Positions 1-64,000 of a stretch of 64,000 bases of DNA are shown in pieces; within the stretch, counting starts at the first letter, position 1, and the number at the start of each line of letters is the position of its first letter. The DNA is from Polytrichum commune (taxonomy: Eukaryota; Streptophyta; Polytrichopsida; Polytrichales; Polytrichaceae). The notes beneath the pieces were generated by a model. That model was not told where the DNA came from, did not search any database, and saw only the letters and a program-made list of their open reading frames with translations. Made by a program: the position numbers and the translations under genes. Where the stretch lies: positions 30,382,001 through 30,446,000 of the forward strand of contig OX485806.1 of NCBI GenBank assembly GCA_950295325.1, written 5' to 3'.

Positions 1-61
1 AATGGTTTCAATCTTATTGCAGAAAATGACATGTTGACATACAACAAAATCAAATTTGCAG

Positions 62-754
62 GTCTCTGCCGCCCAGCAATATCTGGATGACCTTCACAGC
101 CTGGAAGAGTCACAGGCAAGTATTGTGGAAGAAACTATGGAAGAGTATTTACCGGTTCCAAAACAGTCACCAAGTGGGCTGCCTTTCTATTCCAATGTTG
201 ACATTAGTCTTGGCACTGGAGAGGTAATTCCATCTCTTTTGAAACTTTTGTAGGCAATTGAACGTCCACATATGAACTCTTCCTACTACCATTTGAGTGG
301 AATTTGTGAGCAATATAGAGAAGAAAATGTGAGCTTTAATGAAGTAAAATGTGCACTTCTCTAGACTTTCAATACCTTTGCTTGTTCATATGATTAATTT
401 ATTGACAGAAAAGTATATTTATTGACAGGATAGTATATTTGTTGATGAAAGGCTCAAAACATTCACTCATGGTTTTGATAGGTGCTACTTGATGCTGTTG
501 TTTACTTGAAGCGGGATGGCTCAACGAGATATGGACATTCACCTGAAATAATGTGCCACCCCTCAAGTGCATCAGGTTCTTCTCATATTAATAGTGTTTC
601 TGTTTCTGAGAAGACAAGTCTGGCTCATGCCAAGAAATTGGAAGATTTTGCTGATGGTGCACTTATGGTGAAGCATCTTAACCTACGGGTCAAGTTTGAA
701 GCTTCAGAAGAGGCCTCCCTGACCAGAATGATTCTATTAGATGTACAGCTGTAA
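62..754 (+). CDS. Last two exons of an unidentified gene (5' end outside window)
   Basis: Seen: an acceptor (TTTGCAG) opens an exon at 62-223 that is open in phase 0. It ends at a GAG|GTAATT donor. A 258-bp intron follows, and a second exon at 482-751 with stop TAA at 752-754 continues in the same phase. The encoded C-terminus is about 144 residues: a glutamate-rich, probably helical start (YLDDLHSLEESQ), a segment reading LPFYSNVDISLGTGE across to VLLDAVVYLKRDG, a serine-rich linker, and an end in ILLDVQL. Codon use and the clean splice phases support a real gene. I do not recognise the family. No membrane segment or catalytic motif is visible. Upstream exons lie before the window start. Confidence 0.6.
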
Positions 755-2094
755 CAATCAACGCTGTAAATTGACCACCATCATCTTGTTTATACACTAA
801 AATTGTCAAGAATTCTAAGATCATAGACTGGTTATTGCTCAGTATGTCAGAAATGTATTGCAGATTATATGCTTGCAATCCTGGTGGTCTCTACATCACT
901 GCATCTAATCCCAAGAGCAATGACCCAATCTGTGTGCTGTATCTTAAATTTTTTATATGGTAGGGGTAAGTGGTAAGCCCACCAGTAAGGTTTTCAGGAT
1001 CTGATTCAATTCCAAGGTTTTCATCACGTGTTTCTGAAATTACTGAGAATTTCCATGTCTTGATGTCCATGTGTTTTCTCTCCAGCATTGGATGTTGTGC
1101 TCACGATAAAAGTTGAATTTAGAGACGTTCTGCAGTTCTCTACCTGAAGGATGAGATAAAAAAGAATCATCATACTCTGCAAACTGTGCGAATGAACTGA
1201 GAAGTTCCTAAATCACTGAAAGGCAGCATGATGTTGAATGGTGAGGAATGAACTTATTATGTTTCTGACTTGCTTTGGTTGTGCGTGTTGTTAATTGTTT
1301 TGGTAGCTTTGTTGGGATTCTGACATGGAATATGCACTGTGCAATGGACTTGGGTGACCTGTGGCTGGGTTGCACTGAAGGCTTTGTTGTGGTTTCTAAT
1401 CATACTAATTATAGTAAATTCTGTAGGCCACAATTTTGAGCTTATTTCCACTCAGAATTGGGGATAATATTGTGGGTGCACATTATTTACCACCCCACTA
1501 TATTTAACATCAGAGGTCACTTTGTAGGTTGCAATATTTCCATTGGATTGAAAAGAGTGCAGTTTCAAGATATCCAACCTAGGGGAAGGATGTCGGTTTA
1601 AACCAGGGGCAAGGCAAGTGTAACTAGAGTTGCAAACGATTTTCATGCATGGTGGTATATAGAGCTGTCCAAGGTAAATCACACTATACATCTGTCCACA
1701 CTATTTACCAAAATCAATGTAGCTGAAAAGAAATTATGAAGGTCACAGAAAGTTGCTTATGGATGTGACAGGATCTGGTTCCTTTCCAAACCTCAGTCTA
1801 GATCCAGATTACACTACTCTAAATGTCTATGTTTCAGAATGTATAAATCTATAATGAATATATGTTGTCATCCAACAAAAATGGGTACAGTAGTTCTCAT
1901 ACACTAATTTCTAGACAGTCACTAGTGTTGTGATTGATAGCGACTCAGTAGACTAGGATCCTCTAGACTTAAATGGTGTTAAATCACTGTTAAATAAAAT
2001 TTCCATCGTACAAAAATGCATAGCCCTATACCCTAGTTTCAAGACATGTCATGTCATCAATCTTTAGTAATGTAATTTATAGTGACTCTCTAGA
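755..2094. other. Intergenic stretch, probable 3' flank between convergent genes
   Basis: No open frame longer than about 80 codons on either strand and no recognisable motif. It lies between the end of the plus-strand gene at 754 and the stop of the minus-strand gene model at 2095, so it probably holds both 3' UTRs. Confidence 0.5.
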
Positions 2095-2840
2095 CTACGA
2101 TTCTCTAGATGTAAATGCTCTGTAGATCCAGTCAATGCACCAGCAAGCACAAATGTGGCTTTTGATAAGCTGTAAGACGGTCTGTTGAGACTGCTCATTC
2201 AGAATTGCTAAGGAAGGCCCTGCCACATCATGATCAATATTTTGTATGCTTGTTAAAACTTGGTATCACAAAACAACCTACAAATGTGAGCAAAATAAAG
2301 TAAAATTGTATGCCAGAAATGGGTCTCCAATTCTTACCTGGATTTGTTGAGTCCTGCTCTGCTTCAACAGGATCTGGAACTGGTCCAACAGGGTTGTCAT
2401 CCTCATGTATCTGCCAGCAGTCCAAGTAATAAGCTCAAGACCGATTTGCCTTTAATTTGGATCTGGGTTAAGTGGTAAGTAGCAAGCAGCAATGTGCACA
2501 AATACCAAAGACTGTTAGGAGGAAATCTGACCTCATGAGCTGGATCTGGATTAATCTCTTCATGGTGATCAGCTGGATTGACGCCCCAGGGGCCAGGTTG
2601 ATACCACCACCACTGAGCACGGAAAATGAAATGCATAAAGACACCATTGATCATCAGTGTGATGTTGACAAGCATGTACCTAACAGTGTTGGAAGCATGC
2701 AACTACATCGATCTAGAAAGCTTTTCCAATAAGATTTTCATGGGCAGAGTAAAATTATGAATACCTTGTTGTGATCCACCATGCTGCCGTTCCACTGGAA
2801 ATGTGTGTTGTTGTCTATGTGCACGTTTGGTGACTCAATC
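2095..2840 (-). CDS. Probable four-exon gene end, unknown function
   Basis: Seen on the minus strand: exons 2840-2765, 2702-2532, 2410-2338 and 2219-2095. Each is bounded by AG and GT, and the phases join without a break to stop TAG at 2097-2095. The join between the first two exons reads MVDHNK then LHASNTVRYMLV. The second exon is hydrophobic and aromatic (NITLMINGVFMHFIF, then AQWWWYQPGPWG), possibly a membrane segment. The third is acidic and proline-rich (DDNPVGPVPDPVEAEQ). The last exon is cysteine/tryptophan-rich and less convincing; reading into the intron after 2338 would give another ending. 5' exons were not resolved. No family was recognised. Phase agreement over three introns is the main support. 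Confidence 0.5.
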
Positions 2841-4678
2841 CTGTTCATGACCACATAGTGAGAATTATAAGATCTACATTCAAATCCACATCAAACGAAC
2901 TAGATTTAACACTAAATCTTTACAGTCAAATCTCTACTACGGGTCATTTCAACTGATGGCAAGGTGACGCATATCCATTTATTGCACGTAGTGATGAGGA
3001 CATGGCAAGGTCAACAATAATGGATGATTCGTGCCTCCTTATTCCAACTATAACATGGACTTGTCAGCATAATCACTTGACCTGATTACTATAACTCCCA
3101 TGATTTAAAGATTAGGTAGATGTGCCCAATTCCAAATAGCAATGATTTGGACACCTTATGAAATGAAATTGATTTTTAAATCCGTGTAGGCAAAAGCTAA
3201 TGGGAGGAGTATGTTGGAGTAGTATGTGGTTTGATGTGGATCAAAGAATTTACACCACTATGTGTTCAAAATATGTTAAAAACGTGATTGGAAGGCCTAT
3301 ATGACCACTTAACGAGCACGAAAATCTTCACTTTGATAATGATTAAGATATTCGTACGAGCTCCAAAAACAAATGACTAAGGACACCATTTAGATTTGGT
3401 AATCATCTGGCAATAATTGTATGTTTCATATGCTACGAGAAGTGGGTGCAGAGAGAACAGTATCCGATTAACACACGTCTACTTAACTTACTCTAAATGC
3501 ATCGGAGTGTCCACAATCACCATGTCAGGTGTGCTGGTCATCATCGTCGAGCCTAGCTACCTTGACTACATTAATTAATTGTGACAACCAAATTAACCTC
3601 AACCTTACGAGCACTCTGCTGATGGTTTCACCCGAGATAGCAGGTTTTGCTCAAGTTACAGTACATCGAGCTTCGGCAAAAACTCTGATCGCACTAGGAG
3701 CTGGTCGAGATGTTCATCAACTCGTCACAATATTGGATCGTACTCAAAACGTCAATGGAAACCAACATTAAATGCACCTAACAATAATGAAGGGGGACGC
3801 TTTGGAATTTTGCACTCGACACGTGTCGGAAATTCTAATCAACTCCTGCAATATTTCACAAGTTAGACAATCAAAAGGTAACAGCTCCAGATCATTTCTT
3901 TCTTGCCGAGATATCATTGAGCTTCCAGCAGGGTCGAACTACTGATACCTGATAATTAATCCTCCTCCACCGCGGGAAAGGATCCCAATAGAAATCACTA
4001 GTATGCACCCACACCAAAAAGCAGAATCGAAATTAAGCGAAATCAAAAATTTCGAAGCAGATTCTTTAGCAGCTTCTGGTGCCAGCCGGGGGAGCCTTGA
4101 GATGAAGCACTCCTCCTCCTCCGACTGCAAAATTAATCAGCTGAAGATCACCGGATGAAGAAAGACGATGATCGACTCCACTTGACACCAGTCGCCGTTG
4201 TTGGTTTCATCGCATCATCATCATCATCACCACCAGCCTCATCTCCATCGACCAAATATGCATGTTGCCATCAAACCCGAAAAACAAAGCTTCATATTGC
4301 AGGGCATCATCAGTACTACTACTACTACTCTCCATCTCCAATTATAAATGAATCCTTAGCTTCTAGTGCCCCTCCACCCGCCAAGAAACCTTGACATGAA
4401 TCACCGATGCCCTAACCTCGCACTCACTGGATCGCTATCAGAATGCTTCGACATGCCCGTTGCGGTCAATACACCGATGATCTCTAATTAACTCCACTGG
4501 TGTAACAAGAATGATTGGCGCTTGCTGTGCAGGTGGAGCCAAAGATCTGCACATTGCACAAACGCACTCTCCGAAGATATTAATAACCTGCGCTCGTGGA
4601 TCCCGACAAAGAGAATTAATTAATGTGATGAAACCATAAAACCACTACTACAGAAGACGAGTCTAGATTTGGCTGTAA
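2841..4678. other. Unresolved stretch upstream of the minus-strand gene
   Basis: May hold the missing 5' exons of the minus-strand gene, but no exon chain could be built. Two plus-strand stretches look somewhat coding-like: 3529-3771 (ending VNGNQH) and 3946-4155 (rich in S, K and E). Neither has a family or a firm start. Short CAT and ACT microsatellites lie near 4210 and 4315. Confidence 0.35.
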
Positions 4679-5189
4679 TTAGGCTGCGATTTGGCTGCAA
4701 ACAGGCGGGGTGTTGACTAGCAGGTTTGGAATGATCTGCAATTTGAGAACCACGTATGTGACGTGGAAGTTGGTGTTCATTCCTTGGGTTGCGGGGGAAG
4801 GACTGAAGGCGAGTAGAGTTGTTTTCCGACATGAACAGGTGCAAAACGGCGAAGAACGTCGGCAACTGTAAATTTTCCAAACTGTTTCAACTTCAAATTC
4901 CTTCACTTTTCCAGTTGAGTCGTTGCTCGTGCAGGGGACCCTGAGTGCGGACAAAATTAAAAAAAAAAAATTGGGTATCGAAGTCAACAGGCGGGCTGCG
5001 AGGCTACCGGCCAATCCGGTGTTCGAAGGTCGATTGAGGAGCAGTGATGAGTTGCGGAGAAAATTTTCGCCAACTTCGACGACGAAGGCGGTTGACTCCT
5101 CCATTAGTTTATTACGTTGTTGGCAGTCCATCGTGCCAAAGATGAAGAAAGAACTTTCTAAGAGTATCTCCAGCGCTGCCCTTTACTAG
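4679..5189. other. Region open on both strands, possible first exon
   Basis: The minus strand is open from 5131 to 4679 (150 codons, internal start reading MEESTAFVVEVGENF). The plus strand is open from 4923 to 5189 (starting LVQGTLSADKIKKKK). Base composition is more GC-rich than the flanks. The sequence does not decide which strand, if either, is coding. A promoter-proximal exon of the 2095-2840 minus-strand gene is one possibility. Confidence 0.3.
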
Positions 5190-8014
5190 CCTCTCTATAT
5201 ACCGTCCCTTTTCAGGATAAAGAACACGGTGTGTTCATCACCTCCACTCCAAGTGGCACTCAACTACACCATTTACACCTATTCATGTGGGCTAAAAGTT
5301 GGCATGGGTAGAGAATATTGTGGTACATTGTATTTAATGTGGGTTGAAACTTAGAATGGTTGACGTAATGTTAAAATGTTAAATGTTGGAATGTTAACAA
5401 AATGTTGATATGACATTTGAGATATTGTATTTTCAAACCAAAGTACTTGTTCATGTTTGTCTGGAAATAATTGATTCCATTTTCCTAGAGTTGAGCATAT
5501 GATATTATGGGTCCAAACTAGTGTGGGACATGAAACATTACGGTCGTTCACCTATTATTCATTGCCAACGTTCCACTCAACTAACTTCTCTAGACTCAAA
5601 TTCTGTAGAACGAGAGTGTTAATTCACCACCATCATTCCACTCAATTTTCCCTTCTATACCAGTTTTTTAGGATCGCAACATGTGTCCACCGCCACCACA
5701 TGCTCCACTTATAAAGCCTTTTGTGCCTAGAATAAAGGTTGGGTGGATTGCAAGATCTTGGTCACTGACCTCGAGGAATAGGAGGGCTATGAAATCCTAG
5801 TCAACCTTCTTAAGCCAATTAATCGTGTTATTATGGCACAACTATCAAGCTTGGTCCACATCCCATTGACCGCGTTTGTTGAGCATCAATATTATTGTGT
5901 GTGCATCCAAGTATAACATGTCATGGCCACTTGTCACAGAAGATTAGCTAGGTGATTAATGCTAACCCCAGGGCGTTCATGGGCATGATTTGTGCATGCT
6001 CCTTGGTTGGGTCAAGCTCCTTTGTCATAAAGGATGGTGCCCTTGTTAATGGTAGATAGAAGTTACCTTGTTGGAATTAACTTGGAAAGTCAAAGTCCGT
6101 AGGTAAGGATAAGGGTTAATAGCGAAAAGGGGATTAGATAAGGATAAGGGAGAAGAATCATTGTTGAAGACGTGGTTAGGACAAGAAGTAGGAAGTTGAG
6201 ATAAGAGTAGAAAAAAAATACTTAAGTGTGGAGTGAACAGTGTCAAGTGTGACCAAATGTTGTGAAGGTTTTTGGATGTGGTGACCATTTTGAATAAATG
6301 AGTGAGGATGTTGTTGGGCTTATGTGCTATGAGCGTGTGCATTTTAAGTTCATGGTTGTCAAGTAGATTAGAAATTGGTAATTGGGAGAACTTCGATAAT
6401 CAATGTGAAAGTAACTATTTGGGATATTACTAGGAAATATGAGTAACCATACCGGTAGAAGATTTAACAGATGGGGGGCGACTACTGGAACCAAAAGCTG
6501 AATTTAGCTACCGGGAAGGTGCATACAAGGAAGGGGAGTGACTTGGCTAGGGGTCTTAGGGTAAAAGGAAGCACTTGGTAGTACTCGTAGTTAGATTAGG
6601 TTGGTTGCAAGCTTGTATAGGGAACCAAGATAATAATTTCCTAAGTGAGAATATCCAGTAGTTGAAGTAGTCATGTACCCACCAGTAGAATGTCTAGTAG
6701 AATGGGAAAAGCCCAAGGGTCATGCCAAAACATGTAGTCTAACCGATTAGGAGAATGACAAGGGGATTAGGAGTTGGTAAGGGAACTCAATTTTGTGAGG
6801 GGTAGAAAGAAGAAATCTTTAACATCCTCAATGGTAAGACTACAATGGTGTCTCCGCCTCTGAGACTGTGTAAAGAGACTAGATAGTCCGTTCCATTGAC
6901 CAATACCAAGAATGAATTTCATTGAAGAGATGGAGGTGCCTCTAACTTATATTGGGGAAGTTGGCTATTAGCTCAAAGATTGACAACTTGAAGAAATGAA
7001 CCTTGTCATAGGCGGTGGTGGATAGAGGAGCTCTCATCATGCTTGTTCCCTCAAGTCCACTCTAGACTTCTCAAGCTCTCAACTTCATATCTTGTTCAAC
7101 TTTGTAGCAAACTTAAAACACTTTGATGCAGGTTCCCATATGAAAGATTGACAAAGTTCTCGATAACATAAGTTGCTTCCCAGTTCATATTTTTTGATGC
7201 CAAACAATGTGTTCAACACATTGCAGTTTATAAGAGTTTTTAACCACCAATGATCATAAATATCTCATGCTAGAAATCGCAAAATCGCAAAATCAAAGTA
7301 GTTTCAATTGTGAAGCTTATCAAATCCAAATAAAATATCTAAACCCAAAACCGACACTACATGCCATAATTATACATTGAGGGAAATGAAATCTATGATA
7401 GTGATGAATAATGTTGGTTTTAGATTGCATGTTTGTTTTGGGTATTCCAACCTTACCAAAATACTTGAAACTACAAGTTGGACCTCTCAACTTAGCTTTA
7501 AGGCCGCTTTACACAGACTGGGAGCTGTAACCATGAAACTTAATAACCCTTGAAAATCATCCCTAGGTCAAACTGTGGGAAATAGAAATCCAAATTTGTA
7601 ATTGATGGGCCTTCGAGCTTAGTGTGAAGTAAAAGTGGACCATGTTGATGGATTGTAACATATTCTATGGACACTCCAAAATCTCAAGGAGTCTCTATAT
7701 CTACGTAACTTCTTACATTTCAATCACATCGTTTATGGTATTTAGTGCCACATGCGTAATAGTGTCACTTACCCTATTTTAAGGCATACACTGACTCTCA
7801 AAATAGAGTCAATGATTCACTACATCAATTTCCACACACAATGATAGGAAAATAAAAGCAAGAACATACAAACATTCACTTATGTAAGTTAAAATAGTCA
7901 TATTCTAGTACATAATTATAAGAGTCTCATGTCTACTGTGAATCTACACATGAAGAAACAATGATCTAAAGAGAACTATATACATTGACTCAGTTTTATA
8001 ATTTACATCTACCT
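5190..8014. other. Gene-poor stretch, nothing recognised
   Basis: No open frame above about 100 codons, no splice-consistent exon chain and no transposase, gag or pol motif was seen. The sequence is moderately AT-rich and looks like decayed intergenic DNA. Confidence 0.5.
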
Positions 8015-9067
8015 ATAGATCCATTTGTACATTTTCAATTTTGTCCACTCTCTTTTAGAAGCTAAAACAACTTGGATACAATTGGGCATGCTATGATAGA
8101 ATTTTTGGCACTACTCAAGAGTGATGGAATGGAAAGAAGCTTGCACACACTCCCATAATTTAAATATTCCTTTGGTTGGTATTGGATACTCAACTTTTTT
8201 TTTCCCATTTCACAAGTGCCCACACATGCCCAATTGGATTTAGATTAGGTGATTGAGGAGGCCAAGTACATCAAAATTTTGCATTGACAACCAGTGCTTG
8301 ACTTAATTTTGCAATATATTTGGATTCATTTTCATGCTAAGATTTGACACGAGAAGGGTTGAAACGGTACCATTCAATTGTCTTCATGACCCCATCTCTG
8401 AAGAATGCTAAGATTTAGAGTTTGTGTCATCGTCCCCTCTATCTTGCATATGTAACTCATGCCACAGGAAGTCATACAACCCCACACAAAATTGCACTAC
8501 CTCTATCTTTAACCACTTGACTCACATGATGAGCTTTTAGTTGCGAGTTTTCATCCCTCACCCAACACCAAGCATGACCATTAGAATATGTAATCAATTT
8601 TTCTTTGTCTCGTCACTGAAAAAACACCCTATACCAATCATGGATAGTCCAATCTTGATAACCTTGAGCAAATTCCAACTTGTAACGCACTTTCTTGGCC
8701 ATGAGCAACAACTTCTTATGCTTCTCTAAATAAATGACCCAAGACCTACTTCATGAAATGCGCACCTCACTATGTTGGTGCTCATGACCACATTCAAGTG
8801 CTCACTCAAAGCATTCCTCACGTCTACAACATTATCTAATCCACCAACTGTGATGGCTCTTACACACGCTCGTCGTTGAGCAAGGGTGATGCTTTTTGGG
8901 CGCCCTCCTCTTGAAGGATCCACATGAGGAACACATACTCCATGACTCCTAGAGCATGCAAAAGAAGAGATACCCAACAATTTTGACACTTCACGTGTGC
9001 TACGCCCATGTTGCAATAGGGTTGTACTATTCAACCATTCCTCCTTTGGTAATGCTCTTATGGCCAA
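8015..9067 (-). pseudogene. Tc1-like DNA transposase, decayed
   Basis: Seen: the first 113 codons (9067-8726) are intact and carry a paired helix-turn-helix region, with STREVSKLLGIS as first recognition helix and a GRPKSIT linker before the second helix. Past the stop, other frames keep family signatures in order: VFFSDETK near 8615 (first catalytic Asp region), WPPQSPNLNPIGHVW near 8210-8260 (second catalytic region), and a C-terminal FYHSMPNCIQVV near 8075. Known: these are hallmarks of Tc1/mariner transposases, which cut and paste at TA sites. Inferred: several frameshifts and stops make it inactive. It resembles animal-type Tc1 more than plant Stowaway partners. I could not find its terminal repeats. 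Confidence 0.85.
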
Positions 9068-9410
9068 TGAAAACCTTCACAACTGCAAGAGAAAATGTCC
9101 TAAGAGACCATACTACTAACCAAAAGTGAAAGGAAGAACCCTAGGTGGCGTTATGAACTTATTCTTATAATTGCAAGCGAGTGATGAAAACAATTCCAAA
9201 ATTGAGTCAATTGACCTAAGTTCATTCAAAATGTAATATCTCTCTTCTTGCTTTAAAGCTCAAGCTAAATTCTAGTAGGTTGATAGCCAACTTGGTTAAG
9301 CATTTGACCTACGTTACGGTTTGGCAAAAAGATCAATACTCTTTCTAAAATGGCTTCCCAAAATTTGTTGATTTCCTAATTGACTTAGTTTTGAGAATCA
9401 ATGTATGTTG

Positions 9411-10143
9411 GGGTACACTCTCGGGGGGTGCACCTTTCATTAAAACCTAGAATCACGTGCGTTCACTGCATACTCTAAAAACCCCCTATATACAAGTTAT
9501 TTTTTGTGAAATGAAGTAATGCACATACAATTGCAACAATAAATATACAAGTGACAATATGTATACACAAAAAAAATCCATTCATATATAGTCATTAACA
9601 TAAGTATACAAATATACTTTTGAACAATAATCAACCCCTATAATATGTATAACAAAATATCCTAGCTTTCATCAGCAAAGTCGTTGAAAAGTTTTTCATC
9701 TCCCGGATGTAACTCATAAACATTTGATTCACCAATATATGTCATTGTAGCCAATGCAATTATTGTCTCTAAGTCTACCATCAAATGATCAGTAAGATCA
9801 TATGTCCACTTGTTGTTAGCCCCTTTTTGATACCAACATAAACCAATCTCCACGTTTTATGGATGGTCCATCAAGTCAATTGGATCCCTATACTCCACCC
9901 AACGATTACAAAACTTCCTCCGCATCCAATATGAAAACTTATGATATGTAGTATAGTAACAGTACCATACAAATACAATTATTGTATATTTTTTAAAGGC
10001 CTTCCATATATGTACGTAACTATGAATTATAACATGTATACCATATGTATACGTAATACGGCAAGGTCCAAATCAATACCCCTCCTGTGCACTCACGTAT
10101 ACTCGTACATGTTTAGTACAGTGCACCCCCCGAGGGTACACTA
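9411..10143. mobile_element. Terminal-inverted-repeat DNA element, family copy 1
   Basis: The left end (9411-9433) and right end (10121-10143) are inverted copies around the core CTCGGGGGGTGCAC. The interior has a short minus-strand frame (9853-9662, 63 codons) with no recognised domain. Parts of the interior and both ends recur near 62.8-63.4 kb, which shows this is a repeat family. The superfamily is undecided because no clear target duplication was found. Confidence 0.65.
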
Positions 10144-10527
10144 ATGATCAACAACTTCATAATTATTGTCACCTCATGACACTTGGCATTCAAGTGCACT
10201 TACGAATGTTTTGGCATGAATATAATCAATAATGTTATGAGGTGTATGCCTATAAGCTATGTTAGGCAATGATTTACAAGTTGACTGAAAATGCACACAA
10301 ATAATACTTGCCAAGTTAGTATGCTCAAGAATATCTTTGTATTGCATATTGAAATGTAAAGACATGACACTTGCCATTGGTACTCTCAACAATATCCTCC
10401 CTTCGCATATTGAAACGCAAAACTATTATCTCAAGTTAAACATGCTAAGCTAAATATCATAATGTAAATTATTCTTCACTTGAATTAGCTACTTATGTTG
10501 CCGAATAGTATTATATAGGCAGTTAGG

Positions 10528-11870
10528 GAGGGGGGGGGGAACATTAAACCTCCCCCTACGAGCTTTCAGGGGGAGGTGGATAGGGACCAGGGCAATTCCC
10601 CCAAAAAAAATTGATTTTTTTTATCCCAACCGAAAATTGTTGTCCACCGTGCCCAACTTCCAAAAAAAACATTACCCTTGCATTCTTGAAGGCGTTTGCT
10701 TGTCCACATTATCCATATTGAGTGCACTTCACCTTCAAGGTTCAGAATCCAATGTATATCTTGCACTACCACTTAATAAAATAAACAATTTATTTTGTGG
10801 ACTTCATCCCCAAAATGAAACCGTCAATAAAGTATGTAATTAACTTGGAAATCAAAAGTATTACAAAATCCTCATTAGCATTGAGGCTATAATCTTTATT
10901 CTTACCATTTGAAGGGGTCTTTGTCATTCTACACTGAAACTTAAATTCATGTGTTGATTTTGGAATATATGTTTATAATAGGTTAGGTAATGCCTTCAGA
11001 GGTTTCACAAGTATTCATACCCATTCAAACTAATCAAGTCTGATTAAATGGAATCAGGAATATTTATCCTGATTAAGCTTGATGAACCTAATTAATCTTA
11101 ATTCAATCACCAATTATGCTTACCAAAAAAATTAAGCCTAATTAATTGCAAAATGCGCTTATTTGAATAAAATATGATTTAATTCAGAGATGAGAATTGA
11201 TGTGCTTCATTACACTAGTTTAGGCTTCATTACGCTTAATTAGGTTTAATGTGCTAACTTGCACTTAATCAGGCTTCGTTAGTTTGAATGTGTATGAATA
11301 CTTGTATAAACTTAGGCCTTGCGCTCAATTACATTAAATTACAATTATTTATGCTTGATTACATTTAATCACACTTAATTAGTCTGAATGGTTATGAATG
11401 CTTGTGAAAGTAGAAGGCATTACCTAAACTCTTATAAAATATACATACTAAAATCAACATACTAATTTAAGTTTCATTGTAGAATGACAAAGATCCTTTC
11501 AAATGGTAAGTCATAAATTTTTTAAACCTCGATGCAAATGAGGATTTTGTAATGTTTATGACTTCCAAGATAATTACATGCATTATTGATCGACTATGCT
11601 TCATGGATGAATTCCCAGTCAATTGTTTCTGGGAATTCATCCATGAAGCATATATATCAGATTTTGGACCTTGAGGATAAAGTGCACTCAATATGGGATT
11701 TGTGGACAAGTGACTGCCTTAAAAAATGCAAGGAATTTTTTTTTTGAAGTCAAGTGGGACGGGCACTAATCTTATGTTGGGATCAAAAAAATCGAGATTT
11801 CTTTTGAGGGTTGTCCCAACCCCTATCCACCTCCCCCTGAAAGCTCGTAGGGGGAGGTTTAATGTCCCCC
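10528..11870. mobile_element. Foldback element 1 (MULE-like)
   Basis: Nearly palindromic along its length. The first 40 bp after the G tract (ATTAAACCTCCCCCTACGAG onward) recur inverted at 11826-11866, and the arms stay complementary inward past the shared phrase CACTTCACCTTCAAGG to about 11000 and 11400. The centre is AT-rich with repeated TTAATTAGGCTT-like words. Possible degenerate target duplications are GGCAGTTAGG (10518-10527) and GGTAGTTAAC (11871-11880), 7 of 10 matching. It shares arm sequence with the element at 13008-14035. Confidence 0.75.
11595..11652. repeat. Perfect 24-bp stem with 10-base loop
   Basis: Bases 11595-11618 are the exact reverse complement of 11629-11652, separated by TCAATTGTTT. 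The hairpin lies in the right arm of foldback element 1 and has no partner in the left arm. It has the size of a small-RNA precursor, but no expression evidence is available. Confidence 0.9.
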
Positions 11871-11894
11871 GGTAGTTAACAAACGTGACACTTT

Positions 11895-12705
11895 GAGCTA
11901 TGATCGGGGAGAACCGGCAGTTAGTTACACATGAACCGGTTGAGTTTGAAAAATTACCGGTTGAAGTTCAAGATTGTAGGAAAATTACCAGCCATTTTAG
12001 AAGAATCTATAGAAGAATATACCTCAAATTAATAAAGGAAAGCCGAAGGATGTCAACATGTAACCAGTTGAACTTGCAAACACTAGGATCTCAACCGATT
12101 ATGCCCAAAAATCTCCCCCATCACCGACTTTGAGACCTTGAGGCATCTAGTTAAGACCTTCACAAATAGTGTATGTGACACAAAATACCATAAACGGTGT
12201 AGTCCTTAATTAGTGTGAAGGGGGTTTTATCCTACAAAGTCAGACCTACGCCTTCACATTATCCGACAACCCAGGCCTCGATTCTCGATCCTCGATTCTC
12301 AATTTTCGAATGACGTGTTGATTCGAAGCAGACACTTTGCATCAGACAAATCACGTAGTGGCATTGATAACTGAGACGCATCATTTAGGGTACGTTTGAT
12401 TTTGAGAAACGACCAGTTGAAGCTAGCCCAAGACTTGAGGAGAATGACCGATCGTGTACAGTTCAGTGATCAGGAAGATTTTTAGGGCATAATCGGTTGA
12501 GATCCATGTGTTTGCAGGTCCAACCGGTTACATGTTCACATCCTCCGGTTTTGCTTCATTAAATCGGGGTATATTCTTCGATAAATTCCTCTACAATGGT
12601 CGGTATTTTTTCCTGCAGTCTTGATGAACTTCAACCGATTATATCACAAACATAACCGGCACATGATCTGTAACTAACTGTCGGTTCTCTCCGATCACAG
12701 GTACA
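11895..12705. repeat. Inverted repeat with about 225-bp arms
   Basis: The left arm (about 11895-12124) begins GATCGGGGAGAACCGG. It recurs as an imperfect reverse complement at about 12469-12703, ending CCGGTTCTCTCCGATC-like. The motif ACCGGTTGA and relatives recurs throughout. Further partial similarity to the arm continues in direct orientation at about 12765-12825. It is probably another foldback-type element. No coding sequence was seen inside. Confidence 0.7.
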
Positions 12706-13035
12706 GGACTCTATGGAATAATATTATACCTCAAGATTAAGAAAGAAACACTGAAACACTCACACCATGTAACCAGGTGGACTTGGAATCACTAAGGATA
12801 TTGACCGACTATGTCTAAAAATCTCCTCGGACACGCGTCTAAGTAGCTAGTGACGTAGCTTGCAAACTATATAACCACGTGGGGCGGAGTCAAAGTTCGA
12901 TGTCACCAGAATGGAATGTTTCGCCTTTAGAGTGCATGGGAGTCGGTATTTGTATTGTTTGTTTACTGTGTGCAAGAATTTGTAAGCATCTATCTACCTT
13001 CACAAGGGCGGACGTTAAAGTATCCCCTTTATGTA

Positions 13036-13159
13036 TTTGTAGAGGGGCAGATGTTAAAGTATCCCTTCCTATGTACTTCTAGGGGGAGGAAAATATGGGT
13101 TGAGGGGCAGATGTTGAAGTATCCCTTCCTATGTACTTCTAGGGGGAGGAAAATATGGG
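13036..13159. repeat. 62-bp tandem duplication at the end of foldback element 2
   Basis: Two nearly identical units abut (13036-13097 and 13098-13159). Each contains GGGGCAGATGTT, TATGTACTTCTAGG and GGGGAGGAAAATATG. A third, shorter version precedes them from about 13003. It is an expansion of the left terminal repeat. Confidence 0.85.
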
Positions 13160-13349
13160 TTGGGGCAGCCTTTCAAGAGTTCTTTTGAGATTCTCTGAAC
13201 CTGACCGAAAATTGTTGCCCGTCATGTCCGACTTTGGAAAAAAACCCATTGCCCTTGCATTTTTGAAGGGCCGCTTGTCCACAAATCCCATATTGAGTGT
13301 ACTTCACCTTCAAGGTCTAAAATCCAATATGTGTGTGCACTTCCAACTA

Positions 13350-13456
13350 CTCCCTCCGTCCCAAAATTATTGTCCTACTCCCGGGATTTAGTATCCCAAA
13401 ATGTTTGTCGATATTAACCTCCGGGGAGTAGGACAATAATTTTGGGACGGAGAGAG
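13350..13456. mobile_element. Stowaway-like MITE nested in foldback element 2
   Basis: A 107-bp element begins CTCCCTCCGTCCCAAAATTA and ends with the inverted equivalent. TA lies on both sides (13348-13349, 13457-13458). CTCCCTCCGT is the classic Stowaway terminus, mobilised by plant mariner-like transposases. The other arm of the host element (near 13803-13815) has the same sequence without the insert and with a single TA, which gives the pre-insertion site. Confidence 0.93.
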
Positions 13457-14344
13457 TAGTAAATGAGCAATTGATTGGGATTTCATTCCGGAAGTGAAAC
13501 CATCAATAAAGCATGTAATTAACTTGGAGGTTAAAATCATTACGTAATCACGTTTAATTAGTTTGGATGCGTATGAATACTTGTGAAAGTAGAAGGAAAA
13601 CTATTATAAAATATACGTACTACATCAGCACACTAATTTAAGTTTCATTCTAGGATGACAAAGACACTTTCAAATGGTAAGTCACAAAAATTATAACCTC
13701 GATGTTAACGAGGATTTTGTAATGTTTACAACCTCCAAGTTAATTACATGTTTTATTGATGGTTTCACTTCCGGAATGAAATCCCAATCCATTGCTTCTT
13801 TACTAGATGGAAGTGCACATATATATTGGATTTTAGACCTTGAAGGTGAAGTGCACTCAATATGGGATTTGTGGACAAGTGACCTTCAGAAATGCAAGGG
13901 CAATGGTTTTTTCCGAAGTTGGGCAGGGCGAGCAACAATTTTCGGTCGGGTTAAGAAAATCTCAAGAAAACTTTGGGGGGCTGCCCAAGCCCGTATCTGG
14001 GAGGGGGGGGGGGGGGGGGTACTTTAACGCCCACGCTTCACAAGGAGAGCAAGCCATGTGTCTTTCACGTGTTATTGGCTGCTCCTTCTCCTCATAATGA
14101 ATTGTTCTGGTCAATTTGCATATGTCTATAACTGTGGCTCTAGATCGGTTGGAACAAAGTGCTACAATAAATCAATCCGTTGGTAACTTGTTGTCAACTA
14201 TCTTAGAACCGACCGATCGCAACCAAGAGCCTTCAATTCTCAACTCTATAGATTCATATGTGCATTTTCTCTTTAGCGGAAAGTTTTGACGGACAAGATG
14301 AATTTGTTGGTGGTCTAGATATTTCAAGGATTGAATGAAATTTA

Positions 14345-14907
14345 GGGCCGGTTTACATCATGGACCATGAAGTTAGACCATGGAAGATGGCCTTTTTTCA
14401 TTGTCCGACTTGATGGTCCTATTTTTAGGGTCCAATTTCTTAAAAAATCAATTTATAAAGTCTTTGGGCCCCTCACTAGGTGTAAATTGAATGTGGACCA
14501 AGAGGAATGACCATGCACCAAAAAGTGAATGTGTTGATTTTCTAATATATGTCCAGAAAGGGCAGTTTTGAAAAAATTACAAGTTTGACCATTATTTTGT
14601 CTTCTTTTGTCTTCATATTCTCTGCCACAAAAAAAATCATTAAAAAATCATTAAAATCGTATTTCTCTGCCAACGGCCCTTGCCTACCAGAGCACGTTTT
14701 TTGCCTCTCCCATCACAAAACCCGTTGGACCATGTCAATGAATAATAAAGGCCTTACAATGTGTCTTTTGGGGGCCTTGAACTTCATGGTCACTCTAACA
14801 TTTTTTCTTTGGTGTAAACCGAAGTGGTCCCGGGACGATTTCAACAACCAATTACAAATTTTACAGGGCCTTGGGACGACTTCATGGTCCATGATGTAAA
14901 CAACCCC
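14345..14907. mobile_element. Tourist/PIF-Harbinger-like MITE
   Basis: A 563-bp element is flanked by TTA (14342-14344 and 14908-14910). The left end starts GGGCCGGTTTACATCATGGA; the right end, inverted, starts GGGGTTGTTTACATCATGGA, and complementarity continues through CCATGAAG. Known: a TTA/TAA target and GG(G/C)-type termini mark Harbinger and Tourist elements. The internal 14549-14899 frame has no transposase or other motif. A similar left end (TTAAGGGGTTGTTTACC) occurs at about 38711. Confidence 0.85.
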
Positions 14908-14910
14908 TTA

Positions 14911-17900
14911 GTCACACACTTTGAGATTGACATGTGCAAGTTTGTCAACCATGAAGCAAGGGGTTCACACTATTGGGATTGGTATTAACATTCATTAACA
15001 TTGCATCTAATTTAGTGTGGTTTGCATTGTTCAATATCAATTCACATGAATAATCTTGCAATTAATGGGTGACTACCAAAGGAGGTGACTTGAGGCACTT
15101 GTTGCTACAAGACAAGGTATGGAGGGCCAACATTATTCACATAACACATCCATTCATATAGACATGGTAGCAATTGAATATATATACATAAAACCCTGGA
15201 GAACCAACATTGTCTAATGTGTCATTGTCCTTTGCAACTGATTCTTTGGGACTTCATTTTGATCATAATTAGGATTTTCGAATACACTTGGACAATGATG
15301 CTAGTTGCAACAAACATGTGCATCAAAACACATAGTGATAATTGGTATGCAACAACCTTCATACCTAGATGAAAATACCCTAGTGATAATATGGTGTTAG
15401 GACAATGATCAATTCACCTAGATAATGACTTGGGTATCATCAAAACACAAAGAGTCTTCCATCTTGTCATAACCACCAAGCAACTATATTTGACTAGTAT
15501 AACAAGTTTGACATTGGTCGGTTAGGCTCTTTGATACCATTAATTAATATTATATATTGGCACCATGCATTCATCTATGAGCTAGTTTCAAGCCATGTGT
15601 TGGTTTTGGGTGATATTCTAGCCAATATCATGTTCTATTGGCTTGTAACCTCCAAACCATGAGCACATGAAGAGGAAGCTAGAGCAATACTCACATCAAG
15701 AAGAGTGTCACCGCTTCCTCTCCTCCTCTCCCTTACAGTGCTCCCCCCATGCCTCTAAATTATGGAACAAATCTAGTTTCTCCCATGTCTTGTGGAAGAG
15801 AGCTATTGACCTCTTAGTCATATTCTCACAAGACTAAATTTGCTAGGTAATAGAGTTATGCGTAAAGTGTCTCAAAGAGGGACGAGACCGTGAGTTTGAT
15901 CTTTCTTCGAGCGGATTTTCTATGAAGAGCTTGTTAGCTCGTTGTGTGTCAGAGGCTTATTTGCAAAGTTGGTGAAACTCCTTGGATCTTCTCTTCCATA
16001 CCAAAAACTTTGTGAGAACTTTAGGATCTAAAATAAAGCTCGCACATTGGACCTCCCACCCTAAAGTCTTGGTTTGGCCTATGCAAGGCTAGGTCAACCC
16101 ACCCTCTCGAATATGACAACTAGAAAGTTGGTGTTCAACAGCCCAACACCACTCTTTGAGCCTCATGGTATTAAGCCTTCATAATACTTGGGTGACCTTG
16201 TGCATGCAACATAAGCTCTCAAACTCAAAGTCAACCAATTCACCAGGAGTTTGATGCGACGACTTTACGCATAACTCTTAACTACTAGATATTGTGAACC
16301 AAACCCCGTTCATATGTTTGAATATACCTACCTATCTTTCTTAGATATGAAACATTTGTTATACCACTTGAAAACACACGATGCCATCCTAGTATACCAA
16401 CAAGGACCATGGAAGGAATCCGGTGTGACGTCCACAATTACGATTTGTATGTGTGGGCGGTTTGTACTTATGCTCGATTAAGTAACTTAAACTTAGTCTC
16501 AAATCGGGATACTATTGCATGTGCAGGCACGTGAAGCACATTAAATGTAATGCTTGTGGGGAGATGTTAACTTAATTAAACGAGTCAATGTCATCTACTG
16601 TAAGCTTAAATACTTGCATGTTGATTTCCCAACCTCAATAGTCCAAATTAGTTTGCATAGCTGACTAGTCGTGTTCACACACGATAGTCGTTCCCAAGCC
16701 AACAGGTTCCCATATTAACTAACTTCAGTTGACTGGACTCCACCATTTCAAAATGGTTACATAGTCTAGTCATGTATGTATAACAGCCCTAGATTTGGAG
16801 GGTGCACCTTATAGCGGTCCTTTGTGCCGGCCAAGTCAGCAAAAAAAAATAATACCATGAAGTCGGTTTTTTTGTTACTTACTGTGGCACACGTTACTCA
16901 CAAAATGTTGCACTATTTTGTATTTGTGCTTGTTTGTGTACATCGATCTCATTAACTTTTAGGTCACATTTTGATTGGTATATATTTAGTGAGTCTCATA
17001 CTATATTTGTCATCTATAAATTAGTGTGAAGCGTTTTGTTTTGAATTGAATATTATTCTACTGTATTTGGATTTTCATCACATTCAAATCTACACTTTGT
17101 TGATCAATCATATCTTATCCACAACTTGAGCAAAACCCTAAAGAGAAGTGGAAAGTTTAGAAGGGGAAATCTCTCGATTCCAAAACAAGAAATTGATGAT
17201 TGATACAAGGTGGGAAGATTGGTGAATTCCAGAGAGTGATAGATAAATAAAATGAACATATTTAGGTATGTGGATTTGAGGATTTTTTTTTCAATTTTAC
17301 ACAAAATATTTTTGTGATTATCATTGGACCTTCGTGACACTTTCATTTGTTTTTCGAATTTTACTCATTCTTCAAAATTTTCAAAAATGCCCAGCTTCTT
17401 GTCAAGGCTAAGCTCTCCACTCATAATCTTGCCACATCTTATACTCCTTCCAGCTATTCCTCTGATAATGACTTGTATTTCCTCCCCATGACAAATTCCC
17501 CGTAAGTTTTATAATAGCGACCATTTCTCCATAAGGAGCATAACCAAATATGAAGGTACAAAGTTCAATAAACAATACAACCTTGAAATCTATTCACTGT
17601 CCCCAATATAATATGATTTATTGTGAGTATTCAAGACTATGTACTAAGCACTTGATCTATGTCCTCAACAATATTTATTAGAAGGAAAATGCACATTGCC
17701 TCCGGCCATTGCGACATAAAATATCAGACCATGCTCTGTTGTTGTAGTTGCGGTTGTGTTGCACATGCCAATGGTGTTGCCATGTCATGCCTACTACACA
17801 TCATGCAACAAAATAAAATCATGACACGTCCTGGATGGTTGAATATAGATGTGATGACTCATATGTTGATTTATGTGTTGAGTGGGATCTTAGATCTCAG

Positions 17901-17945
17901 AAAAGTATGTGGGTCCCACACATGGTTTTTGTTGGTTGCCTTCTT
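14911..17945. other. Gene-poor AT-rich stretch
   Basis: Only short scattered frames, none with a motif or splice-consistent neighbours. Nothing recognised. Confidence 0.5.
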
Positions 17946-17963
17946 CACCACATGCATGTGGTG
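17946..17963. repeat. Perfect 18-bp palindrome
   Basis: CACCACATGCATGTGGTG equals its own reverse complement. It lies inside overlapping open frames of both strands (17659-18168) that show no recognisable domain. Confidence 0.9.
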
Positions 17964-20900
17964 GGGTGCCATTCCTTGCCAGTTGCCCACCAACAATAGA
18001 GGCAATATGGTTCTCAATTCTTGTGACAAAAAGTGGCAATCGATTCAAAGGTGGACCGTTTTCACGTTGGATGATATATAGTGTGCAATGGTTGCCATTT
18101 GTTGTGGTTCGTGTGTGTTTAAAAATCTCATTCTTCACAATCATGTGTGAAGGTGTGATGTCCCACATTATGTGCAGGTAATTAGTTGCCCTGTGGAGAT
18201 GAGTGCCAATTTAGGGTTTAGTGCAATGTGATGTTCATTTTTTCCTGCTGGTAAACATCAAAATGGTGGCCACATGTGTAGCTGCGATGTGAAGCTAGGT
18301 GGGTGTTCCAAGCTCAATGATCACGCCACGTGGATAGACCCAAAAACGTCACGTCGACATGGGATAAATCCAACAATTTAACTAGGGGCAAACAAACGCA
18401 GTCAATCCCTTGGTCAACAATCTGGTCGACTATTCTTTTTGTAGGTGCCAAGGCAGTCAACACAATAATTGATTGCAAAAACAATGTTTATAATGGATTG
18501 TTAGGTCTTGTTGGTTACAAGATCTAACGGTCCAATTTTTTTTGTTTTTTTGTTTCTTTTGGGGTTTAGCAATCAACTTGGTTGTCGGCAACTCAGATTT
18601 GATTGATGCAATCAACTAGGAGTAGTTAACTTCGAGGAGGAATAAAACAAGATTTCAAAAATTTCCAAAAATATGGTTAGATCTTGCATCCAACAAGATC
18701 TAACGATTCATATTTTTGAAAATTTGAATTTTTCTAGAAGTTAACTTCTAGAAATAATTGACTAGAGCAATTGCTTAAAAAAATAAAATCATATTTTACA
18801 AAATTCTTGTAGTAGAAAAATCACCACATCAACAGGCGTCATGTTCCGATGTGATGCAATGTAACGGCATCATGTCCATTTGCACCTCCCTAAGTATATA
18901 TTGTCCAATTTCTTGCTCATTCATGTCATATATATTCACCATCAACTAGGATACGATGTACATTGTGTTTTTTTTTATTGCAAATATGTGTGGGCAACAT
19001 GGAACAATCTGGGTAATGTGATTTTTTTATTAAAAAACTCCTTTTGAAATAAATTTTAATGAATTATACTGTTGTGTGTAATGATATGTGCATTACAATA
19101 TGTGTACCTTAGTACAACAATTTGCTTTCTCAAGTTTCCAAGATTCAAGGCCGGTCCAAAGTTAATTTCCAATTGAAGTAGAGTTTGCCCTTACTACAAG
19201 TTTGTGGAATCTCACCATCAGCTCTGGCTTCACCTCCTTCACCTCCTTCAAACCATCAACTCTAGCCAAACCATGGAACTACAAACATACTAGGCGCTAT
19301 GAATGCCTTGTGCATTAGTGTTTGGTGTTTTGCAAAAGAACCAATAGGCCAAGAGCTTCACCTTCACATCGAACGCAACTTACTCAAAAATGTTTCTCAC
19401 CATCAACTCCAACCCCAACAACTCAAGTCGCGTCCACTGAAATTCAACATCTACAACTTCCAATGACCCAAACCTATGTAGGTCTCACCAATCATGCCCG
19501 AAGCAAGAGCTCCCAAGTGAAGCAAACTTGGAATAAAATTACGAGGCATGTGTAGCAAGCGAGCGTGGGGCAAACCACAGTCAACTTCATGGGAAGACTG
19601 ATTCATAGAATCTGTCCACACAATTGCATTCTCATCCAAGCTCCCTCCTTACGTTGCTTAGGACCATCGGTTCGAAAGCTTGGTTTCTTTGCACTTGGCA
19701 TTATTATCCGGGAGGAACATGCCTCCGGCAGCCTGTGACACAACTACATGGTGTCTAGTATGGACCCACCGGATGCGGGTTCCGGTTTTGCTTGGAGTCT
19801 AGTTACTGCACCGGTTCGAAGCTGGCACCCCCCCCCCCGGTGCGGCCCCACCCTAAGATGGAACAAATGCATATATGGTTCATTTAGTACGGACAGTTCA
19901 TGCAAGCTTAAAAGCAAGGCACATCGTAAAATCATAATGACATTTTTTTTGGTGTTGAATCCTCAATTTTGGTGTCTCTAAACAAGATGTGCAAGTTGTG
20001 GATGGCATTCACTCCAATATGCCAACTACAAAACCTTATCTAACACTAGCCATGGATACCAACCACATGCTCCATTGCGATTTTTTTTTAAAAAAATGGC
20101 TTCTCAACATCTTCAAGCAACCCTACAATTTTTTTTTTTGAAATTCAAGTTGTCAATATAGCATGCATGTTTTTTCCATTTTATTCATATTCCTATTTTG
20201 TAGTCATAACAAATTTAGCTCTATGATTATGCATTGTAAGGCGAGTGTCTTTACATAAGTTACATTGTTTGAGCAATTATTAATGATTAAAATTCATGCT
20301 GTAATATTGCATCCATCAAGTTAAGAATTGCATGTAGCATGTTTGCAATTCCATTGTGCCATCCCATATTCATGAACTTATATCAAAAATATTTTCTGCA
20401 TGTTTTTGTCACCACATGAAGGTTACTTCCCTTGCTACATGTTCTCAACTGCATCTTCCATGAGATTAATGTACTTGGAGTCCCACAAAGTGTTCATATT
20501 TATAACTTGCGAGAATTTGAATATGAAGTTCAATTTGTCATGCCACTAAGGATGTTGTTGGTAGTACACCTTCATGACCCACATTCTGTACCATCCCTCC
20601 CCAAGCGATATGTTGTGACAACTCTCCAAAAATGGTCTCTCAATGATCTTTCCCACTGCCACCTTGGCACATTTGTTCCACTATTTTATGAGGTACATAA
20701 GCTGGTCCAACTCAAATCTTTGCAAAGGATCCCATTTCTTAGCTTTTGAAAGAAAATTATCTACAATTATCAAAATTGAATTCACTACAAAATCCATATC
20801 TCAATTCCCAATTCATTTGGGTCTTGGCTGACAATATTTTGCAATCTCAAATTTGGTTGCATCCCATACGCTTCGTATATTGAGACTCCCGCGTCCTTTA

Positions 20901-21159
20901 AGGTAAAAATAAATAGTTGCAAACCAGCAGCGTGCGAAGCACACTCTAACGGATGAAAGTCAGCGGGGAGAAAGTGGATGAATATCATGGATGAAAGATG
21001 GACCTCGAGAACCCTAATAATGTAACTCACTCACACATACAGGCGCCAAATGTTTTGTCTCCCTCGCAACCTCGCAGTGGCGGAAGTCGCTTAGCATTCG
21101 ACCGATTCAATCCCGAACTCGTAAAAACGGTGTTAGGCCCGCTTCTACTACCTACCAAG
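17964..21159. other. Gene-poor stretch upstream of the RPB10 gene
   Basis: Between about 18500 and 18720 the phrase CAAGATCTAACG recurs. Related words (CAAGATCTAATGG) occur at about 32090, so a dispersed repeat is present. A C tract sits at 19830-19840. The frame 20432-20749 (105 codons) has no recognisable domain. Close to the gene, GAACCCTAA at about 21009 is one base from a plant telo-box, a common promoter element of ribosome and polymerase genes. Confidence 0.4.
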
Positions 21160-22992
21160 ATGATTATCCCCGTACGCTGCTTCACCTGCGGAAAGGTACA
21201 AAGATTGTTGCCTCTGCATCGCTCTTTCAGCGTCGATCGTATTTACACGCTCGCGGTGGCGAATTAGGGTTACAATGATTTTCTGGTCCATGCTTCATCA
21301 ACATTTCTTTAGTATACGCATCGTGGCAGACACACATGGAGGGTAATGAGAGCGCAAGATCAGGATATAACTTTTTTTTCTTGTGTGCAAGGGTTTAGAA
21401 AAAAATTCAACTAGGGTTTACGGCCACTTTGAATAACAGCCTTTCAGACCGTGATGCGGCTGTTGCAAAGAGCTGAGGGTATCTCAATTTTTGTGAATTT
21501 GAGAATTGCCAGTTTATAGAGGCGGGTAGTATCAAGCATGCTTCAGACAAGGAGCAGTTTAAGGTTCAATGTTTGTCGCAAATTAGGTTATAATGTTTGT
21601 CTCGTCCATAGTTCATCAACATTTTTGGATATGCGAATCGTGGCAAACACGTATGGAGGGTAAAGAGGACGGAGGGTCAGGTTATAACTTGTTAATTTGA
21701 GTGTAAGGGCTTTAGAAAATCTCAACTACGGTTCACGGCCGCTTTGAATAACAGCCCTCTGGGCCGTGACGTGGCTGTTGCAAAGACCCGAGGGCATTTC
21801 AAGTTTTGCGAATTTGAGAATTGCCAGTTCATGTAGGCGGGTAGTGTCAAGCATGTCGCAAAGAAGCAGCAGTTTAGAGTTGCTGTGTTTGACTTGTATA
21901 TGGTTCATCAACATCGTATGCGCATCGTGGCACATACGGATGATAAAGAGAACGCCGGATTAGGCTATAATTTGTTTTTGTGTCCAAGGGTTTTAGAACA
22001 ACTCAATTAGGGTTTACAGATTTTAGCGATGTCAGTAATTGATGGCAACCTGTTATGTCGGGGCAGGTGATTGGCAACAAGTGGGACACATACTTGGACT
22101 TGCTCCAGGCTGACTACTCTGAGGGGTATGTTCGAAAAATCACACGGAGAGTTATCTTTGGCATGTATATGTTGGTGCAGTTGGTGTAATCCTTTGAGGT
22201 TGAAGTTAGGGTTTTCTGGTACAGGGTTTGTATTCTTCTGTACTAGTAAATTAACCGGTGTTCTTGGAATGATGCTTGTACTGTTGTTTGACACAGGGAT
22301 GCCTTGGATGCCCTGTTCTTGGTCCGATACTGCTGTCGACGTATGCTTATGACCCATGTGGATTTGATTGAGAAGCTTCTGAACTATAACAGTAAGCATG
22401 ACCACTTGAAACTCTGCTATGAGAACCTTAAATGTTCTTATTGTGTGGTTGCTGATTATATCTTGAAGGTGCTGTTCTTTTTGAGTATTTTGGTGTTTGT
22501 GTGTCTCATTGGATAAAAAATGAAATTCCAGAACATTTTAGTATTTAACATTGCATCCTCATGCAAATTCTCTGCAAATGTTTCCCTCTGAATAGGGAGA
22601 AACATTTGTACGACCTGTGTTGAAAGAATTTCCTTCAGCTCATCCCGAGTCTTTTCACTGACTCTTGGAAAATCACTCTTTTCTGTTGCTCATGGAGAAG
22701 TTAATATACACCTCGTTATAGTTATGGCAATGTTTAGGTTTAGAATATAAGATTTCTAGACATCATACATTACTTGTTGCTTTTAAAGAAGATAAAATCA
22801 TTTTGCCAGATTGGTGGAAACTGCTTGAAAATAAAAGAGATTCTGAAACATCCAAGAAAATGTTAAAACATCTTCGATATTGTTACAGATGAATCATTTT
22901 ACATGCTGGCTGAAGTATGTTTATAAAGTGACTGACTTTTTGTGTTGGTTCTGCCTGCAGCGCTGGAGAGGAACGAAAACAACAACCAATAA
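21160..22992 (+). CDS. RPB10: RNA polymerase common subunit RPB10 (RPABC5), four exons
   Basis: Exons 21160-21195, 22067-22125, 22297-22391 and 22961-22992 join in phase with standard GT-AG introns to a 73-residue protein, the usual size of the family (about 70). It begins [12 protein letters not shown], continues [17 protein letters not shown], then [20 protein letters not shown], and ends ERNENNNQ. Known: RPB10 is a small zinc-binding subunit shared by RNA polymerases I, II and III (and plant IV/V) that helps assemble the core. The zinc ligands Cys7, Cys10, Cys44 and Cys45 are all present. Odd: residue 39 is Phe where the family normally has Gly (ALDALGLVRY). Intron 1 (871 bp) contains a tandem repeat. 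The ATG at 21160 is chosen because it gives the invariant N-terminus. Confidence 0.97.
21250..22020. repeat. Tandem repeat of about 310 bp filling RPB10 intron 1
   Basis: Units start near 21255 and 21575, with a third partial unit from about 21890. Recurrent words are GCATCGTGGCA, AACTAGGGTTTACGG (and variants), CTTTGAATAACAGCC and GGCGGGTAGT. Units differ by scattered substitutions and small indels. About 2.4 copies lie wholly within the first intron, just downstream of the start codon. Confidence 0.85.
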
Positions 22993-23887
22993 ACCAACTA
23001 GCCATTTTACTATGGCTAGTACCTTGTACATGCCGCGTGTAAAGCATCGGACAATCAATGAGCATGAACTAGGTGTTTAGTCCATGGAGCTAACTTCTTG
23101 GAATGAGACCTAGAATTTAAACATAAAAAATACAGAGTCATCTCTACACACCAATGAACTTGTTTTGAAAAGAATACTACTTCTCGTTTGTGACTTGCCG
23201 AAGGCTGGCACTGCTCATGATGTAGATCGGAGAGGTGAGTGCAACACTGCCTGTAGACTCACAGGACATTGTGTATGGGACAATTTTGTGCAGAGGCACA
23301 GCCGTTAAGCAGATCAAGATGTTTGATGTTATTATTTCTTGAGGAAAGTCAACCTTAATCTGCTACAGTTCCTATAGTTTGAAAAGTTTGCAGGTCGGTT
23401 GACATCCTTTACACATGTGCTTCAAGCACCTGAATATGGAATAGACAGTTTAAGGAAAGAGGATGAAATACTGGGCAAAGGTGGTATGATTCATGATCAG
23501 TGTCTCATCTAGATTCAGTTAGCCGCTTGTCAGATTTGGCATGTCCTTTCCAATACTTACGAGTACCGTGTGTTCTTTGAGTCTCTTGTTTTGGTTTTGT
23601 GTATTCATCAACTTGAGTTGAATCTTCACGTTATCAAAACTTGTTAGGGTTTAGAGCATGTTCTTTATTGGATCCCTTCTGATACATGCAGATATGTAAC
23701 CAACTATCAGCAGTTTATACTTTATCCGACTTTCTAATTTAATAGCTTTGAATCCAATAATCAGCAGTACTGCTTCCCAGGTCTCTTCGCTCCAAATTAG
23801 ATCCATAAGAAAACGGATCGCGCGGCAGTTTTAATTCTCAGTTGAAGGGAATATAAGTATTTTATTTTTATCTCCCCATAACACATC
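22993..23887. other. RPB10 3' region and tRNA upstream flank
   Basis: Holds the presumed 3' UTR of RPB10. No other open frame of note and no element ends were seen. Confidence 0.5.
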
Positions 23888-23960
23888 GGGGGAGTAGCTC
23901 AAATGGTAGAGCGCCCGTTTCGCATACGGGAGGTAACGGGATCGATGCCCGTCTTCTCCA
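23888..23960 (+). tRNA. tRNA-Ala (CGC), possibly degenerate
   Basis: A 73-base cloverleaf folds completely: acceptor GGGGGAG with CTTCTCC, D stem GCTC/GAGC, anticodon stem CCCGT/ACGGG with loop TTCGCAT (anticodon CGC), T stem ACGGG/CCCGT, discriminator A. The G3-U70 wobble pair, the main alanine identity element, is present. The A box (TAGCTCAAATGG) is good. Odd: the T loop is ATCGATG instead of TTCGAAT/C, which also weakens the B box. No run of four T follows directly; the first T run is about 43 bases downstream. It may be transcribed poorly or be a pseudogene. Confidence 0.85.
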
Positions 23961-25171
23961 CTCATGATGTCTCCTTAAGTGACGGCAATCCAGCGTAATA
24001 CCTTTTTGGTTGCCTTTTCTAAAAGGCTCATAGTGTTTACAGTAAATCCTTTACAGAGGACAGGAGGGTATTCTAAGATGAATGAGATGGTTTGTTCACA
24101 GACCATTATGACAGTTGGATCAGTCCGCTGAAGAACACGTTCGCCTAGCATTTGTGACTGAGAAAGGATTAACGATGATGGTGAGAACTTTGCAATCAAC
24201 GTTTGCTAACCTTTGAAATCTAGTCAAAGTGTATACAAACGTTGAAGTAGTTGTGTGGGGGTTCCATATCAAGGTTCACAGCTGCTTGGATTGGCCTCTG
24301 TGTGCCCTACTCAAGTGTTAGATGAGACCTAAAAGAATGGTTTGCCACAAGCAAACAAACATGTCTTCATGTGTTTGAAACTCTACGTATGAGACATTTG
24401 TTGTATATATGTGAAAGTGGTTCCACAGTGATTCCACTTCTCCTTCAATTGTTAGTATTGAGTTATGTGAATGAAAATAGTTGTTTGCTCCAAGGTTGTA
24501 CAAGTATGCCTAGAACAACATGATCACTGCTGATTTTCACGATATCAAATTCTGGCCAATGTATGTGTGCTTGAAGTTCAATTAAAACCCCAAACTAGTT
24601 GACCACACAAGGCACACATATGTTGCATGAGGCGTAATCCAATTGTGATATGTACAGTTAAATAGTTGAAAGCAAGGGGAAGTGAGCTCATGGAAATTTG
24701 GGAACATAAAAATGCATGTGAGCAGACAAATAATCACGAGGAACCTGTGTCTAGGAAATAGAGTAATGTTGTTACTTACCATTGGTGAAATTGGTGAAAT
24801 TGGTGAAATTCTACCACTATCCTAGATATTGGGACAGGTGGGCAACTGCAGGCTCCAGTCGATGAAATCCATGAAATCAGAAATAAAAATTGATTGAATT
24901 CATAAGCGTGTTCCACATGAGTACAAGTTCAACATCAGGTTTATTGTAAGGCTTCCTGCAAGCTGGGATGCATGTAAAAATTCATGTTATTGTAGTAGTT
25001 TCTGAGTCGTGTCAAGATTGGTCTCTGGCCACAGACTGATGCAGGAGCTTGCAATGTTAACGCGTGCTCCAATTTATGAAGGTAGGCCATAAAATGTGAA
25101 AAGATGATCTTAAAAATGTAAGGAATGCTGGAGATTTTGGCTGTGGGACATGCAGAATGATCCAGATGGTT
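23961..25171. other. Stretch 3' of cassette gene L copy A
   Basis: Nothing recognisable to about 24880. From there to 25171, in reverse orientation, the sequence matches the flank after the L stop at 43682 (shared words GGCCTACCTTCATAAATTGGA and CTCCTGCATCAGT), so it is probably the L 3' UTR. A possible AATAAA lies on the minus strand. Confidence 0.45.
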
Positions 25172-25710
25172 CTACACATCTACACGACGGGCGTCCCCAT
25201 CACAATCCTGCACTATTTCCACCACATTGTCCTCTTCATCTGGATAATCATCTGAGTAGTAGTCGATTTTGATCACATCAGTTTGATCGCTCTCCAGCAC
25301 GACAAAGGCCACTGCACGCATCATGATGCACAGGGTCACAACCATGCATCTCATACAGTAAAGTTCTCCTTCAGAAAGGTTTTGAGAGATTGTGGGCTTA
25401 CTGTCGTAACGATCCCGCAACTTGTCCTTGAGTTCCTTGTTCTTGATTGGGTTGCCGTAGACGGCAGGAGCATAGACAAAGATGGTTGTCTGCATGCATA
25501 TAGTAATTTTTGAAGCCGATGAATTAATGGCATCATCTCGACAGTACAGAGGAGCTCTGAGCACAATTTGCATGATTGTTGCTGCACATTTTTATCCAGG
25601 TTTTGTTTTTTGTTTTCTATTTTTATTTATTTATTTTCTTCTCATTTTTCAGAGGGAGTGCAGAACGCGATCTTCTTAAGAGAGAAGAAGCTATTCACAT
25701 CCACAATTTT

Positions 25711-25917
25711 GGATGAAGGATGGAAAATAAGGATTAAGGATGAAAAATAAGGATTAAGGATGAACAATAAAGATTAAGGATGAACAATAAAGATTAAGGA
25801 TGGAAAATAAGGATTAAGGATGAACAACAAAGATTAAGGATGGAAAATAAGGATTAAGGATGAACAATAAAGATTAAGGATGAACAATAAGGATTAAGGA
25901 TGGAAAATAAGGATGAA
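25711..25917. repeat. 20-bp minisatellite in an intron of L copy A
   Basis: About ten tandem units alternate between GGATGAACAATAAAGATTAA-like and GGATGGAAAATAAGGATTAA-like forms. No equivalent array is seen in the L copy at 42-44 kb. Confidence 0.93.
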
Positions 25918-27182
25918 GCAATTTTAATCCAAATTTAGGTATTTCCATCCAAAAACAATGATACCTTTCAAAAATTGACAATAAAGCCAAAAGAGGGAAT
26001 ATATAGTCAAATATTCTCTACCAAAAAAATGTATATAACGTTTTGAGAGATACATCGTCCAAAAACAATTCATTGTTTGTAAGGAACCTGCACTTCTAGA
26101 GGAAAAACATGACGTAGTGGCACGAATCACAAAACCATGAGGTATGGAGAGGAGGCTTGAGAGCAAGTTCCATATGTATGGTTCTCTAATTCTATGGCTC
26201 GTCCTCGCATGGTTTGTGCCACTTACACTACTGGTATCGAGTGGATTTAATGTCATATTCGTTTGTCAACTTTGTGACATTCTTAATTTCCACTGAGAGA
26301 AAGTGTCATTTGTGACATTATTTTGCTTAGTAAGTTGATTCTAATGCAGTCAAAATGCATTAGAGTCATGACGAGCCATTCGTTGCGTTCTCCTACTGGT
26401 AAACCGGCTCTAGCTTCAGGTATTCATCATTCATGCAATGTTCAGTAAGCGTAGATGGAGATATGGATACAGAAAATAGCAGATTGTACTTAAGTAGTAT
26501 CTTGCGAATGGACCAGAAATGCTCACGCTGTCACCCTTGAGTTCATCACGAGTCATCATGTCGTGAATGCGTCCATCTGATTCGGAGTCACTCTGCAAGC
26601 ATATCATCAATGTTAGATAATCGCTATATATAGTCGACACACAGAACAAATGCTTTGCGTGCAGAATGATTTGGACATCATAACGGAATTACTGTAAAGC
26701 TAAATATCCAAAATGTGATCCAGTGTATGTTCCTCCGCATATTATAGACGGCTTGACCCATCTCAAGTACCGAAGCCATCTCTTGATGCAGTTTCAATGT
26801 CGTCCCTCCTTGAGACTTGTAGAAAATCAGCGCCGCGGTGTAAGTTTGGAGTGTCACGATACTGGCATGCGTTGATCCGAGGCAGGGTTGTGCAAGGATC
26901 TGTATCCCGATCTTCAAATACCTGCAGGAAGCCTATAGAATCATCGTCATGGCAAGTTGTGAAGCTCGATCCAGTCAAAGCAACGGACATTGGGGATACA
27001 CTGAGTTCTACAAAACAACGTTGACATTAACAATCACATTCATGAGCAGTGGTTGACGCAATACAAACTTAGTCTGCAGCCTCTAAGAACAATGATCAGC
27101 GTACTTAAATCGATTAATGATGTCGTAGTCGCCTCTGACCAGGTTCTCGGTGTTGGATGCAACAGAAAGAGTTGCAAGGTCC

Positions 27183-27190
27183 GTTATATA
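27183..27190 (-). promoter_or_regulatory. TATA box of L copy A, conserved in three copies
   Basis: TATATAAC on the minus strand, preceded by CCTCGCC. The same core stands at 49687-49680 (-) and 42011-42018 (+), followed in all three by a conserved stretch containing GCATCCAACACCGAGAACCT. Conservation in the diverged copy argues that it is a functional core promoter. Confidence 0.65.
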
Positions 27191-28051
27191 GGCGAGGGAT
27201 CATTGCAGGATTCAGGCTGGACCATGCCGTCACCCAGTCGGTAAGGGAAACGGCTCCGGTGATGTCCAGCTGCTGGACAAAAAAAGTTCTCTAGCCAATA
27301 AATTTGAGTATCACATCTGGAATTACTGAATTTCCATACATCCATACAGCAGGTCAGACATCAACAGCAACACTTAATATAGTCTATAGCTAGCTGTTGC
27401 AGGATAGAAATTACTAGTTGCAAGCATGGAGGGCTACGCTTTAAGTTTACGGACCTAGAATCCCTCATATTAGTATAGATTCTGCCTGCGCTTACACAGT
27501 TAACGTAATTCCTTTTGAACACTATACATGAAATTATATGCTCACCATTCTTTACACTAGTCAATGCGGGCACCATCAACAACAAACCCTCTAACTCAAC
27601 AATACCTGAATGGATACAAAGTTGCCCATGTAACGACCCACTGTCAAGAACCTATTGAAATCTATATATCACCAAAATGTCCGAAATATGTCACATAACT
27701 TAGTTCTAAAATAAAAGGAAATTAGATAACCGACAAACATCTACATATCCCCAGCTTATTGAGGCCACCTACTGAAAGAATGGCCATACCTTTACCCAGC
27801 ATCATGGCCATGATCCGGATTAGGCAAACGGGCTCACATTCAGGTCGATGTCCGAACATTGACATTTGTCTTTTCTTTTCTTTTCTTTTTCTTTTCACCA
27901 TTTTGCATGTTTCATTTTCCGAAGCTCAATCTGCAGCAGGTTTGGAACTCGTAAACAATTAGTACTGAGGCATTTACCTAGTATACTTCCTATCATCCAT
28001 TCAGTGTAGTTCCACATCGCAGGTTACGAGTATCCCTACAGAATGCCAACC

Positions 28052-28059
28052 TGACGTCA
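28052..28059. promoter_or_regulatory. TGACGTCA palindrome upstream of R
   Basis: A perfect bZIP-type (CRE/TGA) site. It is kept at 50551-50558 in the young copy and at 34613-34620 in the diverged inverted copy, where surrounding bases have changed. That suggests a regulatory role for R. Confidence 0.5.
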
Positions 28060-29421
28060 TACCCCTGACTGACTTTTGGAATTGCCCCTCCTGCTATTGC
28101 GGGAACTGACACAGTTGAATATGTTCGTGCGGAGGACAGGGGACTGCCACGTGGACACTAGATCATTTTTAGGTACACTAGCTAAGTGTCACGGTAGCCG
28201 GCTGAGCCAGCCACGTGATAGAATGTCTCACCAGCGTTCAACAGCAATTCACCTGGTCTCTGGCATCACTCAAAAGACTGCGAAATCGGTAATTGTAACT
28301 GTTTGGAGGCTTGACTGTACATGCTGCATGCATATTTGTTTATGGTTTTCGTCGGCGTCGAGAGCAACTTAGGAATCATCCAAATTGCCAAATTAAGTAC
28401 CCAAGGTTTCCTTTACCCTCACGTGGTGGCGCCCTCCGAAGATTACATACATATAGTATAATTGCTGTTTCTTCTAGCGACGACGAGTTTGACTCAGTAA
28501 TACATCCAGTAATTGAGTGCATAGCTGTCGACCTTGTCTGTGACAAGTAGTCCACTTTCAGTGATAATAAGGGATTCCCGAGTACGATATGATGTATCAT
28601 CAATTGAGGAGCTACAAATCTGAGGAATTAACATCTCTAACTGAGAGAATGCGACTGTTAGTTTCTTTCCTGCATATGTGGCGACGTCTACCGGCTATGA
28701 TGGTAAAAAACTGAACTTGATGAGTGGCGTCGATGTCGGTAACCGTCGGTAACAGTGTTAACGTACCACATTCAATCTCCGACAAGAGTGAGCGACGTTG
28801 TTGACTGCGGAGTTGATACACCTCGTACTCACAGCACAATTCATTCACATTCTCCTCGGATTTTAAACGCAAATCAATGGCAGTTTTATATGTTGAACAT
28901 GAACTTGTAATGTTGCCGGTGCAGTATACACACATGCATGTGCGATAATTAACCCAGAGAGGAAAAACTTAGGAGGAGACATGAGCAATTCCCTCTCCGC
29001 GGGTGGGGGCGACAAGGTCATCCTCCGACGTGGAAAAGAGTAGGCTTCACTACTAGTTGGATGGGACCTGTAATTTCATGAAGGCTTTACAAAGTGCTCA
29101 TATTTCAAACCTGCATTTACTGAAAGGGAAAAATCGCTGGCTTTGGAGGATTAACTGAATAGAGCGCAAGTTGGAATGCTCCATCATTCAATAAGGCCGC
29201 TTCAGGTCTAAAACCTGATCATCATATTCTCCGCCATGACAACCTGGATGGAAACATGGGTTGATTCGGCTGGAGCATCAGCAGTACCTAGCTCATGCGG
29301 ATGCATGGGTACTAGAATAGAAATAGGAAAACTAAATAGTTCATTCGACGTACCCAGTACTACAGAGTTAATGTTGCGGCGCGAGCGTCTTGATTGTGGG
29401 TCAGCTTGGGTGTATTTCTGA
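28052..29421 (+). pseudogene. Cassette gene R, copy A (unknown function, frames disrupted)
   Basis: The plus-strand region aligns, inverted, with 34620-33484. Conserved pieces in order: promoter word TGACGTCA (28052-28059), an exon reading FVGVESNLGIIQ near 28350, an exon with SSDDEFDSVIHPVIE near 28475, an exon with YVATSTGYDG near 28670, then QSPTRVSDVVD near 28780. A downstream frame, 29236-29421, starts MTTWMETWVDSAG. The third and fourth pieces are out of frame with each other compared with the copy at 33.5 kb (a stop falls before the SPTRVSD piece), so this copy looks broken. No known domain. It is divergent from L, with about 0.9 kb between their starts. Confidence 0.4.
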
Positions 29422-32400
29422 CGGCAGTCTTGATTTTGTTAGCAACTCTCCGGCATGTGTTGTTTTAATCTTGACTTGTTTGATTTCCTTGGCATCGGGT
29501 GCAGTTCTTCGCAGCAGGAGTGTGCATCATGAATATTTTATGTAACTAATTGAAGCATGATTGACTGAGGAGCGAGGAGAGCGAACGAACAAGTTGCGCC
29601 CCATGACCGGAGTAATTAAGCAACTGTTGGTCTCTGATCGGATCAATTTATCTATAGTGGAGGCCCGGTTTCATTCCCCGAAGTTCGTGCACCCTGAATT
29701 CCAACCTGTCAGGCCCCGAAGAGTGTTAAGTTAATCAATAATACACTTGAATCAGTTAAGATTATCCCGTTAGAGGCGTTCCTGGCGGGATGGGATCAGC
29801 AATGACTCCGGGAAGTAAATTCATCTCAACGGGAGCAAATATCACCATCCTGTGGAGAGCAGGCAATACAAGAAGAGGAATTGATTGATGCCCGGGGCGG
29901 CAATCTGCATTTTATAATGAGCAATTCATTTGTGTTTGTTATGCATATTTTCGTTTCACAAATCTTATCTTCTCAATGACTTTGGTCTTGTTGCAAGGAA
30001 CTCAAGAAGTTCTTATATGATATAGTTGACCTCCGTATTTCCTGTGGGCAACGAATTAAGAATAATAAAATAATAAGTTGCGAATTTATCAAGCATGGGT
30101 CTTAGGATATAATAAGAGTTTTCCAACCCTTATTAAATAAAACTGTTCTCATAATGTCATATTACATCTTGTTATATCTTATTTTGACATTTGTTATTCT
30201 AATCAAATCATTACTTCATGTTTAATTATGAACTTATCATAAATTGTCAAAGCATAACTTTGTTGATGAGCCATGATTAGCATGTGTTTATGCTTTGGGG
30301 ATTGATGGTACCTACTTCCTTTGTCAAGATAATAACACTGATTTTGACACAATCAATCTTGATCAATTCCAAAACTTAAGTTAAAGTTCTTAGACCATCT
30401 AGTGCAACACCCTCTATTGCTTTACAATGTGCATATTATTTGTAATTGTGCATTGAGTGCCTACTTCTAGAGATCCAAGGCCAACCAAGGAGGCTAGGGC
30501 TTGACACCCACCTCTTTAAGTTAATAGGCTCCCATCACTGTTATTGAGGTAAAGGGGATTTAGGCAAATTCTAACCTCTATATATTTTTGTTTAGTGAAT
30601 CCCTGTACACTAATCCAAGGCTAATTCTGGGTTAAATTGTCTTAAGAAATAAATTCATTCTACAATTTAGTTAATTGCGTTTTCATCTTGGGACACTAAA
30701 CTGGAATGTTGGACCTTGGTGGGGGCCCAACTCAAAGAGGTGGGTGTCCAACCCTAGCCCTAGTTTGGAAATCATGCACGTGTTATTAGTGAGAAATCAA
30801 AACCTCACTCACATATTAACAATATGCGACCAACTAGTACATTTATCTCAAAATTCAAATATAATAATGTACCCAACTTCCTACCAATTTGTGTGGGTCC
30901 CATATTGAGGATATGTCCAAGGTTAACACCACATTGATGCATTGATTGCTGTAGATACATCTTGAATCTAGATATTATGCTTCATCGTAGATTTGCTAAT
31001 GCAACAAAAATTTCGTTATGTAAATCTTAGCGATAGAAGTTGGAGAACATGGGGGAGAACCGCATAACATATACATTATAATTTATTATACTTTAGACTA
31101 GAAAAAAACCCATTTCAAAATCCATCCCATTTTCCCCCTTGCCCTTCTACTGCTATCATCCGCCATCATCCACGTCCTCCTTCCAACGCGACCACTCCAT
31201 CTACACCTATCAACCTGCATAGCCATTCATTCAAAAGGGGGCCATGTGCCACCAGGGGGAAGGGGGGGGGGGGGGTCTTCCTCTCTACCCCACTCTCCCT
31301 ATCCTGAATTTAACATGTAGAGTAGGAGGAGCAAAGTGGGGCACTGGCCAGATGTAGGGCATGCTCTTGAGGTTTTTTTAACTTTTTTTAATTTGAGGGA
31401 ATTTTATAATAAAATCTACTAATATATGAGTTGTCATAATATTATTCAGATTCATGACAATGTTATGTGGCACTGATAGTATTTAGAGGAATATTCCTCA
31501 TATCCAGTCTGAATGTGAAGAATATTTTGCAAAATATTGTCAGTCCCACATAACATTGTTATGGATCTAAATAATGTTATGGTGGTGTATTAGAGCACCC
31601 AAATGATTGTATGAGGAGTGGAGAAATGATTGCAAAAGGAGGTACTAGGAGGTGAGTTGGGTTTGAGTGATGTGAGATTGTGTCGTGCAATTTGAAAGTT
31701 GTGATTGATTTGGAGGCTTGTGATTGGCTTGAGGGTTGTGAGTAAAAGCAAAACAAAAATTTCTATGCCTTCCATTTCAACGTGCATTTTTGTTTTGTTT
31801 AATATGGTTTTTTTGACTTCAAAAAATATAAATTTTCTTACAAAAATATTAGATATTGTTGGCTGCAAGATTTAGCATTTTTCTTTTTTAAATGATTTTG
31901 ATGATATTTTTGGGGTTTTCCTTGAAGTTGACTACTAGTAGCAATCAACCAAATAATTGACTAGTTGATCACTTGCTTTCAGTGACTCAACTGTAGCTGC
32001 ATTCAACTTAGAGCAATTGGCTAGCTGGGTCATTGTTGAACCAAAATACCACAAATTGCCCCAAAAGAGGATTCTTTTGATCTTTTAGCCAACAAGATCT
32101 AATGGTCCAAAATTTTATTTTGGGAATTTTTTGATTTTATGATCCTTTTGTAGTCAACGGTTTTGTCAACTAGTACCCCAAGGGTTGGACTCTTCATACC
32201 ACGTATGTACAAACTAATGAGAGTGTAAGAATATGGATTGATATTTTAGGTATTAGTTTACATAGTATACATAAGGGAGGGATTTAATTTTTCTCTAGTG
32301 TGTACATAAAAAAGAACCTATTAGAATATTTGAAGTAAAGGGAGATGTACAAATGGGTTTAATGCAATGATCATTAAGTTGTATGGTAATATGGATGAAG

Positions 32401-33483
32401 ATATGCTCAATGACTTTCTCGTTGGAAAGTGAAAGTGAAAGTGAAAGTAAAAGTGAAAGTGGACAATAATAAAAGACAATTTTAATCTTGATTTACATTT
32501 TGTATGTGTAGTGAAGGCATTTATTACATTAATTGGAATATCTTAGAATAAATACACGAGTCAATTTTCCAACATGCCGTTAGTACATATACATTCTCTA
32601 TAAACATCTCGTATATAGGGGGTTTAATTTCATAGTGACCCATGCGTGCCATTTAGATTTCCAATGAAGAATCCACCTCCGGGTTGCTTGTTAGGTAACA
32701 ATCAAACACGCAATTGACTAGGCGTTGGCTGCGACAATTAACCCATGCGTAAATTGTTCAATTTACCCCCCATTGACATGGCGCAACATGACAAACGCCG
32801 ACGTGTAATCTCTGCTCATTGCTGATTTATAATGATATTGTAGGTTTTAAGGCAACCTTAAAATGGAATTTCTTTTGCTAGATAATTTGAGCACTATAAA
32901 CTTAATTTTATAATTGATATGATGATCTTGATGAAAGAGGTACAGAGAAATTAATTCCGAGTCTTCTTACATTGCCTGCTATTCAGAGGTGTGGTCATTC
33001 CTCTCAATACAATTAATTTACTTCAATTCATTGCTGCTCCCATCCCACCAGCAAAACCCCGGAAAAACAACCGATCACTACACTAAATATTTTATGTAAT
33101 GTCTTATTTTATTTTTATTTTATGTCACTGTGGTAATTTTCTAATGAGACTTCTTATGATTAGGTTTACAAATATTGTCATCCCAATCTACTTTTTTTTC
33201 ATCCTTTTTTTTAATTTTAATTTTTTTTTGTATAAATTGTATCCTGAAATTTTTGTAATGAAGTACTATCACTGATGATTGAACTGGATGAAAATTCACT
33301 TAGTAAGTGACATTATTTGCAACACTGCATATCTATAATTTACAATTAAAAAAAGAAGGAATGACAAATAACATTAGGCTTACATTCAGTGTTGGTGACA
33401 CTAGTTTATCTTTAAGTCCACCAAGTTTCTCCTTTCTGGGTTTCTCGCACATGTGTGTTCACTGCACCGGTGCATTAACCTAG
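29422..33483. other. Noncoding right part of duplicated block and flank
   Basis: No gene recognised. It contains a G tract (31261-31275), a GAAAGT hexamer array, and a stretch from about 31590 to 32210 with CAAGATCT-type words also seen near 18.5 kb. After 32353 the sequence has no counterpart in the second copy. Confidence 0.5.
32424..32461. repeat. GAAAGT hexanucleotide microsatellite
   Basis: About six tandem units with one variant (GTAAAA). Confidence 0.9.
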
Positions 33484-34620
33484 TTATGCGAAATTCAATC
33501 CGCCATTAATTTGCATTTGAAATCCGAAGACACTGTGAATGCTTGGTGTATCAACTACGTGGTCAACGACGTCGCTAACTCTTGTCGGAGATTGAATCTG
33601 GTGAGTAGTTACACTGTTACCGATAGTTAAGTGACACCAATGCTGCTCATAAAGTTCGAAAATTATTCCAGAATCAATTTTAGCCGGCACCTCCAAATGA
33701 ATCACCATGACATATGCAGAATAGAATCAAGCAGTCGAATCATTCTAGTAAGAGATGCTCATTCTTCAGATTTGTAGAGCCTCAATTTGTAGACACATCA
33801 TCATGGTCCTCCTGGGGAATCACTTGTCCCTGAAAGTGGTGTACTTGCCACCGACAGGGTCAACAGTTATGGAGTCTGGACTTCATTTATGAATACACTG
33901 AGAAATGAGTCAAACTCGCTGTCGTTGTAAGAAAACTACTATTCTATGATCATATTGAAGCTACTCTAAATAGTCCTATAAGTGGGTGGGAAATTAGCAT
34001 GGAAATAATAAGCATGGCCACACTAATTTTCTAGTCAAGGTGGAAGTATTGTGGGTCCAACATCTTGGGCCTTCTCTTAAGTCTTTGCCAAGATTTTCGA
34101 CCAACACATTGAATATTACTTGTAAACCAAAAGTACCGCAACATAAAAATATTCACCCACATGAATTTTCTAGGAAAATTATTATTGTGGCCCACACTAA
34201 TTCTCACGATAAGAATTAGCATAAGCTGTAGACAATTATTGTGGCCCCCCAGTAATAGGTCTATTTAGTGTAGCTAGTCTTCTGAAGGCACCACCACGCG
34301 CCGTGGTGAAAGGAAAGCTGGGGCTGATCAATTTGGGAGTTTTGGACGATGCCCATAAACTTGCTCTCGACGCCGACAAAAGACTTAAATAGGTAACTTA
34401 TGTATGCACAGTCAAGCCACCAAAACAGTTTATGAGGATGGATATTGATCCGTACAAAGAGTCTTCCAACGAGTGATGCCACGGAGACAATGCAAGGTGA
34501 ATTACTAATGCACTGTTGTGGCGACATTCCATGTGGCAACTTATATAATTGTATAGGTTCCAGCATTAGCAGAAGGGTGCGCAAACTAAGATTTCTCAGT
34601 CAGCCTGCAGTGTGACGTCA
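33484..34620 (-). CDS. Cassette gene R, diverged inverted copy
   Basis: Minus-strand counterpart of R. Pieces in order: promoter word TGACGTCA (34613-34620), frame 34584-34261 with FKSFVGVESKFMGIVQ, an exon near 33925 reading NDSEFDSF, then a long open last exon (33708-33484) with VIHLEVPAKIDSG, QIQSPTRVSDVVD and an ending in NGGLNFA. Unlike in the other copies, the last exon is uninterrupted here, so this may be the most intact R gene. Exact splice sites were not fixed. No domain recognised. Together with L at 42.0 kb it forms a second divergent cassette. Confidence 0.4.
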
Positions 34621-34649
34621 GGCTGACATTGTGCAGGGGCACTTGGAGC

Positions 34650-37600
34650 CTGTGATGTGGACCTAAAATATTGGATTTACACTGATATGTGCAACTGGGA
34701 GCATTCGCAAACCGGTTGGCAAATTGGCTCGGGCCAAAACCAAATCACAGAAACTCATATCTTTTGGTTTTTATAGATCCGAAGAGCACCCACACTGATT
34801 GTCAATATTTATGTATTTTGTTACTGTGGTAATAACTATTCAAAGTGGTTGTGGGATATCAACAACTTTCTGTAGGGCAACCTAATTGCACGTATCAGTG
34901 TAGACGAGGTATATCACAGATGGTGTTTCCAGTATTTCATGAGTTGTGCAAATTGATCTTAAATTTGTGTGTGTGTTTGTGGTTTTTTTTGTTTTTGGTT
35001 TGGGAGACAAACGGTCAAAAAAGAAAAAGCCACGAATGAATTAAGGACTACAAAGACACAACATGGTCCCTCACGCGTGGCACACCACCGCGTAAAGTGA
35101 AGATTGAGCTTGAAAGGAAAGAACACATATTGCATGTATGTTGTTCAAATCGACATTCACTATAGAAGCCCATGTTGAATGTGTATTACAGTCTATATTA
35201 AGGAGTTCTTGCGTATTTCTAAAGCATCGCCTTGCATGCTTACAAATTCTCATACAATAGCTACCAATAGATGTGATTTCTAACCTCGTGTATAGAAATT
35301 GTTAGTGCATATCACTTTTTCCAGGCCTTGTGAGTAGAAGGAGTATTTACATGTTAAGCAGAAGTACTATCACTTCAAGTTCATGGCCACTTCTAGTGTA
35401 CATTAACTTTAGGCTAGTAAACATGAAAGCCACGCAACTTTCTTGCTATAATTACTCTGCTCTTATTATGTGTAAGGATTTCTCCTCCAATAAGGACCTT
35501 AATACCATTAGGATCAAGAGTGTATAAATACGTTGTCAATGTACTAACCTATTGTAATGCATTTGCACAAGGGGCGTATAATACATTTTCATATAGGAAT
35601 AGGGGCAATTTACTTGCTTGTATGCAACCATCTTTACACTCACATGAGAGTATTATCCATTTGTGAATAATGAAACTCTTCTTGATGCAATTTCCTTGCC
35701 ACCTTCAAACCAACCACATGGTATTGACCAACACTTTTGAATGTGAGAAACTTCAAGGTTTCAATTCATGGTAAATACAACTATTATTGAATGCATGGAA
35801 CATGACATGTTTCAATTTTTTATTTTCACTTTCAATGATGGAATACATGGACAAATGCTACACTGAAAAATTGGCATTCTCAAAGTAAATGTAAAGCTAT
35901 TGCCTTGTGATTCTAATCAAGGATTATGATTCAATATAGATTAATGTACTGTAATTAAAGTTTTTTTTATATAATCCAAGTGATTGGACCACATGTAAAT
36001 CATAAACAATGCTCCAAGGCTAATACAAAAAATTGAAACCACAAAGTGGATGTAATGGTATTCCCAAGAGCTACTGAGTCACAACTTCTTGATGTTATTA
36101 AACAATAATTGTTGAACACCATCACTGAGAGGAGAGGGGTTGATGATGCCAATCTTGAATTCCCTAAGAGACCAAAGTACCACCAAGTCCAAGTGTTTAT
36201 GCCCCCTCTTTGCTTCAGCCTCTCCTTTCTTCAACTAGATGTGAAGCTTTGAAAATTGATTGGTTGCATACATAACCACATTGGCAAGTACATCATGTAG
36301 ATTATTCATCTTCATGATTATAATGGTAATGCTCTATCAGTTTCTCCACTTGGATTCTCTGCATATTGACAAATTTAGAGACAAATAATATTTCAGATTT
36401 TAGACTTTTCATTGCATTTATCATACTAGAATATGATGCTTTATATTTATAGATTAAAAGTTAATGTAACACCTACAATTGGATTCATCATTCAAGACAC
36501 TAAATACCAATATTGATTGATACTTGAAATGTTACACCGATGCTACCCTTACGTACATGATTAAGAAGGTGACTTGAAGTTTTTTTTTGCAACTTTCATA
36601 AGTTTCGGCCTCGCTGTTAAAAACTGATGGACATAATTTTTTTTTTTTATACTATGAAGCAACTTCAAGCCTCTCTGCATCCGTTAATACCCTTTCCCAA
36701 AACTAGACCATTAAAATACCTCCCATACTAAAGTAAGATAAGTATCCTATATATTCTACATACTTTAAAATTTATGAAATCTATGCAACCAAGTCTTGAA
36801 GATATGTATGAAGGTCCAAATATTGTAAAATGTAAATTTAGAGCAAGAGTAGAGTAAAAATTGAAATGAAATTGCTTAACTTATTCAAAAAAATATCCTA
36901 GATGATAAAAATGAGGAAGAATGTATTAATTTTTGAATAAATGCCGGTTGGCCTCTTGTTAGTGAACATATTATATAGAAATTTTTAACTATATGGAGAA
37001 ACAAAGATAGGGGGTTGGAATAAAACCTTTGTTTGTTGCCTGAAAAGAGAAAGAAGCATTATAATAAGAGTAAATTTTGTGAATTTTAAGCATTTTAGAA
37101 TCTAGAGGAAGAATGAGAAACTCTTGTCATCTGCCTCAACCCAAGATGTTCACATGTTTTTAGAGCATTTTTTACTAAGTGTGATGAGTTTCTTCATTCT
37201 TAAGATGTAGAATCATACCATTATTCATTTGCTTGTACAAAATGTTTCATTTAAATCCATGCTCCAATGCAAATACAACAGGTAAAAATATTTTATAGAT
37301 TTTTTTAATTCGCAAGTAAAGTTCTAATATATTGTAAATCTTTTAGAAACTTGAATGCAATGAGAAGCAAATGACTATTAGATGTGTAGTATATAGATGA
37401 GTAATGCTTATTAGATGTGATATTTTTGTTTAAGCAATTCACATAATATGTATATAGAAATCGATAAGTTGTTTATATCATGTCTAGGGAGTTTTGAGAA
37501 ATTTTTCTCTTATGTTGCATTGGGATGGGTTTATGTTACATTTAGCCTAAAAGTTGTTGGATAGTGGATTTGGTTATTCTAAATGCAAAAAAATAAATCC

Positions 37601-40600
37601 TATGGGCCCATATTTATTTTGTTTATTCCTTCAAGTTTTGATAAGTTAATTAAACATGCATATTGTAGCATATTGGCATATTCTCTGGAACCACTTGTGA
37701 CAGCTTTAGAAGCAATCATTGTAAAACTGTTTTTAGTATTTTATATATAAATATATCATGTAGAAGGCATTAATAAAAAACTTTCCTTGATCCCCAATAT
37801 TGTATTTATTATATTTATGTGCAATTGTTATAATTTGGACTAGATATCACCCATCCTAATGTAAAATTGGAATTAAAAATTAATGAATATTCTTTTTATA
37901 GATGCTACAAAATTGTATCAAGATGACAAGAATTTCTAAATCCAAAAAATGGATTAGTAATGTATCATAATAACAAAAAATAACATGAATACGTCCATGT
38001 TAATTGAACTGTGAATGACATTGCAATGACAATTATTAATTGATGTCAATTATCAGATGGAAGATATAAAAATGCAATAGGCCCTGAGGTTGGTATCTTT
38101 GGTGTTTCCATTTTATGATGATTACATGACCTTTAGATTTTGATATCCTTAGGGATCTTGTTTATGATGTCATGCAAATCCTTGTTTTGTATATATTCAA
38201 GAAGTATGTATAATATATGATTGTAAAATATGTTGAACAATATGGGAGTGTTAAGGACATTGATCTTGCAATATAAGTTGCCAAAAAGCTTAAACCTTAA
38301 GGGTTTGGGACATATTGGTCCAAAACTTATTTTATTTAAGAAAAGTATAAGGCAAAAGAATTTCAAATATAAATTTTGTGGTACTTGCCGGATATTCTTA
38401 ATTATCTAAATATTGAAGCATATTTTATTTTGAAAGCAACAAGGATTCTCTTAACAAAAATTGGACGTCTATCCTAAAACCATATTAGAAAATATGGATG
38501 GACATTCAAAGGAATACAAAATGCAAAACGATTTCTAGCTGCATGACATTTTAGATTTGAAGAGAAGTTTAGTCCCAAATTTTCACCACTCAAACATGTA
38601 ACATATATTGTATAATTATGTATTATATAAATCTAAGTCATTGATTACTTCATAGCACAAGGAGGTCACTCCTTTAATTGATGCATACACGTGCGTTCGG
38701 GACCTATTTATTAAGGGGTTGTTTACCTTGCACAAAGGATTATAAGGTATGGTATTTTTCAAAATAAAAGTAAATGCTTGTATTTTAATACACCCTATCA
38801 GTCATTATATATTTTTGGTAGAATCATTTAAAAATATCCTATTTTATTTATATTGCATTTTTTTAATATTCCGAGTAACCATTTCTTTTGAATTTACCCC
38901 AATTTCTTTTTTTTCAGAGCCCAACTGTTGTCCATTTTTTTCTTAAACCACATTTTATTTTGTACACCCCATTTTTTTTCATGAAGGACATTTCGCTTTT
39001 TACAACCATGAATTGTGAAGTTCAACCACAATGCTAAACTCATATGAACTAAATCAAAATAATAATCCTAAGGCAAAGGCATGTAACTGAAGCATTGTCT
39101 TAGACTATGAAATAAAGTCAAATAAAACGCCGAAATGTTTTTCTCCTAGCACGTGGGTAGAGACCATTAACTTCATATTGGTACCGTTGGTTCAGCAACG
39201 TTCAAGCAAGCCAGCGTGCAAAGTCATCCACCTAAGCATTTTCAAAAGAAATTTTTCTTTTTTCGTCTACTAGCACAGACCCTACCCTAAACCCACTACC
39301 CCTAGTAATTGTTTTCACGCTATTTTACATGTGCTGACTAGATAAGAGAGGCCATTATATGTGATGGTATTTAACATGTAAACATGTATTACTATTCTTA
39401 AATTCCCTATATCATATGTATGTTTTTTTGCAAAATTTACCTACAATGACTATGTTAGATCTTTTTTTTTTATTGCACGTTGTTTCAATGATTTTCGCCT
39501 ATGACCTCCCCGTACTTCATGGTTTTTGTATAGTTGTATTTAAAAATTTTTTTTTTTCTAAGTGCTAATAGTAATGAAAAAATATATTGAACAGTATGAA
39601 AAATAATTTGGTTTTGATTTAAGTTATATTATTCTAAAAAATTAATTGTTGACAAATAAGAAAACAAAACTTAACATTGTAAATGTTATTTGTACAGGGA
39701 GTGAAGATATCTTGGATGATGTGGTAAGGCATGGTTGTCATGATATATTTTGGTGCTATTCATTTCAAAAGGAAGATGTCAAATTTTGTAAACATTCAAT
39801 TCAATCCTATCAATAGTGAGGTGACGTATAGTGAATACTTTTCATGATATTGGTTCATAAAAATGTACAAGACTATGTAATTAAATCGTGGTGGCTTATT
39901 TTATGATAGCATGACACTTATAAGAACTAACTAATAATGCAAAACTTACTTAACTGATGAATTTTTTCACACTTTGTAACAAGTGGCAAAAGTCTTGTGT
40001 CATAATTATATGTTTTGAAAATGTTGTTTGAGTCATTTGGAAGCTAACATATACAATGCTACCATGTGCTTGCAAGGATCTTATTCACAAGAAGGGCATT
40101 GCTGTTGGTCGAAAAAAATGTAGATATTACAATGCCAAATAGTACAAGCTTGTCTTTGCAAAGGTATTTTAGAAATGTTATGGCTTTTACAATGATTTAT
40201 ATCATTTTGAAGTACTTCAATCCAAGTTTTCTTTTTTGCTTATTGTTGCGTGTGCATATCTATTAAATAAGGGATTGTATAGTCATCAAATTAGATGTGG
40301 CAATTGGGAATCATGCATGAACATGGAAAACAAAAATCATCTAATTCTTCATCTATGAGTTTCAAGATATGAAGCAAATATTTTTCAAGGAGATTATTAT
40401 GCCACCGACATTAGCCTATCTTTTGTGCACTTATATTTAGAGCATGATTTAATAGACATTCGTGTTACTTAGGAGGATGCACAAAGATGGTTCGGTATTG
40501 TCATTAGAATGGTCATCCTAACCATGTAGAAATTCACAGCAATGCCTATTTGTAGGCAAAATACAACCTTGTATATAATTTATGAGTTGGATGATGTGGA

Positions 40601-41925
40601 ACTATGAGAACACTTGATCTCAAATTCTAAGCCAAGTTGCATATCTTCTTATCTTCGTAAAGAAGATGTAATGTTGGTAAAAGCCATAGAATGGACAAGA
40701 CAAAAAAAAACATTTACAATTGTTGTTGTTAGAGTGTGACAGTTTAAGGATATATTCTTTATGTCCAAGGAGATATTTCAAAGAAAATGGAGATATTTCA
40801 CAGTTTTTTTTGTTGGAGATGTTGAGTTGGAAATGGTACAAGTGGTTGGTTGATTAGATGAAGATCTTCTTCAAAAGTTCAAGGGTTCAAATAGTAAGTG
40901 CACAAAGTCGTGACATTATTTGGTGAAATTTTTTACCCAGTTCAAGGTGATTCAAACTCTTTGTAGTGAATCTTGTGAGTGGATAAGCCAAGAGATGGAA
41001 GGTATTTGATGCACTATGAATTTATAGGTTATACTTAAATTACATTTATAATTCATATGTCATTTTTCTTTAAACTTCATTGCAATGCCAGAAATAACTT
41101 TAAAATACTTGTTGAATGAAGATCCAAGGATGAATAATGTTAATGTGTGGAGATAATAAAAGACATGTGAGTTTCATTATGATTTTCATGCATCCATTAA
41201 AGCTATGAGTTTGTAACACATTGTTGGGATTGTGCAACCAGGATGTTTGTGAAATTTGGGATTTTAATTCAAAACGCAAAGTTGGGCAGGTTCCCAGTTG
41301 TGCAATCAACTTCCATGAAATCTATAATCAATATAGAATAAAAAAGTCTATTCTGGATTTTATTCTAAAAGACAAGATTACACAAGGTTTTATACATAGG
41401 TAGAAAATATTGTTTTGCCTCCTAAGACTATTATGAGTAGCACCTTGTAAAATCCTTAAGAGAGCTTGTATATTATGCAGGTGGAAAAAAAACTATGTTT
41501 CCTATAACTCAAACTTTATCTAATGTTAGTGTAGATTATACAAATTTTAGGATTTTAAATAATAATAATAATTCATTCAATTATAAATAAGTAAATAAAT
41601 TCTTAATTCAAAAAAACGATTTTTCCTACAATTCAATGTTTACATGATGGCAGTGGAGTGGAAGTTTGTAGAAATTTCGCTCTTGATATGCACATGAACC
41701 CTTCCAGATGTGTAAATAGTATATTGTCTACCACATACATGAATTTCTGTGACTACAATGACATGGTAAAATGTTTGAGTTTACAATGTGTCCCATGAGA
41801 GAATTTCTACAGGCCCCTTGTGTTGACTCTTTGAGTTAAAACTCCACATGGTAACCTGAGTCAACAGAAATTTCGTAGCCTATGTAATACACAAATTTCT
41901 TGACCAGAGAAAATATTTTCCAAGA
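34650..41925. other. 7.3-kb AT-rich stretch splitting the inverted cassette
   Basis: In copy A the region between R and L is about 0.9 kb; here R and L are separated by this block. It is strongly AT-rich with many T and A runs and short frames only. A Tourist-like left end (TTAAGGGGTTGTTTACC) is at about 38711. No transposase, gag or pol motif was seen, and no terminal repeats were found at its edges. Confidence 0.5.
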
Positions 41926-42010
41926 GCTGGACTCCGGCGCCGTTGATCTCTAAATAACTAACTGGGTGACTGCAGGGTCCACCTGATGAGCCCTGCAATG
42001 ATTCCTCGCC

Positions 42011-42018
42011 TATATAAC
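42011..42018 (+). promoter_or_regulatory. TATA box of the diverged L copy
   Basis: TATATAAC in the context CTCGCCTATATAACGA, at the same place relative to the conserved CATCCAACACCGAGAACC stretch as in the two other copies. Confidence 0.65.
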
Positions 42019-43682
42019 GAATCCTGCAATTCGTTCTGTTGCATCCAACACCGAGAACCTGATCAGAGGCGGACTACGATATCATTCTCCAATTGAAGTT
42101 CACTGAGACTGTACACATAATTTCTGTTGCAACAAGAAGTTAAGTGACGTTGAGAAAGATCTACACTCTGTGCCGGGCTGCAGGTGTATATTAAACTTGC
42201 ATCACAGTTCATGAATGTGGTTCTTGACGTTGATTGACATGATTCCATTAATCGATCCCAGTGTGTATTGCTTTGACTCGATCTAGCGTCACAATTGGTC
42301 ATGACGATAAAATCTGCTGGGATTCCTGCAGGTATCTGGTAAGGAACTGCCCTGCTTGAGATCAAGGCCAACCAACCGCAAAGCTCCAAAACTTGTGCTG
42401 CGGCGCCGATTTTTTACGAGTCTTAGGAAGGACGACGTTGAAACTGCAGCAACCTGAGATGGATAATTGGGTATACTTGAAAATTTCTTTTAATTTTTGG
42501 AGATAGGTCAAGCTAGCTGTCCATATTGTACGGCTGAACATACCCTGGATCACATTTCGGACAATGAATAAGCGTGACGTCAATACTGTTATGATCTCCA
42601 AATTATTCTGCACGCAAATGGTTGGTTCTATATATGATCATTAGATATTAGACTATATATAGAGTCATACTTATGTTAATTTGTTCGCAGAACGACCCAC
42701 AAGAGGGAATGGAACACGACATACCTGATCATGAATACCAAAGTACCAACGTGAGCATCTCGGATCCATTGACAAGTTATAACTTGTATTCTGCACTTTT
42801 CATCTGTATCGAAACTTCCACCTACACCTAATGAACATTGCATGAATAATGAATACCTGAGATAAAGGTGATTGACTAGTAGTACTGCAACGAAAACGTA
42901 GTATTGATGACCTTCCATGGGCCTTTCCCGGTACAAAATTGGGAGCTAAAATGTTCTAGCAGTCTCGTATTTCTAGAGGTCCGAGAATGCAGTGGCACAA
43001 ACCACTTAATCACAGACGTCTACCAAGTCACTGACATCATGGACCAGCTATGGAGAGGATTCTTGCAAGGGAAATCATTTTCTTCTCTCATACCATTGTC
43101 GCAATCGTATGACAACTCATGGTCGGGTGGTTTGTGCGGCCACTACGTCATTCTCCTCTAGAATTTCAGGGTTATAAAAAATGTGCATCAACAATTTTTA
43201 TGTATGTGTTCACCACCCCTTTCAATTGTACTGTAGAGATGATGCCACTAATTACAGGCCCCCTGTTAATTATATGTATGCATCCAGGCAACCATCTCTA
43301 TCTGTGCTCCTGCCATCTACGGAGACGCAAGCAAGAGGGAGCAACTCAGGGATAAATTGAACGACGAAAATTATAGTAAGCCCACAATGTCTCCCAAATT
43401 TGTATTTCTCATAAACTTCACTGCTCACGACTGTTTTACCCATTGTTAGTGAGCAATAACGGATCGAAAGCTTGGAAGGGAATTTTCTGAATGAGATGCA
43501 TGATTGTGACCCTGTGCATTATAATGCATGCAGGTATCCATGTCGTGGAGGATGATGAAGATGAATATAACGTGATCCTTGTCCATTACTACCCAGATGA
43601 GGACGGGGAGATTGATGAGGACGATGTGCTGGAAATAGTGAAGAAGCACTTTGATCGCAATGCCTCTCTTAACAACAATTAG
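42011..43682 (+). CDS. Cassette gene L, diverged copy, best preserved
   Basis: TATATAAC lies at 42011-42018. Four consecutive exons join in phase: 42691-42785 (NDPQEGMEHDIPDH), 42993-43146 (GTNHLITDVYQVTDIMDQLW, ending GGLCGHY), 43288-43375 (ATISICAPAIYGD) and 43534-43682 (HVVEDDEDEYNVILVHYYPD, stop TAG). Leftover bases match at each junction; the donor at 43147 (GTCATT) is weak. 5' exons between 42040 and 42400 are uncertain. The product is acidic at its C-terminus, has no signal peptide in the part seen, and belongs to no family I recognise. About 43683-44000 matches the 3' flank of copy A in reverse. Substitutions relative to copy A while the phase is preserved suggest a real gene. Confidence 0.55.
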
Positions 43683-44479
43683 ACCAGAAGCATGCCTGTC
43701 TCAGAATGATGAATGATCCACAGCCAATTAGCTCCAGCGCTCCTTATATTCTGCAGATTGATTTATTCGCTACATCCTTATGGCCTACCTTCATAAATTG
43801 GAGCAAGCTACACTGAAAACTCCTGCATCAGTCCCTGGCCAGACACCAACCTTCGCATCTAGAAACCATTACAACAACATAAAATTGTCACATGCATCCC
43901 AGCTCACATGAAGCTCAATAAACTTGCGCTGACAGGAATCTAGTGACGTTGAACTTTGAAGCTTGTAGTCTTGAATGTGAAAGATTCTTTTTCAACTCAG
44001 TCAATTCTGGTCTTTTTTATATTCTTGGATTTATCATTGTCCACTGAGTCACATGCATACTCTGTTCCAAAACTCCATGACTTTCAGTTCATTTTACTTT
44101 CAACTATTTAACTTCAAATAGTGACCATTAAGTATTATTTAGGAACAGGGAAAGCCCTGGAAAGTGCCATAAGCAGGGGAGACCAACATGCTTAAACTTT
44201 CGAAAGATGAATTTTTTTAATTTAAAAATAAATAAATAAAAAATAAAAATCTTGTTACCTTCGAGCTGGAAGACGTTGGTGATCACACACGTGGCAACTT
44301 CATGAATCACAATTCAGATTCCAGCCAGGGAGGTAAGGTCAATTGTGGTCACAGCTGTGACTTGGTGGCCATTAACAGGCCAGGAGTTGACACTTCCTAT
44401 TGAAATGTGCATCATTCTCAATATATCATGAAAAGATGTGCAATATAAAGCTCTAATATGTTGGGTTCCATATAATAAG

Positions 44480-44600
44480 TTGCACTAATGCGTTTTGATT
44501 GCGTTAATGTCACAAATATGGCATTTTCTTTCAATGGAAACTTAAAATGTCACAAAGATGACAAACAAATATGACATTAAATCCACTAGATTGTTGTAGT
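44480..44600. repeat. Dispersed repeat also present at 26235-26345 (inverted)
   Basis: Contains ATGTCACAAA, GACAAACAAATATGACATTAA and ATCCACT. Its reverse complement matches 26235-26345, inside L copy A. Here it lies 3' of L, so the placement differs and it is probably a small mobile repeat. Confidence 0.6.
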
Positions 44601-44642
44601 GTTTTGTTCAACTTCTGGTCCGATACATGTGATCTTTGAAAG

Positions 44643-44872
44643 TTTTGGATTAGTTTGTTGTTAGTTAGTTAGTTAGTTTTAGTTGAGGATTAGTATGTTG
44701 AGAGAAGATAATAGTAGATGTTTCTAGAAGCTACTAGAACATTGACAGTCACTACCAAGTGTGAGTTGCAGACAATATATTGGAGTTAGTAAGATTGTAT
44801 TATGCTTTTGTGAAATATATGTCATGTAAATTGTTGTAGAAGTGAGATGCTTGTGAGTTTCTTTAGTCTACA
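44643..44872 (+). repeat. 5' LTR of the copia element
   Basis: 230 bp, starting TTTTGGATTAGTTTG (canonical TG probably mutated) and ending CTACA. It contains four GTTA units near the start. Confidence 0.85.
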
Positions 44873-44875
44873 AAA

Positions 44876-44886
44876 GGTTATGGGCC
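44876..44886 (+). other. Primer binding site: internal initiator tRNA-Met
   Basis: GGTTATGGGCC, four bases after the LTR end, is exactly complementary to the anticodon-loop region of plant initiator tRNA-Met (GGCCCATAACC), not to a tRNA 3' end. Known: Drosophila copia and yeast Ty5 prime this way with a cleaved half tRNA. Confidence 0.8.
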
Positions 44887-44931
44887 GTTCCTGCGTGGAT
44901 TTCCGTTGCAGATGAGTTGCAGATGAGTTGT

Positions 44932-45180
44932 TTATGAGTTGCAGATTAGTTGAACACGTTCCTCCGAGACAAGTCCTCTCGCCGAACAAGTCGCCGAACA
45001 AGAACTGTTGCTACCTGCAAGCGCTAAGGTCTTTCTTGCAGGAAAAGAGAGATAAAGCCCACTTAGTACTGGAACATCTGGTCGTGAAGGGTAACTGAAG
45101 TATACATTCCATAACTCAATGTTTTCTTGCACATCAGCTATTACAATATTCCCTTCAGAATCGCCATTGCTTGGAGTGCA
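44932..45180 (-). pseudogene. Captured ABCB (P-glycoprotein type) transporter fragment
   Basis: The minus strand reads IELWNVYFSYPSRPDVPVLSG then LALAGSNSS. This is the start of an ABCB nucleotide-binding domain up to the Walker A position, which is degenerate (no GKS/T). It is preceded by DSEGNIVIADVQEN, as in the linker before that domain. It lies between the primer site and gag, antisense to the element. Inferred: a host gene piece taken up by the retrotransposon. Only about 80 codons, nonfunctional. Confidence 0.85.
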
Positions 45181-45546
45181 GCTATCTCATTAACTCCTTC
45201 CAAGATGATCACAACTTTCTCTCTACCTACTCTCATTTCTTTTGTCTGAGACTCTGTTGCTGTGCTTCAGCAGCAATGTTGCTCATCATCATTAAACTAA
45301 TTCCAATCTTCGCCTCATTTAGTGTCAGCTGCAATATCTACAGCACACCTATTCCAACTATCTGATCGATCCCTTCCAAGTCGATCACCGCACCCGGCCT
45401 GTCATCATGGGGACATCATTAGGGTATTACTAGGGTCAATCGATCTTTCGAGGTTTTTCACAACAGATTGTAGCAATCTCGAGCTTCTTGGCACGGATGG
45501 GAAGTTTGTGTAGTTGTAGTTCTTGATTTCTTGTTTTTTTTTCAAA

Positions 45547-45900
45547 ATGTCACTTGATAAGGAACTTAGTGGTATTGCTAGGTTCAATGGAGATGAGTTT
45601 CACATCTGGAAGTGGCAGATGAAGTCATTATTACAATACAAGAAGATTAACACCATTGTTGATGGTACTGAGACACTCGAAAACGCTGCAGACAAGGAAG
45701 ACTGGCAAGCTCGGGAATACTCTGCGTTCACTCTTCTCTGCAATTCTGTTGAGCGTCATGTTCTGACTCCACTTCTTCAGTGTACCATGTCTCATCAGAT
45801 TTGGACTACCCTTTTGTCCATCTACGAGCACAAATCTAGTGCCGATTTTTATGAACTTCAGAGGCGTTTCTTTAACTGCAAGATCCAACCCTGTTCTTCT
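45547..45900 (+). pseudogene. copia gag, truncated
   Basis: It starts at ATG 45547 (MSLDKELSGIARFNGDEFHIW). The phrase FHIWKWQMKSLL and later IWTTLLSIYE are typical of UBN2-type copia gag. It breaks off after LQRRFFNCK; the CCHC zinc knuckle is missing. Confidence 0.85.
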
Positions 45901-48900
45901 CAAAAACGTACTCTACGTTCCTAGTCTCCAATGCAATCTCTTTTCTACTACTCTCATGGCTACAAAACATTCCATCCACTTCATTGGGACACAGACGCAC
46001 TGTCACTTTGTTAAGAACAATGAAATCCTCTTCACATGTTGTCTTATTCAAGACATGTACATTCTTGATTTCACTGTGCTTCTATCACATGTGCATGGAT
46101 TCTACACTGCTGCATATGGAAACATTCCATTCAAAGAGGAGTATCAAACCATTTAACTGTGGCATCATCGCCTTGGTCATCTACATTTTGACATGATCAA
46201 GAAAATGGTTCACAGTGGTGCAATTATAGGTCTTCATCTCACAACTCAAGAGCCAACCGAATTGTGTGCTGCTTGTCAATTTGGGAAGATGAAGCGTCAA
46301 TCATTTCCGGTGAATCATTTTCGCACTCATGCTCCGTTTCCGGGTGATCTAGTGCATGGGGATATTTGTGGACCTATGAGTCAACCTTCCAAAGGCAGCT
46401 CAGTATATTTTGTGCTTTATCAGGATGATTCCACATGATACAGGTTCGTATTCTGTATTATATGAAAATCAAAGGCTCTTACATGCTTCCAACAGGTTTT
46501 CAAGACAATTTTACGGGACACAGGTCGCACGATTTCTACACTCCGTACTGATCGTGGTGGCGAATTTAGTAGTACTGTTTTTTTTGCTTATCTCTCTGAG
46601 AATAATATTCGCAGGGAACTCACTACCAGCTATACACCTGAACAGAATGCAGTTGTTGAATGAGCAAATCGGACAATCATGGAAGGCGTGCGGAGTTCAT
46701 TGTATCACTAGCAATTGCCAATGTCTTTTTGGGTTGAAGTAGTTGTGTATATTGTGTACACACTTAATCACACTTGTTCTAGGGTTCATGGTGATCTTAC
46801 ACCATTCAAACTCTACACTGGTATTAAACCCTCTTTATCACATCTTCGTCCATTCGGGTGTCCAGTGTTTGTTTACATCCCTGCTCAACTACGCAAGAAA
46901 TTAGATGCAAAAAGTCGTAGAGGCATTTTTGTTGGATACTCTGATGAGAGTAAGGGCTACTAGAGATTTAGTGTTTGACGAACGAGCTATTCAACAGATT
47001 CCCAAGTCTACAGGGGTTCCTCCTCTCAGTCCCTCTTCCACATCTCAGGTTCTCATTCCAGACATACCTCCGCCTTCTAATCCTCCAGATTTTCCTCATC
47101 CTCCTACATCCTCTGATTCACAATCTTCTAGTTCTACTGAACATTTAGAGAGACATCTTGTTGTGGATATTCCACTTCATCCTATGCCAGTTCCAACAGA
47201 TGGATCTCCTACAAATAACTCCATTCCGGGTTCTATTTCTACAATTCATTCTTCCGAAGCCTCTTCACCGTCTGATCCATCCGTTCCAGAAATTTCTACA
47301 AGTCAACATGCCTCACTTGGTGTCAGGCCAATCAATCCTCCCAATCGTTATAGCGACTGGCATTATAGCTTTACTGCTATGGCAGGCACTTTGCCCCCAG
47401 TACCGAAAACATATGACGAAGCCATCAATTCTGTTCATGCTAAGGAATGGAAGGCGGCTATGGATGCAAAGTTTGATGCTCTTATTGCAAATGATACATG
47501 GGAACTGCGACCCCTACCTCCAGGGCGCCAACCAATCAAATGTAAATGGGTTTATGCATATAAGACTAAGCCTGATGGCAGCTTAGACCGTTTCAAGGCT
47601 AGACTTGTAGCCAAAGGCTATAGTCAAACTCCGGGTACAGATTTTCAAGAAACGCTTTCACCTACAGTGAAATATGAAAGCATCTGTTTGGCATTAGCTG
47701 TTGCAGCAACTACTGATATGGAGCTACGTCAATTTGATATTACCACAACATTTCTTAATGCTTTACTTCACACTGAGCTTTACATGCATCAAGTACCTGG
47801 ATATGTTGATCTTTTACGAAAGCATTTGGTCTGTTACTTGAAGAAGGCTCTCTATGGGCTTAGACAAGCCAGTCGTGAATGGAACCATCGTATTGATGCT
47901 TTACTCAAAGCATTCAAGCTCACACAGTCTCCAGCTGATAACTGCGTATATTTTTCCGATCACGAAGGGCTTCGTTTACTCATTATGTTATTTGTAGACG
48001 ATGGATTGATGGTTTCCAATAGTCATGCTCAGATGGATTCGGTATTGGCATTCATGAAGGATGTTTTCATTACGAAGGTCACTATGGATCCAGAACTCTA
48101 TGTTGGTGTTCATATTGAAAGAGATCGCCCTCATCGAATTATTTACATCGACCAGCAGTTATATATCGATTCTCTGTTGCAGAAATTCAAATTTCAAGAC
48201 AGCCATGTTGTTTCTACTCTTGCTGAACCGGGTGCACATCTTCGTCCAATCACCAATGTTACTGATGAGACACTGGAACCTACTTTTCCTTATGCTCAGA
48301 TTATTGGTAGTTTACAATTCGCAGCACTCACCACTCGCCCAGATATTGCATATGCTGTCAATAATGCAGCACAATTTAAAAATCATCCTACTACTGCCAA
48401 TTGCAATGTTGTGAGACGCATTCTTAAATATCTTTGTGGTACTTCTGAGTATCGTCTTACATTAGGCGGAAATCATTCTTCCTTTCTCCTCACAGCTTAT
48501 GCCGACGCTGACTATGTTGCTGCTGTTGAGGATTGTAAGTCACGTTCAGGTTATGTCATTTACTTTGATGGCAACCCTATTTCATGGGCTTCAAAGAAGC
48601 AGCCATGTGTGGCAACTAGTACTACTCACAGCGAGTACATCGCATGTTATGCAGTTGCTACAGAGGTCATTTGGTTACGAAGACTTCTTGCAAGTATTGG
48701 AATTCCTCAAACCAAACCTACTACCATTTTCACTGATAGCCAGAGTGCCATGTGTCTCGCTGTAAATCCCGAATTTCATTCTCGAACAAAGCATGTCGAT
48801 GTCAAGTTCCACTTTCTTCATGAATAGGTGGTTCTTCGTTCAATTGAGATTCATTATCTTCCTACTCAACAACAAATTGCTGATATCTTGACAAAGGCCT

Positions 48901-48959
48901 TACCGCCGGATCAGTTTCAAGGTCTCCGAGACTTATTGACACTCACTACAACGAATTGA
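45901..48959 (+). pseudogene. copia pol (protease end, integrase, RT, RNase H), broken
   Basis: Begins in the protease tail (LKNVLYVPSLQCNLFS); the catalytic DTG is deleted. GAG-pre-integrase (LWHHRLGHLHFD), integrase zinc finger (CAACQFGKMK) and core (GDLVHGDICGP, TDRGGEFSS) follow across frameshifts and stops between 46156 and 46963. From 46905 to 48827 one long frame holds reverse transcriptase (CKWVYAYKTKPDG, RLVAKGYSQ, ALYGLRQASREW, FVDDGLMV in the YVDD position) and RNase H (YADADYVA, TDSQSAMCLAVNP). An in-frame TAG at 48825-48827 precedes the intact tail (QQIADILTKALP) to 48959. Not autonomous. Confidence 0.93.
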
Positions 48960-49013
48960 AGTGGGAGAAGTAGTCTATCAATACATTGTTAGTGACTTGT
49001 CAATGAGTGGGAG

Positions 49014-49247
49014 TTTTGGATTAGTTTGTTGTTAGTTAGTTAGTTAGTTTTAGTTGAGGATTAGTGTGTTGAGAGCAGATAATAGTAGATGTTTCTAGAA
49101 GCTACTAGGACATTGACAGTCACTACCAAGTGTGAGTTGCAGACAATATATTGGAGTTAGTAAGATTGTATTCTGCTTTTGTGAAATATATGTTTGTCAT
49201 GTAAATTGTTGTAGAAGTGCTATGCTTGTGAATTTCTTTAGTTTACA
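49014..49247 (+). repeat. 3' LTR of the copia element
   Basis: 234 bp, preceded by the purine-rich GAGTGGGAG (polypurine tract). It matches the 5' LTR apart from a 4-base insertion (TTTG) and about eight substitutions. Confidence 0.9.
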
Positions 49248-49250
49248 AAA

Positions 49251-49298
49251 TGAACTAAAACTAACTAACTAACTAACTAACAACAATCTACTCCAAAA
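49251..49298 (-). repeat. Inverted fragment of the LTR start
   Basis: The reverse complement of this stretch reads like the first 48 bases of the LTR (TTTTGGA, TTGTTGTTAGTTAG, TTTTAGTT). It lies 3 bases after the 3' LTR and ends exactly where the segmental duplication begins. Confidence 0.85.
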
Positions 49299-49687
49299 GT
49301 CCCTCCATGAGACTTGTAGAAAATCAGCGCCGCGGTGTAAGTTTGGAGTGTCACGATATTGGCATGCGTTGATCCGAGGCAGGGTTGTGCAAGGATCTGT
49401 ATCCCGATCTTCAAATACCTGCAGGAAGCCTATAGAATCATCGTCATGGCAAGTTGTGAAGCTCGATCCAGTCAAAGCAACGGACATTGGGGATACACTG
49501 AGTTCTACAAAACAACGTTGACATTAACAATCACATTCATGAGCAGTGGTTGACGCAATACAAACTTAGTCTGCAGCCTCTAAGAACAATGATCAGCGTA
49601 CTTGAATCGATTAATGATGTCGTAGTCGCCTCTGACCAGTTTCTCGGTGTTGGATGCAACAGAAAGAGTTGCAAGGTCCGTTATATA
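49299..49687 (-). pseudogene. 5' part of cassette gene L, young copy (truncated)
   Basis: Near-identical to 26802-27190 of copy A, including the MSVALTGSSFTT exon and the TATA box at 49687-49680. The remaining 3' exons are absent; the sequence stops at the copia junction. A promoter with a stub of a gene. Confidence 0.7.
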
Positions 49688-50550
49688 GGCGAGGGATCAT
49701 TGCAGGATTCAGCTGGACCATGCCGTCACCCAGTCGGTAAGGGAAACGGCTCCGGTGATGTCCAGCTGCTGGACACAAAAAGTTCTCTAGCCAATAAATT
49801 CGAGTATCACATCTGGAATTACTGAATTTCCATACATCCATACAGCAGGTCAGACATCAACAGCAACACTTAATATAGTGTATAGCTAGCTGTTGCAGGA
49901 TAGAAATTACTTGTTGCAAGCATGGAGGGCTACGCTTTAAGTTTACGGACCTAGAATCCCTCATATTAGTATAGATTCTGCCTGCGCTTACACAGTTAAC
50001 GTAATTCCTTTTGAACACTATACATGAAATTATATGCTCACCATTCTTTACACTAGTCAATGCGGGCACCATCAACAACAAACCCTCTAACTCAACAATA
50101 CCTGAATGCATGGTTACAAAGTTGCACATGTAACGACCCACTGTCAAGAACCTATTGAAATCTATATATCACCAAAATGTCCGAAAAATGTCACATAACT
50201 TAGTTCTAAAATAAAAGGAAATTAGATAACCGACAAACAACTACATATCCCCAGCTTATTGAGGCCACCTACTGAAAGAAAGGCCATACCTTTACCCAGC
50301 ATCATGGCCATGATCCGGATTAGGCAACAGGCTCACATTCAGGTCGATGTCCGAACATTGACATTTGTCTTTTCTTTTCTTTTCTTTTTCTTTTCACCAT
50401 TTTGCATGTTTTATTTTCCGAAGCTCAATCTGCAGCAGGTTTGGAACTCGTAGACAATTAGTACTGAGGCATTTACCTAGTATACTTCCTATCATCCATT
50501 CAGTGTAGTTCCACATCGCAGGTTACGAGTATCCCTACAGAATGCCAACC

Positions 50551-51916
50551 TGACGTCATACCCCTGACTGACTTTTGGAATTGCCCCTCCTGCTATTGCG
50601 GGAACTGACACAGTTGAATATGTTCGTGCGGAGGACAGGGGACTGCCACGTGGACACTAGATCATTTTTAGGTACACTAGCTAAGTGTCACGGTAGCCGG
50701 CTGAGCCAGCCACGTGATAGAATGTCTCACCAGCGTTCAACAGCAATTCACCTGGTCTCTGGCATCACTCAAAAGACTGCGAAATCGGTAATTGTAACTG
50801 TTTGGAGGCTTGACTGTACATGCTGCATGCATATTTGTTTATGGTTTTCGTCGGCGTCGAGAGCAACTTAGGAATCATCCAAATTGCCAAATTAAGTACC
50901 CAAGGTTTCCTTTACCCTCACGTGGTGGCGCCCTCCGAAGATTACATACATATAGTATAATTGCTGTTTCTTCTAGCGACGACGAGTTTGACTCAGTAAT
51001 ACATCCAGTAATTGAGTGCATAGCTGTCGACCTTGTCTGTGACAAGTAGTCCACTTTCAGTGATAATAAGGGATTCCCGAGTACGATATGATGTATCATC
51101 AATTGAGGAGCTACAAATCTGAGGAATTAACACCTCTAACTGAGAGAATGCGACTGTTAGTTTCTTTCCTGCATATGTGGCGACGTCTACCGGCTATGAT
51201 GGTAAAAAACTGAACTTGATGAGTGGCGTCGATGTCGGTAACCGTCGGTAACAGTGTTAACGCACCACATTCAATCTCCGACAAGAGTGAGCGACGTTGT
51301 TGACTGCGGAGTTGATACACCTCGTACTCACAGCACAATTCATTCACATTCTCCTCGGATTTTAAACGCAAATCAATGGCAGTTTTATATGTTGAACATG
51401 AACTTGTAATGTTGCCGGTGCAGTATACACACATGTGCGATAATTAACCCAGAGAGGAGAAACTTAGGAGGAGACATGAGCAATTCCCTCTCCGCGGGTG
51501 GGGGCGACAAGGTCAGCCTCGGACGTGGAAAAGAGTAGGCTTCACTACTAGTTGGATGGGACCTGTAATTTCATGAAGGCTTTACAAAGTGCTCATATTT
51601 CAAACCTGCACTTACTGAAAGGGAAAAATCGCTGGCTTTGGAGGATTAACTGAATAGAGCGCAAGTTGGAATGCTCCATCATTCAATAATGCCGCTTCAG
51701 GTCTAAAACCTGATCATCATATTCTCCGCCATGACAACCTGGATGGAAACATGGGTTGATTCGGCTGGAGTATCAGCAGTACCTAGCTCATGCGGATGCA
51801 TGGGTACTGGAATAGAAATAGGAAAACTAAATAGTTCATTCGACGTACCCAGTACTACAGAGTTAATGTTGCGGCGCGAGCGTCTTGATTGTGGGTCAGC
51901 TTGGGTGTATTTCTGA
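50551..51916 (+). pseudogene. Cassette gene R, young copy
   Basis: Almost base-identical to 28052-29421, including TGACGTCA at 50551-50558, the FVGVESNLGIIQ and SSDDEFDSVIHP exon pieces and the frame 51731-51916. The same stop-causing disruptions seen in copy A are present, so the gene was already broken before duplication, or the two copies have been homogenised since. Confidence 0.4.
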
Positions 51917-53230
51917 CGGCAGTCTTGATTAAGTTAGCAACTCTCCGGCATGTGTTGTTTTAATCTTGACTTGTTTGATTTCCTTGGCATCGGGTGCAGT
52001 TCTTCGCAGCAGCAGTGTGCATCATTAATATTTTATGTAACTAATTGAAGCATGATTGACTGAGGAGCGAGGAGAGCGAACGAACAAGTTGCGCCCCATG
52101 ACCGGAGAAATTAAGCATCATTTTATCTATAGTGGAGGATTTCATTCCCCGAAGTTCGTGCACCCTGAATTCCAACCTGTCAGGCCCCGAAGAGTGTTAA
52201 GTTAATCAATAATACACTTGAATCAGTTAAGATTTTCCCATTAGAGGTGTTCCTGGCGGGATGGAATCAGCAATGACTCCGGGAAGTAAATTCATCTCAA
52301 CGGGAGCAAATATCAACGGAGAGCAGGCAATACAAGAAGAGGAATTGATTGATGCCCGGGGCGGCAACCTGCATTTTCTAATGAGCAATTTATTTGTGTT
52401 TGTTAAGTTTATTTTCCTTTTACAAATCTTATTTTCTCAATGACTTTGGTCTTGTTGCAAGGAACTCAAGAAGATGAATCCAATGCTATCTTATATGATA
52501 TAGTTGACCTCCGTATTTCCTGTGGGCAACGAATTAAGAATAATAAAATAATAAGTTGCGAATTGATTAAGCATGGGTCTTAGGATATAATAAGAGATTT
52601 CCAAACCTTTATAAATAAAGACTTTCCTCATAATGTCTTATTACATCTTGTTATATCTTATTTTGACATTTGATATTCTAATCAAACCATTACTTCATGG
52701 TTAATTATGAACTTATCATAAATTGTCAGAGCATAACTCTGTTGACGACCCATTATTAGCATGTGTTTAGGTTTCGGGGATTGATGGTACCTACTTCCTT
52801 CGTCAAGATAATAACATTGATTTTGACACAGTCAATCTTGATCAATTCCAAAACTTAAGATAAAGTGCTTAGACCATCTAGTGCAACACCCTCTATTGCT
52901 TTAAAATGTGCATATTATTTGTAATTGTGCATTGAGTGCCTACTTCTAGAGATCCAAGGCCAACCATGGAGGCTAGGGCTTGACACCCACCTCTTTAAGC
53001 TAGGCTCCCATCATGTTATTGAAGTAAAGGGGGTTTTAGGCAAAATCTAACCTCTATATATTTTTGCTTAGTGAATCCCTATACACTAATCCAAGGCTAA
53101 TTCTCGGTCAAATTGTCTTAAGAAATAAATTAAATATTATTGCTACAATTTAATTTATTACGTTTTCATCTTGGGACACTAAACTGGAATGTTGGACCTT
53201 GGTGGGGGCCCAACTCAAAGAGGTGGGTGT

Positions 53231-53258
53231 CTAGCCCTAGCCCTAGCCCTAGCCCTAG
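53231..53258. repeat. CCCTAG hexamer array, expanded relative to the other copy
   Basis: Four and a half units of CCCTAG, against about two at the matching place near 30751. Confidence 0.9.
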
Positions 53259-54641
53259 TTTGGAAATCATGCATGTATTATTAGTGAGAAATCAAAACCT
53301 CACTCACATATTAACAGTATGCAACCAACTAGTACATTTGTCTCAAAATTCAAAATATAATAATGTAGCCAACTTCCTACCAAGTTGTGGGTCTCATATT
53401 ATTTGAGGATATGTCCAAGGTTAACACTACATTGATGCATTGATTGCTGTAGATACATCTTGAATCTAGATATTATGCTTCATCATAGATTTACTAATGC
53501 AACCAAAGTTTCATTATGTAAATCTTAACGATAAAAAGTGGAGAACATGAGAGAGAACCGAATAACATATTATACATTATAATTTATTATACTTTAGACT
53601 AGAAAAAAACCCATTATAAACTCATCCCATTTTTCCCGTTCATCATCCACCTCCTCCTTCCCATCCCCTTTCCCCCCATTACGGCCACCCCATCCCCCTT
53701 CCAACCTATCAACGTGCATAGCCATTCAAAGGGGGCCCGCCGGGGGGGGGGGGGAGTTCTTTCTCCCTATGCTGAATTCAACATGTAGAGTAGGAGGAGC
53801 AAAGTGGGGCACTGGCCAGATGTAGGGCATGCTCTTGAGGTTTCTTTAATTTTTTTAATTTAAGGGATTTTAATAATAAAATGTATAATTATATGAGTTG
53901 TCATAACATTATTCAGATTCATGACAATGTTTTGTGGAACTGACAATAATTTGTGGAATATTCCTCACATTCAATTTGAATGTCAAGAATATTCTGCAAA
54001 ATATTGTTAGTCCCACATAACACTGTATTGGATCTAAATAATGTTATGGTGGTGTATTAGAGCACCCAAATGATTGTGTGAGGAGTGCGGAATTATTGCA
54101 AAAAGAGGTAGGAGGTGAGGTGGGTTTGAGTGATGTGAGAGTGTGTCGTGCAATTTGAAAGTTGTGGGTTGATTTGGAGGCTTGTGACTGGCTTGAGGGT
54201 TGTGAGTAAAAGCAAAACACAAATTTCCATGCATTCCATTTCAATGTGTATTTTTTCTTTGTTTAATATGGTTGTTTTGACTTCAAAAAAGACTAAAATT
54301 TATTTTTTTTACAAAATATTAGATATTGTTGGCTGCAAGATCTAGCATTTTTCTTTTTTAAATGATTTTGATGATATTTTTTGGGTTTCCCTTGAAGTCG
54401 ACTAGTTGATCACTTGCTTTCAGTGACTTGACTGTAGCATTCAACTTAGAGCACTTGGCTAGTTGGTTCATTATTGAACCAAAAAACCACAATTTTGTTT
54501 TTTAAAAACGGATTCTTTTGTTGTCATCGGCTTTGTCAACTAGTATCCCAAGGGGTAGACTCTTCATACCACGTATGTACAAACTATTGTGAGTGTAGGA
54601 ATGTGGGTTGATATTTTAGGTATTAGTTTACATAGTATACA

Positions 54642-55147
54642 CCCGGGTACGCAACTCCCATATTTTACGCAGGGGGTATCGTACTTAAAACGGCTTAGAG
54701 GACGGCTTTTGTAAAAATTATATCAAATTATATCAAATTAAAATGATCAAAAAGTTGGGTGAAGACCAAATTAAATAAAATGAGATGAAAAAAAAGTTAG
54801 GTTGCATATTTATTAAGCCTCCCATTAAAATTATAAGCCACGAATAGTTGCCTCCCATTAAAAATATAATTCTTTCACAATGTTAAAATTTTATTAAAAA
54901 GTCCAAAAAGTTGGGTAGTTTGACCTATGGTACATGTATTAAAAAAATCATATAATTAGGTTTTTAATGCAATTATATGCTTCAAAATATATTCATTTCC
55001 TATATATAATTACATTTTTGGATTCCTTGTTAGAAGGGCTACAAGGGTTTCCTACATTAAAACAAATTGTATCACTCAATATTGGACTAAAACGCATTAT
55101 AAGTGATTATAATCAGGACCATATAATACGGGAGTTGCGTACCCGGG
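54642..55147. mobile_element. 506-bp MITE with 8-bp target duplication
   Basis: Termini CCCGGGTACGCAACTCCC are perfect inverted repeats (54642-54659, 55130-55147). The 8-bp AGTATACA flanks it (54634-54641, 55148-55155) and occurs once at the matching empty site in copy A (near 32264). The interior is AT-rich and noncoding. Known: 8-bp duplications are typical of hAT elements, though the termini are not the usual CAGGG type. Confidence 0.95.
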
Positions 55148-55244
55148 AGTATACATAAGGGAGGGATATTATTTTTCTCTAGTGTGTACATAAAAAAGAG
55201 CTTATTAGAATATTTGAAGTAAAGGGAGATGTACAAAAGGGGGT

Positions 55245-57094
55245 TGTGAGACCAATTTTTGGCTATCGCCCAGCCGAATGAGGCAATTTTCAAAATTTGA
55301 TGATAATCATCCGGCAATTCGACTGTACCTGGCGCAGGAGAGTGACAGTTGGCGGCTATTGGCGTCAAGAAGTGGTTATCACCTCCAACCGTCTCCTCCT
55401 CCTTCGTCGTCATAAGGAGGAGGCGAGCCAGAAGAAGGCAGGCTATTTTCACAGGATAGAATCAGACATAGTCTCACATAAGCAATAGGCTTGTAGCGGA
55501 ATCAGACCTCAGTGATTGAGGCTGAGAGTAATTAGTCTTTCTCCGAGAGGGAGAAGTAGCAATAGACGTAGGAGAACTGAGTGATTCAGTCTCAGACAAT
55601 GTCATGTTTGTATATGAGTGAAGTAATATTTCAATGAGCAATAATCTGGTTGTTTGTGTGATGCAAGTCTGATAGCGGTAGCGTCAGTGTTGAATGTGAG
55701 TGCTTTGATGTAAGCAAATCGAGTCTTGAGTAAAAGCAGTAAAGTGTGTATGTTTTGATTGGAAAGACAGTCATGAGGGCGAGTGGACATTGTGATAATT
55801 TGGCGATAGGCCGAGAAAGAGAAGTGTGATTGTATTAGAGACTCAGAGAAGGCAAAGCCTGTTGAGGCAATAGTCTTTCTGAGGTAAAGATGTAGTTGTA
55901 TGCCGGAAGGGCAATAGGTTGTAAGGTCCGAGAGCGGACATATCAGCAAGTAGTCAATTTGGTGAAGAATGTCATATTCTTGGCAAGTGGCCATGGAGTA
56001 AAGTCTGAGTGTTGGAGAGAATTAAGTCTAATGTGAGTGGACGGAGTTTGAGCAGGCGATAAGCTGCAAGATAATCACTTACCCTGTGAGAGGGGAGTGA
56101 AGATGAACAGACGGCAGTAAGGCCATAATCTGAAGCCGTTGGTGTAAAGGCATGACCGCTGAAGGGTCAAGACGGAAGTAACTCCCTTGGGGGAGATGAA
56201 CGGGCAATTGGCCTAGAGTAAACTCTGTGGCGATAAACAGAGAAGGTGAAGTCTAAGAGAAGCCTGAGATGAACAGGGCTATCGCCGAGAGCAATTGATG
56301 GGCCATAGCCAGAGCAAAGTAGTCTGAGGGCTATAGGCAGTACCAGAGAGAGAGAGCGAGGCAGAGGAAATTACCCTGAGAGGGGATATCGCCTGGTAAA
56401 CAAAATAATGACTATCGCCAGCCATTCAAGAGAGAAAATGAGGGCTGACGTAAGCCATGACTATGGAGTCACAATGAGAGAAGAAGCAGACCTTACCCTG
56501 TGAGATAAGATTATTGGCTTGCAAATATTGTGAATGATAGAAACTTATTAACCAAAGGTTATAGCCTGATAAATTTATACATACTTAATGTATTGACGGA
56601 ATGGATATTCTTTGAGATGTATCACAGGTCTATCGGAAGATGGCGGTGATGGTTACAATCTTTTGAAGAATTGCCGATGGATGGAAGTAAGTATAATTGG
56701 AATTAATTTGAATTACATGCAAAGCATAATTCATCACCAATAAAGACGAAGATGGTTACTCAAAAGACGTTGCCCCGGACATGTTGTCATGCCTATGAGT
56801 TACTTGACAATTTGCCAAGCTTTTGAGCTTCACGACTGAAATAGGTCAAAAACATAGAGTGATAGAAACTTTCCCTGAAGATAGGACGGAATCACTCACG
56901 ACTAGAGAAGCACAAAGAACCATAAGAGGGGAGAATAAGTGGAATAATGAAGGAATGAAGAAAGAAAGACCCTAAGATGTTATTAAGAACCTTAATCCAA
57001 TGTGACATTAACCCTTATAGACACTATCTCAGTCTTCCTGGAGACTTTGTTCCCTGGGTTTTGTTGTTTTGAGCCATAGCAAAAACTTACTACA
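55245..57094 (+). mobile_element. 5' LTR of a gypsy-type retrotransposon
   Basis: The 1850-bp LTR starts TGTGAGACC and ends CTACA. The primer site TGGCGCCGCTGCCGGGG (57099-57115) follows after four T. It is complementary, with one mismatch, to the 3' end of plant tRNA-Asp, as in Athila/Tat gypsy elements. No second LTR and no pol gene are seen before 64000, so the element is truncated or extends out of the window. Candidate target duplication half: GGGGT (55240-55244). Confidence 0.85.
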
Positions 57095-57184
57095 TTTTTG
57101 GCGCCGCTGCCGGGGAAGGTTGTGGTCGTCTTTTAAGGTTAAATTGGAAAGGAACGTAATAACAAATGTTCAGTGTCAACCATA

Positions 57185-57655
57185 ATGAACACAACAAACC
57201 AATGGAGGTCTAGAGGTTGTAGTAATAGAAATAAGGTACGAGTCCGTAGAAGTCAAGACCAATACGACCCACCTGTGTCTAATCCTACCCTTCCCCTTAG
57301 ACCTTACAAAGTTTGTCCATTGCAAGAACCCATTGTGAGAGTTGACAACCGAATCTACGAACTTTTAAGTATTTTCACTGATAGACTCACTAGATTAGAA
57401 CATTACGTTTATAACACGTCGGAGAGACTAAAGAGAGATAAATACCGAGAGGATAATCTTCCAGGTGCGGAAGCACTGTGGAGTCAAATTCAACAAGGAA
57501 AAACCAGAGAGGTTAGAGAAGCGATTAGTGTACCTAGTAACCCAACTACAGTCCGACCGAAGAACCGTAGAGGATATTATAGAGAGGATCTGACGGAGTC
57601 AACTGGGAAACCTAGAACCATCGACATAACTCAATGTCGTTATTGTTCTAGTTAG
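57185..57655 (+). CDS. Short ORF in gag position of the gypsy element
   Basis: 156 codons starting MNTTNQWRSRG, 70 bases after the primer site. It is basic and arginine-rich (NKVRVRRSQDQY), with a helical middle (YELLSIFTDRLTRLEHYV) and an ending in TQCRYCSS. It resembles the N-terminal part of a gypsy gag, but no conserved gag domain can be named and no zinc knuckle is present. The normal pol genes do not follow. Confidence 0.5.
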   Translation: MNTTNQWRSRGCSNRNKVRVRRSQDQYDPPVSNPTLPLRPYKVCPLQEPIVRVDNRIYELLSIFTDRLTRLEHYVYNTSERLKRDKYREDNLPGAEALWSQIQQGKTREVREAISVPSNPTTVRPKNRRGYYREDLTESTGKPRTIDITQCRYCSS

Positions 57656-57830
57656 GCCCTGACGAACTGATGGAGTGGTGTTGGCAAGTCCCGGACTCTG
57701 CCAAACACAAGATATATTCAGGGGGATATTTATTCTCAGTGTTATATAGGTTTTTTCGTTTCAGCTATCACGGGAACGGAATCTATATTACTCCTGATGT
57801 AGCCTTACCCAGGGTTGTCTATCGCGACGT

Positions 57831-57890
57831 CATGACGGTGTCGTGCCGTCATGTCAGGTCGTGTCGTGACGGACCCCTCCGTCACGACAC
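57831..57890. repeat. Two adjacent hairpins
   Basis: Hairpin 1: CATGACGG (57831-57838) and CCGTCATG (57846-57853), 7-base loop. Hairpin 2: GTGTCGTGACGGA (57861-57873) and TCCGTCACGACAC (57878-57890), loop CCCC, perfect 13-bp stem. The two share the word GTCGTG. Confidence 0.93.
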
Positions 57891-58074
57891 AATAGGGTCC
57901 ACGTAGGGTCAACATAGGGGGAATGGACTAGGGTGGGTAAAATACTTACCTTCTTGCCAAGGTGGCGTCCTATGTGGCAGAAAACGCCGACGTGGATGTG
58001 CATATTTCCCTTGCCAAGTAAACCATTTTGCCATTGTGTTTAGGGTTCTGTTAAAATCAAAGTAGAAAAATATG

Positions 58075-59060
58075 ACTAAGGAAGGTGTGGGGCGGACGGG
58101 AGAGGGGGGTGGTGCGGACGGACGGGGGGTGGAGCGGACGGGGGAGGGGGGTGGTGCGGACGGGGGAGGGGGGTGGAGCGGACGGGGGTGGGGCGGACGG
58201 AGGGGGGTGGAGTGGACGGGGGTGGGGCGGACGGGGGAGGGGGGTGGAGCGGACGGGGGTGGGGCGGACGGAGGGGGTGGAGCGGACGGGGGTGGGGCGG
58301 ACGGAGGGGGGTGGAGCGGACGGGGGAGGGGGTGGAGCGGACGGGGGTGGGGCGGACGGACGGGGGTGGAGCGGACGGGGGTGGAGCGGACGACGGAGGG
58401 GGGTGGAGCGGACGGGGGAGGGGGTGGAGCGGACGGGGGAGGGGGTGGAGCGGACGGGGGAGGGGGGTGGAGCGGACAGGGGTGGGGCGGAAGGGGGTTG
58501 GGAACGGGGGGGAGAACGCTGGAGCGGACGGGGGAACGCGGGGGCGGACGGGGGGAACGCGGAGGGCTCCGTCCGCCCCACGTTCCCCCGCCGTGCGTTC
58601 ACGTTCCCACACGTTTCCTAACGTCCGCACCCGTTCCCTACCGCGTTCCCTCCCGTCCGCGCCCGTTCCCCCCCAGTCCGCACCCGTTCCCTTCCCGTCC
58701 GCCCACGTTCCCTCCCGTCCGCCCCACGTTCCCTCCCGTCCACCCCATGTTCCCTCCCGTCCGCGCTACGTTCCCCTCCCGTCCGCGCTACGTTCCCCTC
58801 CCGTCCGCCCACGTTCCCTCCCGTCCGCCCCATGTTCCCTCCCGTCCGCCCCATGTTCCCTCCTGTCCGCGCTACGTTCCACTCCCGTCCGCCCGCGTTC
58901 CCCTCCAGTCCGCCCCACGTTCCCCTCCCGTCCGCCCCATGTTCCCGTACGTTCCCTCCCGTCCGCGCTCCGTTCCCTTCCGTCCGCCCGTGTTCCCCTA
59001 CATCCGCCCCCTCGTTCCCTCCGTCCGCCCCCGCGTTCCCACGTTCCCCATACGTCCTTT
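58075..59060. repeat. GC-rich minisatellite that switches strand at its centre
   Basis: 58075-58560 is a tandem array of about 18-27-bp units around GGAGCGGACGGGGG. 58565-59060 is a tandem array of about 21-bp units around GTTCCCTCCCGTCCGCCCC. The reverse complement of the second unit resembles the first, so the halves form a giant imperfect inverted repeat. All frames are open over hundreds of codons by composition alone, and these should not be called genes. It ends about 60 bp before the TATA box of the kinase gene. Confidence 0.93.
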
Positions 59061-59116
59061 TCGTGCCCCATGTCAAATCCGACCGGGATCCCATAATGAT
59101 TGTGCTCCCCTTTGCC

Positions 59117-59124
59117 TATATAAA
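59117..59124 (+). promoter_or_regulatory. TATA box of the kinase-like gene
   Basis: TATATAAA in the context TTTGCCTATATAAAGCC, 226 bases before the chosen ATG. Confidence 0.75.
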
Positions 59125-59349
59125 GCCGTGGGGTTTTAGTTCCCCTCACTTTCCTCTCCTCCCACCACAAAGGGACCCGAGACCTTGTTGCCGTCCCAAG
59201 GACAGCGGCACCGCGCGGGTCTCAGGGGGTTTGGGAGGGCAGGGCAAATTGTGGGGGAACCCTCGCAATTTTTTTTCCAGATTCACGCACTCATTTCTAC
59301 ATTCACTCACTCCTTTTTACATTCACTCACTCACGCGGTTTTTTTCACG

Positions 59350-61266
59350 ATGGAGGGGGAGGACATTGCTCCTTACCAAGACGAGGATACGAGGCTGCAC
59401 CGTGCTTGGCTCCAAAGCACTCCACTTGCGCATACTGGAGAGGGTACGGGAAGCGAGGCCGGAAGTGGAAGCACTGCAGCACGTCCCCCACGTCCAGATC
59501 CTTTTCGGTTTGACGAAGAGTTCTTTGCAGTTGGCCATTCAGGAGGCAACCAAACACGTGGAAGCCGTGGAACACGTGGGAGTCGGGGAAACAGTGGACA
59601 TAGAGGGAGAACAGGAAGGGGACCAAGCTCAGGCAGTTCCACCGATATAAATGCAGCCACTCATGGAGAGTCCGTGCCACCACGATCTCCGACACGGCGG
59701 ACATCAAGACCGGAGAGCCCTGCACGTGATGTACCTCAAGGTTCGGAGCATGGTGAAAGACGGGGACAAAAACGCCCAGCAATTTCGGAAGGGACGGAGG
59801 AGGGGTCCGGGGTTTCAGGTTCGCAATCGAGGAAAAGGAAAAATAGAGGCAAACGCGACCCGCAGATCGATGAGGCTCGAAACCATTGTAGGGTCGTGCT
59901 GTTGGAGTGGTTTAGAAATAACAGCATGGTTTATTTGGAAAAAAAATACCTCAATGATGGTACAAAGGGGTTGGATTTGGTGAGGAACGATTTGATTCTT
60001 ATTCTCACGGAAGCCACGGCTGGAGCGGAGTTTGAAGATGCTAGGGGCATGAGCGATTGGGGCACCTGGATTGAACAACAAGCCGTGGAAGCAATCTACA
60101 ATCCAACAATGGCATATGATGCTGTGCATCCTAGCGAGGGAAGTAGTAGTGGCAGGAAGTTCGAGCTGTACATGAAGCTAGAGAATTGGAAAAGAGGCGT
60201 AATAGCAGCAAAAGGAACATCCGCCCGCAACCTTCCCATTTTTATTGACAGGCAGATGGCAGACAACATTGCCACTTAGGGCCGGCAGGGTGTCATATGG
60301 TTGCCTAGGAATGCGGAGATCAAAGCCTTGGATAAGGAAATCTTCCAAGGGACCTTCGGAGTGGTGCGGAGAGTCGCAATTCATGGAGCATCATTCATCC
60401 CTAGCTGGATAGAGTGGGCTGGGAAGACCATGAAGGCCACGAATAGTTTGGAGAATCGAAAGGAACGTTCAGTTGAAGCATTGGCGTGTCCAGTAGATCA
60501 TCCTGGGGTAATCAAGCTACAATACCTCAATATGAAAACATACGAATCCTATTCGATGTGGTGGAATGGAGGCTCCTTGAAAAACATGAGGATCTATGAC
60601 TTCAGCGTTCCGGAAACCCACGAGCGCACAATCCTTCACATGCCTGGGGCAGACTTTGAAGCACGGAAACGGTTGGTTGTATATCGAAGGCATCGAGCTT
60701 ATTTGGCATGGGCTCTAATGTGCATTGTGGATGTAGTGCACAAGCATGACGTGTTGCACAATGACCTTAATTCCAACAATGTCATGTTGCATTTCCCACA
60801 AGACCGTGAGAACATGGTTTACATTGGTGTGTGTGATTGGGGCATGGCATCCTGGGGAGGTGAAGACGCACCCTCCAACTATGGAAAAGATTCAGTGGAT
60901 GAGATGAACAAGCACAAAGCAAAATACAACTGTGCTGGTCCAGAATTATTCCATGTACGAGGGCAGCGTGGAACATCCACCTCTCCGGTGAGGATGGCTC
61001 GGAAACATAGGCACACGTTTCTATCGGAGTCCTTCTCAGTGGGTGCTTTGGCAAAGAAGATTTATGCCAGGGATGCGACTTCCCCCTTGTTTCAGCTAAA
61101 CAGTGATCCAAATGGCTTGAATATGCGGTTTGAGTTAGCATTGGATTCATTGACGAAGACCAATCCAGCGGAAAGGTCAACCATCACACACGTAGTGAAC
61201 ATTTTGAAGTCCCCTCCATACAACATGGTTAACCCGACAATGTGCTTCCGTGACACTGCAAAATAG
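59350..61266 (+). pseudogene. Protein-kinase-like gene with one in-frame TAG
   Basis: From ATG 59350 (CACGATGG, MEGEDIAPYQ) to TAA/TAG at 61264-61266 there are 638 codons in one frame, broken only by TAG at codon 310 (60277-60279). N-terminal part: glycine/arginine-rich segment, then a basic patch SRKRKNRGKRD (possible nuclear signal). The C-terminal half is a kinase fold: G334 and G337 in QGTFGVV, Lys359 (AGK), HND at 470-472 with Asn477, DWG at 496-498 instead of DFG, AGPE at 529-532 for APE. Catalytic Asp472, Asn477 and Asp496 are kept; the usual Lys after HRD is Asn474. It has its own TATA and poly(A) signals. A divergent plant kinase. Whether it is dead, read through, or spliced around the stop is open. 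Confidence 0.8.
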
Positions 61267-61328
61267 ATTTTTTTTGTTTTTTTGCAACAATTTTGAATCA
61301 TACCAATTTTGTAACCGTTGGAGATGTA

Positions 61329-61334
61329 AATAAA
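61329..61334 (+). terminator. Polyadenylation signal of the kinase-like gene
   Basis: AATAAA, 63 bases after the stop codon. Confidence 0.7.
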
Positions 61335-61970
61335 GCCATCATTTTTTCATACAAAACTTGTATATTGTATGAGGTTTATGGATCTTAGTACAATGTTCAT
61401 ACTACTCCATGAGGCCTTTGCTCCATAATCGAGAAGAAATCTATGGGAGGCTAACCAAGGTTCTCGCCTCTCGTGAGGCCACATCCTTCTTTCACATCGT
61501 TGTTATCACATCCATGTGCTAAGTTCAAGTTAACTATAGTTGTTTGTGATATGTCTTGAAAAAATGCAGTTACCTATATTTATTCTAATTTTGGTATGCC
61601 ACAAAATGTAGTAAACTATAGTTATATCGGTTGTACACGTGATCCAAAACATCTCTAAATGTTATCTTTCTTCTACTCCCCACATATTGCACACTATAAA
61701 TGTTAAACGTGTAACAGTTAACAAAATGGTACTCCTTTCTTTGTAAATCTGACTCTTTAAACGTTAACGGATGAAATACAACCATAATATGGATGATAAA
61801 AACTACACATCCAGTTACATTGATTCATATTCACTCGTGATTTGTAAACTTGATATTGAATAAAGTTTTGATTGGGTGTGCAATTTTATGAATGGTATTC
61901 TCTCACAAGGAATCTTCACAATTGCTTATATTTATATTTATATAATTCACAATCATTTTTTTTTGGAAGT
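61335..61970. other. Intergenic, nothing recognised
   Basis: AT-rich, with short frames only and no repeats noticed. Confidence 0.5.
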
Positions 61971-61974
61971 TTGG

Positions 61975-62560
61975 ACATATTCTTGGCCGTCCAAGTGAAG
62001 AGGCCGTGCGATTAAGTGGCCCAACTTTGTTGATAGTCCAAAGAAATGAACTGAAAATAGCCAAGAAAATATAGTAAGGGTAGCCTTAGTTGGGCATAGT
62101 GTGAAGCCTCCAAAGGCCAAGCGCAAAGTCCAAACCTTTGGCCATGAACTCCCACGGCCTCTCGGCTTGGATGGCCAAAGTGTGAAGCCTCCAAAGGCCA
62201 ATCCCAAAGTCCAAACTCAAAGGAACATGCCACTTTATTCCTTGCTCAAAATAACCCCTCTAATCTAACGGCCAAGATCTTGTCAATGATTGATTATTTT
62301 AATGAAAAAAAAGTTCGGCCTCTCGACGGAAGTTTGGGTTGAGCATTTTGCTATACCCAATCTTTGCTCGAGAGGCCGAACTCTTGGCGCCATAACTTCC
62401 TAAAAGTGTTGCCACCTAGGCTCTTTTGGAGGCCACGTCCTTTGAACTTCGGCCTCTAGTGTGAAGGCCGAGAGGACGGACTTTGGGCATTTCAGCATTT
62501 TCATTGGTCCAAATGTTGAACCTCTTAAAGTTTGGCCATATTGTGAACCGGCCTTTATAT
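61975..62560. repeat. GGCCTCTCG-rich foldback repeat
   Basis: Contains a direct duplication (about 62095-62140 and 62175-62218, sharing AGTGTGAAGCCTCCAAAGGC) and a perfect 15-bp inverted repeat AGTTCGGCCTCTCGA (62312-62326) with TCGAGAGGCCGAACT (62368-62382), with partial inner pairing. The words GGCCTCTCG, AGAGGCCG and GGCCAAAG recur on both strands. Probably a nonautonomous element; its ends were not fixed. Confidence 0.75.
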
Positions 62561-62839
62561 TTGCAATACATGTCTTATTCTTTTTTTGGCACAAATTGAA
62601 AATTCAAATTGAAAATACAACCAACCCAGCCGAAACAGCGCAGCCTAAGTTGAAATCTAGAAATAATGCTCATTTGAGGCCTATCCTTCCAAGTAGGGAC
62701 TAAGTTGCTACGGGTCACAATAAGACCTTTGACCCCCCAAATCAAATCAAATTTGTTAAGAATGTCATGGTAGGCCACGTCCGGGGCTTTTTCCAAGTCC
62801 CTAAGCATCTGTTTCCATTCAATCCTCCCATACTCTGAT

Positions 62840-63400
62840 TTGTAATACATGTCATAAAAGCTAATGCAATTATTGTTTTGAAGTCTACCATCAAATGATA
62901 TGTAAGATCGTATGTTCACTTGTGGTTGGTTCTTTTTATGTACCAGTTTAAGCCAATACTAAAATAAAATAAACCTTATTCTATAAAATCTAATGACACT
63001 ACCATACAAGTTAGTAGAGATGTTGTATATTTTTTAAAATTATTCTATATATTTACATAACTACAACTTATAATTTTGTGAAGAATAATACATAATACAA
63101 CAAAGTTCAAATCAATACCTCTTTTGTGCACTCACATATACTCATATGGATTTAGTATAGTGCACCCCCCCCAAATGATCACTAATGTGGGCCACATTAA
63201 ATTTAAGCCCACACCAAATCCCTAGTTTAATATCAATGTGGACCATATTAATTTGCTTTTCTAGAATGTTCTAATTTGTGTAAGGTGTTGGTAAGATATC
63301 TTTATGAAGCCTATAGGAACTCGGGGGATGCACTCTACATTATGTTTGAGAATCACGTGCGTTCATGACCCCTTCTAAAAACCCCAATGTATACCATAAG
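62840..63400. mobile_element. Relatives of the 9411-10143 element, head to tail
   Basis: 62850-63172 matches the right half of the 9.4-kb element, ending in the same GTGCACCCCCC terminus (63160-63172). After about 145 bp, 63319-63400 matches its left end (CTCGGGGGATGCA, then GAATCACGTGCGTTCA). The order is right half then left half, so two truncated copies lie head to tail. Confidence 0.7.
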
Positions 63401-63606
63401 TTATATGTCTAAGTAGAGATTGTGCCAACTTGAAGTAGTCCTCGCGATTTGCGAACGTTTAACTTTCGTTGTAGGCATCGTAAAAAAAAGCGGGTGGGTT
63501 CGTTGGAAAGCTGGGAACCTAAACCCTCAAACCATGTATGGAAACACTTCTACATGAGTGAGAGAACAAAACAACGGCACATATGTGGTAGCAATTTGGA
63601 ATGACG

Positions 63607-63629
63607 TAGGGTTTAGGGTTTAGGGTTTA
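63607..63629. repeat. Plant telomere-type repeat, three units
   Basis: TAGGGTTTAGGGTTTAGGG then TTTA: three to four TTTAGGG units, interstitial, directly before an 80-84-bp tandem array. Confidence 0.9.
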
Positions 63630-63960
63630 TGAACCACAAAGGTTGAAGCACAAATATGTAAATTGTCGAATGAAAGGGCAAGGGGATGCGTGTGGGTTGT
63701 GAAACCATACGAATCACTAAGGTTGAAGCTCAAATATGTGAATTGTTGAATGAAGATGGCATTCGGATGCCTAATATGCGTTGTGAAACCATATGGACCA
63801 CAAAGGTTGAAGCACAAATATGTACTTTGTTGAATTAATATGACATTCGAATGCGTGTGGATTGTGAAACTATACGAACCACTAAGGTTGAAGCTCAAAT
63901 ATGTGAATTGTTGAATGAAAGGACAACCCATCAAATATAGAAGCTTCAAAGAGGTTTCCA
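63630..63960. repeat. 80-84-bp tandem array with alternating unit types
   Basis: GGTTGAAGC starts at 63641, 63721, 63805 and 63886. Units alternate between ACAAAGGTTGAAGCACAA and ACTAAGGTTGAAGCTCAA, which implies a dimeric higher-order unit of about 165 bp. Confidence 0.9.
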
Positions 63961-64000
63961 ATGCGGGTGTCGGGGGACTTTTTCAAAAAGTGCAACTAAC

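Follow-up and report, generated by a model that had tools for sequence, protein, structure and literature searches.

As judged from sequence comparison, L is a small orphan protein-coding gene family in a 408-Mb green-plant genome (64 contigs), of which the window, the whole stretch of DNA analysed here, covers 64,000 nucleotides (C4:30382001-30446000). It is reasonably likely that three processes shape this family: exchange between copies that keeps the flanks of the gene alike, selection for difference that keeps the exons apart, and turnover of the copies.

At least eight copies of L that contain exon 3 were found by self-comparison of the window and by genome searches in which the best candidates were scored, with five at C4:30.4-30.7 Mb, one on C1 and two at C4:1.6 Mb. 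A genome search with the protein of copy A itself returned family members only. The copies are located as follows.

Window: L copies A and B
C4:30.59-30.70 Mb: L copies D and E
C4:30.71 Mb: L copy F
C1:38.34 Mb: L copy C1
C4:1.60 and 1.62 Mb: L copies G and H

The earlier note had described L and R as two multi-exon genes that point away from each other and recur in several copies, one of them inverted, and the copies and the inverted order are real. Self-comparison of the window places copy A at about 24.9-29.5 kb, and shows that copy B is inverted and diverged, with its R part at 33.4-34.4 kb, its L part at 41.9-43.9 kb, and L and R pieces that are 65-78% identical to those of copy A. The reported recurrence of R with the L promoter at 49-52 kb corresponds to copy C, a duplication of 26802-32057 at 49299-54495 (92.8% alike).

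Outside the window, copies D and E each match B at about 91-96% when compared in pieces along some 10 kb, and these three copies belong to a single recent lineage of duplication. Identity for F and C1 is mostly 87-94%, and the order of their pieces is shuffled. Copy E (C4:30.69-30.70 Mb) is a chimera, which is B-like up to the position corresponding to about 43.25 kb, including an exon 1 identical to that of B, and 13-25% different beyond it; on the alignment, this switch just before exon 2 is the trace of an exchange. Copy C, exon 2 of F, and exon 2 and the leader donor of G are broken or truncated, and second, partial L copies, which have lost the exon-1 donor, lie near E, F and C1.

Comparison of exons and reading frames among the copies indicates that L is a coding gene in which three small exons give an acidic protein, so that the multi-exon structure claimed for both genes stands for L. 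The features of L in the window are as follows.

27182-27191, minus strand: TATA core CTATATAACG of L, copy A (sequence match)
26920-26933, minus strand: end of leader exon 0 of L with donor CAG/GTATTTGA, copy A
26527-26592, minus strand: L exon 1, copy A, 66 nt, phase 0
25402-25489, minus strand: L exon 2, copy A, 88 nt, donor GTAAGC
25172-25311, minus strand: L exon 3, copy A, 140 nt including stop TAG, acceptor GTGCAG
42010-42019, plus strand: TATA core of L, copy B
42691-42750, plus strand: L exon 1, copy B, 60 nt, 11 of 60 sites different from copy D
43288-43375, plus strand: L exon 2, copy B, 88 nt
43534-43682, plus strand: L exon 3, copy B, 149 nt including stop TAG, 11 of 143 sites different from copy D
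49299-49812, minus strand: truncated L, copy C, leader region and TATA core without exons 1-3

The TATA position of copy A carries TATATAAC, as does the matching place in B, D, E, G and H and the partial second copies at F and C1; in copy C, the core CTATATAACG lies at 49679-49688 on the minus strand. Six GT are shared by A, B, D, E and H, and of these only CAG/GTATTTGA has good donor form; this donor is lost in G.

In all eight copies, exon 3 is an open frame between a conserved acceptor and a stop. In the six copies first compared, it measures 140-155 nt in the same phase throughout, and every indel among the six aligned copies is a multiple of three. Exon 2 is intact in six of the eight copies, the exceptions being F, with a 23-base deletion across the donor, and G, with a 2-base slip. 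Exon 1 (51-66 nt, phase 0) was found in A, B, D, E, G and H, and a search for it in the main F and C1 copies did not locate it. Exon-1 DNA that had been ascribed to F and C1 belongs to the second, truncated copies, and was dropped from the exon-1 argument. Exons 1-3 are all intact in five of the eight copies (A, B, D, E and H).

A shared start codon was not found among the L copies; a methionine is present in exon 1 of A, B, D and E, and copy H has none in exons 1-3. A conserved signal peptide was not found in L either. Intron 1 of copy A holds a tandem array of 20/60-base units at 25711-25918.

An excess of exon differences over intron differences was found in two close and mutually independent pairs, B-D and G-H. 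For B and D, 23 of 288 exon sites differ, compared to 22 of 1804 in the promoter, introns and 3' flank (Fisher p 1.6e-9). The exon differences are distributed as 11/60 in exon 1, 1/85 in exon 2 and 11/143 in exon 3, and the noncoding ones as 9/862 from promoter to exon 1, 7/533 in intron 1, 1/158 in intron 2 and 5/251 in the 3' flank. Across 41.8-44.1 kb, the windows of comparison that are at least 10% different overlap exons 1 and 3 only.

For G and H, 28 of 269 exon sites differ, compared to 60 of 1299 noncoding sites (p 6e-4). By part, the counts are 9/42, 8/87 and 11/140 in exons 1, 2 and 3, respectively, and 9/254 in intron 1, 5/166 in intron 2, 5/196 in the 3' flank and 41/683 from promoter to exon 1. 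A second alignment of this pair gave 29/288 in the exons, 14/416 in introns 1 and 2, 12/329 in the leader, 41/528 upstream and 21/416 on the 3' side. Just before exon 1, 25 of 159 sites differ, which is partly misalignment at a deletion.

Between the distant copies A and B, the largest differences are again those of exons 1 and 3 (0.48 and 0.40), with exon 2 at 0.31 and the other parts at 0.22-0.36. For the pairs B-F, B-C1 and F-C1, the exons differ by 9-17%, and the DNA before exon 2 together with the 3' flank by 7-18%, close to the exons, with intron 2 alone slow (0-1.3%); an exon excess over the 3' flank and the DNA before exon 2 is thus unclear in pairs with C1 or F.

The spacer between the R and L parts, at 36.4-41.4 kb, differs between B and D by 2-13% per 250 bases, compared to about 1% in the noncoding DNA of L, and this is the pattern expected of homogenised flanks. 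B-D divergence is also low at 33.4-36.4 kb (0.4-3% per 250 bases), so that low divergence is not special to L.

Codon models were fitted with our own code to sequences that are short and partly recombinant. For exons 2 and 3 of B, D, E, F and C1, omega (dN/dS) was 3.48 (p 0.0007), rising to 4.72 (p 0.0005) without the broken copy F. Among the same five copies, exon 3 alone gave an omega of 3.20 (p 0.008) and exon 2 alone an unbounded one (p 0.0003). The site model M2a was preferred over M1a (p 5e-7) and assigned roughly a fifth of the sites an omega near 10. Over all exons, 21 of the 23 differences between B and D change an amino acid.

As noncoding controls, three stretches of B, D, E and C1 were read in six frames each, and the smallest p among these 18 frames was 0.127. 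When the exons of the same four copies were read in the five wrong frames, two deviated, with omega 0.46 (p 0.014) and 2.26 (p 0.010); these may be mirror effects of the same changes. All eight copies together gave an omega of 1.40 (p 0.13). In a coding test that scores conservative change favourably, neither L (best p<0.090) nor R reached significance.

For the G-H pair, exons 2 and 3 gave an omega of 0.91, with the slipped codons of G included. Over all exons without the four slip-touched codons, 20.5 of 28 differences change an amino acid, and the rates are 7.5/54 (0.14) for silent and 20.5/213 (0.10) for replacement sites. Silent change is elevated here as well, so that this pair cannot be accounted for by amino-acid selection alone.

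These values are what would be seen if the exons changed fast at all sites, silent ones included, through exchange bounded by the exons or through local mutation, with no selection on amino acids. Silent divergence of about 0.14 between G and H, compared to 0.03-0.08 in introns 1 and 2, the leader, the upstream DNA and the 3' side, speaks for this explanation, as do the B-D differences in exon 1, which span that exon from its first to its last base. It does not account for an omega of 3.5-4.7 in B, D, E, F and C1 (p<0.001), which the coding frame shows and the noncoding frames do not, or for the predominance of amino-acid changes between B and D. We therefore regard it as somewhat unlikely, although it is the strongest of the alternatives.

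Under the preferred combination of exchange and selection, segmental duplication, inversion and exchange between copies would multiply and shuffle the L unit. Exchange, presumably gene conversion, would hold the promoter, introns and 3' flank alike, and selection for difference would hold the exons apart. Homogenised flanks together with exons kept apart would also raise the silent differences within exons, as seen for G and H.

If the copies of L were instead functionless, decaying relics whose frames had been retained by chance, losses such as those in copy C, exon 2 of F, exon 2 and the leader donor of G, and the partial copies near E, F and C1 would be expected. Their open frames argue the other way: exon 3 is open in all eight copies and exons 1-3 in five, at up to about 48% DNA difference. 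Indels in threes within exon 3 and an excess of differences limited to exons are likewise not expected of relics, which makes this explanation quite unlikely.

Unlike L, R gave no reading frame or exon pattern, and the earlier description of it as a multi-exon gene was not confirmed. Its core, common to A, C, B, D, E1 and E2, lies in the window as follows.

28480-28970, no strand assigned: R core, copy A, repeated DNA with no frame found (genome search and frame scan)
33423-33905, no strand assigned: R core, copy B
50979-51465, no strand assigned: R core, copy C

In all six copies, the R core contains 4 to 15 stops in each of the six frames, among which short exons could hide; the introns of L hold stops too. 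Many R indels are not multiples of three, and exon-like clusters were not found between the close copies B, D and E1. The best coding score for R was non-significant (p<0.104) and fell on the strand of L. The site TGACGTCA is present at 28052, 34613 and 50551, with a further occurrence at 42575 within the L gene of copy B. Because it is its own reverse complement, the site carries no information on the strand of R. It may be that R is a regulatory stretch or a relic.

These observations bear on the proposal that L and R form a divergent two-gene unit that travels and acts together. Such a unit would be consistent with the adjoining L and R DNA in A, B, D and E, and with the TATA core of L and the TGACGTCA site of R, both of which are, as reported, retained in the diverged copy B (42010-42019 and 34613, respectively). 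For R, neither a frame, nor exon clusters, nor a significant coding score was found, and R-core DNA lies within about 9 kb of only four of the eight L copies (A, B, D and E), three of which are one lineage; a whole-genome search in which the best candidates were scored matched no R core near F, C1, G or H. The shared region of about 0.9 kb between the two holds for A and C only, with about 7-8 kb separating R from L in B, D and E. A relative of R at G and H had been suspected from short matches, but alignment with H shows no R core, and on that alignment the short match looks like a shared repeat. A jointly acting pair is accordingly very unlikely.

An origin of the repeats in a transposable element is extremely improbable, since, despite MITE-like repeats and a copia element in and between the copies, L exon 3 was matched at eight places only (as a lower bound), the L and R frames scanned gave no match to a transposase or polymerase family (nine read-through frames, 24.0-32.0 kb; minus strand 24.0-29.7 kb and plus strand 26.0-32.0 kb), and a MITE-like repeat lies at different places in A and B.

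The MITE-like repeats, at 26225-26363 and 31435-31582, have many copies genome-wide, and the latter matches both strands, as a palindrome would. The copia element lies between B and C and is not part of L.

44641-49250, plus strand: Ty1/copia retrotransposon, LTR pair 95% alike, RVT_2

It holds a 640-aa open frame containing the reverse transcriptase.

No family had been recognised for L in the earlier note, and our searches agree. Among the read-through frames over L and R, none reached E<0.005 in Pfam, the best match having an E of 0.0056, below its cut-off; five L members searched separately gave a best E of 0.0075, in one member only. The best match of L to PDB sequences had an E of 0.41. 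Copy H protein showed a weak C2 match (E 2.5), and the predicted structure of the copy A open frame, folded with two window fragments, had a mean pLDDT of 48. The acidic OPCA motif is a feature of the PB1 domain, and an acidic stretch near the end of L resembled it; this resemblance found no support, as PB1 was absent from the Pfam matches up to E 10 in the five of eight copies scanned, a scan in which the HMMER filters drop most weak matches. The portions of the literature consulted on the organism, fast exons or orphan genes in mosses contained nothing on the L family.

In animals, gene families in which exons change faster than introns are a classic sign of biological contests. In snake venom phospholipase A2, coding regions reportedly outpace introns, with dN above dS, according to work by Nakashima from 1993 and 1995. 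L paralogues resemble that family in that exons are faster than introns between close copies, and differ from it in that L resides in a plant genome, has no relative among the Pfam and PDB matches, and has no conserved signal peptide that we could find. The rodent Esp, Mup and Abp pheromone families are ones in which duplication and gene conversion have been examined jointly with positive selection (PMC3477143). These are secreted animal proteins, and their relation to L was tested via Pfam and PDB only.

The role of L may be one of recognition or conflict. The predicted acidic protein would bind a changing partner, which could be a pathogen molecule or a partner in mating or spore competition. 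In its full form, this proposal makes L a locus for recognition or conflict in a seed-free plant, be it over self and non-self, mating or spore competition. Exchange would then homogenise all but the exons, and diversification of the exons would reach their borders with almost single-base precision, making L the plant equivalent of the hypervariable recognition genes of animals; this reading is unlikely. The L family would offer a natural setting for testing how a gene is shared out between gene conversion and selection, and, as a small family of eight copies with shared promoters in a plant that bears flagellar genes, a handle on the contest of that plant.

The flagellar radial-spoke family PF04712 is matched in the genome (best E 2.6e-38), and this match probably reflects a seed-free plant with swimming sperm. 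The genome also contains 58 matches to the light-harvesting family PF00504, which mark it as that of a photosynthetic eukaryote, surely a green plant; 14 of them, all scoring equally against the profile, form a tandem series at C5:1.75-1.85 Mb. A guess from similar kinase genes is that the plant could be a moss. Elsewhere in the window, a tRNA gene is located at 23888-23960 (Rfam 57.7 bits), and a kinase-like gene at 57143-61266 (Pkinase E 1.8e-6, below the curated cut-off), beside which G+C-rich tandem arrays of 15-22-base units occupy 58.1-59.0 kb.
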